This document shows positions 1-64,000 of a DNA stretch of 64,000 nt, piece after piece (position 1 is the stretch's first letter; the number at the start of each line of letters is the position of its first letter). Both the position numbers and the translations under genes were made by a program. Below the pieces are notes generated by a model, which was not told where the DNA came from, did no database searches, and saw nothing but the letters and a program-made list of their open reading frames with translations. Source of the DNA: Flavisolibacter tropicus (GTDB lineage Bacteria; Bacteroidota; Bacteroidia; Chitinophagales; Chitinophagaceae); the NCBI RefSeq assembly GCF_001644645.1, contig NZ_CP011390.1, positions 3,840,001-3,904,000 on the forward strand. Reading direction: 5' to 3'.

Positions 1-896
1 TAATCGTCTTGTTTGACGGTAAACAGCAGCTCATAGTCCTCGCCGCCGCTTAAGGCACAAGCAGTAGGATCAAGGTTGAATTTGAAGGCAGCCTGTCTTG
101 CATCTTCGGCAATTGGTATCTTTTCTTCATAAAGAACACAGCCCAATTCGCTGTCCTTACAGAGGTGAAGGATCTCGGAACTCAGCCCATCGCTAACATC
201 AATCATAGAGGTGGGCTGAATACCGTTTTCTGCAAAAAACTGGATAATGTCTTTGCGGGCTTCTGGTTTGAGAATGCGGCCTACAATGTATTTCTCGCCT
301 TCCAGGTCTGGCTGTACGCCGGGACTTTCCAGGAAAATGCGTTTTTCTCTTTCCAATAAAGTTAAACCCAGGTAGGCGGCGCCTAAGTCGCCACTTACAC
401 ACAATAAGTCGCCTTTCTGCGCGGTGCTTCTTTTTACATAGGTATCAGGAGTAACTTCTCCAATAGCCGTACAGGAAATGATAAATCCTTTTTGAGAAGA
501 GGAGGTGTCGCCACCAATTAGATCTACACCATAGTGGTCGCATGCCGCATGTACACCCTCGTAAAATTCATCGAGCGCCTCCAGGCTAAAGCGGTTGCTG
601 AATCCCAGTCCCAGGATGATTTGCGTAGGTGTGGCATTCATAGCGTAGATATCGCTAACATTGACCACTACAGTTTTATAGCCCAGGTGTTTGAGCGGGG
701 TATACATTAAGTCAAAGTGTACACCCTCAATTAAAAGGTCGTTGGTAATAACGGTTTGCTTGCCAAAGTGGTCAATCACGGCCGCATCATCACCCACACC
801 TAAAACACTAGACACATTTTGTATTTCAAAATTCTTAGTTAGGTGGTCAATAAGACCGAACTCACCTAATTCAGCTATTTCAGTTCTTTCAGACAT
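1..896 (-). CDS. thiL: Thiamine-monophosphate kinase (3' part beyond window edge)
   Basis: ThiL phosphorylates thiamine monophosphate to thiamine diphosphate, the last step of cofactor synthesis, in the cytoplasm. Reading the minus strand from the ATG at 894-896 gives MSERTEIAELGEFGLIDHL, then the family's Mg-ATP motif VLGVGDDAAVID near residue 32, a TNDLLIEGVHFD stretch, VVNVSDIYAMNATP and LIGGDTSSS. These are in the order expected for the AIR-synthase-like fold. About 298 codons are present and the frame is open to base 1, so only the C-terminal end is missing. No thiamine-pathway neighbour lies to the right, and the left side is outside the window. Confidence 0.93.
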   Translation of the reverse strand, partial: MSERTEIAELGEFGLIDHLTKNFEIQNVSSVLGVGDDAAVIDHFGKQTVITNDLLIEGVHFDLMYTPLKHLGYKTVVVNVSDIYAMNATPTQIILGLGFSNRFSLEALDEFYEGVHAACDHYGVDLIGGDTSSSQKGFIISCTAIGEVTPDTYVKRSTAQKGDLLCVSGDLGAAYLGLTLLEREKRIFLESPGVQPDLEGEKYIVGRILKPEARKDIIQFFAENGIQPTSMIDVSDGLSSEILHLCKDSELGCVLYEEKIPIAEDARQAAFKFNLDPTACALSGGEDYELLFTVKQDD

Positions 897-928
897 TCGA
901 TTGCGGATTTTAGATTGGCGATTGCAGA

Positions 929-1280
929 TTAATGAAGAGACTTTAAAGCTGTATTGATTGAACTTACTGTAACAGAAAGTAACTCATTTGCCTCTTTATA
1001 TAAAATAACAATTTCATCTCTTTTATCTGGATGAAATTCGCAAATGAATTCTAAAAAGTACATCGTTTCATCAGCCTCCTCTTCTACAATACGCATCTTG
1101 TTTATAAAATCGGGTTTGGATTTAGCCCTGCAGCGGCTCTATAATTAGCGCCCACTGAAGCAGAGCTCCTTATAATTTGATCTTCGTAATGTTTAACTAC
1201 ATCAAAGGGCAACGACTTGCATAGCTTTGCAACATTTATGGCTAATGCTTTCGTCCGATTTTAAACTCCGTTTTATCCAT
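929..1280 (-). pseudogene. Four-helix-bundle (S23-type) protein, frameshifted
   Basis: Three overlapping minus-strand frames together spell a member of the four helix bundle family, known from 23S rRNA intervening sequences and many Bacteroidota genomes. They read MDKTEFK, then RTKALAINVAKLCKSLPFD and SSASVGANYRAA, then CRAKSKPDFINKMRIVEEE and ADETMYFLEFICEF, ending near LKSLH. Two single-base deletions break it. One is in the A run after MDKTEFK (about 1263), the other between YRAA and CRAKS (about 1129). Restoring one base at each gives a continuous product of normal family length. Short repeats with the word GATTGCAGATT or its complement flank both sides (900-930 and 1290-1322). A sequencing error is possible but would have to occur twice. 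Confidence 0.8.
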
Positions 1281-1326
1281 GAGCTAATTTAAATCGGCAT
1301 TCTGCAATCGCCAATCGGCAATGGCT

Positions 1327-2109
1327 TTATATCGCCGGCACATTGCCTTTTATCCACTCTAAGAGCTCATCGTGGATAAAGCCATTGCTGGCCACAATAC
1401 CGGGTTGGTAAGGAGAATAGGGGTCGCCTTTTAGGTTGGTGACTTTTCCTCCGGCTTCTTCAATAATAATAAAACCCGCAGCGCTATCCCAAGCTTGTAG
1501 CTTGTGTTCATAAAAGCCATCAAAGCGGCCACTAGCCACCCAGCACAGGTCAATAGCTGCTGAACCCAGGCGACGTACAGGAATACCGCGGCGAATAAAT
1601 CGTTCAAACACCTGCAGCGGACCGTTAGGCTCATCTAAATAGGTATAAGGAAAACCGGTAACCAGGCAAGAAGTAGCAACCTTTTCTTTTTTGCTTACGA
1701 AGATGGGCTTGTTGTTTAACGTAGCCCCCTGACCGCGCTCGGCAAAGAAAAACTCGTTCATGAAAGGGTTATACACGGCCCCCATGATCATCTGGCCATT
1801 ATGTTCAAGACCAATAGATACACAACAAAGAGGAATACGGTTGGCAAAGTTGACTGTGCCGTCTATAGGGTCAATGATCCACTTGTATTCAGAGTCCTGC
1901 ACAATCTCCCCGGCCTCTTCACTTAAAATATAATGATCGGGAAAATGCTCCTTAATCACTTCTATAATCGCTTTTTCCGAAGCATGATCCGCTTCTGTTA
2001 CCAGGTTATTGATCCCTTCTTTATTGGAGATCTTAAACTCCATTTCCATAAACCGCCGTATTTCTTCGGCACCAGCATGCGTAGCTTGTAACAGGGCATC
2101 TTTAAACAT
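1327..2109 (-). CDS. Inositol monophosphatase family protein (SuhB-like)
   Basis: Mg-dependent phosphatase of the inositol monophosphatase/fructose-bisphosphatase superfamily, probably acting on inositol-1-phosphate or a related small phosphate ester in the cytoplasm. The metal-binding motifs are intact: ILSEEAGE (first acidic site), WIIDPIDGTVNFAN (the DPIDGT core) and AWDSAAGFIIIEEAGG near the C-terminus. The length of 260 residues is normal for the family. I start at the ATG at 2107-2109 (MFKDALLQ) rather than a TTG two codons upstream. The gene stands alone between the pseudogene and a long repeat-rich spacer. The substrate cannot be told from sequence; CysQ-type nucleotide phosphatases share the same core motifs. 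Confidence 0.9.
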   Translation of the reverse strand: MFKDALLQATHAGAEEIRRFMEMEFKISNKEGINNLVTEADHASEKAIIEVIKEHFPDHYILSEEAGEIVQDSEYKWIIDPIDGTVNFANRIPLCCVSIGLEHNGQMIMGAVYNPFMNEFFFAERGQGATLNNKPIFVSKKEKVATSCLVTGFPYTYLDEPNGPLQVFERFIRRGIPVRRLGSAAIDLCWVASGRFDGFYEHKLQAWDSAAGFIIIEEAGGKVTNLKGDPYSPYQPGIVASNGFIHDELLEWIKGNVPAI

Positions 2110-2487
2110 AAGCAAAGATATGACTAAGAGAGGCTAGGAGGAAAAAGAGAAAAGGAGAGAAGCGTTTCGCACAGCGCTAAGGGGGAAAGAAAGGAATTTG
2201 AAGATTTCTGATTTCAAGCTTTCACCATTCTCTTCCCAAATCCCAACCAAGAAATCCCAACTTCCCCTAATCTATCCCCTCTTACAGAGGATATCATACC
2301 TTCACTAAACCTTAACTCCTTACTCATTCCTCATCACTCCTTACTCATTCCGCACCATTCACCACTGACTAATGTCTATTGACTTTCCTCCCGTGGACTG
2401 TAGTCTGTCGACAGTTGACTCTCCGAGCTTTCACTTCTCACAGACTCTATTATCACGTATATTGGCAACCTGTAAACACCCTGTGTA
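2110..2487. repeat. Intergenic low-complexity word array
   Basis: No gene is visible in this 378-base gap between divergent genes. From about 2130 it is strand-asymmetric: purine-rich first, then pyrimidine-rich. It is built of recurring words, such as CTCATCACTCCTTACTCATT, TTCACCACTGAC and a GTCCAC-type unit at 2370-2425 (GTGGACTGTAGTCTGTCGAC followed by AGTTGACTC). Similar words recur in gaps across the window. The promoter of the glycosyltransferase must lie near the right end but I cannot place it firmly. Confidence 0.7.
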
Positions 2488-4431
2488 TTGACGGTTTCTA
2501 TTATCATAGTTAGTTATAATGTCAAGTATTTCCTGGAGCAATGCCTGTGCAGTGTGGAGAAAGCCATAAAAGGCCTTGATGCGGAAGTAATTGTAGTGGA
2601 TAACGCCTCAGTAGATGGCAGCGTAGCTTACCTGCAGGAGAGCTTTCCAACAGTCCGTTATATAGCCAGCCAGCAGAACCTGGGTTTTGCCAAGGCTTGT
2701 AATCTGGGCTTGTCGCAGGCTCAAGGTTCTTATATCTTGTTCCTAAACCCCGACACGTTGCTAGCGGAAGATACGCTTGCTATTTGCCTGGATTTTTTCA
2801 ACACTCATCCGCAGGCAGGGGCAATAGGCGTCCGCATGATTGATGGCAGTGGCCAGTTTTTGCGGGAGTCAAAGCGATCGTTTCCTGCTCCGGTCACATC
2901 TTTTTATAAACTTACCGGTTTAGCACGCATTTTTCCACACTCCCGGCGCTTTGGAAAATATCATTTAGGCTATCTGCCCCAACATACCAATCATGAAGTA
3001 GATGTATTGGCGGGCGCCTACATGCTCGTCTCCAAAGCGGTATTAGATGAAGTCGGCTCCTTTGATGAAACCTTTTTCATGTATGGCGAGGATGTGGATC
3101 TAAGCTACCGCATACAAAAAGCCGGCTATAAAAACTATTATGTAGCCGATACTACCATTGTGCACTTTAAAGGGGAAAGCACAAAGCGAGGCAGCCTGAA
3201 CTATGTAAAACTATTTTATCAGGCCATGAGCCTGTTTGTACGAAAGCATTATGGCGGTACAAAGGCAGATATCTTTACTTTTTCTATTCAACTGGCCATT
3301 GGCGTTAGGGCTATGTTGACAGCGGTAGCCAAACTGATTCGTAAGATTGGCCTGCCAGCTATAGATGCCATTCTGATTCTGGTTTGTTTTTGGCTGGTGA
3401 AAAGCATTTGGGCAAACTACGTCCGCCCGGAAGTTCCTTACTCCGCCAAGCTGGTAGGTGTATCGTTCCTGGTTTTTACATTGATATACTTAACGGTGTC
3501 TTATTATGCGGGTTTGTATAACCGCTATTATCGCAAGGCCGTTCTTGTGCGTTCTACCTTTTTGGCTACACTGGTAATTTTAGCTGCTTATGCCTTATTG
3601 CCAGAGCACTTACGGTTTTCCCGGGGCATCCTTGCATTTGGTGCCTTGTTGGCATTTGGGGTATTAAGTCTTTGGCGCTGGATGTTAATAAAGGCCGGCC
3701 TTTTGCAACAACAAATTGAAGACAGGGATAAACCCTATTTATTAGTAGCCGGTACACCTGGCGAATATGAGCGCATACAACAGTTCTTGAATGCCCACAA
3801 ATTGGGCGATAAACTGATTGGCCGAGTGGCGGTTAACGGTGAGGATCCAACGGCGCTGACCACTATTGACCGGGTATCAACAGTAACACTGCCGCTACAC
3901 GCTACCGAGCTTCTGTTTTGTGCCGGCACCTATTCTTATAAAGATATCTTGATGCAACTGCCCAAAATAAAAACCAACCTTCGTTTCAGGTTTCATGCCG
4001 TTGGTAGCAGTAGTATAGTGGGCAGCGACTCCAGCAGCAACAGCGGTGAGGTACTGGCCACCGGATCACATTTTAAACTGGACCGACCCGCCGAGCGGCG
4101 CATTAAGCGACTGGTAGATGTAATGACCAGTGTTTTATTTCTATTCACCACACCACTGCATTTTTTATTTGTTGAAAAGCCAGGTACCTTTTTATATTAT
4201 TGTCTTTTGGTGTTGTTTGGCCGTCGTACCTGGGTAGGGTACGGTACCTGTGCAATGGGTTTACCTCCATTACGGAAAAATATTTTACTACCCAACGGAT
4301 GGCCCAAAAACAAGGCTAATGCAATGCGGGAAGAAAGTATGGCGTTGATAGATCACTATTATGCAAGTGATTATGATGCCATGCAGGATTTGGCGCTAAT
4401 TATGAAAAATTACCAGCATCTTGGCAATTAA
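2488..4431 (+). CDS. Glycosyltransferase family 2 fused to a sugar-transferase-like membrane module
   Basis: The N-terminal 250 residues are a GT2 (rhamnosyltransferase/WcaE-like) domain: VSIIIVSYNV at 3-12, VVDNASVDGS at 36-45, FLNPDT at 85-90 and YGEDVDLSYR at 199-208. About four membrane segments follow (roughly 290-400), then a soluble segment (415-500). A tail with RRIKRLVDVMTSVLFLF at 538-553 and DHYYASDYDAMQDLALIMK near the end resembles the start and end of WcaJ-type polyisoprenyl-phosphate sugar transferases, but I do not see their catalytic core. Translation appears to begin at TTG (2488), because the typical GT2 start MTVSIIIVSYN lies there and no in-frame ATG is near. It probably builds a surface polysaccharide or glycolipid at the inner membrane. 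Confidence 0.85.
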   Translation: MTVSIIIVSYNVKYFLEQCLCSVEKAIKGLDAEVIVVDNASVDGSVAYLQESFPTVRYIASQQNLGFAKACNLGLSQAQGSYILFLNPDTLLAEDTLAICLDFFNTHPQAGAIGVRMIDGSGQFLRESKRSFPAPVTSFYKLTGLARIFPHSRRFGKYHLGYLPQHTNHEVDVLAGAYMLVSKAVLDEVGSFDETFFMYGEDVDLSYRIQKAGYKNYYVADTTIVHFKGESTKRGSLNYVKLFYQAMSLFVRKHYGGTKADIFTFSIQLAIGVRAMLTAVAKLIRKIGLPAIDAILILVCFWLVKSIWANYVRPEVPYSAKLVGVSFLVFTLIYLTVSYYAGLYNRYYRKAVLVRSTFLATLVILAAYALLPEHLRFSRGILAFGALLAFGVLSLWRWMLIKAGLLQQQIEDRDKPYLLVAGTPGEYERIQQFLNAHKLGDKLIGRVAVNGEDPTALTTIDRVSTVTLPLHATELLFCAGTYSYKDILMQLPKIKTNLRFRFHAVGSSSIVGSDSSSNSGEVLATGSHFKLDRPAERRIKRLVDVMTSVLFLFTTPLHFLFVEKPGTFLYYCLLVLFGRRTWVGYGTCAMGLPPLRKNILLPNGWPKNKANAMREESMALIDHYYASDYDAMQDLALIMKNYQHLGN

Positions 4432-4491
4432 TAGGGGTTGCTTCCATAGCAGTGCCTAACTTTATCGTCTTAAACACATTAATCAGGATTA

Positions 4492-6039
4492 GTGGCAAGT
4501 ATTCGCGACTTCAATATTTTCGATTTCAAACTACCTAAGGCTATTGCAGGAGCTTTGCGGCTTGCAGACAATGACCCAAGGAGCCAGCAGTTGCGTGTGT
4601 TGAAAAAGCTTCTAAAAAAAGCACGTTTTACAGCCTTTGGCCAACAGTACCGTTTCGATGAAATTTTATTAAGCAAGCATGCTGGTAAAAAGTTTCAGGA
4701 ACTGGTACCTGTTCACGATTACAACAAAATTTACGAGGAGTGGTGGCAGAAAACATTGGACGGTGTGCCAGATGTAACCTGGCCAGGTAAGATCAAGTTC
4801 TACGCCTTAAGCTCGGGCACCTCGGAAGCAGCCAGTAAATATATACCGGTAACTAAGGATATGTTGCGCAGTAACCGGATCAACTATATCCGCCAACTCA
4901 TTTCTTTAATAAGTTATGAAAAGCTACCCCGCCATGCAGTAACCAAAGGGTTCCTGATGCTGGGTGGTGCCACAGACTTGCAAAAGGGCAAGGCCGGCTG
5001 GTATGCTGGTGACCTGAGTGGCATTTTGATGAAGAACCGCCCTTTCTGGTTTCAAACCTTTTATAAACCAGGCGGCCGCATTGCCAAGATCAAAGACTGG
5101 AATGAAAAGCTTAATGAGATTGTGGAAAAAGCGCCAGACTGGGACATTGGCTACATAGTAGGTGTGCCCGCATGGTGTCAGATGTGTATGGAGATGATCA
5201 TAGAGCATTACAAAGTAGAAACCATACATGATATATGGCCAAACCTGGGCTTCTTTGTGCATGGCGGCGTGGCATTTGAACCATATAAGAAAGGTTTTGA
5301 AAAACTATTGGGTAAGCCCATTGTTTATATAGAGAACTACCTGTCTAGCGAAGGCTTTATTGGCTACCGCGATCGTGAGCATGCTAAGGGCATGAAGCTC
5401 ATTTTGAACAACAACATCTTCATGGAGTTTGTGCCGTTTAACGACAAAAACTTTGATGCAGATGGCAAGATGGTGGAAAACCCCGAAGCATTGATGATCC
5501 ATGAAGTGGAGGAGGGGAAAGAATATGCGCTGCTAATGAGTACGAATGCCGGTGCCTGGCGCTACCTGATTGGCGACACCTTACGGTTTGTTAACCTGGA
5601 ACGCAATGAGGTGGTAATTACTGGTCGTACCAAACACTTCCTGAGCCTGGTAGGCGAGCACCTGAGTGTAGACAATATGAATAAGGCCATACAAGTGGTA
5701 AGTGAAGAACTGAATATTTGTATACCAGAATACACTGTGGTGGGCTTCCCGCATGAAAACTTCTTTGCGCACAAATGGTATGTGGCTTGTAACGACCCCG
5801 TAGATGAAAATGTGCTGCGCGAAAAGATTGACAAATACCTCTGTCAAATAAACGACGACTATGCTGTAGAGCGTACCAGCGCTTTAAAGGATGTATTCCT
5901 GCAAAAACTACCGGAGTCCTATTTTTTTAAGTTCATGGAAACAAAAGGAAAACTGGGTAGTCAGCATAAGTTTCCCCGCGTCTTAAAAGGAAAGATGTTG
6001 CAAGATTGGAATGATTTTTTAGCCTCGCAATCAACTTAG
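4492..6039 (+). CDS. GH3 family (auxin-responsive-like) acyl-acid-amido synthetase homologue
   Basis: Member of the GH3 branch of adenylate-forming enzymes, which in plants join amino acids to jasmonate or auxin. The role in bacteria is unknown. The ATP-binding loop appears as YALSSGTSEAASKYIPVT near residue 110, with VYIENYLSSEGFIGY near 285, a conserved GAWRYLIGDTLRF near 350 and VITGRTKHFLSLVGEHLS around 380. Length 515 fits the family. The start is GTG at 4492, 60 bases after the glycosyltransferase stop; the next in-frame Met is more than 100 residues in and would cut the fold. It may be cotranscribed with the glycosyltransferase. Confidence 0.85.
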   Translation: MASIRDFNIFDFKLPKAIAGALRLADNDPRSQQLRVLKKLLKKARFTAFGQQYRFDEILLSKHAGKKFQELVPVHDYNKIYEEWWQKTLDGVPDVTWPGKIKFYALSSGTSEAASKYIPVTKDMLRSNRINYIRQLISLISYEKLPRHAVTKGFLMLGGATDLQKGKAGWYAGDLSGILMKNRPFWFQTFYKPGGRIAKIKDWNEKLNEIVEKAPDWDIGYIVGVPAWCQMCMEMIIEHYKVETIHDIWPNLGFFVHGGVAFEPYKKGFEKLLGKPIVYIENYLSSEGFIGYRDREHAKGMKLILNNNIFMEFVPFNDKNFDADGKMVENPEALMIHEVEEGKEYALLMSTNAGAWRYLIGDTLRFVNLERNEVVITGRTKHFLSLVGEHLSVDNMNKAIQVVSEELNICIPEYTVVGFPHENFFAHKWYVACNDPVDENVLREKIDKYLCQINDDYAVERTSALKDVFLQKLPESYFFKFMETKGKLGSQHKFPRVLKGKMLQDWNDFLASQST

Positions 6040-6104
6040 TTTTTTGTCTTTTGACAAATGACTTTGTTGGAGTGAGTTGTGAGTTCTATTTTTAGCCTCT
6101 TTGT

Positions 6105-6740
6105 ATGGATGTATTCGTAAAAGGTATCACGTTGGGTTTGCTGCTAAGTATAGCGGTTGGACCGATCCTGTTTACGATTATCAAGCAAAGCATCAATAAT
6201 GGCATCAAGGGCGGACTGGCCTTTGTGCTGGGTGTATCCTTGAGCGATATCTGCCTGGCAGTAGCCTCTAATTTCTTTACCGAACTATTCAATACCCTGC
6301 TGGAGCGGAGAGCGCTGGTGGCCTTTACGGGTAGTGTATTCCTGATTTCGTTAGGCATCTACTTCTTGTTTTTTAAAAAAGTTAAGGCCAATGAAGAAGG
6401 CCAGCAGCTGCTGGTGTTTCGAAAGCGCGATTATGTCAAACTGCTTTTAACAGGCCTGTTAATGAACCTTTTAAATCCCTTCTTGTGGGGATTCTGGCTG
6501 GCCACGGCTACTACGTTTGCAGATCATGTCATCAGGCAGCGTTTCATTATTTTTGCTACCGCATTATGTATTGTACTCACCGCCGATATCTTAAAAGTGT
6601 TGTTGGCTAATAGGATCCGGCAGCGCCTTACGCTAAAGAACATCCAACTCATTAACCGGCTGAATGGGCTTATTTTGATTGGGTTTGGAATAGCCTTGTT
6701 AGTGAGTTTATTGTTTTATAGTGATAAATTGCCGCAGTAA
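6105..6740 (+). CDS. LysE/RhtB family exporter
   Basis: Inner-membrane exporter of the LysE/RhtB superfamily, which generally expels amino acids or similar small metabolites. The 211-residue product has about six hydrophobic segments, beginning with FVKGITLGLLLSIAVGPILF. This has the Gly-Pro of the first helix typical of the family, followed by SINNGIKGGLAFVLGVSLSD. A long central loop has charged residues, and GLLMNLLNPFLWGFWLATAT matches the conserved Asn-Pro helix. Its TAA is immediately followed by the ATG of the transglycosylase gene, so the two are surely cotranscribed. The substrate is not predictable. Confidence 0.88.
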   Translation: MDVFVKGITLGLLLSIAVGPILFTIIKQSINNGIKGGLAFVLGVSLSDICLAVASNFFTELFNTLLERRALVAFTGSVFLISLGIYFLFFKKVKANEEGQQLLVFRKRDYVKLLLTGLLMNLLNPFLWGFWLATATTFADHVIRQRFIIFATALCIVLTADILKVLLANRIRQRLTLKNIQLINRLNGLILIGFGIALLVSLLFYSDKLPQ

Positions 6741-7517
6741 ATGAGCAAGAAGAAACCGGCTGCAAAACCAAAATCCTCTGGAAACCGTTTTTGGTATTGG
6801 ACCAAACGCATTGTCCTATTCCTTTTTTTATCCCAGCTGTTTTATATCATCATTCTAAAATGGGTGAATCCTCCCATTACGATTACCCAGTTAAGTAGTT
6901 GGGTAAGTGGCGATGGCCTCAAACGTGATTATGTAGGTGGCGATGAATTGTCGTTACAAATGAAGCTGGCCGTGATAGCTTCAGAAGATCAATTGTTTCC
7001 CGACCATGGTGGCTTTGACTGGAAGAGCATTAACAAAGCCGTAACACACAACGAAAAAAAGCCGCAACGCATACGCGGGGCCTCCACTATATCACAACAG
7101 GTAGCTAAGAACGTATTTCTCTGGCAAGGACGCAGCTGGATACGAAAAGGTCTGGAAATGTATTTCACTAAGATGATCGAGTTGATCTGGGGAAAGAAGC
7201 GGATACTGGAAGTATACTTGAATGTTATTGAAATGGGTAAAGGCGTCTACGGTGCTGAAGCCGCTGCACAGGCCTATTTTAAAAAGCCGGCGGCTAAACT
7301 TTCCCGTAAGGAAGCAGCTATGATTGCCGCCTGCTTACCCAATCCCAAAAAATACACCGTAAAGCCACTCTCACCTTATGTGGCCATCAAAAGCGGGTGG
7401 GTACAACGCCAGATGGACAACCTGGAAGGTGATGAAGATATTCAGGCGGTGATTAATAAGGCCCGCCCGGAAGGAGCCAAGCAGAATAATGAACAAGGAA
7501 CAAGGAAGAAAGAATGA
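6741..7517 (+). CDS. mtgA: Monofunctional biosynthetic peptidoglycan transglycosylase
   Basis: Glycosyltransferase family 51 enzyme that polymerises lipid II into glycan strands at the inner membrane. A basic N-terminus precedes a single anchor helix (IVLFLFLSQLFYIIILKWV, about 29-47). The GT51 signatures follow in order: ASEDQLFPDHGGFDW with the catalytic Glu, RGASTISQQVAKNVFLW, KKRILEVYLNVIEMGKGVYG with the second Glu, AAAQAYFKKPAAKLS and AAMIAACLPNPKKY. There is no penicillin-binding domain, and length 258 is normal for MtgA. The ATG touches the stop of the LysE-type gene. The C-terminal tail is lysine- and glutamate-rich and runs into low-complexity sequence. Confidence 0.93.
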   Translation: MSKKKPAAKPKSSGNRFWYWTKRIVLFLFLSQLFYIIILKWVNPPITITQLSSWVSGDGLKRDYVGGDELSLQMKLAVIASEDQLFPDHGGFDWKSINKAVTHNEKKPQRIRGASTISQQVAKNVFLWQGRSWIRKGLEMYFTKMIELIWGKKRILEVYLNVIEMGKGVYGAEAAAQAYFKKPAAKLSRKEAAMIAACLPNPKKYTVKPLSPYVAIKSGWVQRQMDNLEGDEDIQAVINKARPEGAKQNNEQGTRKKE

Positions 7518-7702
7518 TGAAGGGAGGAAATATTCAATGCTCAACGCTCAATAATCAATGATTAGTAATGAATAATCATTGATTATTGAAGGAGACCTCT
7601 TCTATCGGCGTCCCTTTCACGTCTCACGTTTGATGTTTCACGATACTCACCACTCACCATTCATCATTCACCAGCCTGGCTCTTGCCGCGCTGCCTTCCC
7701 CT
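7518..7702. repeat. Intergenic mosaic: word array, hairpin and GC-rich palindrome
   Basis: This gap between convergent genes holds a 23-base segment starting GGGAGGAAATATTCAATG at 7522-7544, which recurs exactly at 45600-45622. Next is an AT-rich perfect inverted repeat with 15-base arms AATAATCAATGATTA (about 7549-7587). Then come TCACCATTCATC-type words (7640-7675) and the palindrome CCCCTTTAGGGG (7698-7709), which runs into the end of the neighbouring gene. No gene is visible. The hairpin could end transcripts from either side. Confidence 0.75.
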
Positions 7703-8245
7703 TTAGGGGCCGGGGGTGTGTGGAGGCCGGTTGGCATGTGCCTCTATCTGCCGAATAGCCGTATGTAAGCGCTCATCTTGCGTTCCCGAAACCTCCACCC
7801 AAGGCGTGCCGTCTTGAATCAACAGGTCCTTATACATTTTGTATAACTTCTCCCGCATAGCCAGATCGGGATACTCACGCAGTTCGTCCTGCACCCAGGG
7901 TAGGTCCACATTACATAATAGGTAGAGATCGTAAGATTGCTGGGCTATCTGATTTAAGATCCAATTGTGGCAATTATTAAACACCACCTCGCACCACACC
8001 TTCATCACGTATTGGTTCGTGTCAATAAAGTAATATTGGTTGGCTTGCTTGGCTAATCGTTCTTCAAGGGCCAATTGTCCCTTGGCAATATCCAGCAGCT
8101 GTTCATAGGTATACGCCGTGCCGTTAACAGTAAGATATTCCCTTGCATATTCGGGACACCATACTGTTTGGTAGTGCGCAGCCAGTTGTTCACACAATGT
8201 ACTCTTGCCCGTAGATTCAGGCCCTATAATTACGATCTTCCTCAT
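7703..8245 (-). CDS. NadR-type ribosylnicotinamide kinase-like ATPase
   Basis: P-loop kinase similar to the ribosylnicotinamide kinase domain of NadR, which phosphorylates imported nicotinamide riboside to NMN for NAD salvage. The Walker A loop IGPESTGKSTLCEQLA is at residues 7-22 and is followed by CPEYAREYL, typical of this domain; FIDTNQYVMKVWCEVVF carries the Asp of the substrate site. The 180-residue protein lacks the N-terminal adenylyltransferase and DNA-binding parts of full NadR. Its ATG overlaps the pnuC stop by four bases (ATGA), matching an import-and-trap pair. The last residues (PPHTPGP) and the stop are encoded by a dispersed GC-rich palindrome. A thiamine kinase role paired with a PnuT-like porter is the alternative. 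Confidence 0.85.
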   Translation of the reverse strand: MRKIVIIGPESTGKSTLCEQLAAHYQTVWCPEYAREYLTVNGTAYTYEQLLDIAKGQLALEERLAKQANQYYFIDTNQYVMKVWCEVVFNNCHNWILNQIAQQSYDLYLLCNVDLPWVQDELREYPDLAMREKLYKMYKDLLIQDGTPWVEVSGTQDERLHTAIRQIEAHANRPPHTPGP

Positions 8246-8892
8246 TGCTGCTCTAACTCCAACTTTTGTTTAACCGCACTTGACCTTGCGCGAACGCTCC
8301 ATTCTAAAAGACCAAACACCGCTAGTACCAGCAGTACCACATAATATACACTGGTAAATACCAGTCCTTTAACGAAATACAAAGGAATGGAAGCGAAATT
8401 CGTAGCAATCCACCACCACCAACTCTCAACTTTCTTTTTGGCCATCAGCCACATACCGGTAAAGGCCGTTGCTGATGCAAAGGCGTCAGCCCATGGAATA
8501 GCGCCAGGGTAAAACGACTGCTTTAAGTAATAAAGCGATATATAAATGGAAATGTAAAAACCGCTAAAGAATAGGAATTGTTTCCCTAATTCATTCTTAT
8601 CAGAATAGGTAATGTGTAAAACATGCTCATGCTGTTTATTTCGCCGGGCCCATAAGATCCAGCCATAGATGCTCATTACGGTATAATAGAAGTTTACCGC
8701 CGCCTCACCCAACAGGTGATATTGAAAGCTTAGAAAAACATAGATAACCGTATTAACAAGCCCTACCGGGTAAACGAGAATGTTTTCTTTTTTAGAAAAC
8801 CATACCGATGCAATCCCCGAGACCACGGCTACATACTCCAGCGCGGTGGTTTGTTTGATACCGGTAATAAACTGCTGAATGATCTCCTGCAT
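8242..8892 (-). CDS. pnuC: PnuC family nicotinamide riboside transporter
   Basis: Seven- to eight-helix membrane permease of the PnuC/SWEET-like fold that takes up nicotinamide riboside by facilitated diffusion, trapped inside by phosphorylation. Visible signatures are VWFSKKENILVYPVGLVNTVIYVFL in the first third, NFYYTVMSIYGWILWARR in the middle and KVESWWWWIATNFASIPLYFVKG, with the aromatic run typical of PnuC. I chose the ATG at 8890-8892 over a GTG two codons earlier, giving 216 residues. Only 25 bases separate it from the upstream M23 gene on the same strand, and it overlaps the kinase gene downstream. Some PnuC homologues (PnuT) carry thiamine. Confidence 0.9.
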   Translation of the reverse strand: MQEIIQQFITGIKQTTALEYVAVVSGIASVWFSKKENILVYPVGLVNTVIYVFLSFQYHLLGEAAVNFYYTVMSIYGWILWARRNKQHEHVLHITYSDKNELGKQFLFFSGFYISIYISLYYLKQSFYPGAIPWADAFASATAFTGMWLMAKKKVESWWWWIATNFASIPLYFVKGLVFTSVYYVVLLVLAVFGLLEWSVRARSSAVKQKLELEQQ

Positions 8893-8917
8893 GAACACGC
8901 AAACCTAGGGCAAAAGA

Positions 8918-9493
8918 TTAAATGGCCTTATACCATTTTCCCGGCTTCAGGTATTTGACGCCTTTGCGGGTGTGAAAACGGGTGGGTAAAAGCCGACGGC
9001 CGTTAGGAGCAGGGTTCCACACCGAGAAGTGCAGGTGTGGAAAAGCTGAATAACCCGTACTGCCACTATAAGCAATCAGCTGACCTTGACGTATGGTGTC
9101 GCCTACCTGTACCAACGCGCCGTTATGTTTCAAATGGCCATAGAGTGCCTGGGTGCCATCGTCGTGCCGGATCACTACAGAATTCGCTTTCCCATAATAC
9201 TTCCGGTGCACGCCACCCTTGGCATAGCTTTCCTGTACCCGCACCACTACACCTGCGCGCGCAGCTGTAACCGGGGAGCCTTTTGGCATTTTAAAATCCA
9301 GGCCTAACCGTCCTTTATGAGAAAACCAGGAATTATAACCCTGTATCAACAGGCGCTTGGAGCCTTCCGGATAAGGCAATGTATATACATAACTGCTGTC
9401 AATATCTTCGGCTTCACTCTTTGCCATGTGATACTGCATGCCACAGGATGAAAAAAAGAAAATAGATAGTACACTAAAACAAATCCACCTCAT
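8918..9493 (-). CDS. M23 family peptidase-like lipoprotein with altered metal motif
   Basis: LytM/M23 domain protein, probably a periplasmic or outer-membrane lipoprotein concerned with peptidoglycan. The signal MRWICFSVLSIFFFSSC ends in a lipobox Cys at 17. The domain reads LGLDFKMPKGSPVTAARAG (64-82), LYGHLKHNG (118-126, second motif) and FPHLHFSVW (151-159, the HxH motif). The canonical first zinc ligand, a His four residues before Asp66, is Arg62 here; the only nearby His is 59. Either the ligand has shifted or the enzyme is degenerate, as in EnvC-type activators. The gene heads the M23-pnuC-kinase string. Confidence 0.82.
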   Translation of the reverse strand: MRWICFSVLSIFFFSSCGMQYHMAKSEAEDIDSSYVYTLPYPEGSKRLLIQGYNSWFSHKGRLGLDFKMPKGSPVTAARAGVVVRVQESYAKGGVHRKYYGKANSVVIRHDDGTQALYGHLKHNGALVQVGDTIRQGQLIAYSGSTGYSAFPHLHFSVWNPAPNGRRLLPTRFHTRKGVKYLKPGKWYKAI

Positions 9494-9525
9494 CGATTAA
9501 AGTTACTGCTGGAGGAAAACAAAAA

Positions 9526-9550
9526 GAGAGCGACCCATGGGGTCGCTCTC
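9526..9550 (-). terminator. Rho-independent terminator of the nfu-type gene
   Basis: Perfect 11-bp stem GAGAGCGACCC / GGGTCGCTCTC with a three-base loop. On the minus strand it is followed by TTTTTGTTTTCC. It lies about 40 bases past the nfu-type stop and before the M23 start, separating the two transcripts. Confidence 0.9.
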
Positions 9551-9588
9551 CTAAAAATCTATTAAATCCTAAAAATCCTAGTTCTGAA

Positions 9589-10185
9589 TTACTCGGCTTC
9601 AGCCACCACCTCTTTTACTTCTGGGATCATACGCTTCATCATGCCTTCAATACCGGCTTTCAGCGTGATCATAGAAGAAGGACAGCCACTGCAGCTTCCC
9701 TGTAGCATCAGGTTTACCACACCGTCGTTATAGCTTTTGAACTGTATAGCGCCACCGTCCATTTCTACAGCAGGCTTAACATAGTTCTCTAATAATTCTT
9801 TTACGCGTTTTACCACGTCATCATCATCTGCAGCCACCACGTTACTGCTTTCTTGTTTGATAGTTGCTACTTCGTCTTCGTTGATGATCGGCTTCATCTC
9901 TTCCAGGTATTCTTTCAAAAACTGGCGAATAGAAGGAATTACATCATCCCAATCAGTTTCCGGAGTTTTGGTTAGCGTTACAAAGTTAGACGCAATAAAC
10001 ACGGAGCGAATGAAGGGAAAGCCAAACAACTCAATAGCCAAAGGAGAAGGCTTAGCGCTTTCTACATCGGCAAAATCAATGCTTTTTCCAGGATACAATA
10101 GTTTGTTGGCCACAAACTTCATGGTCTCTGGATTAGGTGTCATCTCGGTATATATGCTGATAACGGGGTTTCCTGTTTTGATCAT
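9589..10185 (-). CDS. Nfu-type Fe-S cluster carrier (NifU C-terminal domain)
   Basis: Scaffold or carrier that delivers Fe-S clusters to target proteins. The N-terminal Nfu_N domain begins IYTEMTPNPETMKFVANKLL and includes PLAIELFGFPFIRSVFIASN. The C-terminal NifU domain carries the cluster-binding pair in LQGSCSGCPSSMITLKAGIE, followed by MIPEVKEVV. The open frame extends 72 codons further upstream, but that part runs through a GC-rich dispersed repeat and has no family similarity. I therefore start at the ATG at 10183-10185 (MIKTGNPVISIYTE), giving 198 residues as in other Bacteroidota. A strong terminator follows. Confidence 0.92.
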   Translation of the reverse strand: MIKTGNPVISIYTEMTPNPETMKFVANKLLYPGKSIDFADVESAKPSPLAIELFGFPFIRSVFIASNFVTLTKTPETDWDDVIPSIRQFLKEYLEEMKPIINEDEVATIKQESSNVVAADDDDVVKRVKELLENYVKPAVEMDGGAIQFKSYNDGVVNLMLQGSCSGCPSSMITLKAGIEGMMKRMIPEVKEVVAEAE

Positions 10186-10519
10186 AAAACACTGTTTGAA
10201 GAGCAAATTTACTAAACTCGGGCCAAGGTGATGCACCGAATCAGAAAACTGTGAGGATTTTAGGAAAAGGCGGCCCCCTGTCCCCCGAAGGGTAAGGCCC
10301 CACCCGGCCTCCCGAAGGGGAGGAGACCCAAGACACAGCGCCTGGCTTTTCAACGAGACGCTACTTTTACAAATAGATCCATAAATAGAAAAGCACTCCA
10401 CTTGAGGGAGTACTTTTGTTATATAATACTCTATAATCTTCTGGTGCTGTACGGCAGCTAAGTCCTCCCTTCGGGGAGGATTTAGGAGGGCCTTACCCTT
10501 CGGGGGACAGGGGGCCGCC
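10186..10519. repeat. Long-range inverted repeat pair in nfu / outer-membrane gene gap
   Basis: A perfect 32-base GC-rich sequence (10269-10300, core CCCCCTGTCCCCCGAAGGG) recurs inverted at 10488-10519, with about 190 bases between. Inside lie a second palindromic GC-rich pair (CCTCCCGAAGGGGAGG at 10309-10324, CCTCCCTTCGGGGAGG at 10463-10478) and a terminator of the AAAAGCACTCC family (10389-10417). The right copy begins exactly at the stop codon of the outer-membrane protein gene. The pair could fold the whole gap into a stem. No gene is visible. Confidence 0.85.
10389..10417 (-). terminator. Terminator of the dispersed AAAAGCACTCC family
   Basis: Stem AAAAGCACTCC / GGAGTACTTTT (one mismatch) with a T-rich tail on the minus strand (TTTTCTATTTAT). 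It lies about 100 bases past the stop of the outer-membrane protein gene. Close copies occur at 45670, 47725 and 63487. Confidence 0.75.
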
Positions 10520-11350
10520 CTAAAAGGTATACTTCACACTAAGGGTCGTATAAAACATGTTTTTTCCCCTTTCACTCAAATCTGGCCGGTTAGGCACCGT
10601 AATTAGGTTTTGAGGCAAGATATAAGATGGTGAAGCTATCAGCATGATTTTGTTCTTAGCAAAAATCACTGGAATGGAAACCTCGTAGGCCAGCACGTTA
10701 AACTGAGTGCCGGTTTCAGTAACCTGCTCCTCACGGCTGCGGCCTGGCAATGGTAGGCCGCCTTGCTTGCGGGTATAGGTGCGGCTAAATTGTTGTGTAC
10801 CGGCATAGGTGTAAAAAGCGGGGTCAAAAATCAGCACACTGTTATCATCATTTTGAATACGGAAAATATGATCCAGACCAGCAGTAGCGCCAAAGTCTAC
10901 TTTATCGCTGAACTTGGCATCAGCACCTACCGTAATGTTAGCCACTTTATTTAAGCGGGTAAAACTCAGGTTGGTCTGAGCTTTTAAAGCCGACTGCACT
11001 AACTCGGCGGTGGGCTTATAAAAAGGTTTGATCACATTCAGGCTGGTCAGCCATTTTTCACTTAAATGCTGGTAACCCACCGTTGCAACTGTACCGGCAT
11101 AATCCATTTTTTGAAGGGCATTGTTGACAAAAATGGGAGCAGCATTAACGTAAAAGTTAGAATTGATCCAGAACTCGGCCATAGGAAACAGTCCTGTGCT
11201 TTTTAAACTATCTGTACGGCCAAAATAGTTGAGCCCGCTATTATAGTTCATGCTTAGTTTGAATTGGGGCTTTGACTTTTGAGTGCTGTCTTGGGCAAAG
11301 GCGGTATGGATAAGGGTGGCCAGGAATAAAAAAGTAAGAATACGTTTCAT
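10520..11350 (-). CDS. Predicted outer-membrane beta-barrel protein, unknown function
   Basis: I do not recognise a named family. The 276-residue product begins with a clear Sec signal (MKRILTFLFLATLIHTAFAQ). The rest alternates hydrophobic and polar residues with frequent aromatics, as in FKLSMNYNSGLNYFGRTDSL, VATVGYQHLSEKWLTSLNVI and FGATAGLDHIFRI, and it ends KYTF, a typical C-terminal barrel strand ending in Phe. Bacteroidota encode many such small barrels of unknown role. Its stop is directly followed by one arm of the GC-rich inverted repeat. It is the downstream partner of the Ala-rich gene on the same strand, but a hairpin lies between them. Confidence 0.8.
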   Translation of the reverse strand: MKRILTFLFLATLIHTAFAQDSTQKSKPQFKLSMNYNSGLNYFGRTDSLKSTGLFPMAEFWINSNFYVNAAPIFVNNALQKMDYAGTVATVGYQHLSEKWLTSLNVIKPFYKPTAELVQSALKAQTNLSFTRLNKVANITVGADAKFSDKVDFGATAGLDHIFRIQNDDNSVLIFDPAFYTYAGTQQFSRTYTRKQGGLPLPGRSREEQVTETGTQFNVLAYEVSIPVIFAKNKIMLIASPSYILPQNLITVPNRPDLSERGKNMFYTTLSVKYTF

Positions 11351-11377
11351 ATGGTCAAGTCTGTAAGTTTTAAAAAG

Positions 11378-11411
11378 AAACCACTACCCATACGGATACA
11401 GATAGTGGTTT
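11378..11411 (-). terminator. Hairpin terminator after the Ala-rich protein gene
   Basis: Stem AAACCACTA / TAGTGGTTT with a 16-base loop, followed on the minus strand by CTTTTTAAAAC. It lies between the Ala-rich gene and the outer-membrane protein gene and is oriented to end the former. Confidence 0.6.
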
Positions 11412-11538
11412 GTTGCTTTACTGCGGTATTACTTGTAATACGTTTCTGAGAATAAAAATGGCACGTGCTAAAATGGAGTGTGTTTGTCCTAACTGTGGAC
11501 CGTCGACTGTGGTCTGTGAACTAACTCACATCTCACGA

Positions 11539-12381
11539 TTAGCCTTTCTTAACCTTGGCTTGCGTTTTTAATTCGCCATTGGCAGATGCACCGCTTTTAT
11601 CAGCCTTTACTTTATTCTTTACAGCCGTTTCAGACGTAGTGCTTAATACAGCAGAATTATCATTAGCATGTTCTTTCGCTTCATCGCTGGCGTGTAAAGC
11701 GGCTTGTGATTTAGCGCGAGCTTCTGCTTTACCTTTAGCTTCTATACGAGCGGCTTTTCGTTCGGCACGTTCTGCATCGGTGCGTACTTTCTTTTCTGTT
11801 TTAGCTTTTACATCAGCAGATGTAGAAACAGTTGCATCTTTTTTCGCCTTTACTTCCTGCGTGGTTTGATTAGCCACATCTTCTGTTTTATCCAGCGCCG
11901 ATTTGCCATTTACTTTTACGCCTGCATCTACATCAGTTGAAAGAGAACCATCGGCTTTTGTACCAAACACAGCGGAGTTTTCATTGGCGTGTGCCTTTGC
12001 TTGTTCAGATGCTTTCGCATCGGCCTGCGAGTTAATACGGGCATTGGTGTTTACATCGGCAGCTGATTTCGCTGTTTCCTTAACGTTAGTAACAGTTTTT
12101 ACGCTCTTGTCTACTACAGCAGTTGTTGCGGCTTGTGTGCTTCCTTTGATTTCTGCGGTTTTACTGGCAGTAGCCGATACAGCGCTTTTTGTACTAGCAG
12201 CAGCGCTGGTTGTTGCTCGTGCAGCTGCTCTGGTAGCCGCACCGGCCGTGTTGCCTACGTTCACGGTTTTTGTTACGGAGGCACCGGCATTACCGGCCAC
12301 ACCTAAGCCTACTTGAGCAAAAGATACGGTAGCACCAAAAGAGGCAAGAATAACTAACGCGGTTTGTTTCATCGTCTTCAT
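11539..12381 (-). CDS. Exported Ala/Lys-rich low-complexity protein with internal duplication
   Basis: No known function. After a signal peptide (MKTMKQTALVILASFGATVSFA, 1-22) the mature part is almost entirely Ala, Lys, Thr, Ser, Glu and Asp, with predicted helical character and hardly any aromatic residues. A segment is duplicated: ASEQAKAHANENSAVFGT at 124-141 and ASDEAKEHANDNSAVLST at 231-248, each followed by a Val-Lys-rich stretch. The composition resembles LEA-like or PAP-fibrillin-like disordered stress proteins, but no signature motif is present. The opposite strand is also open for over 100 codons in two places, a side effect of the codon bias. A 319-base gap separates it from the divergent S41 gene, so it has its own promoter. 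Confidence 0.8.
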   Translation of the reverse strand: MKTMKQTALVILASFGATVSFAQVGLGVAGNAGASVTKTVNVGNTAGAATRAAARATTSAAASTKSAVSATASKTAEIKGSTQAATTAVVDKSVKTVTNVKETAKSAADVNTNARINSQADAKASEQAKAHANENSAVFGTKADGSLSTDVDAGVKVNGKSALDKTEDVANQTTQEVKAKKDATVSTSADVKAKTEKKVRTDAERAERKAARIEAKGKAEARAKSQAALHASDEAKEHANDNSAVLSTTSETAVKNKVKADKSGASANGELKTQAKVKKG

Positions 12382-12700
12382 AAGTTAATTTTTTTAAAGG
12401 TTTCGTTTGTTCATAGATGCACGATGAAGCATAAAGTTTAATCGATGAGTAAACTTTTTTTAACGTTAGTTAACATGCGCTTTTTTTACGAAAAGTTCAC
12501 TCAGACTGCACTTGCCAGCAAAGGTTTAATTTGTAACAAAAGAAGAACTCATTACGTATAATCAATTGTTCGGCTGGCTGCAGCGATTACTTAACCAATT
12601 CAGGTCACACTTTACCCAATTGATCAATTAGTGCTTTCATGCCAGAATTAAGGAAAGGAACTTTGTATAATAATAAAATATAACACGACAATACAGACAA
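12382..12700. other. Divergent promoter region, no gene
   Basis: This 319-base gap between divergent genes is AT-rich and must hold two promoters. Runs such as TTAACGTTAAAAAAAG (minus) and AACTTTGTATAATAATA (plus, about 12660) resemble Bacteroidota upstream regions, the second approximating the TAnnTTTG -7 box. I cannot set exact transcription starts. No ORF or repeat is seen. Confidence 0.4.
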
Positions 12701-14122
12701 ATGAAAACCTTACTACTGCTCCCCTTTTTATTACTAATGTTACCTGGTTTTGCCTTTGAGGGTAAAAGGGTTGATACACTGCCACAAGGTTATGGACAAC
12801 GGTTTAGTAAACAACAAATAGAAGCAGATCTTGCTTTTATGGTGCACGCTATGGAAAATGCCCATCCCAATCTGTATCACAGTATTTCCAAAGAACAATA
12901 CAGTAAATTGAAAGACAGCATCGTAGCTGCGTTAAAAGACAGTATGACGCGCGATGAAGCACGGCCCTCCTTTGTAAAAATGATTGCTGCTATTAATGAA
13001 GGCCACACAACGTTTCGGAACTCATTGGAATTTGTCTACGATATAAACGAGGCCAAGAAGCCGGTGTTTGCTGTGATGATGGAATCGTTTGATGGTCAAT
13101 ACCTGGTCGTAAAAAAGGATTATTCCCCCAATGCCACCTTACAAGCAGGTGATCGTGTAATAAAGATTAATGGGCACCGTGTAGACAGCCTGGTAAACCG
13201 CATGACAGGTTATTATGGCGGCCTGCCCCAATGGCGACAAGCCCTGGTAATAGAGGCATTGATGATTGACCTGTACCGCGATGGCGTAAGAGCGCCATTT
13301 GATGTAGAATACGTTAACGGTAAGGAGAGGAAAAAAGCCCGCCTGGAAGGGTTGCCGCTTCAGGCACTTATGCAGGCAGCTCGAGGAAACCAACCTGTAA
13401 AAATTCCATTTACATTTGAGCGCCTGGAGAATAATATTGGGTACTTGAATTTCCGGGACATGGACCGGATGTACAAACAGACATTTGATACTTTTCTGCT
13501 TAAAACATTTACTGCTATACAACAACAACCTGTTAACGGCCTTATCGTTGACCTGCGTGAAAATGGAGGAGGCGATTCTGAATTGGGAGATAACCTCCTG
13601 CAACACATAACCGATAAGCCCTATAGAATGAGTGGTGGCGTAGTATGGAAAATCAGCCAGGAGTATAAAAACTATATTGGTAAAATGGATTCGGCCCATC
13701 AAGCCAGCATGACCCATTACACCGAAAGGAAGAATGGTGAGTTTTTAACCGGAGGAGACAATGCTCCTGAAAAGCCCGAATACAATGGCTTGCGTTATAA
13801 AGGCAAAGTATGTTTCCTCATCGGCAACCATACTTTTTCCAGTGCCAACATGCTGGCCGCTACTGTTATGGATTACAAGCTAGCTACATTAATAGGCGAG
13901 ATGTCTGGAGAAGCCCCCAATGATTATGGTGATATCTTCCCAATTAAGTTGCCGCAAACAGGTATGTCTTGTATGACATCTTCCAAACAGTTTCTGCGCC
14001 CCAATGGTGATAAAAATGACATGAATCCTGTATTGCCTAATATCTATGTAAAACAGAATGCGGCTACTAATGAAGACGAAGTGTTACAGCGCGCCATTCA
14101 ATGGGTGAAACAGGGGAAGTAA
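12701..14122 (+). CDS. S41 family (C-terminal processing type) serine protease
   Basis: Secreted or periplasmic tail-specific-protease-like enzyme. A hydrophobic signal (MKTLLLLPFLLLMLPGFAF) is followed by a helical N-domain and a PDZ-like element around LQAGDRVIKINGHRVDSL (147-164). The S41 core follows: GLIVDLRENGGGDSELG at 280-296, KVCFLIGNHTFSSANMLAA at 369-387 with the nucleophile at Ser380 or 381, and ATLIGEMSGEAPNDYGD. Length 473 fits the Bacteroidota subfamily. A hairpin terminator follows the stop. A second, shorter S41 protein is encoded at 41.9 kb. Confidence 0.9.
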   Translation: MKTLLLLPFLLLMLPGFAFEGKRVDTLPQGYGQRFSKQQIEADLAFMVHAMENAHPNLYHSISKEQYSKLKDSIVAALKDSMTRDEARPSFVKMIAAINEGHTTFRNSLEFVYDINEAKKPVFAVMMESFDGQYLVVKKDYSPNATLQAGDRVIKINGHRVDSLVNRMTGYYGGLPQWRQALVIEALMIDLYRDGVRAPFDVEYVNGKERKKARLEGLPLQALMQAARGNQPVKIPFTFERLENNIGYLNFRDMDRMYKQTFDTFLLKTFTAIQQQPVNGLIVDLRENGGGDSELGDNLLQHITDKPYRMSGGVVWKISQEYKNYIGKMDSAHQASMTHYTERKNGEFLTGGDNAPEKPEYNGLRYKGKVCFLIGNHTFSSANMLAATVMDYKLATLIGEMSGEAPNDYGDIFPIKLPQTGMSCMTSSKQFLRPNGDKNDMNPVLPNIYVKQNAATNEDEVLQRAIQWVKQGK

Positions 14123-14152
14123 AAGATAAATTATAAGAGTCTATTACGTAGA

Positions 14153-14182
14153 GGCAGCCAAACAGCTGCCTTTTGTTTTGTT
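14153..14182 (+). terminator. Terminator after the S41 gene
   Basis: Stem GGCAGC / GCTGCC with loop CAAACA, followed by TTTTGTTTTGTTT, about 30 bases after the stop codon. Confidence 0.75.
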
Positions 14183-14278
14183 TGCTATTTTCTATCTGGC
14201 GAAAGTATGCAGTCTAGGCTGAGCAACCGGGCGTACTTGCGCCAGATTAAAGGTTGTCCGCTGGCCTTTTGTTGTTAT

Positions 14279-15259
14279 CTAGTGATACACAATTTCAAAG
14301 GTTTTATTCTTTTCACTATTATCATAAAATTCAACCCGCACTAGCCGTCCATTCGTATAGAACTGCTTCTGCTTTCTACTGCTTCTTGGAATGGATTTTT
14401 CATGGCTGAATTCTTCTTTGTCGTATTCCAGACTTTCTTCATTAACAAGATTTCCTCGTTCATCAAAACGCTTTACGTTTTGGCCTGAAAGCACTGTGTC
14501 TTTATTCGAATAAATGTTATAATGCAAAAGGAAGGTCTCTAAAGAGCGGTAGCTATATTCAAAGAGGTTAGTTAGAGCAGTATCCTCGTACCACTTCACT
14601 TCTTTTAATCGCCCAAACGAATCATAAAAGTTTTTAGTGACTCGGTACGTTTTTGCAGAGGAGTCGATTCTTTCCCTCAAAACGTTAGGAGCATTATATC
14701 GTTCAATTTGGTAATTCATATCTGGCTGGTGGGCAAGGCAACCAATGGTGGTTTTGGTAAGACTATCGAATGAATAATAAATCAACTCGCACTCTTTGGC
14801 CTTTATCAAATCAGAGGAATAGACGGTTCTTACTTCCAAGGTGTCTTTACGCCGTATCGCGCTTTGTTGGTAAACCAGCGTTTTATTTTCATAGCCTTTT
14901 ACCCCTATAGGGTCTTTGCTAAGGCTGTCATAATAGTAATAATAAACCTCGGTTGCCTTTGGGTACTTTGTAATACTTTTCACCAGCAGAGTGTCCTGAT
15001 AATAGTTGGTTTGTACAGAAAAGACTTTACCTTCCACCCACTTGGTTATTTTCTTTTCACGCCCCTGAACAAGCTCCACTTTTTTCTCGAGCACTTTGAA
15101 GGGGAGACGTTGGTCTTTTACTTGGTGACTGGTTGGATACCAATAAATGCTATAAGCCTGAACATCTTTAGGCGGCACAACTTCAAAGCCCAAATCATCA
15201 CTTTGTGCATTTAAATACAAGCTCAATAACAGTGTAAAGAAGAGAAGCAGAAGTTTCAT
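14279..15259 (-). CDS. Exported protein with tyrosine-rich YD-like repeats, unknown
   Basis: Not assigned to a named family. Signal peptide MKLLLLFFTLLLSLYLNAQ. The mature protein contains repeated units rich in Tyr and Asp with the pattern YYYDSLS, YYSFDSLTKTT, NFYDSFGRLKEVKWYED, KRFDERGNLVNEESLEYD and QFYTNGRLVRVEFYDN. These resemble the YD or MORN/YwqK-like beta-hairpin repeats found in Rhs-type and WD-like secreted proteins. The 326-residue length is too short for an Rhs shell. It may be a surface or periplasmic binding protein. It stands alone, convergent with the S41 gene. Confidence 0.75.
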   Translation of the reverse strand: MKLLLLFFTLLLSLYLNAQSDDLGFEVVPPKDVQAYSIYWYPTSHQVKDQRLPFKVLEKKVELVQGREKKITKWVEGKVFSVQTNYYQDTLLVKSITKYPKATEVYYYYYDSLSKDPIGVKGYENKTLVYQQSAIRRKDTLEVRTVYSSDLIKAKECELIYYSFDSLTKTTIGCLAHQPDMNYQIERYNAPNVLRERIDSSAKTYRVTKNFYDSFGRLKEVKWYEDTALTNLFEYSYRSLETFLLHYNIYSNKDTVLSGQNVKRFDERGNLVNEESLEYDKEEFSHEKSIPRSSRKQKQFYTNGRLVRVEFYDNSEKNKTFEIVYH

Positions 15260-15577
15260 ACAGGTAATTCACAAAGTTGCGTACTACAATAAATATACGC
15301 AACTGCTTGTTCAAGTTAGAATTGAGAATCAATGAAAACTAGAACAAATCAATAACTAAATGTTGTCTTATTCTATGGCCTAAGCGGATTCTTCACTGCC
15401 GGGCCATTGCGCGTAGCGCCCCCCGCTGACTACAAATAATATAATGCTTGTTAGACTCCGTACTGATATCCAATATCTATCAGCTATTGGACATCTACTC
15501 AGTGACTTTCACCAGTTTTACCATAACAACTATATTAGTGTAACAGGATTTGGATAAATTATTGAAGGAACAAGTTT
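15260..15577. other. Intergenic region without recognised features
   Basis: A 318-base gap between divergent genes. It contains two partly complementary stretches around CAATATCTATCAGCTATTGG (15470-15490) and a GC-rich patch near 15400-15430. It must hold promoters for both sides, but I see no gene, clear hairpin or known repeat. Confidence 0.4.
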
Positions 15578-16627
15578 ATGCAACCAACCCCTACACCTCT
15601 ATATAAGACCATTACCATTACAGCCATCAAAGAAGAGGTCAAGGGGTTTAAAACCATTTCGTTTGCCACTAAGGAAGCCCTTCCTTACCGGTCAGGGCAA
15701 TACCTGACACTGGTAGATTATGTGGGTGCTGAAGAAGTGCGTCGCTCGTACTCCATTACTTCTTCACCAGAATTAAATGAGCCGCTGACCATAGGTGTAA
15801 AACGTATAGAAAATGGATTGTTTTCCCGTAAACTGGTAGATCTGGCTCAACCCTTTGATACCTGGCTGACCACAGGTTCAGGAGGCTTTTTTACACTTCC
15901 GGAAGATGTATCTTCTCTTAAGCAGCTTTTCTTTCTGGCCGCTGGCAGTGGCATTACACCTATTTACTCGTTGATAAAAACGGTATTGTATAAGCACCCC
16001 CACTTACATATAGTGTTGATCTATAGCAATTCGTCTACTGAAAAAGCGCTCTTTCGCCATGAGCTGGAACAGCTGGCACAACAACACCCCAAACAGGTTA
16101 CCATTGAATTTCTATACAGTAATGCACCCAACCTAAACCGGGCACGCCTTCATCGCGATTTATTTTTACAATTGTTAGAGCAACATGTAACTGTAGCTAT
16201 AAATGAAGTGTTGTTCTATATCTGTGGCCCTGAAGCCTATATGCGCATGTGCACCTATATTTTACAAGAGCACAATGTTCCTAAAGAGCAGATCAAGCGC
16301 GAAAACTTTATCATACACACAAAGACGCCGCATAAAATAGAGCCGCCTGACAAAGGCGTTCACCAGGTTACGATCTACTGGAACCAGCAACAGATACAGT
16401 TCCCGGCAGGCTATCCACAAACTATACTGAGTGCTGCCGAAGCTGCTGGTTATGCATTGCCCTATAGCTGTCGATCAGGGCAATGTGGCAACTGTGTGGC
16501 TCATTGCAAGAAAGGCCAGGTGTGGATGTCATATAATGAAGTACTAACAGAAAAGGATCTGGCTAAAGGGTTGATCCTTACCTGCACAGGATCGCCAATG
16601 TATGGCGATGTGACCTTGGAGTTATAA
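15578..16627 (+). CDS. Ferredoxin-NADP reductase type oxidoreductase with C-terminal 2Fe-2S domain
   Basis: Three-module electron-transfer protein of the PaaE/phenol-hydroxylase-reductase type. The FAD domain has RRSYSITSSPE (55-65), the NAD(P) domain has FLAAGSGITPIYS (119-131) and YICGPEAYM (214-222), and the plant-type ferredoxin domain has Cys298, Cys303, Cys306 and Cys336 (CRSGQCGNC). It would move electrons from NADPH to an oxygenase or other partner, but no oxygenase lies nearby, so the partner is unknown. The 349-residue length is usual. A bidirectional terminator separates it from the convergent helicase gene. Confidence 0.9.
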   Translation: MQPTPTPLYKTITITAIKEEVKGFKTISFATKEALPYRSGQYLTLVDYVGAEEVRRSYSITSSPELNEPLTIGVKRIENGLFSRKLVDLAQPFDTWLTTGSGGFFTLPEDVSSLKQLFFLAAGSGITPIYSLIKTVLYKHPHLHIVLIYSNSSTEKALFRHELEQLAQQHPKQVTIEFLYSNAPNLNRARLHRDLFLQLLEQHVTVAINEVLFYICGPEAYMRMCTYILQEHNVPKEQIKRENFIIHTKTPHKIEPPDKGVHQVTIYWNQQQIQFPAGYPQTILSAAEAAGYALPYSCRSGQCGNCVAHCKKGQVWMSYNEVLTEKDLAKGLILTCTGSPMYGDVTLEL

Positions 16628-16661
16628 GTATAGCTAAACCTTTACTGCCCCAAGCTTAACC

Positions 16662-16698
16662 AAACGAAAAGCTCTGCATCACGCAGAGCTTTTCGTTT
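16662..16698. terminator. Bidirectional terminator between reductase and helicase genes
   Basis: Perfect 16-bp stem AAACGAAAAGCTCTGC with a five-base loop and its complement. It lies between convergent genes and has A and T runs on both flanks of the stem, so it can end transcripts from either side. Confidence 0.9.
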
Positions 16699-16733
16699 AT
16701 ATCACAATGACTAATGACCATTGCCCCAATGAC

Positions 16734-19052
16734 TTAACTAACAATCATCAGCTTAGCATAATTCAGCATGATCTTCTTTTCACCGTTTTGCTCAAACTTA
16801 ATAGTAGCTACCGGGTTGTGGCTGGAGCCTTCCAGCTTCAACACTTCGCCAAAGCCAAACTTCTGATGCTCTACGCGCATGCCTTCTTTCAATGTAGCAG
16901 GATCGCTGGGAACAAAATTGGCTGATGCGGTATGGGCTACTTCTTTGGGCTTGTTGTTGCTCACCAAAGTAGATACCGCTGTTTTTTCAGGAGCGCTACT
17001 ATTGCCGCCAAAGCCACGCTGCATGCGCTCAAAGGCATTGCCCTGACCCCAGCTGGATGATTTCTGGTTCTTTACACCACCGCCAGCAAAGCTTACATCA
17101 ATATGCGTTTCAGGAATCTCGGTAATAAAGCGGCTACTGTCGCTTTGAATCAGTTGGCCAAAGCGGTAGCGCGTATTAGCGTACGTTAGATACAGGCGTG
17201 TTTTAGCGCGCGTAACGGCCACATAGAACAGGCGGCGTTCTTCTTCCAACTCCTCGCGCGTGTTAAGGCTCATGGCGTTGGGGAACAGCCCTTCTTCCAA
17301 ACCACCTACAAACACCACCGGGAACTCTAGTCCTTTGGCAGCGTGGATGGTCATGAGTTTTACCGTATCCGCGTCAGGATCTTTCTGGTCAGCATCGGTA
17401 AGCAGTACAATCTGCTGCAGGTAAGCCGCCAGGCCTTTATCACCCACCTCACCGCTCTCTTCACTCATTGGCGTTTCGGTAAACTCTTTAATAGAGTTCA
17501 GCAATTCCTGTACGTTCTCGTAGCGTTGTACACCTTCCGTACTCTTATCGTTAAACAGCTCTTTTACAAAACCGGTTTGCTTACCCACATGGAAAGCAAT
17601 ATCGTAGGCGTTCTTTGTTTCCAGCATGCTTTTAAAGCTGCGGATCATCAGCACAAATTCTTCAATGGCCTGTAGCGTGCCGGCTTTAAAACCAAACATG
17701 GGAGCGGCCTCCAGCACTTCCCACATAGAGATATTACCCTCGTTGGCAGCCAGCACCGCGCGGTCTACCGAGGTTTTACCAATACCACGTACCGGGTAGT
17801 TGATAATACGCTTCAGTGCTTCTTCATCCTTAGGGTTCACCACCAGTCGCAGGTAGGCAATAAAGTCCTTGATCTCCTTGCGTTGATAGAAAGAGATACC
17901 GCCAAAAATGGTGTAGGGAATATTGTGGCGACGCAGGCTTTCTTCAAAGGCCCGGCTCTGGGCGTTGGTTCTGTAAAGCAGAGCGAACTCTTTGTTCTTA
18001 AAATGGTTGCGTAGCTTCTGCTCCAGGATGGCATCGGCAATGAACTTACCCTCTTCATTATCGCTCATGGTGCGCACCAGGCGGATCTTTTCACCAGCAG
18101 CGTTTTCGGTAAAGAGGGTTTTAGGGATCTGTCCCTTATTGTTCTTAATAATCTCGTTGGCCACCGTCAGAATGCTTTGGGTACTGCGGTAGTTCTGTTC
18201 CAGCTTGATCACCTTGGCATCAGTGTAGTCCTGCTGAAACTGCAGGATGTTTTGAATGGTAGCGCCACGGAAGGCATAGATACTCTGGGCATCGTCACCC
18301 ACCACGCACACATTTTCATGTGCGGCGGCTAATAATTTAATGATCTCGTACTGGGCCGGGTTAGTATCCTGGTACTCATCGATCATTATATACTTGAACT
18401 TGTGCTGGTACTTGTGCAATACTTCCGGAGTGGTTTTCAACAACTCATAGAACTTGAACAACAGGTCGTCAAAGTCCATAGCGCCGTTTTTAAAGCAGCG
18501 CTTCTGGTAGGCCTCATATATATGGCCGATCATGGGGCGGTTGGCCCGCATGTCCTCCTGCTGAATGTGGTAGTCGTTTTTGTATTCCCCTGCCGTTACC
18601 AGGCCGTTCTTGGCGCCGGAAATACGATTATAAACAGCGTTGGGTTTATAGTGCTGTACGTCCAGGTTCAGTTCCTGGGTTACCGTTTTTACCACGCTCT
18701 TGGCATCGTCGGTATCGTATATGGTAAACGAGTTGGGGTAACCAATGCGGTGTGCTTCTGCGCGCAGAATACGGGCAAACACGGAGTGAAATGTGCCAAT
18801 ATAAAGGTTGCGGGCCTCGCGGTTGGCCAGGATGTGTTCTACCCGCTCTTTCATTTCGGCAGCCGCCTTATTGGTAAAGGTGAGCGACAATATATTAAAG
18901 GCATCTACGCCCTTGGCCATCAAGTGAGCAATCCGGGTGGTAAGTACTTTGGTTTTTCCACTGCCCGCGCCGGCAACAATCATCAGCGGGCCTTCTGTGC
19001 TGGTCACGGCGTCGCGCTGACGCTCGTTCAGTCCCTTCAGGTAATCTTGCAT
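16734..19052 (-). CDS. pcrA: ATP-dependent DNA helicase of the UvrD/PcrA family
   Basis: Superfamily 1A 3'-5' helicase used in DNA repair and in removing proteins from DNA. Motifs in order: GLNERQRDAV (Q motif, about 8-16), AGAGSGKTKVLTTR (27-40, Walker A), LSLTFTNKAAAEMKERV (Ia), IMIDEYQDTNPAQ (II), VGDDAQSIYAFRGA (III), LEQNYRST (IV), MTIHAAKGLEFPVVF (V) and RRLFYVAVTRAKTRLYL (VI). The 772-residue length is normal. The C-terminal part (GMRVEHQKFGFGEVLKLEG) is the RNA-polymerase-binding Tudor-like domain of PcrA. The ATG sits at the edge of a small GC-rich hairpin (19052-19076). Confidence 0.96.
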   Translation of the reverse strand: MQDYLKGLNERQRDAVTSTEGPLMIVAGAGSGKTKVLTTRIAHLMAKGVDAFNILSLTFTNKAAAEMKERVEHILANREARNLYIGTFHSVFARILRAEAHRIGYPNSFTIYDTDDAKSVVKTVTQELNLDVQHYKPNAVYNRISGAKNGLVTAGEYKNDYHIQQEDMRANRPMIGHIYEAYQKRCFKNGAMDFDDLLFKFYELLKTTPEVLHKYQHKFKYIMIDEYQDTNPAQYEIIKLLAAAHENVCVVGDDAQSIYAFRGATIQNILQFQQDYTDAKVIKLEQNYRSTQSILTVANEIIKNNKGQIPKTLFTENAAGEKIRLVRTMSDNEEGKFIADAILEQKLRNHFKNKEFALLYRTNAQSRAFEESLRRHNIPYTIFGGISFYQRKEIKDFIAYLRLVVNPKDEEALKRIINYPVRGIGKTSVDRAVLAANEGNISMWEVLEAAPMFGFKAGTLQAIEEFVLMIRSFKSMLETKNAYDIAFHVGKQTGFVKELFNDKSTEGVQRYENVQELLNSIKEFTETPMSEESGEVGDKGLAAYLQQIVLLTDADQKDPDADTVKLMTIHAAKGLEFPVVFVGGLEEGLFPNAMSLNTREELEEERRLFYVAVTRAKTRLYLTYANTRYRFGQLIQSDSSRFITEIPETHIDVSFAGGGVKNQKSSSWGQGNAFERMQRGFGGNSSAPEKTAVSTLVSNNKPKEVAHTASANFVPSDPATLKEGMRVEHQKFGFGEVLKLEGSSHNPVATIKFEQNGEKKIMLNYAKLMIVS

Positions 19053-19076
19053 CCGGCGAAGGTACGCTGAGCCGGA
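19052..19076 (-). promoter_or_regulatory. Hairpin overlapping the helicase start codon
   Basis: Inverted repeat TCCGGC / GCCGGA around GAAGGTACGCTGA. In the mRNA it would form immediately 5' of the start and include the A of the AUG. The interior resembles the dispersed CTTCGACATGCTC-type palindrome found at 28577. A role in limiting translation is possible but inferred. Confidence 0.45.
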
Positions 19077-19292
19077 CGGATTGCTAAAAAATTGAGTAGT
19101 TAATTTTTAAGATAAGTGGATGTGTAACTCCTATCTTAAAATAATGAATCTGTTTTGGGGAAAAGTTGTGAGGCATTGCCTACTTAGGAAGAATGTTGTA
19201 TTAATGGAATGCATTATATAGAAACAACAAAACTTACCTTATACCATATCTGTTAGCAAATAAGATATAAGGTAAGTCTTAGCAATTGACTT

Positions 19293-19529
19293 TTAGCCGC
19301 GGCTGATAGATTGTAACCGTTGTGCTATGGCCTCTTCTACATTTACAGGAATAGTATAAGAGTCGTCATTAATTGGGGCTAACCTCCCTAAACTGGAATC
19401 CCACGTAAAAATATGCTCCTCTCCATCATATGATACCTTGTACCGGGTTTCAGTATTGAACTGAAATGGTGTTGCTTTTATACCATATGGTACCCCATCA
19501 ACTACAAGTTGGAATCGTTGCTCAGCCAT
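19293..19529 (-). CDS. Small conserved-looking protein of unknown function
   Basis: A 78-residue soluble protein, MAEQRFQLVVDGVPYGIKA onward, with a regular beta-strand pattern (FQLVVDGVPYGI, YKVSYDGEEHIFTWD) and a C-terminal helix (VEEAIAQRLQSI). Codon use and the ATG start look genuine and the surrounding sequence is non-coding. I recognise no named domain, no signal peptide and no membrane segment. It lies alone between the helicase gene and the IS3 element. Nothing in the context points to a job. Confidence 0.65.
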   Translation of the reverse strand: MAEQRFQLVVDGVPYGIKATPFQFNTETRYKVSYDGEEHIFTWDSSLGRLAPINDDSYTIPVNVEEAIAQRLQSISRG

Positions 19530-19791
19530 AATTGATATTTATGAAAAAGGCATCAAATAAAACTCCAAAAACAGATTATAGTCTTAAATATTTATTAGAG
19601 TTTGGAGTTGTTTGCACATCTTTTTCAAACAAAAATGACGCTTCTCATAAGAGGCTGTACAATGGAGACCTACTAGTGTTGAAACAACTGCCATGTTTGC
19701 TGCTTGTTTTCACTGCCCACTCATTATCGTCAGCATTTTTTTTCTTTCTAGCCGAGTCTCCTATACTTGGCTGTCTCGTCCTAAAATAAGT

Positions 19792-20703
19792 TTACAGGTG
19801 AGTTGATTGGTTTACAATAGTAGGTGTTCTTTTTGATTTTTTCCATTGTCTGTTTACTTGTAGTTTTTGTGCGTGCACTTTATTGGGAGTATTCATTTGT
19901 ATACTTAAGTGCGGCCTTCTTTCATTATAGCTTTCTACTACTTGCTTGAGTAATTCAGTGGCCTGCTCCAGGTTAGATGGCCCATAATGTTTGAGGTATT
20001 CATGTTTGATGATGCCGTTGATTCGTTCGGCAATGGCATTGTCCAGCGGATCCCCGCTCACGGTCATGGAGATGCGTATGTTATGCTGCCCTAAAAGTCC
20101 TGTATAAGAGGAAGGGCAATATTGTATGCCTCTATCGGAATGGTGGATTAAAGAATGCCTGGGATGCAACCGGCCCGCAAGAGCCATTTGAAGTGCTTTT
20201 TTGCAATGGACAGCTTCCAGGGTATCGGCTATGTGGTAGCCCATAATTTTATGAGAATACGCAGCTGTAACAAGGCTTAAATAAAGATATTGCCGCCCAC
20301 AGGGCACGTACGTGATGTCTGCTACCCACAGTTGTTCGGGTAGTGCGGGATGCCAGCCTTTAACCAGGTTAGCATATTTCTTTAACCAATGGTGTGACTG
20401 GGTGGTAGAAACCCTTCTTTTTCTTCTTCTGATTAAAAGCCGCTGCTCACTTAAAGTAGAAAACAGGGCATCCCGTCCCATCTTGATAGCATGCGCCCGG
20501 TAAAAGCCCTGTAAGAGCTGGTGCAGTTTGCGGGTGCCGATGGCCGGATGTTCCCTTCTCAGTGTTTTTACTTCCTCAACCACCAGTTGCTGGGTATTGT
20601 GCTTACGGTGGCTGTTCCTGGTGTTTTTATAAAAGGCCTGTCTTGTCAGACCAAGTAACCAACAGAGCCGCTCCAGGCTGACGGAGGGATAACTGTCTTT
20701 CAT
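19792..20703 (-). CDS. IS3-family transposase OrfB (DDE integrase core)
   Basis: Catalytic part of the transposase, normally made as an OrfAB fusion by -1 frameshifting. The region begins with an HTH_21-like part (REHPAIGTRKLHQLL). The rve core has WVADITYVPCGRQYLYLSLV with the first catalytic Asp, LIHHSDRGIQYCPSSY with the second, and DNAIAERINGIIKHEYL with the catalytic Glu. It ends in the family's YNERRPHLSIQMNTP tail. Intact at 303 residues. Its stop codon lies inside the left terminal repeat. Reading through the frameshift site gives RKKAQYQVIREMKDSYPS, fusing smoothly to OrfA. Confidence 0.94.
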   Translation of the reverse strand: MKDSYPSVSLERLCWLLGLTRQAFYKNTRNSHRKHNTQQLVVEEVKTLRREHPAIGTRKLHQLLQGFYRAHAIKMGRDALFSTLSEQRLLIRRRKRRVSTTQSHHWLKKYANLVKGWHPALPEQLWVADITYVPCGRQYLYLSLVTAAYSHKIMGYHIADTLEAVHCKKALQMALAGRLHPRHSLIHHSDRGIQYCPSSYTGLLGQHNIRISMTVSGDPLDNAIAERINGIIKHEYLKHYGPSNLEQATELLKQVVESYNERRPHLSIQMNTPNKVHAQKLQVNRQWKKSKRTPTIVNQSTHL

Positions 20704-20711
20704 TTCGCGGA

Positions 20712-21116
20712 TTACCTGGTATTGGGCTTTTTTCGGATCGGTACCTTTAAGTCTTTCTCCGCCTTTTCAATGATTCGCTCATAGGCTTCCGCGCGCAGCT
20801 TTTCATCCTCCAACTGCCGTTCCAGCTCTCTTATTTTTTCCTCTAATTGTTTTTTGCTTGCTTTACCCGTGTTCATTTTTCGAATTAAGGCATGAGACCT
20901 TACCGCACTAAATTTAATCATTACCGGCTGTTTATGGTCTTCATAACCATAAAGCTTCATCCAGCGTTGAATGCCGCTTTTCATCTTGATACCATACTTG
21001 CGCAGCAAAAACATCTTCGATACATTACTGCTCAAATATTCTTCAATCACTTTTCGGCGAAAAGCCTCTGAGTATATCTGAACAAACTGACCCTTGTTGC
21101 GGGGAGCATATCGCAT
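20712..21116 (-). CDS. IS3-family transposase OrfA (helix-turn-helix)
   Basis: DNA-binding subunit of the IS3-type transposase, 134 residues. The N-terminus has the HTH_Tnp_1 pattern (YSEAFRRKVIEEYLSSNVSK, then MFLLRKYGIKMKSGIQRWM). The second half is a leucine-zipper-like coiled coil (KKQLEEKIRELERQLEDEKL). Near the end the slippery heptamer A AAA AAG (minus strand, 20733-20727) lies in the correct frame six codons before the stop, so a fraction of ribosomes should produce OrfAB. Both frames are intact, so the element could be active. Confidence 0.93.
   Translation of the reverse strand: MRYAPRNKGQFVQIYSEAFRRKVIEEYLSSNVSKMFLLRKYGIKMKSGIQRWMKLYGYEDHKQPVMIKFSAVRSHALIRKMNTGKASKKQLEEKIRELERQLEDEKLRAEAYERIIEKAEKDLKVPIRKKPNTR
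20727..20733 (-). promoter_or_regulatory. Programmed -1 frameshift site (A6G)
   Basis: Heptamer A AAA AAG within CGA AAA AAG near the end of OrfA. A -1 slip continues in frame into OrfB. This is the classic IS3-family signal; a stimulatory hairpin was not established. Confidence 0.85.
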
Positions 21117-21226
21117 AAGTTTACTTGTTTTAGTGTAAACCTATTTCAGGATAAGACAGGACAGGCAAAGGAGACTCGGCGTGGAAAGAGACTCTGATTC
21201 TCTAACTAACCTTTACCGCTCACATA

Positions 21227-21523
21227 TCATTCAAATTGTTCTTCTACGTTAGCTAAGATTTCACAATCACAGTAACCGCCTTTGTCTGCTAACCACTCTA
21301 AAATTTCGTCGGTGTTAGCGGCACCAATTTTATCGAGAAATGATTTGGTAAGACAGTTTGTATCATCACAGCCTTTGTCAATTAGTTCCGTATCCAAATA
21401 GTCAAATAGCTTTTTAAAATGGTCTCTGCTCATAGGCAAGCTATTTTCAAACTCCTCTTCAGCCTTTTTACTTAGGTCGTTGAGCAACTGTTTACGTCTT
21501 TCTTTTTCATTCTTATCTGGCAT
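21227..21523 (-). CDS. DUF2695 domain protein
   Basis: Small cytoplasmic protein of 98 residues. A charged coiled N-terminus (NEKERRKQLLNDLSKKAEEE) is followed by the DUF2695 pattern: HFKKLFDYLDTELIDKGCDD, then CLTKSFL, and at the C-terminus WLADKGGYCDCEILANVEEQ with the paired cysteines CDC. The function of the family is unknown; the conserved Cys and Asp suggest metal binding, but that is inference. It lies between the IS element and the TetX-like gene, all on the minus strand, with spacing too wide to claim an operon. Confidence 0.85.
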   Translation of the reverse strand: MPDKNEKERRKQLLNDLSKKAEEEFENSLPMSRDHFKKLFDYLDTELIDKGCDDTNCLTKSFLDKIGAANTDEILEWLADKGGYCDCEILANVEEQFE

Positions 21524-21601
21524 ATTGAATAATTTGAAGTATCGCTTTACACCTGATACCGATAACTATTGTTTAGTGCGATTGAAGATAATTAGTGTTT
21601 T

Positions 21602-22750
21602 TTATTGCCCGCTCATGATTGCCAACATTTTGGCTATGGCATCGTTTGAATGTAGCAATGCGGTATTGTCCAACGTAAATTGAGTTACAGCAGAAGCTCT
21701 TTTCAGCATTTGTTTTTCAAAATGGGCTATGGCGGTTTGACTATTTTCAAAAGCAGTAGTTGTCAAACATTCAGCTAATTCAAATGCATCTTGCATAGCC
21801 ATATTGACACCTTCCCCTGCATAGGGTGGCATGCGGTGCGCGGCATCGCCAAGCATCGTCAGGTTGGGCAAAGCTGTCCAATGCTGGTCTAATGGAAAAT
21901 GATATTGCGGACGGGGAATGAACCAAATGTCATTACTGTCAAACAGCTCTTGCCAGATAGGATCCCATGAGCCAAATGCTTCTTTGAACCAGGCAAAGAC
22001 CTGCTGTTTGTTATTGAAGTCGATACCGCTTTGTTCTACCCAGTTCTCTTCCACCAGGCAACCAGTGTAAAACGATATGCTGCCTTCTCCTTTTGCACTT
22101 AAGATTAAAGATTGTTTATCGCCAAAGGCAAATAGCTTTCCGCCGTTGACTAATTGCCAAAGTACAGGAGCGTTTTTTTCTGCGTCATACACATTGCCCT
22201 CAACAATCGTGATCCCTGAATAAATAGGTTGGATGGAAGTAATATAGGGGCGAAGCCTTGAGTTAGCTCCATCGGCTGCAATTACAATATCTGCATAAGC
22301 TGCTGTTCCATTTTTAAAATGTAACTGCCAGCCATCCTCTTGCAGTTGCATAGAAGCAAACTGGCTATTCCAAATAACAGTGTCGGGTTGTAATGATTCT
22401 AACAAAATAGTACGCAGCGGTGCTCTGTCAATTTCTGGGCGATCTTCTGCATAGGCATTCTCCAAAGTATGGTCATCCAGGTGAATGTTTGCCTGTTTGT
22501 CTAAAATGCGCAACCGGCCAGCATTGGGGCGATGGTTGGCGTAAAATGCTGCAATTAAACCTGCCCTGCGAAGTGCTTCCAATCCTGATTCTTCATGCAA
22601 GTCAAGAGTGGCTCCTTGCACCCGAACGTCTTTAGTATAATCCCGTTCGTATACCTTCACGTCTGCTCCTTTTAGCTGTAGGAGTCTTGCTAATGTCAAT
22701 CCGCCCGGACCACCACCAACGATAGCTATTTTTTTATCCTGTATCAACAT
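21602..22750 (-). CDS. TetX-like FAD-dependent monooxygenase
   Basis: Class A flavoprotein monooxygenase that uses FAD and NADPH to hydroxylate an aromatic substrate. The FAD fold is shown by IAIVGGGPGGLTLARLL (8-24) with the ribose Glu in VYERD, by VIAADGANSRLR (156-167, the DG motif) and by TMLGDAAHRMPPYAGEGVN (298-316, the GD motif). The order and spacing, including VQGATLDLHEESG after the first strand and RPEIDRAPLRTILL, match the TetX tetracycline-inactivating family rather than UbiH. Identity cannot be measured here, so tetracycline activity is unproven. I start at ATG 22750; a TTG nine codons earlier is possible. It follows an AraC-type gene closely. Confidence 0.87.
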   Translation of the reverse strand: MLIQDKKIAIVGGGPGGLTLARLLQLKGADVKVYERDYTKDVRVQGATLDLHEESGLEALRRAGLIAAFYANHRPNAGRLRILDKQANIHLDDHTLENAYAEDRPEIDRAPLRTILLESLQPDTVIWNSQFASMQLQEDGWQLHFKNGTAAYADIVIAADGANSRLRPYITSIQPIYSGITIVEGNVYDAEKNAPVLWQLVNGGKLFAFGDKQSLILSAKGEGSISFYTGCLVEENWVEQSGIDFNNKQQVFAWFKEAFGSWDPIWQELFDSNDIWFIPRPQYHFPLDQHWTALPNLTMLGDAAHRMPPYAGEGVNMAMQDAFELAECLTTTAFENSQTAIAHFEKQMLKRASAVTQFTLDNTALLHSNDAIAKMLAIMSGQ

Positions 22751-22779
22751 ACCGTAACCTTTTTCTTTACGGTACAAAG

Positions 22780-23532
22780 CTATTTTTCAGTGAGCGTGGA
22801 AAATTGTATAAATCGGTCGTTTGGATTTCGCTTGAGTTCTTTGGGTAAAACACCCGACAACCGTTTAACTTCTTTGATGAAATGCGATTGGTCGGTAAAG
22901 TTTTCTTCAGGAAATAATTTACCCTGCTTAATGTGTTGAAAGGAGGCGCGAAAGCGAATGATGTTGCAGTAGGCTTTTAATGAAATACCGAACTGCTGAT
23001 TAAAATACCGGTTGATTTGCCGGCTGCTCCAAAACACTTTTTCAGAAAGTTCTTTTACCGTGAGTGCGCCATTTGAAGAATAAATAAGATCAAAAAGATC
23101 CTGCTTTCTATTGTCTATTTCTGTTGGCAAAAGTGATTGGATCTTTTGAGAAGCTTTATTGCAGAAAACGTCAAAGCTGTTCAGATCATCCGCTGTAAAA
23201 TTCCAAAAGTTGGCAGGTAAATGTTCGGCTCTATCTAACAAGCCAGCAATGGTATCCTGAAAAATATATTCTGCAGCAAGTGGTTTAAAACTGATAGCAT
23301 ACATCAATGTGTTAGCGGCGAGCATGGCTTTATCGGGGTGGGTTCCTATTCCTACAAGTGTAACCTGGAAAGACTCTGTTGCAGCTTGTGAGAAAATTAG
23401 ATCAATTCTACCGTCAGGTAAAACCACAACTTCTTTGTCGCTATCCGATGGGTTGCGCAACTGCCAAAAACTTTCTACAAAGTCAGAAAGCGATTGGCTG
23501 GGCTTGATCAATTTGTAATCCAAGTCATTCAT
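22780..23532 (-). CDS. AraC family transcriptional regulator
   Basis: A 250-residue regulator. The N-terminal part (YKLIKPSQSLSDFVESFWQL, then VVVLPDGRIDLIFS) is the DUF6597-type sensor often joined to AraC domains. The C-terminal part has two helix-turn-helix motifs, with ALTVKELSEKVFWSSRQINR followed by YFNQQFGISLKAYCNIIRF and a less typical second HTH (NFTDQSHFIKEVKRLSGVLP). It ends 29 bases before the ATG of the monooxygenase on the same strand. It therefore very probably forms an operon with it and may control it in response to a substrate. Confidence 0.9.
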   Translation of the reverse strand: MNDLDYKLIKPSQSLSDFVESFWQLRNPSDSDKEVVVLPDGRIDLIFSQAATESFQVTLVGIGTHPDKAMLAANTLMYAISFKPLAAEYIFQDTIAGLLDRAEHLPANFWNFTADDLNSFDVFCNKASQKIQSLLPTEIDNRKQDLFDLIYSSNGALTVKELSEKVFWSSRQINRYFNQQFGISLKAYCNIIRFRASFQHIKQGKLFPEENFTDQSHFIKEVKRLSGVLPKELKRNPNDRFIQFSTLTEK

Positions 23533-23683
23533 TGTTCATTATAATACATCCTCTGGAAGGGTAGTCTTAGAATGATTGCCAACAGCTGCCAGACTTAAAG
23601 GTAATCAGCCGCAGCGATACCTCAAATGTTGATGTACTCGTCAGCCATTATAGCAGAAGGTCTCCAGTTTCGTGTGCGGTTTT

Positions 23684-23986
23684 CTATGACGCAAATACTT
23701 CAAAATGCTGAACGGTTTCTTCAAATTCTAAAAGGTAATTATTGTCCTCGGGATAATACTTTGCTTTTTCAATATCTTGCCCTGCAAAGTTTTTTATCAC
23801 CTCGAGGTTCTCCCAATAGGTGATGAGCGTAAAGTGTCCCTCACCATTTTTAATTTGTCTTAAAAAGGATAGTGCTTTAAAACCCGTTGTCTTTTGGTAG
23901 TCAGAGACTGCCACCTTTTTTAAAAACGCTGTATAGGCACCAAAATTTTCTATACTTGTTTTACCGTGCCAAATTCTTGCGATCAT
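23684..23986 (-). CDS. Antibiotic biosynthesis monooxygenase (ABM) domain protein
   Basis: Small ferredoxin-like-fold protein of 100 residues. MIARIWHGKTSIENFGAYTA starts the first strand and helix, and FTLITYWENLEVIKNFAG and YYPEDNNYLLEFEETVQHFE complete the typical ABM pattern with the conserved Trp and the C-terminal His-Phe. Members act as cofactor-less oxygenases, haem-degrading proteins or stress proteins, so the name does not imply antibiotic production. It is encoded just upstream of the AraC/monooxygenase pair on the same strand, about 150 bases away, which may reflect a shared oxidative role. Confidence 0.82.
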   Translation of the reverse strand: MIARIWHGKTSIENFGAYTAFLKKVAVSDYQKTTGFKALSFLRQIKNGEGHFTLITYWENLEVIKNFAGQDIEKAKYYPEDNNYLLEFEETVQHFEVFAS

Positions 23987-24010
23987 AATTATTTGCCTCC
24001 TTTAGTTGTA

Positions 24011-24090
24011 TGTAGTGTAAAATAAAACTATAGTTCACCTTGGCTGGAGATTGTAATTTGGAGAAACACTAAGGATAGCGCGTAGTTAAT
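24011..24090. repeat. Dispersed ~80-base repeat, copy A
   Basis: Contains ACTATAGTTCAC, then TGGAGATTGTAATTT and GAGAAACACTAAGGATAGCG. It matches three other copies in the following gaps (26033, 26871, 28049). It lies between the ABM and NHL genes. Confidence 0.8.
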
Positions 24091-24101
24091 ATTACCTTTC
24101 A

Positions 24102-25121
24102 TTAATTGCTGACACTTCTAAATTTCTGGATAGTGTTGCCTAAAATATCTCCAATATAAATGGAGCCTTCTTTATCAACAGTTAGATCGTGGTACCAGGA
24201 AGTAGGACCCTGATAAAAGCCGCTTCGGCCAAATCTTGTTTGAACCTTTGCTGATGTATCAATGATAATTACGTCTGAACCACGGTGTTTCATTTTCAAA
24301 AAGGTAAAATCATCTATGGCAAATACTTTTTCTTTGGTTGAGTCAAAGAATACTGAGCAGATAGAGCCAAAGGTATTGTTGGTCCACTGTTTGATAAAAT
24401 GACCCGATGAATTAAATTTTTGAATCCTGTTGTTTTCCCTATCCGCAACGTACACATTTCCATCGTTGTCCAGACTAAGTCCATGTGGCAAATCAAATTC
24501 ACCTTCTTTATTGCCCTTTCTACCCCACTCAAGCAAATAGTTACCAGATGGAGAAAATTTTACAATTCGGTTGTTTCCATAGCCATCACTAACATAGAAT
24601 GAGCCATCCTTAGAAATAGCAATATCAGTGGGCTTATTAAAATGCAGGCTATCACTACCTGCCACTCCTGCCACGCCAAGCACCATCAATAGTTTTCCAT
24701 CATGGCTGAATTTAAAAACCTGATGAAGTCCTACGTCTGTAACCCAAATATGGTTCTCCTTGTCAACGGTCAATCCATGGGGCATTATAAATAAATTGCT
24801 GCCCCAGCTGTCGCGCAGCTGCCCACTTTCCTTGTCAATGATCAAAATAGTATTGTTCTTAATGGGCTTATTAGGCATTCGGCCCAGTAATGGCCACTCA
24901 CTATCAGCTCTATGAAATACGACGATGTTTTGGTTAGTGTCTATGCCAATGCCTGTGGGATTACCAAGTTTAAGATCACTTGGCAATTTGGGCCAATCTT
25001 TTACAAGATCATACTTAGTTGTGGTGTCAAGACCTTTCCCTTTTTTGATTGGTTGGAAAAAATAAAAAGCAACCAAGAGCGCTGTCAAAGCCAATAAAGA
25101 ATAAAGTACTTTCTTAACCAT
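24102..25121 (-). CDS. NHL-repeat protein, peptidyl-hydroxyglycine lyase-like
   Basis: Membrane-anchored or exported beta-propeller of about 339 residues. After a hydrophobic start (MVKKVLYSLLALTALLVAFY) come at least five NHL blades: NPTGIGIDTNQNIVVFHR, MPHGLTVDKENHIWVTD, KPTDIAISKDGSFYVSDG, LPHGLSLDNDGNVYVAD and WYHDLTVDKEGSIYIGD. The arrangement resembles the peptidyl-alpha-hydroxyglycine alpha-amidating lyase family, but catalysis cannot be inferred. Many such propellers only bind. I start at ATG 25121; ATG 25160 would lengthen the hydrophobic leader by 13 residues. No operon partner is obvious. Confidence 0.83.
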   Translation of the reverse strand: MVKKVLYSLLALTALLVAFYFFQPIKKGKGLDTTTKYDLVKDWPKLPSDLKLGNPTGIGIDTNQNIVVFHRADSEWPLLGRMPNKPIKNNTILIIDKESGQLRDSWGSNLFIMPHGLTVDKENHIWVTDVGLHQVFKFSHDGKLLMVLGVAGVAGSDSLHFNKPTDIAISKDGSFYVSDGYGNNRIVKFSPSGNYLLEWGRKGNKEGEFDLPHGLSLDNDGNVYVADRENNRIQKFNSSGHFIKQWTNNTFGSICSVFFDSTKEKVFAIDDFTFLKMKHRGSDVIIIDTSAKVQTRFGRSGFYQGPTSWYHDLTVDKEGSIYIGDILGNTIQKFRSVSN

Positions 25122-25302
25122 TAGCAATAATAGGAGAGAGGTGCTTTTTAACGGCAACATACTAAAATATACCTCTTGTTGCAAAAGGTATCCTTTTATA
25201 ATCTCTTTGCCTTAGCGCCTACACACTTATGCCAGGAAGTGTGACTCGTCGGGGAAAATGAAGATATAAAGTCGATGTTGGATACATCTAGGAAAGTAGC
25301 TT

Positions 25303-25980
25303 TTATGATATCCACATTTCCCATGATTTCACAAATAACCACCTACCTTCTTTTTTGTTGAAAAAGAGAATCTGCCCGGTTCCACATAAACCACCACAAA
25401 TAAAACGAGTATAAACACAGGCCTTATCTTTTGCGGTATTGAACCCTATCATAGAAAAACTTATACTTCCCAGTCTGCGTAATTTGTCCTTTGGAGCAGA
25501 TTGACTAGTATATAGTTTGTAATTGGACGTTGGTTCTAATGCGTTAAGGGGAAAGCTGTCCAAAGATGGCCGAGCTGAAGAAAGGGCGTGTAAGGAGGCG
25601 GCAAAGCCGGTATCAAGATCTGTACGACCTTCTCTTAAGAGTGCATGTATATTTTCACGGTCATTCTCATCTAAAGATTCAAAGCGGTTATATACAACAA
25701 CAAATAATGTAGCGGTGTCTAAGGTGGCTTTGACACTATCTCTCCAACGCTCACAATGAACATACTCTAGTGAGTCTTCTTTAGAAGTAAATGTTTGGTG
25801 CGAAGTAAATGGTGGTGGAATGCGCATATATTCACGCCAGGCAGAATCGGCACCAACCGCTTTAGCTAAGCCTAGATTCAAGATTGCCTTTGTATCAGCA
25901 TCAATAGTTGGTTCCTTATCAGAAGGCGTACAAGAAAAAAGGCCAATAACTAAGAGTAAGAATGTTAGATAGTAATTCAA
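25303..25980 (-). CDS. Predicted lipoprotein of unknown function
   Basis: A 225-residue protein with a lipoprotein signal (MNYYLTFLLLVIGLFSC, Cys at 17). The mature part is acidic, with HALLREGRTDLDTGFAASLH in the middle. A cysteine-containing C-terminal section, VYTRFICGGLCGTGQILFF, then WLFVKSWEMWIS, looks like a beta-rich domain with one disulphide. The only plausible start is TTG at 25980; no upstream ATG is in frame. I do not recognise the family. The gene stands alone between two gaps that each carry sequence repeats or low-complexity tracts. Confidence 0.75.
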   Translation of the reverse strand: MNYYLTFLLLVIGLFSCTPSDKEPTIDADTKAILNLGLAKAVGADSAWREYMRIPPPFTSHQTFTSKEDSLEYVHCERWRDSVKATLDTATLFVVVYNRFESLDENDRENIHALLREGRTDLDTGFAASLHALSSARPSLDSFPLNALEPTSNYKLYTSQSAPKDKLRRLGSISFSMIGFNTAKDKACVYTRFICGGLCGTGQILFFNKKEGRWLFVKSWEMWIS

Positions 25981-26032
25981 AGGGTTTATAGTGAGATGCT
26001 AAATTAGGTTGATTCCATAAGTCCCGCTCGTT

Positions 26033-26110
26033 GTACGAAGTGTAAGATTAAATTACAAACTCCGGACAGCGGTTATTTATTATTGGGAGAAACACTATGG
26101 ATAGCAAGGA
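26033..26110. repeat. Dispersed ~80-base repeat, copy B with inverted core
   Basis: The flanks ACGAAGTGTAAGAT and GAGAAACACTATGGATAGC match the other copies in direct orientation. The core AATTACAAACTCCGG is the reverse complement of the core CCGGAGTTTGTAATT in copy C. Confidence 0.8.
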
Positions 26111-26128
26111 AAGCGCCCTGCTCTTACT

Positions 26129-26746
26129 CTAACGCATTTTTCTTTTTTTATGTATCCACTTGTTTGCTTTATAAGAAAGAAAAGCGGAAGCAGAACCTAC
26201 AATCGCACCGGCCAGGACATCGCTGGGATAGTGAACACCCAAGTCCATACGCGCATAAGCAACCGTAGAAGCCCATACAAAAGAAGGTACAGCAACATAC
26301 CATTTGTGATTCCACAGATATAAGGAAGTAGCTGTAGCAAATGCGATAGATACATGCCCTGAGGGAAAAGAGGAACCGTCGCCTTCTGTAGCTTTTTCAA
26401 TAAATGGATAAGTAACAAAAGGTCGAGGTCTTTGTATACTTCGTTTTAATCCCTCAGTAATTACTGCAGCTATAACAAGTGCAGCACCCGTCTGAAGTCC
26501 CTGGTTTTTTAGTGCGCTATCTTTTTTTAGATAGCCGGTTCCTAACATGACCATAGGAACGGCCAGGCTTACTGGGTAAGTAGTGTTTGCTACAAACCGA
26601 AAACCGGCATCCAGTTTTTGAGGTCGGTGGAGATTAATATTTTGCAAAAGGGTAATGTCGGCGTTTTGTGCTAACCCGTATTGAGAGCAAATGATAAGGA
26701 AAATGAAAAGGAACAGTTTTCTATAGCGCTCTTTAAAACAGATCAT
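26129..26746 (-). CDS. PAP2 superfamily phosphatase (membrane)
   Basis: Type 2 phosphatidic-acid/undecaprenyl-pyrophosphate phosphatase fold. The three catalytic motifs are intact: KRSIQRPRPF (motif 1), SFPSGHVSIAFATA (motif 2) and ARMDLGVHYPSDVLAG (motif 3 with the catalytic His). A signal-like first segment (FLFIFLIICSQYGLAQ) and three or more further hydrophobic stretches place it in a membrane or the periplasm. The length is 205 residues from ATG 26746. It probably dephosphorylates lipid or isoprenoid phosphates. Two further PAP2 genes occur in this window. Confidence 0.9.
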   Translation of the reverse strand: MICFKERYRKLFLFIFLIICSQYGLAQNADITLLQNINLHRPQKLDAGFRFVANTTYPVSLAVPMVMLGTGYLKKDSALKNQGLQTGAALVIAAVITEGLKRSIQRPRPFVTYPFIEKATEGDGSSFPSGHVSIAFATATSLYLWNHKWYVAVPSFVWASTVAYARMDLGVHYPSDVLAGAIVGSASAFLSYKANKWIHKKRKMR

Positions 26747-27130
26747 CAAATAAAATAGTTTTCAGGATATCAAATCTCAAATATAATAGCGGACTTCCAG
26801 ATAAATCGAAAGTCTAAAAGGATACTTAAATCCTAACAGTAGTTAGCTCATGGCTAAACGCAGTGGAAGAAAAAATTATAGTTCACGATATCCGGAGTTT
26901 GTAATTCGCAGAAACGCTACGAATAGCACGGACTAGCGTACAGGGAAGACCAACCAGGTCAAAAAAATCATCTCACTATCTTCTTTCACTTTGCACGGCG
27001 GAACAGGTTCGGCAGAAGTGTCAATAAAGTACAGTATATAAAGTTTTGCAAGCGTTAATGGATCATGCTCTGCCTTGATGATGAGCGGCAGGATGCATCT
27101 AATTGTACCTAATCTTTAAAACAAAATAAA
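26747..27130. other. Intergenic region with repeat copy C
   Basis: The 384-base gap between divergent genes contains copy C of the dispersed repeat (26871-26940: ATTATAGTTCACGATATCCG, then GAGTTTGTAATTCGCAGAAA and TAGCACGGACTAGCG). The remainder has no ORF. The promoter of the OmpA gene should lie at 27030-27130, where TATATAAAGTTTTGC is a candidate but unproven. Confidence 0.65.
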
Positions 27131-28009
27131 ATGACAGTTAGAATTTGCTCTTCATTATTGATGAGTGCCATAACAATACTGCTCATACCAGCCTGTGTAA
27201 GTACTAAAAAATATCAGTCGCTGCAGTCAGAATATGGATCACTCCAAAGCAAGAATGAAACGATCCTAAGAGAACGCGACGATTGTAAAAGTAGCTTAGG
27301 CATTGCCAACGTGAAAGTAGAAGGGCTGGAAAACCAATTACGTGCAAATAAGAGTCAAATGGAGTCCTTGCAATCGGCATTAGATAAATGTCTTGTTGCT
27401 TCTAGCCAGGGAAATGTCAATATTTCGAAACTGGTTGATGAGATCAATGCATCCAACAAATACATACAGCAGTTGGTAGCTTCCAAAAACAAAAGTGATT
27501 CATTAAATATGGTGCTGACCAACAACCTTACCCGATCATTGAACACGGATGAGATGAAGGACGTGAATATACAGGTGCTGAAAGGCGTTGTATACATTTC
27601 GCTTTCAGATAACATGCTATATAAGTCTGGTAGCTACGAAATATCTGACAAGGCCAATGCAACGCTATCAAAGATTGCCAAGATCATTAGCGATTATAAA
27701 GATTTTAAAGTGCTTATCGAGGGCAACACTGATAATGTGCCGATTGCTAAAACCAACATTCGCAACAACTGGGATCTTAGTGCACTCAGGGCTTCATCAG
27801 TTGTGCAGGCCTTGCAAACGACCTTTGCTGTAGATCCCTCGCGCCTCACTGCAGGAGGTCGTGGCGAATACAACCCTGTTGCCAGCAATGATACTCCAGA
27901 AGGCAGGACCCGCAACCGGCGTACACAAATTATTATCACCCCCAAACTTGATCAGTTTATGGATCTGATTGATAAAGGACCGGCCAAGGATTCAGCCAGC
28001 ACAAAATAA
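27131..28009 (+). CDS. OmpA family outer-membrane lipoprotein
   Basis: Peptidoglycan-associated lipoprotein. The signal ends at the lipobox LIPAC (Cys22). Next is a coiled-coil spacer (YQSLQSEYGSLQSKNETILR onward, to about residue 125). The C-terminal OmpA domain follows, with FKVLIEGNTDNVPI, NWDLSALRASSVVQAL, GRGEYNPVASNDTPEGR and RNRRTQIIITPKL, including the Asp and Arg that bind diaminopimelate. Length 292. It tethers the outer membrane to the cell wall. It is monocistronic; repeats lie on both sides (26871 and 28049). Confidence 0.92.
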   Translation: MTVRICSSLLMSAITILLIPACVSTKKYQSLQSEYGSLQSKNETILRERDDCKSSLGIANVKVEGLENQLRANKSQMESLQSALDKCLVASSQGNVNISKLVDEINASNKYIQQLVASKNKSDSLNMVLTNNLTRSLNTDEMKDVNIQVLKGVVYISLSDNMLYKSGSYEISDKANATLSKIAKIISDYKDFKVLIEGNTDNVPIAKTNIRNNWDLSALRASSVVQALQTTFAVDPSRLTAGGRGEYNPVASNDTPEGRTRNRRTQIIITPKLDQFMDLIDKGPAKDSASTK

Positions 28010-28048
28010 AAGGTTCCGGCCATCGCCGCGGTTGTATGTCTCTAGTTA

Positions 28049-28100
28049 TACGAAGTGTAGGACCAAATTATAGTTCACGCTGCCGGAGTTTGTAACCACA
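28049..28100. repeat. Dispersed ~80-base repeat, copy D (right part missing)
   Basis: ACGAAGTGTAGGACCAAATT, then TATAGTTCACGCTGCCGGAG and TTTGTAA. The right flank GAGAAACACTA seen in A to C is replaced by CACAAGTGTTCGAA. Confidence 0.8.
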
Positions 28101-28544
28101 AGTGTTCGAAACCTTGTTTTTAGCTTAAGTCCCATAGTGGTCCGGCTTTTCGGGGATTAGCTTCTTTGGTTGCCGTAGGTCGCCGCCCCAAGTGTTCGAA
28201 TGTTTTAATGGTTACTTAGAGTTGCACTTTACAGCACTTAACCTTACGTCCACACCAGAAAGCAAAGCATGTAACTCAAAGCGATCCTCGAAATTGAAGT
28301 ATCGGAGTCGTCCAACGCCTTATATTGCGCCCTCGTACTTTCAGCCTCACCTTTTTATCAGAGTCGGGCGGAATATACAGCGCCTGCCGGTTTTCCGACT
28401 ATCAGCTGATTCTATCATCTTTGCTCACTGCACCCACCGTTGGGAAGGATACGCTCAATACGACCCACCTCTCCTGATGAAAGATTAAAGCTGTGGAGTG
28501 TTGCTGTGCGTGGGTGGCCCGGCAGCCGGAGGCGCATTGGGTGG

Positions 28545-28571
28545 TCCCGCACGTGCGGGATTGATTTTTTT
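28545..28571 (+). terminator. Palindrome with T tract
   Basis: Perfect 16-base palindrome TCCCGCAC/GTGCGGGA followed by TTGATTTTTTT. It is terminator-like, although it is over 500 bases past the nearest plus-strand gene (OmpA). Confidence 0.5.
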
Positions 28572-28576
28572 GTTAC

Positions 28577-28597
28577 ACCCGGAGCATGTCGAAGGGT
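28577..28597. repeat. REP-like CTTCGACATGCTC palindromic element
   Basis: Reads ACCCGGAGCATGTCGAAGGG. Its complement, CCCTTCGACATGCTCCGGGT, is close to a type of short palindrome that I recall as common between genes in many bacteria. A single copy here; a related interior appears at the helicase start (19052-19076). Confidence 0.5.
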
Positions 28598-28840
28598 TTC
28601 ATCAAGAAAAAAAGTGGAAAAGGCAGAGGTAGAAGGAGCACTAAAAATAAAAAGTTTCTCATCCAGCTAATCCAATCTAAATCCCACCCATCCGCGGTCC
28701 AAAAAGTTGAAAGGATAGAAGAAGAAAGACCTGTTACATGATCAACCTGGCCATCACGTACTCCAAACCGAAGCAGCAAAACCAACAATGAATGATGTTC
28801 AAGCACTTGGCATATATGTCGCATAAGCCACAATAGCTGG

Positions 28841-29131
28841 TTAGGAGCTTTCAAAATTTTCTGATTTGAATAATTCCTTTGTAATGATGCGGCAATTTTC
28901 AGCCAATTGATTTAGTGTACAAGTGATAAAATCAAAATTTACAGGTAATCCTTTTTCGATTTCCATAAAATCAAAATAAAGAATATTTTTTTCGCTAACA
29001 TTTTTGGAACCTTTTAATTGCTTGAATATATCTACAGCACGATGGCGATTGTTTCCTATAAAGAATTTTGCAAAGCTTTCAAGCCTCTTATGTGTCTTTA
29101 ATGTTATTGTTATATAAAATTGTGTTTCCAT
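28841..29131 (-). CDS. Small protein of unknown function
   Basis: A 96-residue product, METQFYITITLKTHKRLESF onward, with FFIGNNRHRAVDIFKQLKG, LYFDFMEIEKGLPVNFDFI and NQLAENCRIITKELFK. The alternation of strands and helices, a plausible ATG start and codon use suggest a real cytoplasmic protein of ferredoxin-like topology. No domain name comes to mind. It lies in an AT-rich stretch between repeat-laden sequence and a decayed antiporter gene. This may be recently acquired DNA. Confidence 0.6.
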   Translation of the reverse strand: METQFYITITLKTHKRLESFAKFFIGNNRHRAVDIFKQLKGSKNVSEKNILYFDFMEIEKGLPVNFDFITCTLNQLAENCRIITKELFKSENFESS

Positions 29132-29263
29132 ACAATATTATTTAACCTGTTGAAATAGTAATGCTATGGTCTCACCGCTGAGGTTCGATTGCCTTAAGGC
29201 TGGTATTTTAGTGACAGTCTATACCCCAAATAAAGCTGATCGAATTCATACTAATCTTCATAT

Positions 29264-29434
29264 TTAATTAGTGAATACTTTAATTGAGTAAGGACCTAAT
29301 AATATTCCTGCAATAATGTAGGCTACAAAATAGGGCTGGTTTAGTTTTTTTAAAAGCAAACCAATTAATAAAATACTAAGCAGCATTATTACAATACGCT
29401 GTAGCTGCAAATTGAAGTTGAGTGCCGATAGCAT
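29264..29434 (-). pseudogene. N-terminal stub of a CPA2 (KefB-type) cation:proton antiporter
   Basis: A 56-codon frame reads MLSALNFNLQLQRIVIMLLS, then ILLIGLLLKKLNQPYFVAYI and IAGILLGPYSIKVFTN before a stop. The segment LLLKKLNQPYFVAYIIAG, followed by ILLGPYSIKVF, is the hallmark start of monovalent cation:proton antiporter-2 proteins, which are normally over 400 residues. Only the first two transmembrane segments survive. The downstream sequence shows no continuation, so the gene is truncated rather than frameshifted. It lies directly downstream of the Hsp20 gene with a terminator between, and on the same strand. Confidence 0.75.
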
Positions 29435-29460
29435 TTTCAGAGATTTGTATTTAAAGAAAC

Positions 29461-29491
29461 AAAAGTTGCCTTTTTTTAGAAGGCAACTTTT
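29461..29491 (-). terminator. Terminator after hsp20
   Basis: 10-bp stem AAAAGTTGCC / GGCAACTTTT with an 11-base loop, followed by GTTT on the minus strand, 20 bases past the Hsp20 stop. Confidence 0.8.
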
Positions 29492-29510
29492 GAAACGGAG
29501 AAGCTAGTAA

Positions 29511-29963
29511 TTAAGAAATTTGAATTAGCCTTGGCGGCTTTTGTTTTGCTTCTTCTTTTTTAGGGAGAAGCAGAAGCAGTAATCCATTTTCATACTTCGC
29601 CTGAATCTTATCAATATCTACTACATCTTTTTGCAAGGTGAAAGTTCGTTGGAAAGATTGGTAACTGAATTCCTTACGAGCATAACGTTCACCTTCGTTT
29701 TCTTCCCTTTGATTGGTTCTTTCGGAACTTATGGTCAGAGAATTTCCGTCCAGTTCTACTTTGAAATCTTTTTTAGTCATTCCAGGTGCAGCAACTTCCA
29801 CTTCGTAATTCTCAGCAGTTTCTTTAATATTAACCGCCGGAATCGTGGTGTTAGTGTCGGAGAAATTTGAAGTTCCCCAATTGAGCAAATCCCGATTAAA
29901 GAAATCATCAAAAAGCATTGGCAATGGATTCAAACGATTTCCATTTCTTTTTACGACTGTCAT
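29511..29963 (-). CDS. Hsp20/alpha-crystallin family small heat-shock protein
   Basis: ATP-independent holdase chaperone of 150 residues. The N-terminus ends in PMLFDDFFNRDLLNWG, typical of bacterial class A Hsp20. The alpha-crystallin domain runs from IPAVNIKETAENYEVEVAAP through LTISSERTNQREENEGERYA and RKEFSYQSFQRTFTL to YENGLLLLLLPKKEEAKQKP. The latter carries an extra-leucine version of the usual GVL motif and the C-terminal IXI-like tail (RLIQIS). It stands alone with a clear terminator. Heat or general stress control is likely but no operator was identified. Confidence 0.94.
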   Translation of the reverse strand: MTVVKRNGNRLNPLPMLFDDFFNRDLLNWGTSNFSDTNTTIPAVNIKETAENYEVEVAAPGMTKKDFKVELDGNSLTISSERTNQREENEGERYARKEFSYQSFQRTFTLQKDVVDIDKIQAKYENGLLLLLLPKKEEAKQKPPRLIQIS

Positions 29964-30419
29964 AATTGCCTCCTTTTAATGGTTAATAAATTGATTTCAA
30001 AATGCGAAAATCAACCCTTGTGCCATTACAATATGCCGTCTGAAAAAATGAAAATTTGTCGGAGAAGTAAGAAAAAACTGACAGTAAAAAGTCAAAATTT
30101 CTGTGTTCTTTGAAGGAAAAGCCCTCTGTTTTAAATTTTAGGGATTGTCAACGTATAGCAGGCAATGGCAGACTGTACAAAAATGTATATTATTAATATT
30201 TATTAAATATATAATAAACTATTTACCAATACATTAAAGAATTGCATTTTATGAAAAAGGACCCTTTTTGCACACCCTGACGAACGTAGAAAGGCTTTAC
30301 GCAGTACGGGAATTTTATGTTCCGCAGCCCAACTCATTTGCTGAAGCAAAATAGCAATTCTTTTGTTGAGTACTTATTCTTCTGCCTGTATTGCATGAAA
30401 CCTATGTTATACGCATTGG
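29964..30419. other. AT-rich intergenic region
   Basis: 456 bases with a very AT-rich core (30180-30240, e.g. TATTAATATTTATTAAATAT). This is probably the Hsp20 promoter side plus spacer. No ORF with protein-like pattern, no tRNA and no clear hairpin was seen. Confidence 0.5.
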
Positions 30420-30935
30420 TCAGCCTTTCCAACCCTCAGGCAAAGTTCTCTTCGTCTGAAAATCTTGTTTCACTTTATCAAAGCTGAACAAAGGTATGTT
30501 TTCTGCTTTCAGGCTTTTTAGCTTCTGTCTGCTTTCAGATTGATGATGCTTGTCTGAAAAAATGAATTGTTCTTTCGTCTTTGAATTAATTATCAGAGTT
30601 GTTCTATAGTCGCCGCTTAGTTTAGGCCAGTAGAGGCTTTGGCTTTTGAAAATCAAAATACTGTCAGCTACTCCTACGCTGTCAATAGAAGTTAGTTGAA
30701 AATCGTATTCATCACCTGGATTAAAGTAATCTTTGTGACTTAATTTCGGATGCTTGATGATTAATGTCCAGTCCTCAGAATTAGTAGGTGAAATGATTTC
30801 ATAAGGCTCCAAAATGGGCACTCGCCACAAATCCCACTTTTTTGTATAGCTGTAAAAGTTAGCTTTCTTGGTCCTGCCCTGACAGGATAGCAACGCTGTA
30901 AAAAGCAAAAGAATGACTGCAATATTTGTCTTCAT
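30420..30935 (-). CDS. Predicted lipoprotein of unknown function
   Basis: A 171-residue protein with a lipoprotein signal (MKTNIAVILLLFTALLSC, Cys18). The mature part is beta-rich with aromatic residues: FYSYTKKWDLWRVPILEPYE, DWTLIIKHPKLSHKDYF and LYWPKLSGDYRTTLIINS, ending PEGWKG. It is not recognised as a named family. I use the ATG at 30935; a GTG three codons earlier extends the frame. It is a lone gene in the AT-rich accessory stretch. Confidence 0.7.
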   Translation of the reverse strand: MKTNIAVILLLFTALLSCQGRTKKANFYSYTKKWDLWRVPILEPYEIISPTNSEDWTLIIKHPKLSHKDYFNPGDEYDFQLTSIDSVGVADSILIFKSQSLYWPKLSGDYRTTLIINSKTKEQFIFSDKHHQSESRQKLKSLKAENIPLFSFDKVKQDFQTKRTLPEGWKG

Positions 30936-31180
30936 TAAAAGCACAGTTCAATTTGCGTATAACACTCAAATCTACGCATGTTTTTGCAGGCTCGTAAGAT
31001 TTGTAGGTGAGTTGTAATACACTCTGTACTAATATTTTGCACTTGCGTTTCTTTGTTACCATTAACCTGAAAAGCGCATGTTTTAACTAAAAGCGTTAAC
31101 CAAAAAAGCGCGACTCAATGGCTTACCACTGCAGGGAGCAATTGCTTTTTCTCTGCGGTTTATTAAAAGTAATTGTTGCA

Positions 31181-31963
31181 CTAAAACTGATACACCATAG
31201 CTGCCCCCGCCTGCTTAAGCCCTATCTGTGGATAAATATGAATATGGTGGTTGGATAATACCTTATCCAACAGTAACACCGATTTGGCACTTAGAAATCC
31301 TATTGCTGCTCCGGTCATCACATCCGAAGCCCAGTGTGCATTGTCATAAATACGGGAAAGACCCACCATGGTGGCCATACCATAGGCAAAGGGCGCTACC
31401 CATTTCTTGTCTTTATAGATAGAGGCAAAAATGGTAGCCGTGGTAAAGGCATTGGAGGTATGGGCAGAAGGGAAAGACTGGTTAATGCCTGGACCATCAT
31501 CACCATCAAAAGTGTTGAAGGACTTGCCGGTAGAAGGGCGGTAGCGCTGAAACTGCTTTTTAAGGGTAGCGGTAACAAAACCATTTACAGCAAGGCTTCC
31601 CATCAACAATACACCTGCCTTTTGCAAACGAGGGTTTTTGGAAAGCATACCATAGCCTGTTACCAATACACTGCCAATCATATTGGTTGTGGCCAAGCCT
31701 AGCGGCGAAACCGAATGGGAGATATCGGACTTAAAGGCCGTCTTGCCCTCCTGCGACTCATCTTGAATCTCAGGGTCGGCCGTTTTATATACGGTGTACA
31801 CAGTAGCTGCATAGGCTACACCTATTGCCAGTTTTGGGACAATATGTTTAATAAGGGGTTGTTTGTTTACCGTGTCTTGTGTTACTGTTACGCCTGCAGC
31901 GTCTTGTGCTTGCGCCATAACGGATGCAAACAAAAAACAAAGACAGGTAATAAACTGTTTCAT
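31181..31963 (-). CDS. PAP2 superfamily phosphatase, exported
   Basis: A 260-residue protein with a cleavable signal (MKQFITCLCFLFASVMAQA) and the PAP2 catalytic motifs: KKQFQRYRPSTGK (motif 1), QSFPSAHTSNAFTTATIF (motif 2, with His) and GLSRIYDNAHWASDVMTGAA (motif 3). A loop DGDDGPGINQ precedes motif 2. It is predicted to act on lipid or isoprenoid phosphates at the periplasmic face. Start choice: ATG 31963 (MKQF), because the longer frame starts at a TTG and adds a basic stretch before the signal. It is longer than the 26.1-kb paralogue and not obviously in an operon. Confidence 0.88.
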   Translation of the reverse strand: MKQFITCLCFLFASVMAQAQDAAGVTVTQDTVNKQPLIKHIVPKLAIGVAYAATVYTVYKTADPEIQDESQEGKTAFKSDISHSVSPLGLATTNMIGSVLVTGYGMLSKNPRLQKAGVLLMGSLAVNGFVTATLKKQFQRYRPSTGKSFNTFDGDDGPGINQSFPSAHTSNAFTTATIFASIYKDKKWVAPFAYGMATMVGLSRIYDNAHWASDVMTGAAIGFLSAKSVLLLDKVLSNHHIHIYPQIGLKQAGAAMVYQF

Positions 31964-32233
31964 TGTTTTGGTGGCTTTAACTTTCAAACCGCTTTTGTAA
32001 ACGGCTATATAGGTGGATAGTTGTTTACAACGTGGGAGGGATCGTAAAAGAAGTGGTTACAAACACTTTTACTTCTTAAACGGTAGGCCCAGCGCCTTTG
32101 TTGTTTAGGAAAGTACAAATAATAAGAAAACAGCAGAGCTGCTTTCGATTAAAATAGGTGCAACAAGGTTAAAAGCGCTCTTTTAATAGCCAAGTTCTTA
32201 GTGTAATTTAGTAGACACCAGACTGCTCTTTTT

Positions 32234-32980
32234 ATGAAAGCCTTATTACTCCTTCTATTTAGCAGTATTACGCTAACCCTTCAGGCGCAATACCTGACAG
32301 CCGGCTTCGGCACTCATGTACCAGTGGGTCCTCAAAAAGAAAAATTGAAAAATGCTTTCGGCCTGATGCTTGGCTATGAGCACCAACTTAAAAAGTCACC
32401 GTTTTATGTAGTGGCCGATTTGTCGTGGAGCGTTTTTGATTTAAAAACAGTCGAGCAGGATGTAGAGAGTCCTGACGATGGCTATGTGACCAAACAAAAA
32501 GTCAATTATACCAGCTCTATTTTTACGTTTACACCTGGGGTTGGCATTGCCCCCTTGCGAGATAAGAATGTGAGCCCTTATGTGGCCGTTAAAGGTGGCT
32601 ATATAAAGTATAAAACATTAATGACCTTGCTTGACCCCGAAGATGAAAATGGTTGCCATCCGCTGGATAAAGAAAGTATCCTGCGCGACTATGCAGCTGT
32701 AGCCATCGCCAATGGTGGCATGGCCATTAAAATTCCCACCGCGCACAGAACCTACTATCTTGACCTGGGTGTGAATTATATCAATGGCGGCAAGGCTGAA
32801 TACCTGCACATGACAAAAGATGAGCAACAGCCCGCTGCTGAAGGTGCAGAGCCCTACTTGGTTAAATTTGAGCAAGTACAAACAGGCTCTGTGCATAAAC
32901 ATGCCCTTGGGGATATTTATAATACCCGAACCGAACAACTACAGTTTTACGTGCGGGCTAAAATTCCGTTGTGTAAGTAG
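32234..32980 (+). CDS. Predicted outer-membrane barrel protein, unknown
   Basis: A 248-residue exported protein with signal MKALLLLLFSSITLTLQAQ. The body has the alternating pattern of a small beta-barrel: YLTAGFGTHVPVGPQ, FGLMLGYEHQL, FYVVADLSWSVFDL, FTPGVGIAPL, VSPYVAVKGGYIKYKTL and YLDLGVNYINGG, ending LQFYVRAKIPLCK. The overall pattern resembles the generic outer-membrane beta-barrel group found throughout Bacteroidota. The ligand or role is unknown. It stands alone, convergent with the MFS gene. Confidence 0.78.
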   Translation: MKALLLLLFSSITLTLQAQYLTAGFGTHVPVGPQKEKLKNAFGLMLGYEHQLKKSPFYVVADLSWSVFDLKTVEQDVESPDDGYVTKQKVNYTSSIFTFTPGVGIAPLRDKNVSPYVAVKGGYIKYKTLMTLLDPEDENGCHPLDKESILRDYAAVAIANGGMAIKIPTAHRTYYLDLGVNYINGGKAEYLHMTKDEQQPAAEGAEPYLVKFEQVQTGSVHKHALGDIYNTRTEQLQFYVRAKIPLCK

Positions 32981-33014
32981 GTCTTCAATAGCTTGAATGG
33001 CTAATAGGAGGGGA

Positions 33015-34199
33015 CTAAAGCCTCACCTCCTTTGCCACATGCTTGTACGTTAACACATACACCAGGAACGCCAATGAAAGAAAGGTAGCGCCTGTAATAC
33101 ACACGCCGGTCCATTGCGCCTTATCCCATACCCACAGGCCAATGGCAGAACCCATAGAGGTGCCAATAAAACTAACGGTCATGTATACGGTATTCAGACG
33201 GTTGCGCGCCTCTGGCTTCAGGGCATATACGCGTGTTTGATTGGATACGTGAACCGACTGCTGTCCCAGGTCCAGCAAAATAATACCGATGACCATACCT
33301 ATAATGGTAGCACCAAAGAAGTAGAACAGGCCAAAAGAAACGAGTACAATCAACAGGCCATAACCAATAGCTACGCGTGGGTTGCCCTTATCGGCAGAGC
33401 CGCCTACAAGTGGGGCGATGAGCGCACCAGCTACCGCTGCCAATCCAAACAAGCCAATCTGATCGGAATGGAAGGAAAACGGCGCTTCTGATAAATGAAG
33501 CACCATCGTTGTCCAGAACAAACCAAAAGCCGCAAAGGTTAAGGCATTGATGGTGGCGGCCTCACGCAATATAGGCTGCTCTTTAATAAGCGTAAGCAAT
33601 GAGCGCATCAGGCTTCCGTAGTGTCCTTTGAAATGCGATGGCACTTTGGGAAAAACCAACTGCATAACAATCATCAGTGCTGTGGATAAAGAGGCCGCTA
33701 TCCAAAACATACCGCGCCAGCCCAGCCAGGCACCGATAAAGCCACTGATGGTACGCGATATTAAAATACCAATCAGCAATCCGCTCATTATGGTGCCTAT
33801 GATCTTACCGCGCTTTTCCGCAGGCGCCAGGTGAGCGGCCAGGGGAAGAATGAGTTGCGGTACTATCGAAGTGGCACCAATCAATAAGCTGGCAATGCTA
33901 AGCATGGCAAGCGAGGTAGACAAGGCTGCCATAATCAAGAAAACCACTGTAAGCGCCGTGGTAAACACAATTTGCTTACGCTTTTCCAGCATGTCGCCCA
34001 AGGGCACAAAAAACAGGAGTCCCAGGGCATAGCCCAACTGGGTATAAAAGGTAATGGTACCGCCCTTGCTTTCTGATACACCAAACTCTTTACTGATCAT
34101 TACTACCAGGGGCTGGCAGTAGTAAATATTAGCTACAATCAATCCTGTACACAAGGCCATGAATAAGACCTGCCATTGCTTTAACGTATGTTGTTCCAT
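33015..34199 (-). CDS. MFS transporter, drug/metabolite efflux type
   Basis: Twelve-helix major facilitator permease of 394 residues. The N-terminus (QWQVLFMALCTGLIVANIYY, then CQPLVVMI) and the loop FFVPLGDMLEKRKQIVFTTA, which carries the conserved motif-A-like G-D-x-x-x-R/K signal, are typical of the YfmO/arabinose-efflux-like group. GTSMGSAIGLWVWD appears in the last third. It exports an unknown small molecule, probably by proton antiport. The start is ATG 34199 (MEQHTLKQWQ); the frame opens five codons further at a TTG. It is divergent from the amidohydrolase gene. Confidence 0.9.
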   Translation of the reverse strand: MEQHTLKQWQVLFMALCTGLIVANIYYCQPLVVMISKEFGVSESKGGTITFYTQLGYALGLLFFVPLGDMLEKRKQIVFTTALTVVFLIMAALSTSLAMLSIASLLIGATSIVPQLILPLAAHLAPAEKRGKIIGTIMSGLLIGILISRTISGFIGAWLGWRGMFWIAASLSTALMIVMQLVFPKVPSHFKGHYGSLMRSLLTLIKEQPILREAATINALTFAAFGLFWTTMVLHLSEAPFSFHSDQIGLFGLAAVAGALIAPLVGGSADKGNPRVAIGYGLLIVLVSFGLFYFFGATIIGMVIGIILLDLGQQSVHVSNQTRVYALKPEARNRLNTVYMTVSFIGTSMGSAIGLWVWDKAQWTGVCITGATFLSLAFLVYVLTYKHVAKEVRL

Positions 34200-34338
34200 G
34201 ATGTGAGGGCGCAAAGGTAGAAGGAGTTTTAATGATTTATGGTTTGATAAGTTCTAAATTTTACCGTTTACACCCTTTTGTCTTCAATTGATGCAAATGG
34301 CTCAGTAGTATAAATAAGCCTTGCTTATTTTAGCCGCT

Positions 34339-35673
34339 ATGAGAAAGTTACTACTAACTGCCCTGTTTTATGGAGGCGTCTTTTTTAGTCATGCTCAAAC
34401 CAATGCCTACCAGATCAAGGCGGGCAAATTGTTTGACAGCGAGACCGGAACGTTTCAAACCAATAAGGTCATACTAGTAAAAGGTGAAAAGATTGACACG
34501 GTTAAAAACAGTAGTGATCTTACTGCTGCCGACCAGAAAACCTATGCTACCGTAATTGACCTTTCCCGCTTTACCGTAATGCCAGGACTAATAGATGCAC
34601 ACACCCATTTGTTGTATAGAGAGGTTATTCATCCGGGCAATAACCCACCTGCCATGGATATGGCTAAGATGTTAACGTTGGAAGGCGATGCCTACCGGGC
34701 GCTTTATGGAGCGGCACGTGCCAAAGCCTATTTGGAGAGTGGTATTACAGCCGTGCAGGACCTGGGTAATTCCGGAAACTTTGGCGATGTGGCTTTACAA
34801 CGTGCCATCAATGAAGGACTGGTAACGGGCCCTCGTATGCGTTGTTCCGGGCCAGGCTTATCGACAGAAGGCGGTCAGTTTCCAGGTCTTATCTACAAAC
34901 ACAGAGACCTGGCCAATGATGAATACCGCATTGTAAAAGGTAGCGACGATGCTGTACAAGCCGTAAGAGAAAATATAACACAGGGGGCAGATGTAATTAA
35001 GATCTATGCCAATAACACACCCAATAAAACCATGCTTACGGTAGACGAAATCAAGGCCATTGTAACAGAAGCACACCGCTATGGCATTCGTGTTACGGCA
35101 CATGCTACAGATAATACCGCTGTTTGGAATGCTGTAACGGGTGGCGTAGATGGCATAGAACATGGCTACCGCTTAAACGATACAACACTGGAATTGATGG
35201 CAAAGAAAAATGTGGTAATGGTGCCTACGTTTTCAGACAGTGCCACAATGGTTGATTTTGTAAAACTGAACAACCTGGGTGATCCGGAAGAGATAAAGCG
35301 AACGCCACAGATCTTAGCTTCTTATAACAAATACAAAGTATCGCAGCTACAGCGCATCCGTCAAAAAGGTGTTACCATCGTGGCCGGAAGCGACGATTAT
35401 GTATCAACGTCGTTTCCCATGGCAGAAGTTTCTAAACGCACCCTCATTGGTTATGTACAGGCAGGTATGACCATTAAGGAAACATTGCAAGCGGCAACCT
35501 TAAACGCAGCAACACACCTGCGCTGGAAGGATAAAATAGGTGTTATAAAGAAAGGTGCTTTTGCCGATATCGTGGCTTTTGATGGAGACCTGGATACTAA
35601 CATCAATGCTTTGCTGAATACTCGTTTTGTAATGAAGGGTGGAAAAATATATACGGCCAACTATAATTTTTAA
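34339..35673 (+). CDS. Amidohydrolase family protein, exported (Xaa-Pro dipeptidase-like)
   Basis: Metal-dependent hydrolase with a signal (MRKLLLTALFYGGVFFSHAQ) and a TIM-barrel core. Motifs in order: VMPGLIDAHTHLLY (first metal HxH), GADVIKIYAN carrying the bridging Lys, IRVTAHATD and DGIEHGYRL (further His ligands), and TIVAGSDDYVS with the last Asp. The C-terminal composite domain ends in FADIVAFDGDL and VMKGGKIY. The set matches the imidazolonepropionase/Xaa-Pro dipeptidase-like subgroup, which hydrolyses peptides or cyclic amides outside the cytoplasm. I start at the ATG at 34339 instead of TTG 34321. Confidence 0.88.
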   Translation: MRKLLLTALFYGGVFFSHAQTNAYQIKAGKLFDSETGTFQTNKVILVKGEKIDTVKNSSDLTAADQKTYATVIDLSRFTVMPGLIDAHTHLLYREVIHPGNNPPAMDMAKMLTLEGDAYRALYGAARAKAYLESGITAVQDLGNSGNFGDVALQRAINEGLVTGPRMRCSGPGLSTEGGQFPGLIYKHRDLANDEYRIVKGSDDAVQAVRENITQGADVIKIYANNTPNKTMLTVDEIKAIVTEAHRYGIRVTAHATDNTAVWNAVTGGVDGIEHGYRLNDTTLELMAKKNVVMVPTFSDSATMVDFVKLNNLGDPEEIKRTPQILASYNKYKVSQLQRIRQKGVTIVAGSDDYVSTSFPMAEVSKRTLIGYVQAGMTIKETLQAATLNAATHLRWKDKIGVIKKGAFADIVAFDGDLDTNINALLNTRFVMKGGKIYTANYNF

Positions 35674-35866
35674 TAAGTGAATTAGCCTGAGATGTATGAT
35701 AACTCCATTGGGAATTTGAGATTTGGAATTTGAAATTCAACGCCCAGATATCACATATCTCAGTAAGAGGCATCAGGAAAGAAGTTTTTACTAAGATGTG
35801 GAATATCTCTAGCTCTTATAATACTATCCATGGTGTATGATAGCGCACAGGTAAAAGTTCTAACCA

Positions 35867-36298
35867 TTAAAGCAAAGGAATTTTTATACCCATACAGAGC
35901 ATCTCTTTAGATGTTCTGTATGGAAAATCCAGCGGAGCAGATCCAACATACAATTCCGCTTTCCTTTGATTTTCCCTACTGGCCTGAAATAACGGAATGC
36001 TAAGGGCCGCCAAACCGGAGCCAACCACCACAAGTGTTTTCCCTGTGCGTACGGCTCCCTCAACATCACCCGTTTCTGAAATACCCGCAATAGGTGCCAG
36101 ATACCAGATATAACCACCAAGCGCCAGCGTAACACCGCCAGTGGCAAGCAATACAGAAGCCTGGGTCTTTTGTGTCTTACTTAGTTTGAGATAATGTGCT
36201 CTGTTAGTTGCTTTATGTAAACTGTCCTTTTGGAGTTGTGCCATTAGAGACTTGCTAAATGATAGGCATACAATAAGCAGTAAAATAATTGGTTTCAT
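35867..36298 (-). CDS. Small exported membrane protein, unknown
   Basis: A 143-residue protein with signal MKPIILLLIVCLSFSKSLMA. After a basic stretch (HYLKLSKTQKTQASVLLAT) there are two glycine-rich hydrophobic segments (VLLATGGVTLALGGYIWYLA and TLVVVGSGLAALSIPLFQAS) separated by an acidic turn. The end, YRTSKEMLCMGIKIPLL, looks like a final beta strand. This architecture, a helical hairpin plus short tail, is common among Bacteroidota proteins of unknown role. No operon partner. Confidence 0.7.
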   Translation of the reverse strand: MKPIILLLIVCLSFSKSLMAQLQKDSLHKATNRAHYLKLSKTQKTQASVLLATGGVTLALGGYIWYLAPIAGISETGDVEGAVRTGKTLVVVGSGLAALSIPLFQASRENQRKAELYVGSAPLDFPYRTSKEMLCMGIKIPLL

Positions 36299-36652
36299 AG
36301 TAGCCTGTTTTTAGATGTTAGCATTTGTAAAAGATCTTGTAGTATCACAAGACCAAAGCTAGCATCAGCATCAAACGCAGGCTAATGGCTTATTGCAAAA
36401 GCACAGTATTTGTATAGTAAGATTTACTACAAAACACTAAAGAGAGCATTGCATTATTATTTTTCACTACAAGAAGGTATAGTCTTAGCAAATAGCCTTA
36501 ACACATTAAAAATAAAGCATATAAAGGCTGGTCGCTCATTAGATCCCTGAAATGAAAATCGCTAATCAGTAAAAGCCAGCTCAATAAGGGAACCTATCTT
36601 AAACATTCAGGTAAGTAATCGGGCTAATCCTATCAATCCATTAAATCCGCGG
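36299..36652. other. Intergenic region, nothing recognised
   Basis: 354 bases between two minus-strand genes. It contains AT-rich sequence and words of the type CTAATCCTATCAATCCATTA (36624-36645), related to words elsewhere in the window. No ORF, RNA gene or clear terminator. Confidence 0.45.
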
Positions 36653-37891
36653 TTAGAAAAGGAAGCCCATCCTTACATGGAACACCAGGTCTTCTTTTGA
36701 GAAGCCAATGGTTCCATTGACCAGCAATGAATTAAAGAATTGAATCACTGGGCCACCGCCATATCCAGCATGCCAGGTATTGGATTTCTCACCAGGTTGC
36801 CACACACGACCATCATCTACAAAGGCCAGGAAGCCCACCTTGCCATCAAAGACACGGTTTTGGGTAGGCCATAGGAAACGCAGCTCATTGTTGTTGTAGA
36901 CGGTGTGTGTACCATAAAAGCGTTGCCGGCGGAAGCCGCGCAGGTTTTCATTTCCGCCAAGGCGGTTCAACTGGTAAAATTCAGGATCACCTTGAATAGT
37001 GGCACCGCCTGCTCTTAGGGCTAATGTGATAACCCGGGATAAGGGCAGGTATACAGCCGCTGATGAAGTATAGCGAGTAAAATCTCTACCATCATCATTT
37101 ACATCCGTGCTTTTCACATTCTTTACATAAGAAGCGGCAGCGTTAAACACAAAGCCTCTGGAGGGTGAAATAGCGTTGTCCATTTTCGCATAGGCGTAAG
37201 TGACAGTGCCACCCATAAAATGTTTTATCTCTAAATCTTTTGGTGAAAGGTTATCCATGTAGTCGTGGATGTATTGATTCTCATCAGGGTGAATCTTTAC
37301 ATTTTGATAAAAGGGACTGAATTCAATAAAATGTTTATGATTGAACAACCGATTAATACCAACGGCGCTATAAAACTCTGTACTATATAAGCGATAGTAT
37401 TTGTTACGGACATCATCGCGCTTTTGCGTTTCATTACCTACACCAAAAAAATAAACCGAGTTGGGGATATCTAATCTACCGGTCAACGCTATATTCCATT
37501 TACCAATTACTTGGTTCCACAGACCTTGGTATTCTATGGCAAATGAGTTGCGGTTAATACCATAATAAGCGATCAGGCTTTGCTCATAGGCAAAGGGCTC
37601 TTTGTTTTTATAGCGACGAACACGGTAGCCTACACCAATGTTGAGGCTGGGTCTGATGGCAAAGCCAATCTTGTCTTTGTGGGAAGTATCAGCTTCGTCT
37701 TTATAATACCGTTTCTTCAGGGCATAGTAGAAAGGGCTTTTATTCAGCGAATCCAAAAGGTATTGTTCTGTTTGTGGGTTCACTTGAACGGTAATAGCCG
37801 GATTTACTCGGGTGGTATCCTGGGCACGAAGCTTAATGGTCAATAATAAGGTAACACTTAATAAGATGGCTATCTGATCTACTCTTTTCAT
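36653..37891 (-). CDS. BamA/TamA (Omp85) family outer-membrane protein
   Basis: A 412-residue protein with signal MKRVDQIAILLSVTLLLTIKLRAQ and the C-terminal bacterial surface antigen barrel. The diagnostic segment NENLRGFRRQRFYGTHTVYN contains the conserved RGF loop motif, followed by ELRFLWPTQNRVFDGKVGFLAFVDDGRVW and an ending LVFHVRMGFLF suited to a final strand. POTRA domains are absent, as in the short Omp85-like or patatin-associated forms. It may insert or secrete a partner, but none is encoded beside it. It is monocistronic. Confidence 0.85.
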   Translation of the reverse strand: MKRVDQIAILLSVTLLLTIKLRAQDTTRVNPAITVQVNPQTEQYLLDSLNKSPFYYALKKRYYKDEADTSHKDKIGFAIRPSLNIGVGYRVRRYKNKEPFAYEQSLIAYYGINRNSFAIEYQGLWNQVIGKWNIALTGRLDIPNSVYFFGVGNETQKRDDVRNKYYRLYSTEFYSAVGINRLFNHKHFIEFSPFYQNVKIHPDENQYIHDYMDNLSPKDLEIKHFMGGTVTYAYAKMDNAISPSRGFVFNAAASYVKNVKSTDVNDDGRDFTRYTSSAAVYLPLSRVITLALRAGGATIQGDPEFYQLNRLGGNENLRGFRRQRFYGTHTVYNNNELRFLWPTQNRVFDGKVGFLAFVDDGRVWQPGEKSNTWHAGYGGGPVIQFFNSLLVNGTIGFSKEDLVFHVRMGFLF

Positions 37892-38480
37892 AACACACTG
37901 TTAAGCATATCTACTAATAGATAGCTATAACCAAGCCAGTATTATATACATTGGGAATTTGAGATTTGATATTTGGAATTTGTCGGTATTCGAATTTCTC
38001 CACACTACCAGTCTATTTAATTCAAAAGGATATTATGTGCTAGTTTGTTTCTAAGTGTCAACATTTTGAGGAATGAACGTATAAATCCCTGTAGAATAAG
38101 GCTTTTTCAGGTATGGTTTCATACGTATAGCTCTTGTTTTGGCACGGTTTTGAAAAGAGTAAAAGAAAAACGTGAGTTATGGAAATGCGTAAAGAAAACA
38201 ATGAAAACAAGAGAAGAAGAAAAGTGTTGAACCGACCTACGCTGGTGCGTTCCGTAAAAGCAGGACAAGCATTGAGTGCTACATATTCAAGAGAAACTAA
38301 CACAACTTCTTCATTCGCTTCTCTTTGGAAATCGTAATCCCAACTTCTTTATCAACGCCTTTTTCCTATTCAGAAAAGAATCAACAAAGCGAGCAGGCGT
38401 ATTCGTTTCATTAACAAGAATTGTCAATAGGTACAGTAAATAAAAAAGCCACAAACGGTATGGCTTGTGGCTTTTTTATT
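37892..38480. other. Intergenic region with a word array and the mla terminator
   Basis: 589 bases. At 37950-37982 there is a TTTGAGATTTGATATTTGG-type word array like those at 35711 and 47846. The following 400 bases contain only unconvincing short frames. The terminator of the mla-type operon closes the right end (38442-38478). Confidence 0.55.
38442..38478 (-). terminator. Terminator of the mlaEFD-type operon
   Basis: 13-bp stem AAAAAAGCCACAA / TTGTGGCTTTTTT with a 10-base loop, immediately after the MCE gene stop on the minus strand, ending in a T run. Confidence 0.88.
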
Positions 38481-39470
38481 TTATTGCGGTGCCGAAGCGG
38501 CGGCTTTACTGGCTTTGGCGGCTTCTTTGTCTTTTTTCTTAAAGTAGCCTCTGAATAGGAAGTTGTGTTGCATAGCCTCCATATTCTCATCCAGCTTTTC
38601 TGTGCTGGATTGAAGGTTGCGGAGGGTTTCTTTCAATTGGGCGGCAGCTTCTGCATCATTGAGTAATACACCTACTGCACCTTGATTGGTATTTAAGCGT
38701 TGTGTGGTTTTGTGCAATTCTTCAATCATAGCATTTGCCGTGAGTGAAGCTTGCTGTACTTGTGCCATAGTAGAACGTAAGCGGCTAAAGATAACCGTGT
38801 CGGTGATCAAATCGTTGGTCAGTGAACCCTTGGCTTGCAGCTTGGAAGCATAGTCCGCCATATCAGCAACCATTGCATCGGCCTTTGAAGAAGTGCCTCT
38901 CAATGAAATCAGCATCGATTCTACCTGGTTGGCAATGCCTTCATCTTTCAACAACTTGCCCAGTGTACCCTGTCCGGCAGCAATGCCTTTACTTACTTCC
39001 TTGAAATCGGTAGTAATGGCCAGGATATTTTTATTGTTTTCCTGCAAGGTGCTCATCATATCGTCCATGCTCAGTGCTTTTTCAACACCTAGTATATCGC
39101 CGGTTTGTGCAACAGGCGATTGTGGTGAGCCACCATAAATAACAATGATCTTATTACCAATTAAGCCATCCGATCCAACTTTAGCTTTGGAATCTTTATG
39201 AACATACTGTTGGTATTTTTCCTCTACGTTCAAGGTCACTTCCACCTGTGCATTGGAAATAAAGTTGAGTTTTTTAACCGTACCCACCTTAACACCAGAC
39301 AGCCAGATATTATTGCCGGTTTGTAAACCATTCACATCGTTAAAGATGGCTCTTACGCTAATGGTATCGGCAAAGGTTTTATTCTGACCACCTAAGGCCA
39401 GTACACCGGCAATGAAAATAACCAGTGCTATAAAAATGAAAATACCTACTGTGATTGCTCTTTTATTCAT
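38481..39470 (-). CDS. mlaD: MCE-domain (MlaD-like) lipid-binding protein
   Basis: Periplasmic, membrane-anchored substrate-binding subunit of a lipid ABC transporter. The N-terminal helix (ITVGIFIFIALVIFIAGVLAL) is followed by the MCE domain: VRAIFNDVNGLQTGNNIWLSGV with the typical VxGLxxGxxVxxxGV pattern, KVGTVKKLNF, and DGLIGNKIIVIYGGSP. A long helical coiled region (about 140-300) and a Lys/Ala-rich tail (KKKDKEAAKASKAAASAPQ) follow. It lies 6 bases from the ATPase gene. With MlaE and MlaF it should move phospholipids between the membranes. Confidence 0.92.
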   Translation of the reverse strand: MNKRAITVGIFIFIALVIFIAGVLALGGQNKTFADTISVRAIFNDVNGLQTGNNIWLSGVKVGTVKKLNFISNAQVEVTLNVEEKYQQYVHKDSKAKVGSDGLIGNKIIVIYGGSPQSPVAQTGDILGVEKALSMDDMMSTLQENNKNILAITTDFKEVSKGIAAGQGTLGKLLKDEGIANQVESMLISLRGTSSKADAMVADMADYASKLQAKGSLTNDLITDTVIFSRLRSTMAQVQQASLTANAMIEELHKTTQRLNTNQGAVGVLLNDAEAAAQLKETLRNLQSSTEKLDENMEAMQHNFLFRGYFKKKDKEAAKASKAAASAPQ

Positions 39471-39476
39471 AAATAC

Positions 39477-40250
39477 TTACTGTATAAAATTATAGTCGTA
39501 AAAACTTTTGATCCGTTCGTCCTGTGCGTTAAATACCTGTTCAAACGTTCCCTGTTTTACAAAGCGGCCGTCCAGTAGCATGGCTACCTTATCACCGGTT
39601 TCTTTAGCACAGGTCAGGTCGTGGGTGATGATGATAGAGGTAGTATGAAATTGGCGCTGCACTTCATTGATCAGCCGGTTGATCTCACCACTGGTAATAG
39701 GGTCTAATCCAGCAGTAGGCTCATCATAAAGCATGATCTGTGGCTGCAGAATGAGTGTGCGTGCAATACCAATCCGCTTGCGCTGTCCGCCCGACAGTTC
39801 TGATGGCATCTGGTTGATGGTTTGCGACAAACCGACCGCATCCAATACCCGCTCTACAGAACGACTCACTTCGGCTTTGCTTAGTTTCCGGTGGTGACGT
39901 ACCAGCGGAAACTCCAGGTTCTCACGCACCGTCATACTATCGTAAAGGGCACTGCTTTGAAAGGAGAAGCCGATCTTAAGGCGAAGCTCTCGAAGTTCTT
40001 TTTCATTCAGGTCTACCACATTTTCGCCCAATACGATCACCGTTCCGGCATCAGGCTTTAGCAGACCGGAAATGATCTTGATGAGTACTGATTTCCCGGT
40101 ACCCGAGCGTCCCAATACCACTAGGTTTTCCCCTTTGCACACTTTCAGGTCAACGCCTCTTAACACATGATTGTCACCAAAGGACTTGTACAGTCCCTGG
40201 ATGGTAATCATCTCCACATTGCAATCGATATACGGGCTTTGGTGTTGCAT
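39477..40250 (-). CDS. mlaF: ABC transporter ATPase (MlaF-like)
   Basis: Cytoplasmic ATPase of the lipid-transport complex. Motifs: VVLGRSGTGKSVLIKIISG (Walker A), FSFQSSALYDSMTVRENLEF (Q-loop with the SALFD-like motif specific to Mla/MCE ATPases), SELSGGQRKRIGIARTL (signature), MLYDEPTAGLDPIT (Walker B) and IIITHDLT (H-loop). The 257-residue length is typical. The start is ATG 40250; an internal ATG at 40211 (MITIQGLY) would also fit. It lies 12 bases downstream of the permease gene and 6 bases upstream of mlaD, one operon. Confidence 0.94.
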   Translation of the reverse strand: MQHQSPYIDCNVEMITIQGLYKSFGDNHVLRGVDLKVCKGENLVVLGRSGTGKSVLIKIISGLLKPDAGTVIVLGENVVDLNEKELRELRLKIGFSFQSSALYDSMTVRENLEFPLVRHHRKLSKAEVSRSVERVLDAVGLSQTINQMPSELSGGQRKRIGIARTLILQPQIMLYDEPTAGLDPITSGEINRLINEVQRQFHTTSIIITHDLTCAKETGDKVAMLLDGRFVKQGTFEQVFNAQDERIKSFYDYNFIQ

Positions 40251-40262
40251 GTTACATTATAG

Positions 40263-41063
40263 TTATAGGAAGCGGAAGTAGTTTACAATTTGAACAATGA
40301 TGATCTCTTCAATAAAGATCAGGAACATAGAAATCACCACTGAGCTGTTGGCGGCACGACCCACGCCTTCGGTGCCTTGCGATGCTTTATAGCCTTGATA
40401 GCAACCCACAATGCCGATGGTAAAGCCATAAGCAATAGCTTTTATCAATGAGGAAAGAAAATCCAAAAAGGTGATCTTTTCAAAAGCCTTTTGTAAAAAG
40501 GTAGTGAAGCTCGTTAGCTCATTCAGGTGAATATCCAGGTAAGATCCCATTAGTCCCACAAAGGCGGTATACATCATCAGCATGGGGATGGTTAACGTAG
40601 TGGCCACCACACGACTCACCACCAGGAACTTAAACGGGTTCACGGCCGACACTTCCATGGCATCAATTTGTTCAGTAACCTTCATAGATCCTAATTCTGC
40701 ACCAATATTTGAGCCCACTTTACCAGCTGTGATCAGCGAGGTCACCAACGGAGCCAGGGCGCGGATCATGGCAATGGCCACCAGTGAAGGCAGCCAGGAG
40801 GTAGCACCAAATTCAGAAAGTGAAGGGCGCGACTGCTTGGTAAATACAAAACCGGTAATAAAGCCGGTTAGGGTAATCAATGGCAGCGATTTATAACCGA
40901 TCTCATAGCACTGCCGGATGATTTCTTTTCCTTCAAAGGGTGGCAGCACCAGCTCTTTGAAGAAACGGGCAACAAAGTGAAAGGCATTATAAACACCTGC
41001 AAAAAAAGCGTCTAACCTTCTGGTGATAAAATACTTCCTGGGCGGCTTTACCTGTGTCTTCAT
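40263..41063 (-). CDS. mlaE: MlaE-like ABC transporter permease
   Basis: Inner-membrane permease of the MCE-type lipid transporter. The family segments are all present: VLPPFEGKEIIRQCYEIGYKSLPLI, LVTSLITAGKVGSNIGAELGSMKVTEQIDAMEV (the strongly conserved GAELG...EQIDAL motif) and VNPFKFLVVSRVVATTLTIPMLM. Near the end comes IGIVGCYQGYKASQGTEGVGRAANSSVV. The 266-residue length is usual. It is the first gene of a tight three-gene operon (E-F-D) on the minus strand. MlaB and MlaC homologues are not seen here and are often located elsewhere in Bacteroidota. Confidence 0.94.
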   Translation of the reverse strand: MKTQVKPPRKYFITRRLDAFFAGVYNAFHFVARFFKELVLPPFEGKEIIRQCYEIGYKSLPLITLTGFITGFVFTKQSRPSLSEFGATSWLPSLVAIAMIRALAPLVTSLITAGKVGSNIGAELGSMKVTEQIDAMEVSAVNPFKFLVVSRVVATTLTIPMLMMYTAFVGLMGSYLDIHLNELTSFTTFLQKAFEKITFLDFLSSLIKAIAYGFTIGIVGCYQGYKASQGTEGVGRAANSSVVISMFLIFIEEIIIVQIVNYFRFL

Positions 41064-41388
41064 TGATTAATACCGGCTTAATGCGTTTTTTGTTTCGCTG
41101 TGGTTTAAAGGTCTAAGGGCCGCAAAGGTAGGTTTATACCCCTTTTATTCGAACACTTTGGGGCGCTATCGCTATCTTATATTTAAATAGCTCATAAGTT
41201 CTGCCGGTAGCTGTAAAGTGGACAAGAGAGCAAAAACTTATGGTTTTTCAGTGCCGATAAGGAATTGCGGGATGTGGAAAAATAGTAAAATCACCACCCT
41301 CTGACTTCTTCCTTGTCAACCCTTTCCTCTTAATCCTGGTTTTCTTTCTGTGGACTGGCATCTGTCGGCTGTGGACTTTCCCTTGACC
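41064..41388. other. Intergenic region upstream of mlaE-type gene
   Basis: 325 bases. It holds the mla-type promoter region, an inverted copy of the AAGTGTTCGAA word next to GGGGCG (41146-41168), and a GTCCAC-type word array at 41345-41385 (TGTGGACTGGCATCTGTCGG, then CTGTGGACTTTCC). No gene. Confidence 0.5.
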
Positions 41389-41730
41389 CTACGGCAACTG
41401 CTCTCTTTGTTGGTGGTAAGTATGTTCATTGGCATAAAAATGCCGTATGCCGTCTCCTTTAATGCTTTCAAGGATTAAAATGCCGTCTTCCAAAGTAATA
41501 ATGCGATAGGTTTCAATATCATTAATAAATAAAACGGCGCCGCTTTCGCGGTATTCTATTTTCCAATGTCGCTCCAGTTTGTCTTTTGTTTCGTTGGCCA
41601 GTTGGTAGGTAACCGTACCATCGGCTTTAAAGGTCCAGCGAGAAGCGTCTTTTTCCTCTTTATGGTCCTCGCGTTCGCCATTGCTCATCTTGTAACCGAT
41701 CCAGGTGTCAATAATTGTATTGTTGTCCAT
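41389..41730 (-). CDS. Lipocalin-like small protein, unknown
   Basis: About 113 residues from ATG 41730 (MDNNTIIDTWIGYKMSNGE). The pattern of WTFKADGTVTYQLANE, HWKIEYRESGAVLFIND and YRIITLEDGILILESIKG is that of lipocalin-like or DUF-type eight-stranded barrel fragments. The start is uncertain: the frame stays open upstream to a GTG at 41865, adding 45 residues with no signal peptide and little protein-like character, so I prefer the ATG. It is divergent from the S41 gene. Function unknown. Confidence 0.6.
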   Translation of the reverse strand: MDNNTIIDTWIGYKMSNGEREDHKEEKDASRWTFKADGTVTYQLANETKDKLERHWKIEYRESGAVLFINDIETYRIITLEDGILILESIKGDGIRHFYANEHTYHQQREQLP

Positions 41731-41927
41731 TGCCAGCGGTTTAGCGTTAGGAATTGATTGCTGCAAAGCTTGTTCCAGCCTTTCTGCATCCTTAAAACAG
41801 TGGTAAAAGAAAGCTGTTAAAGAAGACTTTTTGCAATTCAACCCTAAATATGACGACTGGAACACATATAAGGGTGCAGAAAGGCTGAGTTTTATAATTT
41901 CACCCGCTATAAGACCAATCTTCTATT

Positions 41928-42947
41928 ATGAGGTTTAAGCTATTTCTTATTGGAGCAAGTTTGTTAGGTACGCTGGAAAGTACTGCCCAGCGCCCTGACT
42001 CGGTGACACGCTATATTGATTCGGCTATTCAGGTTTTTAAAGAGCATTCGCTCTATGCTGCTACTGTAAACTGGAAGCAGGTACAAGATAGTGTAGACCT
42101 CCTCTCTCAAACCGCTACTACCTACAAGCAAGCGGATGCTTCCATTATCTGGGCTTTTTCACAATTGAAAGACAAGCATGGCTTCGTGGCTACGAATGAT
42201 AGTTTTTACCGGTATTCTGACGGAGAGACGAGGGTTTTGAGCAAAGGGATTTTAGCGGAGTATAAAAAGCCGCGATCTATAAAAGTTGAAGTGTTAGCCA
42301 ATAAGGTAGGTTACTATAAGATGCCATCGGTTCAAATTGGAAGCAATACCGCCAAGATGAAAGAGTGGGCCAATAACCTCTCCGACTCGTTGTGCAAACT
42401 GCTGGCACTACAACCCCGATCATTGATCATTGATCTGCGTATGAACAATGGCGGTAATAGTGCACCTATGTTTGAAGCACTCAAACCCTTACTGGGTAAG
42501 AGTTATACTACTTATGGCGCTAACAGCCAGTTTAAAATCCTAAAAAAGGAAAGCGATAGTGCTACGTTAGCATATCAACAGCACGCCATTCCGGATCGTT
42601 TATGCGCGCCCACTAACCCTAGTATGCGTATTGCTGTCTTAATTGGACCTGGTACCGCCAGCTCGGGCGAGATTTTAGCAATGGCCCTTTCTTCAAGATC
42701 CAATACCCGCTTATTTGGGGAGAAGACAATAGGAGTGTGTAATGCCACAAATGGCTTTCTGTTAACCACAAACGCTTTTTATTGCCTGTTGGTAGAAAAC
42801 TATGTAGCCGATTATAAACAGAAGATCAATAAGGCGCAAATAGTAGTACCCGATGTGTATGTGAAAAGTGACAATGACAACTACACCAGCCCAGCCGACG
42901 ATCCCACCGTACAGGCTGCCTTGCAGTGGTTAAGCAAAAAGAAATAG
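41928..42947 (+). CDS. S41 family serine protease, short form
   Basis: Exported 339-residue protease-like protein (signal MRFKLFLIGASLLGTLESTA). The S41 core is present: SLIIDLRMNNGGNSAPMFEA at 165-184, AVLIGPGTASSGEILAMAL at 236-254 with the nucleophile at Ser245 or 246, and LFGEKTIGVCNATNGFLL. There is a single N-terminal helical domain and no evident PDZ. It is more compact than the S41 protein at 12.7 kb. The substrate is unknown. A word array follows the stop instead of a clear terminator. Confidence 0.88.
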   Translation: MRFKLFLIGASLLGTLESTAQRPDSVTRYIDSAIQVFKEHSLYAATVNWKQVQDSVDLLSQTATTYKQADASIIWAFSQLKDKHGFVATNDSFYRYSDGETRVLSKGILAEYKKPRSIKVEVLANKVGYYKMPSVQIGSNTAKMKEWANNLSDSLCKLLALQPRSLIIDLRMNNGGNSAPMFEALKPLLGKSYTTYGANSQFKILKKESDSATLAYQQHAIPDRLCAPTNPSMRIAVLIGPGTASSGEILAMALSSRSNTRLFGEKTIGVCNATNGFLLTTNAFYCLLVENYVADYKQKINKAQIVVPDVYVKSDNDNYTSPADDPTVQAALQWLSKKK

Positions 42948-43089
42948 AAATTAAAAAGCGCAGTAAATGAGAAGACAGTTGACGGTTAATAGTTGACAGT
43001 CAACTGTCGGCAATTAGAGGCTGTTCCCTGCTAACTGCCAACTGTCTTCTGCCAACTAAATACGCACTTCTTAATTGAAAAGAGTATAA
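42948..43089. repeat. Word array of the AGTTGACAGTCAACT type
   Basis: GACAGTTGACGGTTAATAGT, then TGACAGTCAACTGTCGGC and CTGCCAACTGTCTTCTGCCA. Overlapping imperfect copies of AGTTGAC occur on both strands, including the palindrome AGTTGACAGTCAACT. Confidence 0.75.
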
Positions 43090-43620
43090 TTATCCTTGCT
43101 TTATCAATTGTACTTCTGCCATTAGACGCACATCATCGCTAACCACTACACTGCCCGCTTCAGTAACGGCATCCCAGGTCAGGTTAAATTCTTTACGTTT
43201 GATCTTACCCTTTACAGTAAAGCCTGCTTTATATTGGCCGTAAGGATCTACTACGGTGCCCATAAACTCTACGTCTAGTGTGATCGGTTTGGTAATGCCC
43301 CTGATGGTAAGGTCGCCGTGAAGCTTGGCTTCATCACCGTGGCTTTCGTATTTGCCACCTACAAAACGAAGCTGGTCGTGATTTGCTGAATCAAAGAAGT
43401 CGGCCGATTTCAGGTGTGTGTCGCGCTGGTCGTTGTTGGTATCAATCGAATCGATGTCAGCGGTAAACTCAATTCGTTTTGCTGTGTGGAAATCTTCAGT
43501 TTCCGTTTCTACTTCCAGGTTAAATGTTCTGAAGTAACCTGTAACGGTAGTGATCATTAGGTGTTTTACCTTGAATTGAATCTCTGAGTGTGCCGGGTCG
43601 ATCTTCCAAAGAATTGCCAT
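43090..43620 (-). CDS. YceI family protein
   Basis: Lipocalin-like YceI domain of 176 residues, which binds isoprenoid-type lipids in characterised members. MAILWKIDPAHSEIQFKVKH is the classic start, followed by VTGYFRTFNLEVETE, FTADIDSIDTNNDQRDTHLK, SADFFDSANHDQLRFVG, LTIRGITKPITLDVEFMG and FNLTWDAVTEAGSVVVSDDV. No signal peptide is present, so this version is cytoplasmic, unlike the E. coli periplasmic protein. It stands alone with no operon partner. Confidence 0.95.
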   Translation of the reverse strand: MAILWKIDPAHSEIQFKVKHLMITTVTGYFRTFNLEVETETEDFHTAKRIEFTADIDSIDTNNDQRDTHLKSADFFDSANHDQLRFVGGKYESHGDEAKLHGDLTIRGITKPITLDVEFMGTVVDPYGQYKAGFTVKGKIKRKEFNLTWDAVTEAGSVVVSDDVRLMAEVQLIKQG

Positions 43621-43789
43621 AGCTATTGATTTTGATGTTTAAACAAACTTAATCAATGTTTCAACATTGAGCAAGGGGCTAGTCTTCCTAATAGAAGCGA
43701 TAGTGTAGTAATCAAAAACCTTACCCTATACACGTTGCCGGGTTTAAATTGGCCCTATTATTTTATGCTTAAATTAAAGCACAGCCGCT

Positions 43790-44182
43790 ATGCGCATCGC
43801 TAGAATAAAGGAGACTTGTATCTATGTTACTAACCTGGACCAAACAGAACAGTTTTACAATGGTCAATTAGGATTGCCAGTCATTAGCAAAGTACAGGGG
43901 CGCCATATCTTTTTCCGTGCCGGTGAGTCGGTACTGCTTTGTTTTATAGCTGCGCAAACGAAACAAGAATCCGAGCTGCCACCACATGGCGCTACGGGGA
44001 GTGTGCATTTGGCCTTTGAAGTAGAAAAAGACGCATACGCCAGTACACTAGAAGAGATGCAACAGAAAAGTATTCCTATTCTTCATCAACATCTATGGAA
44101 GGGCAACTTGCGCTCGTTTTACTTCCACGATCCCGATGGTAACTTGGTCGAAGTAATAGAGGAGGGGTTATGGGAGGAATAG
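43790..44182 (+). CDS. VOC/glyoxalase-like protein
   Basis: A 130-residue protein of the vicinal-oxygen-chelate fold made of two beta-alpha-beta-beta-beta modules. Signature stretches are ETCIYVTNLDQTEQFYNGQL, IFFRAGESVLLCFIA, GSVHLAFEVEKDAYASTLEE and SFYFHDPDGNLVEVIEEG, with metal-site residues His and Glu near the end. Members include lactoylglutathione lyases, dioxygenases and resistance proteins. This one cannot be assigned more closely. It is monocistronic. Confidence 0.88.
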   Translation: MRIARIKETCIYVTNLDQTEQFYNGQLGLPVISKVQGRHIFFRAGESVLLCFIAAQTKQESELPPHGATGSVHLAFEVEKDAYASTLEEMQQKSIPILHQHLWKGNLRSFYFHDPDGNLVEVIEEGLWEE

Positions 44183-44597
44183 CTGCGAGCGGAGTCCACG
44201 GTTGACGGACGACAGTCCACAGTAGGAAAGTCGATGGTCAATAAGTCATTGGTTATTGAATGAGTAAGGAGTGATGAGCGGGTGAGTGATGAGTCCATAG
44301 TGAATGTATATAGTAGGATAATAGGATACCCCTTTAACTCCCCCAGTAAGTGGCCACATATTAGAGGATTTAGGATTTGTCGTTTAGGATTTGAGATTAG
44401 AAGCCTCCTGTGCGTAATACACCCTTTATGGTTAGGTGCAGGTGACATTATTCAAAAAGGCTTTTTGCATGTAACATATAGCGTAAAGCGTGCAGCTGTT
44501 TTCTCCCGTCAGCTAATCCTCTTTTTCTCCTTTCCCTCTTTCATCCTCCTAGCACAACTATTGCTGCATTCTTATTCTTCACATAAAAACAAAGCAT
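44183..44597. repeat. Intergenic word array
   Basis: 415 bases. At 44190-44225 there is GAGTCCACGGTTGACGGACG, then ACAGTCCACAG (the GTCCAC family). GAGTAAGGAGTGATGAGCGG follows at 44262-44281, and GATTTAGGATTTGTCGTTTA near 44365. Beyond 44440 the sequence is ordinary and leads into the SDR gene. No gene. Confidence 0.7.
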
Positions 44598-45494
44598 ATG
44601 AATCGACTAGCAGGTAAAGTGGCCATTGTAACAGGTGGCGCTACAGGTATTGGCGAGGCCGTTTCCAAAAAATTTGCCCGCGAAGGGGCCAGAGTAGTGG
44701 TGTGCGGCTTTCCGGAAGACCCGGTCAATGATGTAGTAAAAAAAATTATGGACGAAGGAGGCGAAGCTGCTGCGTATGTAGGTGATCTTTCGCATGAGGG
44801 TGTGGCCATGGAATGTGTGGGTTTTGCGGTAACAACCTATGGCAAGCTGGACATCCTGATCAACAATGCAGGTGTATTTCCTGTTATGGAGCTGATTGAA
44901 AACTACCCAACTGATGCCTTTGAGTACCTGCTGAAAAACAATATTCGTACAGCATTCTTCATGACAAAATATGCTGTACCTGAACTAAAGAAAACAAGAG
45001 GTTGTATTGTATCGGCTGGGTCTGAGTCCGGAAAGATCGGCTTGGGAGAAAATGCGCCCTATGGTGCTACCAAGGGCTGGATGCATGCCTTTATGCGCGG
45101 TATAGCGGTAGAGCAGGCCAAGCACGGAATACGGGCTAATTGTGTATGTCCGGGCGCTATAGATACCGCATGGACACACAAAGAAACCGGTCCCATGAAG
45201 GCCAGGCATGAAGAAATGATTATTGATGCTACACCAATGGCCAGAAGAGGTACACCAGAAGAGATTGCCAATGCTTACCTGTTCCTGGCCTCAGATGAAG
45301 CTTCGTTTGTTACTGGTGCTTTGTTCTCAGTAGATGGCGGCGTTACCATAGCAAAAGGCGCTGTTGGTAAGGAAGCTAAAGGCGAGGCTGTAGCTAAAGC
45401 ACCACAAGGTGAATTACACCTGGAGCATGCCTTGGATGGAGCTTCCAATATGTTGAGAGGAAGGGACGATGTTGTGCATACTCCTGCACCCTAA
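44598..45494 (+). CDS. Short-chain dehydrogenase/reductase
   Basis: Classical SDR oxidoreductase of 298 residues: VAIVTGGATGIGEAVSKKFA (TGxxxGxG cofactor site), VGDLSHEG, LINNAGVFPVMEL (NNAG), and the catalytic Ser-Tyr-Lys in IVSAGSESGKIGLGENAPYGATKGW. RANCVCPGAIDT (the PG motif) and GALFSVDGGVTIA follow. About 45 residues extend past the usual SDR end and are Ala/Lys-rich (KGAVGKEAKGEAVAKAPQGE). The final residues VHTPAP and the stop fall in a dispersed GC-rich palindrome. The substrate is unknown. Confidence 0.92.
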   Translation: MNRLAGKVAIVTGGATGIGEAVSKKFAREGARVVVCGFPEDPVNDVVKKIMDEGGEAAAYVGDLSHEGVAMECVGFAVTTYGKLDILINNAGVFPVMELIENYPTDAFEYLLKNNIRTAFFMTKYAVPELKKTRGCIVSAGSESGKIGLGENAPYGATKGWMHAFMRGIAVEQAKHGIRANCVCPGAIDTAWTHKETGPMKARHEEMIIDATPMARRGTPEEIANAYLFLASDEASFVTGALFSVDGGVTIAKGAVGKEAKGEAVAKAPQGELHLEHALDGASNMLRGRDDVVHTPAP

Positions 45495-45804
45495 AGGGGA
45501 GAATGGATCGTAGATTTTAGATTGACGATTGCAGATTGTAGGGAACCGCAAAGACACAATGGTGCTATGAATATTGAACAAGGAATGATGAATGAACAAG
45601 GGAGGAAATATTCAATGCTCAATTCTCAACGATCAATGTTCAATGAAGAGAGATGAAATTGATAAATGAAAAAGCACTCCAACAACGGAGTGCTTTTGTT
45701 TTATAGACATTCCTTTTCTTTTCTCATCATTCTTCCATCGTCTGCTAATCTTCATATTAGCTAATCAGCTAATTATCTTTTCCTCCTTCCTCTCCTTCAA
45801 TCTC
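45495..45804. repeat. Mosaic intergenic region: word array plus terminator
   Basis: 310 bases between convergent genes. TAGATTTTAGATTGACGATT and GCAGATTGTAGGG come first (45511-45542), then the 23-base match to 7522-7544 (45600-45622). GATCAATGTTCAATG, a terminator of the AAAAGCACTCC family (45670-45697) and GCTAATCAGCTAATTATC (45760-45777) follow. No gene. Confidence 0.75.
45670..45697. terminator. Terminator of the dispersed AAAAGCACTCC family
   Basis: Perfect 11-bp stem AAAAGCACTCC / GGAGTGCTTTT with loop AACAAC, between convergent SDR and KTSC genes. It has T or A runs on both sides, so it can serve both. Confidence 0.9.
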
Positions 45805-46056
45805 TTAGTCCTCCTCTGCATTCACATCCTTGATCTTTTCAGAAGTAAACTGCCCTTTAATATATTCATTGAAGAAGGAACCGGGAGAGCCCTCGCATTC
45901 TATATACAATTGAAAGACCTTCCATAAACGGGCCGGTATATCGTAATAACGATACACGTTACCACTACGGAATTCGATCTCCATCGACTTCTCCTTATCA
46001 TTATAATCTATCCGGTGTATAGTGGTAGATTTAGTAGTAAAAACAGGCTTGCCCAT
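45805..46056 (-). CDS. KTSC domain protein
   Basis: A small cytoplasmic protein of 83 residues with the KTSC domain pattern, FTTKSTTIHRIDYNDKEKSM followed by EIEFRSGNVYRYYDIPARLW. It ends in a hydrophobic helix and FFNEYIKGQFTSEKI. The domain is often joined to lysyl-tRNA synthetases or stands alone, and its function is unclear. The length matches stand-alone members. It is convergent with the SDR gene, with the shared terminator between them. Confidence 0.88.
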   Translation of the reverse strand: MGKPVFTTKSTTIHRIDYNDKEKSMEIEFRSGNVYRYYDIPARLWKVFQLYIECEGSPGSFFNEYIKGQFTSEKIKDVNAEED

Positions 46057-46296
46057 AGTCTCTAAATTTACAAAAAAATCACGCCATTCGCTATTGATAA
46101 AATGCTAAAATGTAGAGCTGTAGAAGGGCTGGAAGAGGCGAGTGGTGAATAGTGAATGGTGAGTTTAAGAGCTGTGAGTTACCAGTTGTAAGAATAGATG
46201 GCGTTTATAGTTATTTGACCCTCTCTTTTTTACTCATAGCTCACAGCTAATAGCTCGCAGCTTCCTTCTTCGTACAGTATTTGCACATACAGATCT
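46057..46296. repeat. Intergenic word array
   Basis: 240 bases between divergent genes. It contains GTGGTGAATAGTGAATGGTG (46142-46161), GAGCTGTGAGTTACC and AGCTCACAGCTAATAGCTCG (46238-46257), all repeats of words seen in other gaps. No gene. Confidence 0.7.
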
Positions 46297-47028
46297 ATGG
46301 AAGGTCCAAGCCTGGTGATTTTAAAAGAGCAAGCTCAGCGATTTATTGGTAAAAAAGTAACAGCAGCCTACGGCACGCAAAAGATTGCGTTTGAACGTTT
46401 GGCAGGACAGCGTATCACGGATTTAAAAACCTGGGGCAAGCATTTCCTGATTCTTTTTGAAGATTGCACGGTACGCATACATTACCTGATGTTTGGCAAC
46501 TATTACCTGGATAGCAAACATCCGGAAAAACGACCTAAGCTGGCGTTGGAAATAAGTAATGGCGAATGGAATAATTACAATTGCGCTGCTAAGATTTTGG
46601 AAGGTACAAATATGGATGCACTTTACGATTGGAGCACCGATATTATGCAAGACAGTTGGGATCCCAACAAGGCAAAAAAGAAACTAAAGGCTACACCAGA
46701 CAGGTTGGTTTGTGATGTTTTGCTGGATCAAAGCATTTTTAGTGGTATAGGTAACATCATTAAAAACGAAGTGTTTTATCGCATATACGTACATCCTGAA
46801 AGCGTAGCAGGAGCGCTCCCTGCTAAACAACTTAACCAACTAATAGAAGAAGCCCGAAACTATAGTTTTGATTTTTATCATTGGAAAAAAGAAGGCACGT
46901 TGCGTAAGCATTGGCTGGCGCATACAAAGAAAGAATGTCTGCGCTGCCAGTTACCGTTCGTAAAAAAGCATACAGGGCTTACGCCACGCAGGAGCTTTTT
47001 TTGCTCCAACTGCCAGGTGTTGTACTAA
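46297..47028 (+). CDS. Fpg/Nei family DNA glycosylase-like protein lacking Pro2
   Basis: DNA repair protein of the formamidopyrimidine/endonuclease VIII fold, 243 residues. It has the N-terminal domain, a helix-two-turns-helix (LLDQSIFSGIGNIIKNEVFY, 142-161) and a C-terminal zinc finger with Cys214, Cys217, Cys236 and Cys239. In catalytic Fpg/Nei the second residue is Pro, whose amine attacks the damaged base, followed by Glu. Here the start reads MEGPSLVILKE, so after Met removal Glu would be first. Lys48 of WGKHF fits the catalytic Lys site. It may be a DNA-binding or lyase-only variant. The upstream codons cannot supply MP. Confidence 0.85.
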   Translation: MEGPSLVILKEQAQRFIGKKVTAAYGTQKIAFERLAGQRITDLKTWGKHFLILFEDCTVRIHYLMFGNYYLDSKHPEKRPKLALEISNGEWNNYNCAAKILEGTNMDALYDWSTDIMQDSWDPNKAKKKLKATPDRLVCDVLLDQSIFSGIGNIIKNEVFYRIYVHPESVAGALPAKQLNQLIEEARNYSFDFYHWKKEGTLRKHWLAHTKKECLRCQLPFVKKHTGLTPRRSFFCSNCQVLY

Positions 47029-47491
47029 GCAGTTTAAAAGTTTATGAGTTCACAAGTTCACATGTTTTATATACCTCTTCAATGAAAAGAATGTAAAAGT
47101 CTTTTTAGTGCGTGGTAGCGTTATTAAACAAGTAAACATGTAAACTTTTGAACAGTAGCAGCTACTGAATTACTAATGACTAGTCAAAAAGTATGTGCAG
47201 AAAAGTGGGGAATGAGAGCTAATTTATCCACAGTTAAAGCGCAAGAAGTACCAAATCATTGTGGAAACTCAACAATACGTAGTTTTCCGATTGACCATAT
47301 TAAAATCCTTTTCCATTTTTGCTTCAGGTTTAACACCCACCTACACCATTACCTAAGAAAGCCTTTCGTTGTAAGAACCAATAATCTCTTGCTAACTACG
47401 TTCCGTTTTCAACTAACGTGCAACTAGTCCCTGAAAAATCATAGCATCCAATAGTCTATGTGTTTTCTTAACGACTTAAACGTACCCTGCT
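47029..47491. repeat. Intergenic region with word array
   Basis: 463 bases between plus-strand genes. The first 130 bases repeat the words GAGTTCACAAGTTCACATG (47045 on) and AACAAGTAAACATGTAAAC (47129 on), matching the array before the ABC-F gene (50680-50715). The remaining 300 bases are AT-rich without an ORF of protein-like character. Confidence 0.55.
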
Positions 47492-47608
47492 ATGAAACAA
47501 AAACAACTGAAAGCTAGAAACATTGAAAAAGACCATGGTAAAGATCTATTTGACGCCATTATTTTCTTACTTGTTTTCCTCATTCTGCTCTGGTATTTGA
47601 AGATATAG
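47492..47608 (+). CDS. Predicted 38-residue single-pass membrane peptide
   Basis: A frame of 38 codons starts at ATG 47492 and reads MKQKQLKARNIEKDHGKDLF, then DAIIFLLVFLILLWYLKI. The first half is strongly charged and the second is one hydrophobic helix of about 16 residues, the layout of small bacterial membrane proteins. The ATG, stop and composition are sound, but such a short frame can arise by chance. Its neighbourhood is otherwise non-coding, and a repeat palindrome and terminator follow about 60 to 145 bases on. Confidence 0.45.
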   Translation: MKQKQLKARNIEKDHGKDLFDAIIFLLVFLILLWYLKI

Positions 47609-48069
47609 GGTAATGAAGAGAGAGCCGTGAAACGTGAGTGGTGAATGGTGAGTAGGCAAACGCACGCCCCGGCCCCTAAAGGGGAGAAGGCCAACGCACA
47701 GAAGACCAAACTATCTTATAAAACAAAAGCACTCCACTTAAGGAGTGCTTTTCTATTTACACCCTTCTTCAATAATCAATAATTATTCATTAATAATCAT
47801 TGATTATTGATCGTTTAGAATTGAACATTCCTCCCTTCCTCAATTCCAAATCCCTAATTTCCAATTCCTTCATCATTCCTTTCCTTATCAACCAGTCAAC
47901 CCTTTCCTCTTCATCCTTCTCATCCTATGAATCTTAGCTCTAATTTTCTTCTCCTTTTCTTCTTTGCTCTGCGTGAAATAATAAAGCGCGAAGCGCCTAC
48001 CATTGCATAATAAAAAAACATATTCGTAAACGTTAGTTCTCATTTTTAGATTTGGTAAAACTTACTTCT
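47609..48069. repeat. Mosaic intergenic region
   Basis: 461 bases. CGTGAAACGTGAGTGGTGAA and GGTGAGTAGG words (47627-47657) are followed by the palindrome CGGCCCCTAAAGGGGAGAAG (47670-47689) and CCAACGCACAGAAGA. Then come the terminator at 47725-47752, an AT-rich hairpin with AATAATCATTGATTATTG (about 47792), AATTCCAAATCCCTAATTTC (47840 on) and a pyrimidine-rich tract. The same set of modules is arranged differently at 7518 and 63420. Confidence 0.8.
47725..47752 (+). terminator. Terminator of the dispersed AAAAGCACTCC family
   Basis: Perfect 11-bp stem AAAAGCACTCC / GGAGTGCTTTT with loop ACTTAA, followed by CTATTT. It is positioned to end transcripts from the left. Confidence 0.88.
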
Positions 48070-48564
48070 ATGAAAACTATAACTGCTTTTCTTTTGGCTT
48101 TGGTTGCCTTGGTTTCCTGTTCTGGCATTAATTCCTTAAAATATCACGATGAGATCTATAATGCACACGAAGACCTGCTAAAGCATTACGATAAATTAGA
48201 TAAAACCTTTAACGACCAAACCGGTAAGCCAGAAGGTGCAGCAGTTTTACAAAAAGAGATCACCTCTTTTTCCACTCATACCGATTCCCTTATTGGCAAA
48301 GTGAAAGGCATTGAAAAGCTTGACGACGATTTCTTTAAAACGGCCTTTGTCAGTTTTGCTACCGAGATGAAAGGTATTGTTAATACAGATTATAAAAGCT
48401 TAACAGCCCTCATAACAGTAAAACACGAAGATTTTACAGAAGCAATGGAAACACAGGAGGCTGCTACTATTGAAGCAATCAAGAAAAAGCTGGAAGCATT
48501 GAATGACGTATTCCTGAAACAACAGGAAGTGTTTGCCAAGAGGTACGACATTACCTTACAGTAA
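48070..48564 (+). CDS. Predicted helical lipoprotein, unknown
   Basis: A lipoprotein of 164 residues from ATG 48070: MKTITAFLLALVALVSC with the lipid Cys at 17. The mature chain is almost wholly helical and charged (YHDEIYNAHEDLLKHYDKLD, EITSFSTHTDSLIGKVKGIE, EDFTEAMETQEAATIEAIKK), suggesting a coiled-coil bundle. The frame itself opens at a TTG six codons before. Such lipoproteins are common in Bacteroidota without a known role. A strong terminator follows about 90 bases on. Confidence 0.72.
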   Translation: MKTITAFLLALVALVSCSGINSLKYHDEIYNAHEDLLKHYDKLDKTFNDQTGKPEGAAVLQKEITSFSTHTDSLIGKVKGIEKLDDDFFKTAFVSFATEMKGIVNTDYKSLTALITVKHEDFTEAMETQEAATIEAIKKKLEALNDVFLKQQEVFAKRYDITLQ

Positions 48565-48654
48565 TACCATTGCAGCATCCGGGTTTCGATATTTTAATTT
48601 TCGGATTTATAAACACCCGGCTACCCGATTTCAAGCTGTATTCCTTAACGTATT

Positions 48655-48683
48655 AAAAGCCGCTTTGCCCAGCGGCTTTTTTT
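48655..48683 (+). terminator. Terminator after the helical lipoprotein gene
   Basis: 10-bp stem AAAAGCCGCT / AGCGGCTTTT with loop TTGCCC and a run of seven T on the plus strand, 90 bases past the stop. Confidence 0.92.
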
Positions 48684-48711
48684 CTTGCATATTGTTTGCA
48701 GCGCTTTAAGT

Positions 48712-49455
48712 ATGATTAAAAGGATATCTAAGCGGGTAAAGAAGTTTTGGGCAAGTGTGGCCTTGTTATCAGTAGAGATGATCATGATCCTTGGGCTGTT
48801 TGCCTGTTCAGTTGTAGCGTTTGCATTGATCTATCGCCGCATTTTCCTATTGGACGATGAGAGCTTTGATCAACGAGTATTTGAAGGAATAAAGCCTTTT
48901 ATAACGCCACAAAATACGCGCATAATGAGCTTTGTTACCTTTTTTGGTAAGCACGAGTTCCTTATTCCCGCCAATCTACTTCTTATTGCTTACTTTCTTT
49001 TTATTCGCCGCCATAAATGGTATTCGATAAAAGTACCGGCCATAGCGCTCAGCAGTTTGGCGCTGATGTTTGGTCTCAAACACTTGTTTGGCCGTCCGCG
49101 CCCGTTGAATCCCATCTTGCAGGAGTTTAAAGGCCTGAGCTTTCCCAGCGGGCACGCACTGATGAGCGTCACCTTTTATGGCCTGCTTATCTACCTTACC
49201 TGGCACTTAATAAAAGACAAGTCAGCCAAGTGGACTATTATCGTTTTGCTGCTGTTATGGATCAATATTATTGGCTTTAGCCGCATCTACCTGCGTGCTC
49301 ATAATTTCAGCGATGTCATAGCCGGTTACTGCATTGGTATGATCTGGCTGTTTATTTCGTTGAAACTTATTCGCCGCATGGAAAAACGCAATCTTCGAAA
49401 GATTGATAAGGAAATCATACAACAACCAGCCATTCCTCAATCACCTGCCGCTTAG
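48712..49455 (+). CDS. PAP2 superfamily integral membrane phosphatase
   Basis: Six-helix phosphatase-type PAP2 protein of 247 residues. The cytoplasmic start (MIKRISKRVKKFWASVALLS) precedes the first helix. Motif 1 is KHLFGRPRPLNP, motif 2 GLSFPSGHALMSVTFYG and motif 3 GFSRIYLRAHNFSDVIAG, all with catalytic residues in place. The layout matches undecaprenyl-pyrophosphate or lipid phosphatases. The ATG at 48712 is preferred over a TTG nine codons before, which would overlap the upstream terminator. Its end overlaps the convergent small lipoprotein gene by four bases. Confidence 0.9.
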   Translation: MIKRISKRVKKFWASVALLSVEMIMILGLFACSVVAFALIYRRIFLLDDESFDQRVFEGIKPFITPQNTRIMSFVTFFGKHEFLIPANLLLIAYFLFIRRHKWYSIKVPAIALSSLALMFGLKHLFGRPRPLNPILQEFKGLSFPSGHALMSVTFYGLLIYLTWHLIKDKSAKWTIIVLLLLWINIIGFSRIYLRAHNFSDVIAGYCIGMIWLFISLKLIRRMEKRNLRKIDKEIIQQPAIPQSPAA

Positions 49456-49634
49456 TTGGTAACCGTAATGGCTGAGGTGTCATTTGGTAGACGGGTTGAG
49501 TCATTTATTATGGCAGAAGGCTCAATGCTTTTACGTGCGCTACTGTCTGTACTGCGCTCTGTCTTAGTATCCGCATCGTCTGCACAACTGGCCAGACTTA
49601 TCAAAAATAAAAGCGCGAATAGCCGTGTGAACAT
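49452..49634 (-). CDS. Tiny predicted lipoprotein (60 residues)
   Basis: MFTRLFALLFLISLASC (Cys17) followed by a short disordered tail rich in Asp, Thr and Ser (ADDADTKTERSTDSSARKSI). The lipobox LASC is good and the start is ATG. The composition and size match a second tiny lipoprotein encoded 90 bases away on the same strand. Both probably sit at the outer membrane as small spacers or tethers, which is inference. The 3' end overlaps the PAP2 gene end by four bases. Confidence 0.62.
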   Translation of the reverse strand: MFTRLFALLFLISLASCADDADTKTERSTDSSARKSIEPSAIINDSTRLPNDTSAITVTN

Positions 49635-49722
49635 ATCGTCATTATTTAAGTTTAGGTAATCGATGCTGTTTTCTTAAATGCAGTATTGAGTTTTTCTTAG
49701 TTAATCTATGGGCTCAGACGCA

Positions 49723-49908
49723 TCAGTTTCTTTTTTTCATAGCATCAATGTCTGCAGTAGTAGTATCCGGCATTTTTACAGAATCTGTTATTAGGTGGTT
49801 CGTATCTTTTATGCTCTCTACTGTGCCGGTAGCATCTGTATGGGTGTTGCTATTGTTGGTACAGCTTATTATTCCTACCACCATTATTCCGATAATCGTT
49901 TTTACCAT
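49723..49908 (-). CDS. Tiny predicted lipoprotein (61 residues)
   Basis: MVKTIIGIMVVGIISC (Cys16) with a Thr/Asn/Asp-rich tail (TNNSNTHTDATGTVESIKDT) ending KKRN. It resembles its neighbour (49452-49634) in size, lipobox and disordered tail, and the two are probably cotranscribed with this one first. No function is known. Disordered mini-lipoproteins are frequent in Bacteroidota and easily missed by gene callers. Confidence 0.6.
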   Translation of the reverse strand: MVKTIIGIMVVGIISCTNNSNTHTDATGTVESIKDTNHLITDSVKMPDTTTADIDAMKKRN

Positions 49909-50063
49909 GACTGCCTTTTTTCTGTAGCCTGTACTACAAGTTTGCTGCCATAGCCAAAATGGTATAGCCTTATCTAAAAGGCAAAAAGGTTAATAAAGGT
50001 GAAAAATGGATAACTGGTAGGTATAGGTGAACTTAATCCTGCTAACCTTGCAAAAAACTGTTT

Positions 50064-50513
50064 ATGAAATTTATTTATGCTTTATTCATATTAGGCCTGT
50101 GCTCCTTTTCAACAATTGTTTCTGCTCAAAGCGATACTATTACCAAAAAGAAATTTCACTGGGGCGGTCGCCAGCAAGACACTACCTATGGCTATGCCCA
50201 GGCGGTGTTGATTGATAATGTGCTCTACATTTCTGGAGTACCTGGGATGGGGCAGGATATGGGTGCACAGTTAAAAAGTCTTTACCGGGGTATAGAGTCT
50301 GCGCTAAAAGCCTATGGTGCTAGTTTCCAAAACGTGGTTAAGGAAACATTATTTACTACAGATATCTCTGCAGTAGAACAGAACAATGCTGTTCGCAAAG
50401 CTTATTATAAAGGGGACTACCCAGCAGCATCTTGGGTGCAGGTGCAACGGCTAGTAATGCCTCAAGCAATGGTAGAAGTGGAGATTATTGCCCATTTACC
50501 TAAAAAGCCATAA
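50064..50513 (+). CDS. Exported RidA/YjgF family protein
   Basis: RidA-fold protein with a Sec signal (MKFIYALFILGLCSFSTIVSAQ). The domain is recognisable in YAQAVLIDNVLYISGVPGMG, QLKSLYRGIESALKAYGASFQNVVKETLFTTDI and RKAYYKGDYPAASWVQVQRL, ending MVEVEIIAHL. The conserved catalytic Arg of RidA (normally R in the PAR motif) is replaced by Ala-Ser-Trp context (YPAASWVQV), so deaminase action is doubtful. An exported RidA relative is unusual, as RidA proper is cytosolic. A strong terminator follows. Confidence 0.82.
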   Translation: MKFIYALFILGLCSFSTIVSAQSDTITKKKFHWGGRQQDTTYGYAQAVLIDNVLYISGVPGMGQDMGAQLKSLYRGIESALKAYGASFQNVVKETLFTTDISAVEQNNAVRKAYYKGDYPAASWVQVQRLVMPQAMVEVEIIAHLPKKP

Positions 50514-50545
50514 AAGGGTTAACACAGGTGTTCATTTTCTTTACA

Positions 50546-50570
50546 GGCCCGGCTTCCGGGCCTTTTATTT
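50546..50570 (+). terminator. Terminator after the RidA-like gene
   Basis: Perfect 7-bp GC stem GGCCCGG / CCGGGCC with loop CTT and then TTTTATTT, 33 bases past the stop. Confidence 0.9.
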
Positions 50571-50714
50571 ATCTATTATATAACGTAATGAACCTATATA
50601 CAAGGGCCATTTTTGCTACCTTTGCACGCATTTTAGGGAATAGGAGAAAGGTTGATAAGCTTAAGTGTTGAAAAACAAGCTGTTAGCTGAACCTGTAAAC
50701 CTGTGAACTTGTAA

Positions 50715-52367
<1,653 letters not shown>

Positions 52368-52477
52368 GAAGAGGTCCACAGTTGACAGGCAACAGTCCAC
52401 GGTGAAGTAGTTTGAATGAAGACAAGTTCACTAGTTCATGTAAGGCCTTATGTAGAATTTAAAATAGTAGAATATAG

Positions 52478-52506
52478 AAAAGCCCACACCAAAGTGTGGG
52501 CTTTTT
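52478..52506 (+). terminator. Terminator between ABC-F and YcxB-like genes
   Basis: Perfect 12-bp stem AAAAGCCCACAC / GTGTGGGCTTTT with loop CAAA, followed by TATTT. It also has an A run on the left and may act in both directions. Confidence 0.9.
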
Positions 52507-52584
52507 ATTTGTTTAAAGAAGTTGCAGATAGTAATCTTATACAGCTTAAAAGGTTATTACCCTATTCGGATTTCCTTTTAAAAG

Positions 52585-53175
52585 TTATAAGGTTCCGCTC
52601 ATTAAAAATCGCCACCACTCATTTCTTTGGTCATAATAGGTTTTTAGAGCGGGTAATTTTACCTTGGCCAGTGTTCGTAATGTATCATAAGCTTCATCGC
52701 CCATTTCCTGCCGCGTAAAGGACCAGTGTAACTTAGGGTTTGTTGTTGCTAAGAGCAACACCTCGCCACTGTCAATATAGCCTGTAAATTGTTTCCACGT
52801 AAGCGTGGTTTTTCTTTCAGGGAGCATTCGTACAATAGTACTAACCTCATTTGAATCGAACGCTACCGAAGTACGGAAACTGGGATTAAACGAGAATTCC
52901 ACGTCGTCCCCTAGCCGACGCTCTGCGCGGCTAAGAAAAAAAGCATCTATCAGGTTAGAAAGCCCAAATACCACCCACAGAAAAGTAACGATGCCAAGAT
53001 ATAAAATCGGAAATCCGTTGAAGGCAGCAGCAACAAGGAATAGAATAGAAATGCTGACAAGTGCACGGGTATGATTCTTTACTTTTCGTTGCTGATAAAA
53101 GCGTTTTAGCTTAAGTGCATAGAGTCCTTTTTGGAATTCGCTCTCCAGGGAGGAATTAAGTGGAGTGGTAAGCAT
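52585..53175 (-). CDS. YcxB-like membrane protein
   Basis: A 196-residue protein. A basic N-terminal helix is followed by two hydrophobic segments (ALVSISILFLVAAAFNGFPIL, YLGIVTFLWVVFGLSNLIDA). A soluble C-domain, DVEFSFNPSFRTSVAFDSNE then TTLTWKQFTGYIDSGEVLLL, WSFTRQEMGDEAYDTLRTL, resembles the YcxB/DUF-type PH-like domain often seen after two helices. It is predicted to sit in the inner membrane with the domain in the cytoplasm. The role is unknown. Confidence 0.72.
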   Translation of the reverse strand: MLTTPLNSSLESEFQKGLYALKLKRFYQQRKVKNHTRALVSISILFLVAAAFNGFPILYLGIVTFLWVVFGLSNLIDAFFLSRAERRLGDDVEFSFNPSFRTSVAFDSNEVSTIVRMLPERKTTLTWKQFTGYIDSGEVLLLATTNPKLHWSFTRQEMGDEAYDTLRTLAKVKLPALKTYYDQRNEWWRFLMSGTL

Positions 53176-53203
53176 AGTAAAAAAGAATGATTAGGGTGAT
53201 TAG

Positions 53204-53230
53204 AATGAAAATCCCACAGTGAATGTGGGA
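53204..53230 (-). terminator. Terminator after the SRPBCC gene
   Basis: Stem TCCCACA / TGTGGGA with loop GTGAA, followed on the minus strand by TTTTCATTCT. Confidence 0.75.
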
Positions 53231-53281
53231 CTTCCTGAAATTAATTTCAATTTCTGGCAAAAGCAATATGACTTTACTCAA

Positions 53282-53821
53282 TTATCTCTCTAATACTCCT
53301 TTTAGGTTATTAAGTCCTTCTTCAAAATCAGGTCCTACCATTTCATCCATGCTTGTAAACAGGCACATCAGGTTAAAAGGATAATTCATTTTACCAGTAA
53401 AACCCCACTTTACTTTTGTGTGTTTGCTGTCTACCGCTTCTGTGATCATATATGATTGACTGGTAGATTCCATTGGCTCTTTAAAACGAATCTCTAAGTC
53501 TATTCTTTCACCTTCGGTGATCTTTTTGATTTCCTGTTCGCCTTCACCCACATCGCTTTTTTCACTTTTCCATGCTGAAACAAAACCTGCAGTTCCATCT
53601 GTACCCTTATATGCTTTTTTCATGGCAGGATCCAGCTTAGCCCATTTGCTGAAGTTGTCCTGGTTTTTCAGGGACTTTACATAAGCAAACACTTCTTCCT
53701 TGGGTTTGTTGATGGTGATCTCACGCTCTACCGCGTAATCTTTTTTAACAAACAAAGCCAGGATTAAGGCCAGCGCCACAAAGGCTAACAAAAAGAATAC
53801 AATGCGTTTTAGAATTCTCAT
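53282..53821 (-). CDS. SRPBCC (START-like) family protein
   Basis: A 179-residue protein with an N-terminal anchor (RIVFFLLAFVALALILALFV) and a START-like lipid-binding fold: YAVEREITINKPKEEVFAYV, NFSKWAKLDPAMKKAYKGTD, FVSAWKSEKSDVGEGEQEI, IDLEIRFKEPMESTSQSYMI, then TKVKWGFTGKMNYPFNLMCL and a terminal helix. It resembles the polyketide cyclase/dehydrase and membrane-anchored SRPBCC group. The ligand is unknown. The upstream side is a purine tract. Confidence 0.88.
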   Translation of the reverse strand: MRILKRIVFFLLAFVALALILALFVKKDYAVEREITINKPKEEVFAYVKSLKNQDNFSKWAKLDPAMKKAYKGTDGTAGFVSAWKSEKSDVGEGEQEIKKITEGERIDLEIRFKEPMESTSQSYMITEAVDSKHTKVKWGFTGKMNYPFNLMCLFTSMDEMVGPDFEEGLNNLKGVLER

Positions 53822-54186
53822 ACTTCAGATGGTTTAAGTACAAGGATAACTATTTATTTAGAAAGTAGGAATAGAACTAGGATTATTAGGATTGGGGAGG
53901 ATGAGGAGGAGAAGGATTGACAGGTTGAAAAGTTGGAAAGGAAAGGAATAATGAACAAGGAAGCTAAGAGACGAAAAGAGGGAAAGGAAAAAAAGAGGAA
54001 GGAGGAAAAAAACGAAAAGGGGAAATTCGAAATGCGAAAGGAAGAAGAAGGGATTGGGAAGTTGGGATTGGGAGAAAGGTCGGGAATATTCAACACTCAA
54101 TGAACCGGGCACAAAGAGGAGAAGATACTATGGTCTGTAGTACCTTAAATCTTTAGCCATACGAATAAACCCTTTAATTTTATAAG
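53822..54186. repeat. Polypurine-rich tract in intergenic region
   Basis: 365 bases. From about 53880 to 54090 the plus strand is very rich in A and G (GAGGATGAGGAGGAGAAGGA, AGAGGGAAAGGAAAAAAAGA), with repeated GGGATTGGGA words at the right. The same pyrimidine strand is open in two frames of over 80 codons, but these would encode only Phe, Ser, Leu and Pro and are not genes. Confidence 0.75.
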
Positions 54187-54729
54187 ATGGACAAGAGAAG
54201 TCAAGTTAAGTCAGGGGTTTATTATGGAATTACAATGAGTTTATTCTTCATTCTGCAAAACCTGTTGACAGATGATAACCTGACGGGCAAAAAAATAGCT
54301 CTAATAATTTTCTTTGGCTTGTTTGGAGGTGGTGTATCAGGACTGCTATTTGGATGGATAATGGGACTGTTTGTTCGTTCTAAACATGTAACGCAAGCTA
54401 CAAGAATTGACACAGCTGTAGATGAAACCATTTTATTTGAAACAGGCGCCAATCATTTTAAAGGTGCTGAAGGTGTAGGTGGAAAATTATATCTGACAAA
54501 CAAACGTTTGGTATTTAAATCTCATAAGTACAATATCCAAAATCATGAGCTATCAATGCGTTTATCAGACATTGATAAAGCGGACCGATATAAAACGTTA
54601 GGAATTGTAAACAACGGTTTAGCTGTGACAACAGCAGGTGGTACAATTGAAAAATTTGTAGTTCAACAGCCAGACCAATGGCTTAGTCAATTGACAGAAA
54701 AGAGCGGCTTACAAGAGCTACCTATATAA
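54187..54729 (+). CDS. GRAM domain membrane protein
   Basis: A 180-residue protein with two N-terminal transmembrane segments (YYGITMSLFFILQNLL, IALIIFFGLFGGGVSGLLFG) and a C-terminal GRAM domain: ILFETGANHFKGAEGVGGKL, YLTNKRLVFKSHKYNIQNHE, then LSDIDKADRYKTLGIVNNGL, IEKFVVQQPDQWLSQL. The YLTNKRLVFKSHK stretch is the diagnostic GRAM motif. It is probably a membrane-lipid sensing protein. Its partner, if any, is not obvious; the neighbour is a convergent DUF4262 gene. Confidence 0.86.
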   Translation: MDKRSQVKSGVYYGITMSLFFILQNLLTDDNLTGKKIALIIFFGLFGGGVSGLLFGWIMGLFVRSKHVTQATRIDTAVDETILFETGANHFKGAEGVGGKLYLTNKRLVFKSHKYNIQNHELSMRLSDIDKADRYKTLGIVNNGLAVTTAGGTIEKFVVQQPDQWLSQLTEKSGLQELPI

Positions 54730-54749
54730 TAGGACAAAGTAATATCATA

Positions 54750-55517
54750 TTATATATCTTCTTCTTTGTCATCTAGATCTTCTTCATATTTCCATTCTCC
54801 TTGAGGACTATCTCTCCATGCGTGCCAGCCAAATTGTAGATGGTAAATCTCGTTTATCGATGGATCTAGTTTTGTAATTTCTTCAAGGCAAACCATCTTG
54901 CTATCTGCTAAGCTGGGTGTCGAGCTGGTATGAAACTGCCAATCCCCATCTTTATCATGATAAACATATAAAATAGGATCGCCCTCAAAAGCTTGCCATG
55001 TTGTAAATATGCCTAGATTTTTCTCCTCATAAAATTTAAAATCAGTATTCCTGTCTAAAAGTGGCTGCTTAAACTTCCAGTTAGGATTAAAATCTTCTTC
55101 CCAAGGAAACAGGTGTTGCTTATCAGGCCAAACAAGTTGAAGTGCACTGAAATCCCATGAACATTCATAGAACCAACCAGCATAACCAAGATAGTCTGGA
55201 TAAAAGTCTTTGGCAACAGGTAAAAACTGAACTTCATATCCATCTAAAAAATCACTATAACTTTTTCCACCACTGAGTGTTTCGCCTGCTTTTATGAGAT
55301 CGCATGCGTGATTGATGATTCTACCCATTACATCAGTCTTTAAGCCAAAGCAAATAATTTCAGGATGCCCAAAGTTTTTATAAAGTCCGATCGAGTAAAC
55401 AAAGGCAGGCAAATAATTGTCAGCTTCAATCAAAACAAGATGGCAGCCATACTCCTCAATGTTGTTGAGAATGGTTTGTTTAGCTTCCGGATCGTGGTGG
55501 TTATGGTCAGTTGACAT
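54750..55517 (-). CDS. DUF4262 domain protein
   Basis: A 255-residue cytoplasmic protein with DUF4262 in the N-terminal 150 residues: TILNNIEEYGCHLVLIEADN, FVYSIGLYKNFGHPEIICFG, RIINHACDLIKAGETLSGG and VQFLPVAKDFYPDYLGYAGW. A C-terminal extension is rich in Trp and aromatics (FGWHAWRDSPQGEWKYEED). The domain occurs in many bacteria and its function is not known, though it is sometimes linked to toxin immunity. The acidic tail is lineage-specific. Confidence 0.86.
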   Translation of the reverse strand: MSTDHNHHDPEAKQTILNNIEEYGCHLVLIEADNYLPAFVYSIGLYKNFGHPEIICFGLKTDVMGRIINHACDLIKAGETLSGGKSYSDFLDGYEVQFLPVAKDFYPDYLGYAGWFYECSWDFSALQLVWPDKQHLFPWEEDFNPNWKFKQPLLDRNTDFKFYEEKNLGIFTTWQAFEGDPILYVYHDKDGDWQFHTSSTPSLADSKMVCLEEITKLDPSINEIYHLQFGWHAWRDSPQGEWKYEEDLDDKEEDI

Positions 55518-55567
55518 AGAATTTGGATGGGTTTATGTCTAATGTAGAAGTTAATATTGAGTAGGAT

Positions 55568-55599
55568 AGCTATTCCATATCTCCAGATATGGAATAGCT
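55568..55599. repeat. Perfect 15-base inverted repeat
   Basis: AGCTATTCCATATCT / AGATATGGAATAGCT separated by two bases. No T run follows on either strand, so it is not a normal intrinsic terminator. It lies between the DUF4262 and DinB-like genes. Confidence 0.7.
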
Positions 55600-55634
55600 G
55601 AAAGAGGACAATTAAAACTTAAAATAGAAATGCC

Positions 55635-56081
55635 TCAATTATCCAACAACCTCCTATGGTAATTAACCTGCCCCAGGTGATAATTCAAATGGGTAACCAG
55701 ATGCACTAACATAAACTGCGTTGATGTTTTTTTGTCAAATACAATTACCGGGTATTCCTCTGGAAGAACGGTTTCTGGGAGCTTGCTAAGCACCTTCTCA
55801 ATCATAGAAGCCGTTTCTTCAATGTTAGTAACCAGCTCACTTCTGGGAACATCTTTCATTGAAAACTCCAGGTCGCGGTTCCGTATGTAGTCGGTTTTAC
55901 CCAGCACGACACCAATAAAGTGGTTTAGGTTCCCGATAAGATGGAGCGTGAGATTACCAGCCGAATTCTTGATGTCCTTATCTATGCGCCAGATGGTCTG
56001 TTCGTCTTTGTATTGCTCAATTTCCTGCTTTAAGCGGTTTAAGTCTCTTTGAAATAAAGATTGTAGTTCGTGAAGTAGCAT
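55635..56081 (-). CDS. DinB family protein (DUF1572-like)
   Basis: A 148-residue four-helix protein of the DinB/YfiT-like metalloenzyme fold. The three metal His positions are in HLIGNLNHFIGVVLGKTDY, AQFMLVHLVTHLNYHLGQVNYHRR and the first helix, and EYPVIVFDKKTSTQFMLVHL is the conserved last third. Members include bacillithiol S-transferases and mycothiol enzymes. No thiol pathway gene is close, so the role is undefined. The promoter is in the repeat-bearing gap to the right. Confidence 0.85.
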   Translation of the reverse strand: MLLHELQSLFQRDLNRLKQEIEQYKDEQTIWRIDKDIKNSAGNLTLHLIGNLNHFIGVVLGKTDYIRNRDLEFSMKDVPRSELVTNIEETASMIEKVLSKLPETVLPEEYPVIVFDKKTSTQFMLVHLVTHLNYHLGQVNYHRRLLDN

Positions 56082-56379
56082 AATCTAAAAGGTAATAAGT
56101 TTTCTAATGTTTATCATCCAATCGTATTCAAAATTACAAAGCAGCAAGACTATAATCGATACCAAACTCTTGTAGCCTGTCCTCTCCCTTCTCACAGCTC
56201 ATAGCTCACCGCTAGCAGCTCTCACTATTAATACTTCCATTTTCCTTGTTGATCCTTCCTTTTTTGTTTCTTGTCAATAAGTTGCTATCCTTCTTTCTTA
56301 CCGTCTATCCAAGCATTAACTTTATTTAACGAGGATTAACAAACGCTCCGAATATCTTCGTATCCTAGTTCAACCGCTT
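56082..56379. repeat. Intergenic region with word array
   Basis: 298 bases between divergent genes. At 56185-56225 there is CTCACAGCTCATAGCTCACC, then GCTAGCAGCTCTCAC, the AGCTCACAGCT word family also found at 46238. The right end holds the promoter of the receptor-like gene. Confidence 0.6.
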
Positions 56380-59229
56380 ATGAAAAATTGGTTACTCTTT
56401 CTTTTGATAGGAATTACAACGACTGCTAGTGCGCAAAAGGTACCGGGTGTGGTAAAAGGCCACCTGCAAGACCCCAGCGGTGAGGCGCTTCCTGATGCAA
56501 CGGTGTCGATTATGGCCGCCAAGGATTCAGCTCTCATTTCATTTAGTCTTACCTCTAATAGTGGCTTTTTTGAGATCAAAAACATCGATAGCGGCAGCTA
56601 TTATCTACTGGTATCTTACCAGGGTTATGAAACCCTGAAAAAGCCCTTTGGCATAACCGCCGAAAAGCCGTTGGTAGACATGCAGGCTGTAACAATGATC
56701 ATAGCCAACGTTAAAACCTTGCAGGAAGTAGTGGTAACCGATGTTACACCTATCAAGATAAAGGGCGATACCGTTTCTTTTAATGCTAATGCCTTTAAAA
56801 CCAAGCCCAATGCTACGGTAGAAGACCTGCTGAAGAAGCTGCCGGGTGTGCAGGTTGAAAAAGATGGTACGGTAAAAGCCCAGGGCGAGAACGTGCAGAA
56901 GGTTTATGTAGACGGGAAAGAGTTCTTTGGCAACGACCCCAAGATGGCTACCCGCAACCTTACGGCCGATATGATCGAGAGCGTGGATCTGTACGACGAC
57001 ATGAGCGAGCAGTCTAAATTCAATAAGATTGACGATGGTAGCCGTACCCGCGCAATTAACCTGAAGCTCAAAAAGGATAAAAAGAAAGGGGTGTTTGGCC
57101 GTGCTACCGTGGGCTATGGCACCGACGATCGGTATAATATGGGCGTAACGGCCAATATGTTTAAGGCGGCTACCCAGGTATCTGTTATTGCCAAAGCAAA
57201 CAGCACTAACAATTCCGACTTCACTGTATCGGACATGTTGGGTATGTCTGGTGGTGGTTTTGGTGGCGGTGGTCGCATGGTAATGATGGGAGGTCCCGGA
57301 ATGAACTTCGGCGGAGGAAACTCTGGTGGTAGCACTACCCCCGGTATCAATAACATTTATTCAGGCGGTGTCAATTACCGCGATGTGTGGGGCTCAAAAG
57401 TAAATGTGGCCAGCAGCTACAATTTTGATAATACGAAAACGCAAAACCTGCGCAACACTTACCGTCAAACTTTCCTAACAGATTCTAGTATCAATAGTAA
57501 CCAGCTGTCGTTGAGCAAAACGACTAATGGTAACCACCGCTTCAATATGAAGCTGGAGTACAATATTGACTCGCTCAACTCTATTGTTTATACACCTACC
57601 GTCACTGTACAGAATAACACTTCTTACAATGACGACTCCACATTGCAAATGGTGCAAAAAGGAAGCGACGCGTATATGCTTAACAATGTTCACAATATCC
57701 GTGAGAATGAAGGCAAGGGAGTGAGATTGGGTAACAACTTAATATGGCGACGCAAGTTCAACAAACCAATGCGTACGCTTTCCGTCAACCTATCCAATAC
57801 TTATAATACAAATGACCGCGATGGCTACCTGATTAATAATAGTAATTACTTTAACGATGCCGGTGCTAAAACCCGTGCAGGCTTGTCGCGTCAGCAAAAT
57901 ATCAACGATAACAAATCAAATAGTCTTGCAGCTACCATTTCCTATACAGAGCCGCTGGCCCGCAACAAGGTATTGGAATTTAACTATGGGTATACAAGAA
58001 ATGCCAATGAGTCCGATCGCCGTACCTATGATTTGAATCCGCTTACTGGTGCGTATGATCTGGAAAACGTTGGCCTGACCAATCATTTCGAATCGCTCAA
58101 TGAATCTAACCGCCTGGGTACCAACTTTCGCGTAGTCAATAAAAAGTACAACTACCAGCTAGGTATGGCTGTACAAAACACGCTATTGGCTAACGACAAC
58201 CTTTCCAAGCGTACAGAAACATCACAGCGTTTCACCAACCTGTTCCCCACATTCAACTTCAACTATCAGTTTGCGCGCAGCCGCAGTCTGCGTTTCAGCT
58301 ACAGAGGCCGTACTAACCAACCCTCTATTTCTCAATTACAGGAGATAGAAGATAGTAGTAGCCTACCGGTAATTCGTAATGGTAATGCGGGGTTAGATCA
58401 GGAGTTTTCTAACAACGTAACACTCACTTATAACTTCTTTGACATGATCAAGTTCCGCAACTTGTTTGCAATGATTAGTTATAATAACACCTACAACCGT
58501 ATTGTTGATCACGTGACTTACCTGCCCGGTGGTATTCAATACATACGCCCGACCAATATGAATGGTACATATAATGTAACTGGTTCATTGAATTTTGGAC
58601 TGCCGATCAAAAGAATGCAGGGAGGTAATTTTAATACAACAACACGATTAACCTATGCGCGTAATGGCAATGTAATTACGACAGAGAACAATAGTATAAA
58701 GAATACCATCAACAACTATTCAAAAAACCTTACGCTTGGTGAAGACCTGCGCTTGAGCTATAACTATAAAGAAAAACTGGACCTGGGTATCAATACCAGT
58801 ATTAACTATACCTCGGCCAAGTATACGTTCCGTACCCAGCAAAACAGTAATACATCCTACTTCACGCAGGTGTATTCTACAGATGCTACCTACACGTTTT
58901 CTAAAGGATTGATCCTGTCTACGGATTTTGATTATACCATCAACCCCAGCCAGGGTGCAAATATTGATCGCGACTTTGCTATGTGGAACGCATCAATTGC
59001 GCAACAGTTTTTGAAGAACAAGCGTGGAGAGCTGAAACTATCTGTATTTGATATTTTAAGTCAGAACCGCAGTTTTAATAGAACAGTAGAAGCCAACTAT
59101 ATTGAGGATGTGCGCAATACGATATTGCAGCGATACTTCCTACTAAGCTTTACGTATAATCTTAACCGTATGGGTGGTAGAAGTATGCCGGGTGGTGGCC
59201 GCGGCGGCGATCGGATAATGATACGCTAA
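56380..59229 (+). CDS. TonB-dependent receptor-like outer-membrane protein
   Basis: A 949-residue outer-membrane protein with signal MKNWLLFLLIGITTTASAQK. An N-terminal carboxypeptidase-regulatory-like domain (VVKGHLQDPSGEALPDATVS) is followed by a plug (TVSFNANAFKTKPNATVEDL, LLKKLPGVQVEKDGTVKAQG, YVDGKEFFGNDPKMATRNLT). A large barrel follows. A Gly-rich region (GGGFGGGGRMVMMGGPGMNF) near 290-310 is unusual in composition and repeats as GGGRGGDRIMIR at the end. It is of the OMP_b-brl_3 type without a SusD partner. A terminator follows. With the neighbouring GLPGLI protein it may handle a peptide or metal. Confidence 0.9.
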   Translation: MKNWLLFLLIGITTTASAQKVPGVVKGHLQDPSGEALPDATVSIMAAKDSALISFSLTSNSGFFEIKNIDSGSYYLLVSYQGYETLKKPFGITAEKPLVDMQAVTMIIANVKTLQEVVVTDVTPIKIKGDTVSFNANAFKTKPNATVEDLLKKLPGVQVEKDGTVKAQGENVQKVYVDGKEFFGNDPKMATRNLTADMIESVDLYDDMSEQSKFNKIDDGSRTRAINLKLKKDKKKGVFGRATVGYGTDDRYNMGVTANMFKAATQVSVIAKANSTNNSDFTVSDMLGMSGGGFGGGGRMVMMGGPGMNFGGGNSGGSTTPGINNIYSGGVNYRDVWGSKVNVASSYNFDNTKTQNLRNTYRQTFLTDSSINSNQLSLSKTTNGNHRFNMKLEYNIDSLNSIVYTPTVTVQNNTSYNDDSTLQMVQKGSDAYMLNNVHNIRENEGKGVRLGNNLIWRRKFNKPMRTLSVNLSNTYNTNDRDGYLINNSNYFNDAGAKTRAGLSRQQNINDNKSNSLAATISYTEPLARNKVLEFNYGYTRNANESDRRTYDLNPLTGAYDLENVGLTNHFESLNESNRLGTNFRVVNKKYNYQLGMAVQNTLLANDNLSKRTETSQRFTNLFPTFNFNYQFARSRSLRFSYRGRTNQPSISQLQEIEDSSSLPVIRNGNAGLDQEFSNNVTLTYNFFDMIKFRNLFAMISYNNTYNRIVDHVTYLPGGIQYIRPTNMNGTYNVTGSLNFGLPIKRMQGGNFNTTTRLTYARNGNVITTENNSIKNTINNYSKNLTLGEDLRLSYNYKEKLDLGINTSINYTSAKYTFRTQQNSNTSYFTQVYSTDATYTFSKGLILSTDFDYTINPSQGANIDRDFAMWNASIAQQFLKNKRGELKLSVFDILSQNRSFNRTVEANYIEDVRNTILQRYFLLSFTYNLNRMGGRSMPGGGRGGDRIMIR

Positions 59230-59252
59230 TGGACGGAATCTAAATAAAAAAT

Positions 59253-59281
59253 AAAGCCCCACTTTTTAGTGGGGCTTTTGG
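59253..59281 (+). terminator. Terminator after the receptor-like gene
   Basis: Perfect 11-bp stem AAAGCCCCACT / AGTGGGGCTTT with loop TTTT. It sits between the receptor stop and the convergent 57-residue frame and may serve both. Confidence 0.92.
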
Positions 59282-59455
59282 TTATTTTAACATGCGCTTT
59301 CTATTGGGAGCGTAGCTTTGCGCTGCCGCAAAGCGCCCAAAGAATAATGCGCCAAATACAGATTTCAAAAAGCGTCCAACACTAAAGGACGGTTTGTAAT
59401 AAGCCTCATAGATTTTTACCTCTTGACGGCCGTGTTCAATGTTTCTGTTTTTCAT
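59282..59455 (-). CDS. Predicted small basic protein (57 residues)
   Basis: From ATG 59455 the minus strand reads MKNRNIEHGRQEVKIYEAYY, then KPSFSVGRFLKSVFGALFFG and RFAAAQSYAPNRKRMLK. It is basic, with one amphipathic or weakly hydrophobic stretch (VGRFLKSVFGALFFGRF). It ends beside a shared terminator, which supports it being transcribed. It is too short to assign. Similar short proteins often go unannotated. Confidence 0.5.
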   Translation of the reverse strand: MKNRNIEHGRQEVKIYEAYYKPSFSVGRFLKSVFGALFFGRFAAAQSYAPNRKRMLK

Positions 59456-59656
59456 TGTGGATAAATGTTTAGTCTACAAAAGGTTAATTAGGTGCCAACT
59501 TTCTCCACGTATAAAAAAACAAGTAAAATCAATGATTTCAATGTTAAGTAAATAAGGTGGAAAGAGTGACAAGGTTAGAAAGATAAGAATATTTTTCCAC
59601 ACTTAATAAACATTCTGAGAAATTTATAACATTGCAGTATATAAAATAACCTGCTT

Positions 59657-60241
59657 ATGAAGTCACCTTTAATAATGGTTATTGCTTTTCTCTTAGCAAC
59701 TACCGTACACGCACAAATCAAAATACCTTTAAAAGCAAACAACAGTGGTCTTCGCAACGACCTGCAAAAAGTTGTAGAAGCGTACCCGCACCAGTTCCAG
59801 GAGATTCGTGGCAATGAGGTTGCCACCAACCCGCAGAGCGTTGAATATGCCTCCTTAGTAAAACCAGCTGGCGCGCAGGAAGCCACAATAATAAAATACA
59901 GCTCGGGCACAAAGCCGGTATATAGCTGGCAAAGCGTGTTGATGACCACGGAAGACTATGAGGAAGCAGCTAAGAAATACAAGTCTGTTTTCAACCAGTT
60001 AAAGGGCATGAACATAACCTATGTAGTAGATAAGTATACGTTGCGGGGTAAGTATGAAGAGGCCAGTGAGGAAGTAGGTTTTTCTACTAGTGTTCTCACC
60101 CCTGCCTACCCGCCTGCAGCTCTTAAGAAGCTGAAAGTAGAAGTATCTATACAGTTTGAATTCCCGGAGTGGAAAGTATCTGTAGCCGTTTTTGAAAAAG
60201 AAAAAGAAGATGAAGATCAATATGGCGAAGATGCCGAATAA
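59657..60241 (+). CDS. Predicted exported protein, unknown
   Basis: A 194-residue protein with signal MKSPLIMVIAFLLATTVHAQ. The mature part is helical then beta-rich: DLQKVVEAYPHQFQEIRGNE, SVEYASLVKPAGAQEATIIK, ILNQ-like helices around YEEAAKKYKSVFNQLKGMNI, and a last strand set LKVEVSIQFEFPEWKVSVAV. The C-terminus is strongly acidic (EKEKEDEDQYGEDAE). It is not recognised. A strong hairpin terminator follows within 45 bases. Confidence 0.72.
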   Translation: MKSPLIMVIAFLLATTVHAQIKIPLKANNSGLRNDLQKVVEAYPHQFQEIRGNEVATNPQSVEYASLVKPAGAQEATIIKYSSGTKPVYSWQSVLMTTEDYEEAAKKYKSVFNQLKGMNITYVVDKYTLRGKYEEASEEVGFSTSVLTPAYPPAALKKLKVEVSIQFEFPEWKVSVAVFEKEKEDEDQYGEDAE

Positions 60242-60246
60242 TAAAA

Positions 60247-60284
60247 AAAGAAGGGCCCGCAACTATAGCGGGCTCTTCTTTTTG
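60247..60284 (+). terminator. Terminator after the 59.7-kb gene
   Basis: 12-bp stem AGAAGGGCCCGC / GCGGGCTCTTCT (one mismatch) with loop AACTATA, followed by TTTTTG. It lies directly after the stop. Confidence 0.88.
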
Positions 60285-60352
60285 AATTCTGAACTATTAA
60301 TAAAAAAAACACACACGCACTAGTCTCTGTCCTCAATCAACTATCTTTTTTA

Positions 60353-61150
60353 CTATTGCGTAATTCGAATAACATCTCGTCCACCACCGCCGTTAGGCAT
60401 ATTCTTGCGCATTTCCTCCATCAGTTTATTGCGCTCCAGTACAAACTCTTTTTCCGTAAGGCGTTTGCCTTTCTTAGGTTCTTTAATATCTGAAACCTTA
60501 ACCTTTGGCGACAGTTCTACCGCGGTAAACACCTGGCGACCTTTATTCAAATCCAGCTCCAGGATCAGGCCTGGCAGTTGTCCTTGAAACTCGCTAGGGC
60601 CTGCGCTTACTGGAATATCGGTGGCAAACCAAGCTACCACTTGTGCAGTATCGGGCACTTCCTGACGCTTCATCTCGCCATTCTCCATAGACATTTGCAT
60701 ACGTGTGCTGATACGATTGGAGGTGGCCTTACGCACCGGGTGTCCTAATATGGTCTTTGTTTCTTCAGATAACTTCCAGCTAAGGGACCGTACGCTGTCT
60801 TCTACCAGGTATTCCCGGTCAAATAGTTCGCGTTGATCCAGACGCTTTTTGGTATCCAGATTAACGTAGATCACGTCATTTGAGCCGGCCATGCGGAACA
60901 TAAATCCCGGCCCGCTAACAGTGCCATTATCGCCGTCAGCGCTTTGTATAGCTTGCCATAGTGACTGATTATTGGCAAAAAGTAATTCAAAATTGTCTTT
61001 ACGGCTTTGCGGTACCATGTTAGCCACATCGGGGTTCATGTTACGGCGTTGTATTTGAATCGTTCGCTCATATACCACCTTGCCTTCTTTCATCTGGGCA
61101 TTGGCAAAAAGTCCTGAAACAACACAAATAGAAAAGAAGATTTTTTTCAT
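60353..61150 (-). CDS. GLPGLI family protein
   Basis: Exported protein of 265 residues of the GLPGLI family, restricted to Bacteroidota and typically encoded near TonB-dependent receptors. Signal MKKIFFSICVVSGLFANAQ. The name-giving motif appears as QGQLPGLILELDLN with a preceding VAWFATDIPVSAGPSEFQ. GKVVYERTIQIQRRN begins the mature chain, and it ends GGGGRDVIRITQ, a Gly-rich end like that of the receptor-like protein. The start is ATG 61150; an upstream in-frame Met lies in an unlikely leader. It may act with the receptor at 56.4 kb. Confidence 0.9.
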   Translation of the reverse strand: MKKIFFSICVVSGLFANAQMKEGKVVYERTIQIQRRNMNPDVANMVPQSRKDNFELLFANNQSLWQAIQSADGDNGTVSGPGFMFRMAGSNDVIYVNLDTKKRLDQRELFDREYLVEDSVRSLSWKLSEETKTILGHPVRKATSNRISTRMQMSMENGEMKRQEVPDTAQVVAWFATDIPVSAGPSEFQGQLPGLILELDLNKGRQVFTAVELSPKVKVSDIKEPKKGKRLTEKEFVLERNKLMEEMRKNMPNGGGGRDVIRITQ

Positions 61151-61271
61151 CGCAGTTATTTCGCCAAATGTACATGTCTCCATTTTTACATTTAGTTAAT
61201 ACACGTTGCAACTACGTTAATAAAGGTTAAGAGCTGTAGGAGTGGTAAGGAGAAAGGATAATTTTGTAAGA

Positions 61272-62726
61272 ATGCGACCTGCACTTAAGCATATTAACAA
61301 ACATATCAAGTGGATGCCGGTTTTAATGACCCTATCCATTTTAGCCATAGCCGCGTTCCAGATCTACTGGCTAAAGAAGGCCTACGATCGTGAAGCGCGC
61401 ACGCTGGAGATCCGCAGCAATATGGCTTTCCGCGAAACCGTTTACTCCTTGCAGTCCAGCAAGCTAAAGCTCGACAAGCTTATGATGGATAGCACTGGCG
61501 AAAGCGGTCCTATAGTTCGTCATGACCAGATGCCGAGGGAAATGCATTTTGAGGTGCGTAGTCATGAAAAAGCGGCTGAACGAATTTACATGGAGCGGTT
61601 TGCAACAAACGAAGGTTCCCAGCGAGTGATTGTTAGAAGATCAAATGGTGCAGACAGTACCGGTGCGCCCAGAAGAGCATTTAAAGGATGGAACAATCAG
61701 GTAGTGCGTTTCCTTTTTGATATGGAGTCCCCCAAAGACACCATCAAAGTCGCTGAAATTACAACGGCTTTGAAACAACGCCTGGATTCCCAAAGCTTGG
61801 AGGTGCCCTTTGTGGTAACTCGTATGTCGAAACCCAATACCACTGATGAGCGTATTTTTAATGAAGTGACCGTTGGTTTTCGCAGCCCCATTACTTACCG
61901 GCTTCAACTGGGCAATACAGTGCCTTATGTAGTAAACCGTATTATAGCTCCCATTCTGTTGTCCGTTTTCCTCGTTTGCTTTACGGTAGCCTGTTTTTCC
62001 CTGCTCTACCGGAACCTGCAAAAGCAACGCAAGCTGGCAGTTATTAAAAACGAATTTATCAGCAATATCACCCATGAGCTGAAAACGCCCATTGCTACGG
62101 TAAGCGTGGCCATAGAAGCGCTGCGCAGCTTTAACAGCAGTATGGACGCTCAGAAGACAAAAGAGTACCTGGACATATCGGCCAATGAGCTGCAGCGCCT
62201 TTCCCTGCTGGTAGATAAAGTGCTGAAGTTATCCATGTTTGAGAACAAGGAAATTGATCTAAAGTACGAGCCCTTGGATATGCGCCTGCTGATGGAAGAA
62301 GTAACCGCCTCCCTGCGCCTGCAGTTTGAAAAATACAAAGCCAAAGTAGATATAGTAGCCGAAGGCGATACGAGTTTGGAGGGCGACCGGCTGCACTTGG
62401 TGAGCGTTATTTATAACCTGATAGACAATGCCCTGAAGTATAGCAACGGCAATCCACAGATAGACATTCGTCTGAAAGGAGAGGAGCGCACCGTAACCTT
62501 GTTTGTCCGTGACTCCGGCATAGGTATTCCTGCTGAATACCGCGATAAGGTGTTTGAAAAGTTCTTCCGCGTGCCTACGGGCAACGTACACAACGCCAAA
62601 GGGTATGGACTGGGGCTGAGTTATGTGTCTCATGTTATTCAAAAGCACCATGGCATAATTAAGGTAACCTCTGATGAAGGCAGCGGCAGTACCTTTATTG
62701 TATCCTTACCAAAACACAAAGCATGA
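61272..62726 (+). CDS. Sensor histidine kinase
   Basis: Membrane sensor of a two-component system, 484 residues. Two transmembrane helices (about 16-34 and 222-246) bracket a 190-residue extracytoplasmic domain that matches no sensor I know. The kinase core has FISNITHELKTPIATVSVA (HisKA; phosphorylated His near 268), DNALKYSNG (N box), DSGIGIP (G1) and GYGLGLSYV (G2). There is no HAMP domain between the second helix and the kinase. The start is ATG 61272; a GTG ten codons earlier also fits. Its TGA overlaps the regulator ATG (ATGA), so they are coupled. Confidence 0.92.
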   Translation: MRPALKHINKHIKWMPVLMTLSILAIAAFQIYWLKKAYDREARTLEIRSNMAFRETVYSLQSSKLKLDKLMMDSTGESGPIVRHDQMPREMHFEVRSHEKAAERIYMERFATNEGSQRVIVRRSNGADSTGAPRRAFKGWNNQVVRFLFDMESPKDTIKVAEITTALKQRLDSQSLEVPFVVTRMSKPNTTDERIFNEVTVGFRSPITYRLQLGNTVPYVVNRIIAPILLSVFLVCFTVACFSLLYRNLQKQRKLAVIKNEFISNITHELKTPIATVSVAIEALRSFNSSMDAQKTKEYLDISANELQRLSLLVDKVLKLSMFENKEIDLKYEPLDMRLLMEEVTASLRLQFEKYKAKVDIVAEGDTSLEGDRLHLVSVIYNLIDNALKYSNGNPQIDIRLKGEERTVTLFVRDSGIGIPAEYRDKVFEKFFRVPTGNVHNAKGYGLGLSYVSHVIQKHHGIIKVTSDEGSGSTFIVSLPKHKA

Positions 62727-63409
62727 ACAAACCCAAAGTACTCTACGTAGAAGATGAGGTCTTTCTGGCCAAAATTGTTAGTGAAACCCTGGAAAGACGG
62801 GGGTTTGATGTAGTAATGGAAAGCGATGGCGGTCAGGCCATACAGCGATTCCATGAAAGTAACCCCGATGTATGTGTATTGGATATCATGCTACCTAATA
62901 AGGATGGCTTTGATATAGCCGACGAAATACGCGAGCTAAACAGCGAGGTTCCTATCATATTCTTAAGCGCCAAATCGGCCGCCGAAGATGTGGTGAACGG
63001 CTTTAAGCTAGGAGCCAACGACTACATTCGCAAGCCCTTTAGCATGGAAGAGCTCATAGTGCGCATAGAACACGTACTCAAACGCATCCCGATTACTAAA
63101 GAAGGGGATGCAGATGAAATAAAGCTGGGGCAGTATATTTATAATAACCGCCGACAGACCCTTACCAGCGATGAGGAAGAACGTAAACTCTCTTACCGCG
63201 AAAGCGAACTGCTGCGCCTGCTCTATCAAAATAAGGACTCCATTGTGGAACGAAGGGACATCCTAAACCTGCTCTGGGGCAGCGATTCTTTTTTTAACAG
63301 CCGCAACCTGGATGTGTATATCACTAAGCTGCGTAACTATCTAAAGCAAGACCCCTCCCTCCAGATTATTACTATTAAAGGCGTAGGCTACCGGTTTGTG
63401 GTGGAATAA
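62723..63409 (+). CDS. OmpR/PhoB family response regulator
   Basis: A 228-residue two-component regulator. The receiver has Glu10-Asp11, the phospho-acceptor Asp54 in VLDIMLPNKDGFD, Ser82 and Lys104 in YIRKPFS. The C-terminal winged-helix domain, LSYRESELLRLLYQNKDSIV then RRDILNLLWGSDSFFNSRNL and VYITKLRNYLKQDPSLQIITI, ends in GVGYRFVVE. It overlaps the kinase gene by four bases, so the pair responds together. The regulated genes are not evident; the receptor and GLPGLI genes nearby are candidates by position only. Confidence 0.95.
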   Translation: MNKPKVLYVEDEVFLAKIVSETLERRGFDVVMESDGGQAIQRFHESNPDVCVLDIMLPNKDGFDIADEIRELNSEVPIIFLSAKSAAEDVVNGFKLGANDYIRKPFSMEELIVRIEHVLKRIPITKEGDADEIKLGQYIYNNRRQTLTSDEEERKLSYRESELLRLLYQNKDSIVERRDILNLLWGSDSFFNSRNLDVYITKLRNYLKQDPSLQIITIKGVGYRFVVE

Positions 63410-64000
63410 ACAAGGCCAAGCCCACCCCCAGCCCCTAAAGGGGAGAAGGCCAACGCACAAAAGATTAATCTTTCTTCTAATACTTTAGCACTTCATTTAA
63501 TGGAGTGCTTTTTATATTGGGGGAACCCAATTCCAAATCCTTCTTTCTTCCTTCATAATTCCTTGTTCATTATTCCTCTGTCCCTTCACCACTCCTCCTA
63601 CGTTCCTTCATGGCTCCTCCTCTGTGCCTTCATAGTTACTCCGTATAGAAGCCTACCTAACTCCGTATGAAAGCCATAGTAACTCCGTATCTCACCCGTA
63701 CCTTGGCCCTATCTCGGCCGATCCCTCGGCCCCTACCTCACCCGTGCCCGCCCCGTATGTCGTCATCCGCTCACCGCAGTAAACCCATAGAAATAGTAAA
63801 GAAAAGTATAATAAGAAAGACTGAAAACGCCTTAAAGAGAAGAGCCTAAAGATACAAAACTGCCCCTGTAGAGTAAGTCCTTTCTTTACTTGTACCTTGA
63901 ACATTGACAATTGAGCATTGAACATTTCCTCCTCTCATCACTCATTATTCATCATTCTTGTTCCTTGTTCAATATTCCCTTCCTCATTTTCTCCTTTCCT
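63410..64000. repeat. Mosaic intergenic region at the right edge
   Basis: 591 bases without a gene. The palindrome AGCCCCTAAAGGGGAGAAGG (63430-63449) and CCAACGCACAAAAG match 47671-47700. A terminator of the AGCACTTCATT type lies at 63487. ACTCCGTAT occurs three times (63646, 63661, 63679), followed by CTCGGCC-rich words. The end is a pyrimidine-rich word array with ATTCATCATTCTTGTTCC. Confidence 0.75.
63487..63513 (+). terminator. Terminator after the response regulator gene
   Basis: Stem AGCACTTCATT / AATGGAGTGCT (one G-T pair) followed by TTTTTAT. A diverged member of the AAAAGCACTCC terminator family. Confidence 0.8.

What the first reader, a model, noticed from the sequence alone, without database searches (positions are those of the whole stretch)
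2110..64000. Window-wide family of short-word arrays confined to intergenic DNA
Many gene-free gaps contain degenerate near-tandem copies of a few words: GTCCACAGTTGAC, GTGAATGGTGAGT, TTCAATGCTCAAT, AGCTCACAGCTAATAGCTC, AAGTTCACAAGTTCACATG, TTTGGAATTTGAAATT and GATTGCAGATT. The same words turn up at 2110, 7518, 11490, 41345, 42960, 44190, 45500, 46140, 47030, 47620, 50680, 52375, 56185 and 63890, on either strand and in varied order, yet never inside a gene I can identify. They are neither simple tandem repeats nor copies of one consensus. A shared generating process (slippage, gene conversion or a small mobile unit) or a shared function at operon ends is possible, but I can only infer this.
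Basis: partly seen in the sequence, partly recalled or inferred. Interest (0 to 1): 0.72.

Follow-up and report, generated by a model that had tools for sequence, protein, structure and literature searches.

The report
Paired seven-base repeats at gene edges
The gaps between genes in this bacterium carry degenerate runs of seven- or eight-base words, sometimes as a matched, mirror-image pair hugging both neighbouring genes, and related species can write different words at the same spot.

Summary
In a 464-kb sample of the same genome, 4-base matches at a spacing of 7 are 3.3 times shuffled expectation in gaps (z 43) and not raised in genes. One listed word occurs 65 times genome-wide; its reversed control, 0. 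The words are polar: the purine/G-rich strand tends to point from gene edge into gap. Across five congeneric genomes, 85 of 922 gaps carry inverted, edge-hugging arms, against 0.3-0.7% for swapped arms; internal period is 7 in 46 and 8 in 21 of them. Between two sister species, some orthologous gaps have both arms rewritten in a different but again matching word. In two gaps searched genome-wide, arms recur mostly without their centres, arguing against ordinary MITEs there; the window's own genome also disperses composite blocks. Heptamer arrays with the same polarity and inverted pairs are already described for GGGNATC in Xanthomonas (PMC4692102). New here are the many-word vocabulary and joint turnover of arms. 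Best guess: slippage within arms plus template switching between arms; a terminator-like role is possible but unshown.

The parts
897..931 (+). 7-bp array (GATTGCA class), left arm of an inverted pair at the edge of gap 897-1326
   Evidence: arm score 24 and 21
1289..1326 (-). 7-bp array (GATTGCA class, inverted), right arm of the same gap
2311..2419 (-). two 7-bp arrays (CTCATTC and GTCGACA classes), pyrimidine strand on +
7482..7589 (+). GAACAAG then TCAATGC arrays; the first runs out of the 3' end of ORF 6741-7517
7613..7676 (-). CGTGAAA and GTGAGTG arrays in inverted orientation on the far side of the same gap
11492..11522 (-). GTCGACA/GTCCACA array
35711..35741 (+). AATTTGG/AATTTGA array
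37949..37984 (+). AATTTGG/AATTTGA array
41348..41379 (-). GTCCACA-class words, pyrimidine strand on +, seen by eye (below the lag-7 threshold)
42974..43009 (+). GTTGACA array, left arm of an inverted pair in convergent gap 42948-43089
   Evidence: gap folds at -42.6 kcal/mol, z -4.7, 0 of 200 shuffles as good
43021..43055 (-). GTTGACA/GTTGGCA array, right arm of the same pair
44203..44280 (+). GTCCACA then GAATGAGT/GTGATGA arrays after the glyoxalase-like gene
45503..45542 (+). GATTGCA/GATTTTA array
45575..45647 (+). GAACAAG/GAATGAT plus TCAATGC arrays; core of a dispersed block
   Evidence: the 40 scored of 302 candidates for 45560-45700 were the query itself and 39 other places at 77-90% identity
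45669..45698 (.). bidirectional terminator-like hairpin AAAAAGCACTCC..GGAGTGCTTTTG, part of the dispersed block
46134..46166 (+). GTGAATG/GTGAGTG array, divergent gap 46057-46296
46230..46262 (-). AGCTCAC/AGCTAAT array, other side of the same gap
47038..47067 (+). 8-bp array (AGTTCACA), left arm of an inverted pair
   Evidence: fold weak, z -1.2
47121..47153 (-). 8-bp array, right arm of the same pair
47626..47656 (+). CGTGAAA-GTGAGTG array
47763..47817 (.). TCAATAA/ATTATTG array, itself partly palindromic
50690..50714 (+). 8-bp array (AACCTGTA)
52374..52404 (+). GTCCACA/GTTGACA words after the ABC-type ATPase gene
53942..54043 (+). GAACAAG-class and purine-rich arrays
56181..56216 (-). AGCTCAC/AGCTCAT array
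63886..63978 (-). TTGAACA/TTGAGCA then TTCATCA/TTCCTTG arrays: the classes of 45575-45647, inverted

Best explanation
The gaps hold degenerate 7- or 8-bp word arrays, some of which sit as two inverted arms, one against each neighbouring gene, with the purine/G-rich strand usually reading from gene edge into gap. Shown: periodicity, confinement to gaps, polarity, pairing of arms, reuse of word classes across the genome, and rewriting of both arms at some orthologous gaps. Inferred: arms lengthen and vary by replication slippage in 7-8-bp steps; the two arms are kept alike by template switching between inverted copies (quasi-palindrome correction); words spread by ectopic copying at short homologies. 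Coding sequence tolerates little of this, so arrays pile up at its borders. In this genome the process has also dispersed composite blocks, some carrying a terminator hairpin. A possible by-product is a long outer stem that helps to end transcripts between convergent genes.
For: Lag-7 4-mer matches 3.3 times shuffle in gaps, z 43, not raised in genes. Inverted edge arms in 85 of 922 gaps, 5.6-16.5% per genome against 0.27-0.72% for arms swapped between gaps; best internal period 7 in 46 and 8 in 21 of 85. On the inward strand G exceeds C in 62 pairs, C exceeds G in 19 (p 1.8e-6), A/T neutral; inward GC skew is 0.229/0.308 at 3'/5' edges of armed gaps against 0.012/0.117 in plain gaps. In gaps with both segment types, purine-to-pyrimidine order 23, reverse 3. 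Sister species: in the 40 of 133 orthologous gaps whose edges have both diverged, arms still match within a species in 15 of 80 cases (score 14 or more) against about 1% for swapped arms. In two whole-genome searches the matches elsewhere are arms, with centre-spanning matches at 5 other places at 71-79% for one and at none for the other. Template switching between inverted copies is an established mechanism, and its intrastrand form is predicted to favour 5' G in stems (PMC8794818, abstract and passages).
Against: No slippage or template-switch event was observed; there are no strain-level data. The 5' T (U) bias also predicted for intrastrand switching is not seen (A/T neutral). Arm polarity by purine content is carried by G015 (25 to 4) and G006 (13 to 4); in G000 (7 to 5), G003 (5 to 4) and G013 (9 to 6) it is weak. 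Spread of the same words to many gaps needs a further, unshown copying step. Enrichment in convergent gaps suggests some selection. Over all 43 gaps of the first comparison, within-species arms did not significantly beat chimeric arms (p 0.068); the later p 0.0018 is on gaps chosen for diverged edges, which itself lowers chimeric scores.
Confidence: 0.45

Rival explanations
1. The arms are functional 3'-end structures: in RNA they form a long outer stem that ends or insulates transcripts between genes, and selection keeps the arms complementary while the words drift.
For: Convergent gaps are enriched over co-directional ones (29 of 174 against 43 of 541, p 0.002). Of seven chosen stretches folded, five have z -4.4 to -9.4 with 0 of 200 shuffles as good. 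Of 66 armed gaps with centres of 25 bp or more, 7 hold a perfect 8-bp short-loop hairpin, against 1.5% of shuffled centres. In Xanthomonas most heptamer arrays are transcribed (PMC4692102, discussion and passages).
Against: Arms also occur in divergent gaps (13 of 207; difference from the rest not significant, p 0.10), and G>C points inward there too (10 against 1; 3 against 0 among the clearly 7/8-periodic pairs), where inward transcripts are not expected. Selection for pairing alone explains neither the 7/8-bp period nor the shared vocabulary. Two of the seven folds were weak (z -2.0, which used only an inner part of its gap, and -1.2). 59 of the 66 centres have no such hairpin.
Confidence: 0.27
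2. The arrays are parts of dispersed, non-autonomous mobile elements (MITE- or REP-like) with word arrays as terminal inverted repeats.
For: In the window's genome a 141-bp block matches 39 other places at 77-90% (40 of 302 candidates scored). Gap repeats there reach 343 bp at 91% and 861 bp at 73%, not all inspected for arrays; repeats cover 21% of its sampled gap DNA against 4-9% in samples of unequal size from four congeners.
Against: In G015, of two armed gaps searched genome-wide, one gave 54 matches in G015 and 47 in G006 (40 candidates scored in each, self and orthologous gap included), of which centre-spanning ones lie at only 2 and 3 other places; the other gave 1 and 4 matches elsewhere, all in arms. 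In the sampled stretches centres hit another gap in 14 of 85 armed gaps, arms in 35 of 85. Median distance of arms to the genes is 4-16.5 bp, which insertion into an existing gap would not give. Y1 transposases are few and weak in G000 (3) and absent from G008 (84% complete), which has 32 copies of one word.
Confidence: 0.18
3. Each pair is written in one event: a broken gap has both 3' ends extended with the same short repeat, as by a telomerase-like or other repeat-adding polymerase, then joined.
For: It predicts the same word in both arms, a G-rich strand pointing inward at every edge type, unrelated centres, and joint replacement. A bacterial reverse transcriptase, DRT10, makes tandem-repeat DNA (9 nt in one system) by a telomerase-like mechanism (PMC12632851, a preprint; abstract and passages).
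Against: Only 6 of the 18 genomes of the genus (own included) have an RVT_1 match; G000's single hit has a stop in frame and looks to me like a group II intron remnant (from recall, no family search), and G013, rich in arms, has none. DRT10 is protein-primed, and nothing in what I read has it extending chromosomal ends.
Confidence: 0.08
4. Chance or base composition.
For: None.
Against: Shuffled gaps give 0 non-self repeat hits and 6 segments against 122; Ramlibacter and relatives (0.93) and Segetibacter (0.90) show no lag-7 excess by the same method.
Confidence: 0.01

Closest known systems
GGGNATC / GGGGA(C/T)T heptameric repeats of Xanthomonas and Nostoc (Rehm et al. 2015, PMC4692102)
   Same: 7-bp unit, gaps preferred, G-rich strand near the 5' neighbouring ORF whatever its direction, convergent inverted pairs (70 cases in Xcc, 75 in Xac; few in Nostoc), mostly transcribed in Xac, function unknown
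   Different: One G4-forming word type per genome studied there, with singular or paired type usually preserved between Xcc and Xac; here many degenerate words, 7 and 8 bp, few G runs, and words rewritten in both arms at some gaps between sister species
TAACTGA direct repeats (MacGregor 2015, PMC4679880)
   Same: intergenic heptamers, also in five Bacteroidetes, mixed with other heptamers in some
   Different: single word, in the Maribeggiatoa genome mostly just upstream of start codons; only one indirect repeat mentioned
STRR heptamers of cyanobacteria (name recalled; a Calothrix report of three heptanucleotides is cited in PMC4692102)
   Same: tandem intergenic heptamers
   Different: no pairing or turnover data known to me
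MITEs, REP/BIME elements
   Same: dispersed palindromic gap elements; the composite blocks of this genome look similar
   Different: in two searches the centres mostly did not travel with the arms; no link to Y1 transposases found
Bidirectional intrinsic terminators
   Same: sit between genes, form hairpins; some arms enclose one
   Different: arms are long, imperfect and periodic

Membership tests
Heptameric intergenic repeats of the Xanthomonas/Nostoc kind | 7-bp tandem unit concentrated in gaps | tested here: met
Heptameric intergenic repeats of the Xanthomonas/Nostoc kind | G-rich strand reads inward from the nearer gene | tested here: met
   by purine content of arms weak in three of five genomes
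Heptameric intergenic repeats of the Xanthomonas/Nostoc kind | G-rich word able to form G4 (four G runs) | tested here: not met
   3 of 170 arms have four or more GGG runs; 50 of 85 pairs have none
TAACTGA repeats | perfect TAACTGA units just upstream of start codons | not tested
   not searched for as such; absent from the lists of most frequent gap words
MITE | whole element, centre included, dispersed | tested here: inconclusive
   met for a composite block of G000, mostly not met for two G015 gaps
MITE | target-site duplication or empty site | not testable with these tools
   one genome per species held; the species pair used has median protein identity 87-91% by block
REP elements moved by RAYT | Y1 transposase gene flanked by the repeats | tested here: inconclusive
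   Y1_Tnp matched in 14 of 18 genomes, weak in G000, absent in G008; flanks not examined
Bidirectional terminator | stem between genes, enriched in convergent gaps | tested here: met
Bidirectional terminator | stops transcription | not testable with these tools
   needs RNA data

The most novel reading that the evidence does not exclude
Both arms of a gap are written together by one repair-like event that extends the two 3' ends of a broken intergenic region with the same 7-8-nt G-rich word before joining them: a chromosomal, telomere-like repeat addition in bacteria that rewrites gene borders with a lineage-specific vocabulary.
Probability: 0.08. Interest if true: 0.92.

Novelty: new variant of a known kind. 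Interest (0 to 1): 0.56.

Why it matters
Heptamer excess in bacterial gaps has been noted since at least 2007 (as cited in PMC4692102) without a proven cause. Sister species that carry different but internally matching words in the same gap make the cause testable: either a mutational process copies between arms, or selection holds them together. It also warns against reading such words as regulator sites.

Tried and rejected
Simple local slippage alone: rejected, because the same 12-14-mers recur across gaps and a 141-bp block has dozens of relatives. Transcription sense as the cause of polarity: disfavoured, because divergent gaps follow the same rule. RAYT transposition: no simple link. A resident reverse transcriptase: no consistent one. 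Rfam: 0 matches in the window at gathering scores. Sharing of word families between arms in G000 (23 observed, 12.5 permuted) was dropped because two of the classes used are palindromic or nearly so; one search replaces it. One search counted one 10-kb G015 overlap twice; one search is free of it. The first sister-species test over 43 gaps was not significant (p 0.068). Literature: in the listings of ten searches I saw no description of many-word paired arrays or of their joint turnover; only the listed rows were seen, and subscription papers are mostly not held. Papers seen: PMC4692102 (outline with abstract, sections 3, 13, 14, 16, passages), PMC4679880 (outline with abstract, section 10), PMC8794818 (outline with abstract, passages), PMC12632851 (outline with abstract, passages); the rest only as search listings.
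Full report
What was checked. The window is G000:C1:3840001-3904000 of an unnamed, single-contig 5.94-Mb genome. The family is inferred as Chitinophagaceae: a same-genus genome has its match at the same contig coordinates (G004:C232:4761-5489) as a contig titled Chitinophagaceae bacterium (L051). Genes were called by a simple hexamer-scoring ORF script, so gene starts are approximate. Ten window genes were scanned with Pfam: S41 peptidase, YceI, glyoxalase, short-chain dehydrogenase, KTSC, Fapy-DNA glycosylase, ABC-type ATPase, transglycosylase, inositol monophosphatase and an outer-membrane beta-barrel.

Over 21 stretches (464 kb: 20 stretches of 20 kb plus the window), gaps show a sharp excess of 4-base matches at lag 7 (0.0182 against 0.0056 shuffled, z 43) with harmonics at 14 and 21 and smaller peaks at 8, 11 and 22; genes are at 0.0046. 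Strict 7-periodic segments number 122 in gaps and 6 after shuffling. The word GTGAATGGTGAGT occurs 65 times in the genome and its reversed control 0 times; TTGAGCATTGAACA occurs 98 times, control 0.

The words are a vocabulary. Classes written on the purine-rich strand include GAACAAG/GAATGAT, GTGAGTG/GTGAATG, GCTGCAA/GCTGCAC, TCAATGC/TCAATGT, GTTGACA/GTCCACA and AATTTGG (7 bp), AAGTTGAC and TTAGCTGA (8 bp) and an 11-bp class. The two 13-14-mers were counted in 17 congeners: the first is high in G015 (44), G008 (32) and G006 (27) and 0-7 elsewhere, the second 0-8, with reversed controls at 0-1. Frequent 10-mers of G000 (940) overlap those of four congener samples in only 2-19 cases. A lag-7 excess is nevertheless present in all four congeners sampled (1.5-3.1 times; the G013 sample held some N), in Flavobacterium (2.1), Flaviaesturariibacter/Paracnuella (2.9, three loci), two Chitinophaga loci (1.4) and pooled other Chitinophagaceae (1.3-1.7), weakly in Cytophagales (1.2), but not in Ramlibacter and relatives (0.93), Segetibacter (0.90) or four other Flavobacteriia loci (1.08). 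So the period is widespread in part of the phylum while the words are dialects.

Polarity. A fitted orientation of 299 enriched words is 98.6% consistent with their co-occurrence, and the purine-rich orientation lies to the left and its complement to the right in convergent and divergent gaps; co-directional gaps are noisier. De novo segments agree: 121 of 174 point purine-inward across five genomes (58/85, 9/16, 20/29, 21/24, 13/20; segments of near-equal purine content were left out), and gaps holding both types run purine to pyrimidine 23 times and the reverse 3 times.

Paired arms. Some gaps hold two inverted arrays of the same word class against the two genes. Scoring up to 90 bp at each end of each gap of 60-900 bp against each other, 85 of 922 gaps reach 15 or more (G000 12/216, G003 9/74, G013 16/97, G015 31/277, G006 17/258), against 0.27-0.72% when right arms come from other gaps. 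Not all 85 are periodic: the best internal period is 7 in 46 and 8 in 21, and 51 have clear 7/8 periodicity. Median distance to the gene is 4-16.5 bp. Inward strands have G above C in 62 pairs and below in 19, and more purine in 59 against 23; the purine bias is strong in G015 (25 to 4) and G006 (13 to 4) and weak in G000, G003 and G013. Plain gaps show inward GC skew 0.012 at 3' edges and 0.117 at 5' edges, armed gaps 0.229 and 0.308, so part of the 5'-edge skew is background. An earlier version of the test with other taxa gave an excess in pooled other Chitinophagaceae (score 18 or more in 8.3% against 0.19%), a smaller one in Flavobacterium (18.7% against 10.8%) and none in Ramlibacter (8.0% against 8.3%). 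In the window the clear pairs are 897-931/1289-1326 and 42974-43009/43021-43055; the latter gap folds at -42.6 kcal/mol, z -4.7. A third, 47038-47067/47121-47153, is weak (z -1.2).

Sister species. G006 and G015 share 204 adjacent orthologous gene pairs in three syntenic blocks (median protein identity 87-91%); 133 gaps are usable. In 40 both edges have diverged. There, arms match within a species in 15 of 80 cases at score 14 or more, in 3 of 80 chimeric combinations, and in about 1% of swaps. Choosing diverged gaps lowers chimeric scores by itself, so the comparison with swaps is the fairer one. Four such gaps have arms in both species; three use plainly different words (for example CGTCAAG in G006 and GTTCACAA in G015), the fourth related ones. 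Six further gaps have arms in both species with a conserved edge. Over all gaps of the first block the test was not significant (p 0.068). Armed gaps are not significantly more diverged than unarmed ones (11 of 24 against 28 of 101; 8 intermediate gaps left out; p 0.09).

What travels. Whole-genome searches of G015 and G006 with two complete G015 gaps return mostly the arms. The GTGAGTG gap gave 54 matches in G015 and 47 in G006 (40 candidates scored in each, self and orthologous gap included); matches spanning the centre lie at only 2 other G015 and 3 other G006 places, at 71-79%. The GTTCACAA gap matched, besides itself and the edge of its orthologue, one G015 and four G006 places, all in arms. 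In the window's own genome, however, a longer composite is dispersed: the block 45560-45700 with its hairpin. Gap repeats there reach 343 bp at 91%, not all inspected for arrays, and cover 21% of sampled gap DNA, against 4-9% in four congener samples of unequal size. The two layers may have different causes.

Mechanism. The reading I favour is slippage within arms and template switching between arms, with ectopic copying of words; Best explanation says what is shown and what is inferred. Template switching between inverted repeats is an established process (PMC8794818, abstract and passages). A terminator-like role is the main rival and may be added on top. A one-event, two-ended repeat addition fits the polarity and the joint rewriting best in form but lacks an enzyme.

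Known or new. Rehm et al. (PMC4692102) described the same polarity and convergent inverted pairs for a G4-forming heptamer in Xanthomonas, with positions mostly conserved between two species. The present arrays share that architecture, fail the G4 feature, and add many words, 8-bp units and joint rewriting. I therefore file them as a new variant of a known kind.

Noticed in passing
window 28187-28737: A stretch without a called gene that has 17 further matches of 100 bp or more, at 16 places and 71-83% identity, in this genome (34 of 68 candidates scored) and none in 17 congeners; a species-specific dispersed element of unknown kind.
   Followed up: partly
window 63574-63740: 22-bp and 12-bp period pyrimidine-rich arrays, part of a 451-bp repeat shared with another gap at 75%.
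   Followed up: no
window 45669-45698 and elsewhere: A bidirectional hairpin with the stem AAGCACTCC/GGAGTGCTT recurs in gaps of this genome (8 facing pairs in the sample), as if one terminator had been copied.
   Followed up: partly
window 7698, 47673, 63432: CCCCTAAAGGGG recurs next to the arrays (9 times in gaps of the sample, 0 in genes), three times right after a CACGCCCC motif.
   Followed up: no
L263 17509-17593: A sense-strand array AAACTAC/AAACGAC directly before a start codon in both G006 and G015, more like the TAACTGA arrangement than like the paired arms.
   Followed up: no
L314 1500-2270: A reverse transcriptase fragment with an in-frame stop, the only RVT_1 match in this genome; it looks like a group II intron remnant (the label is from recall).
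   Followed up: no
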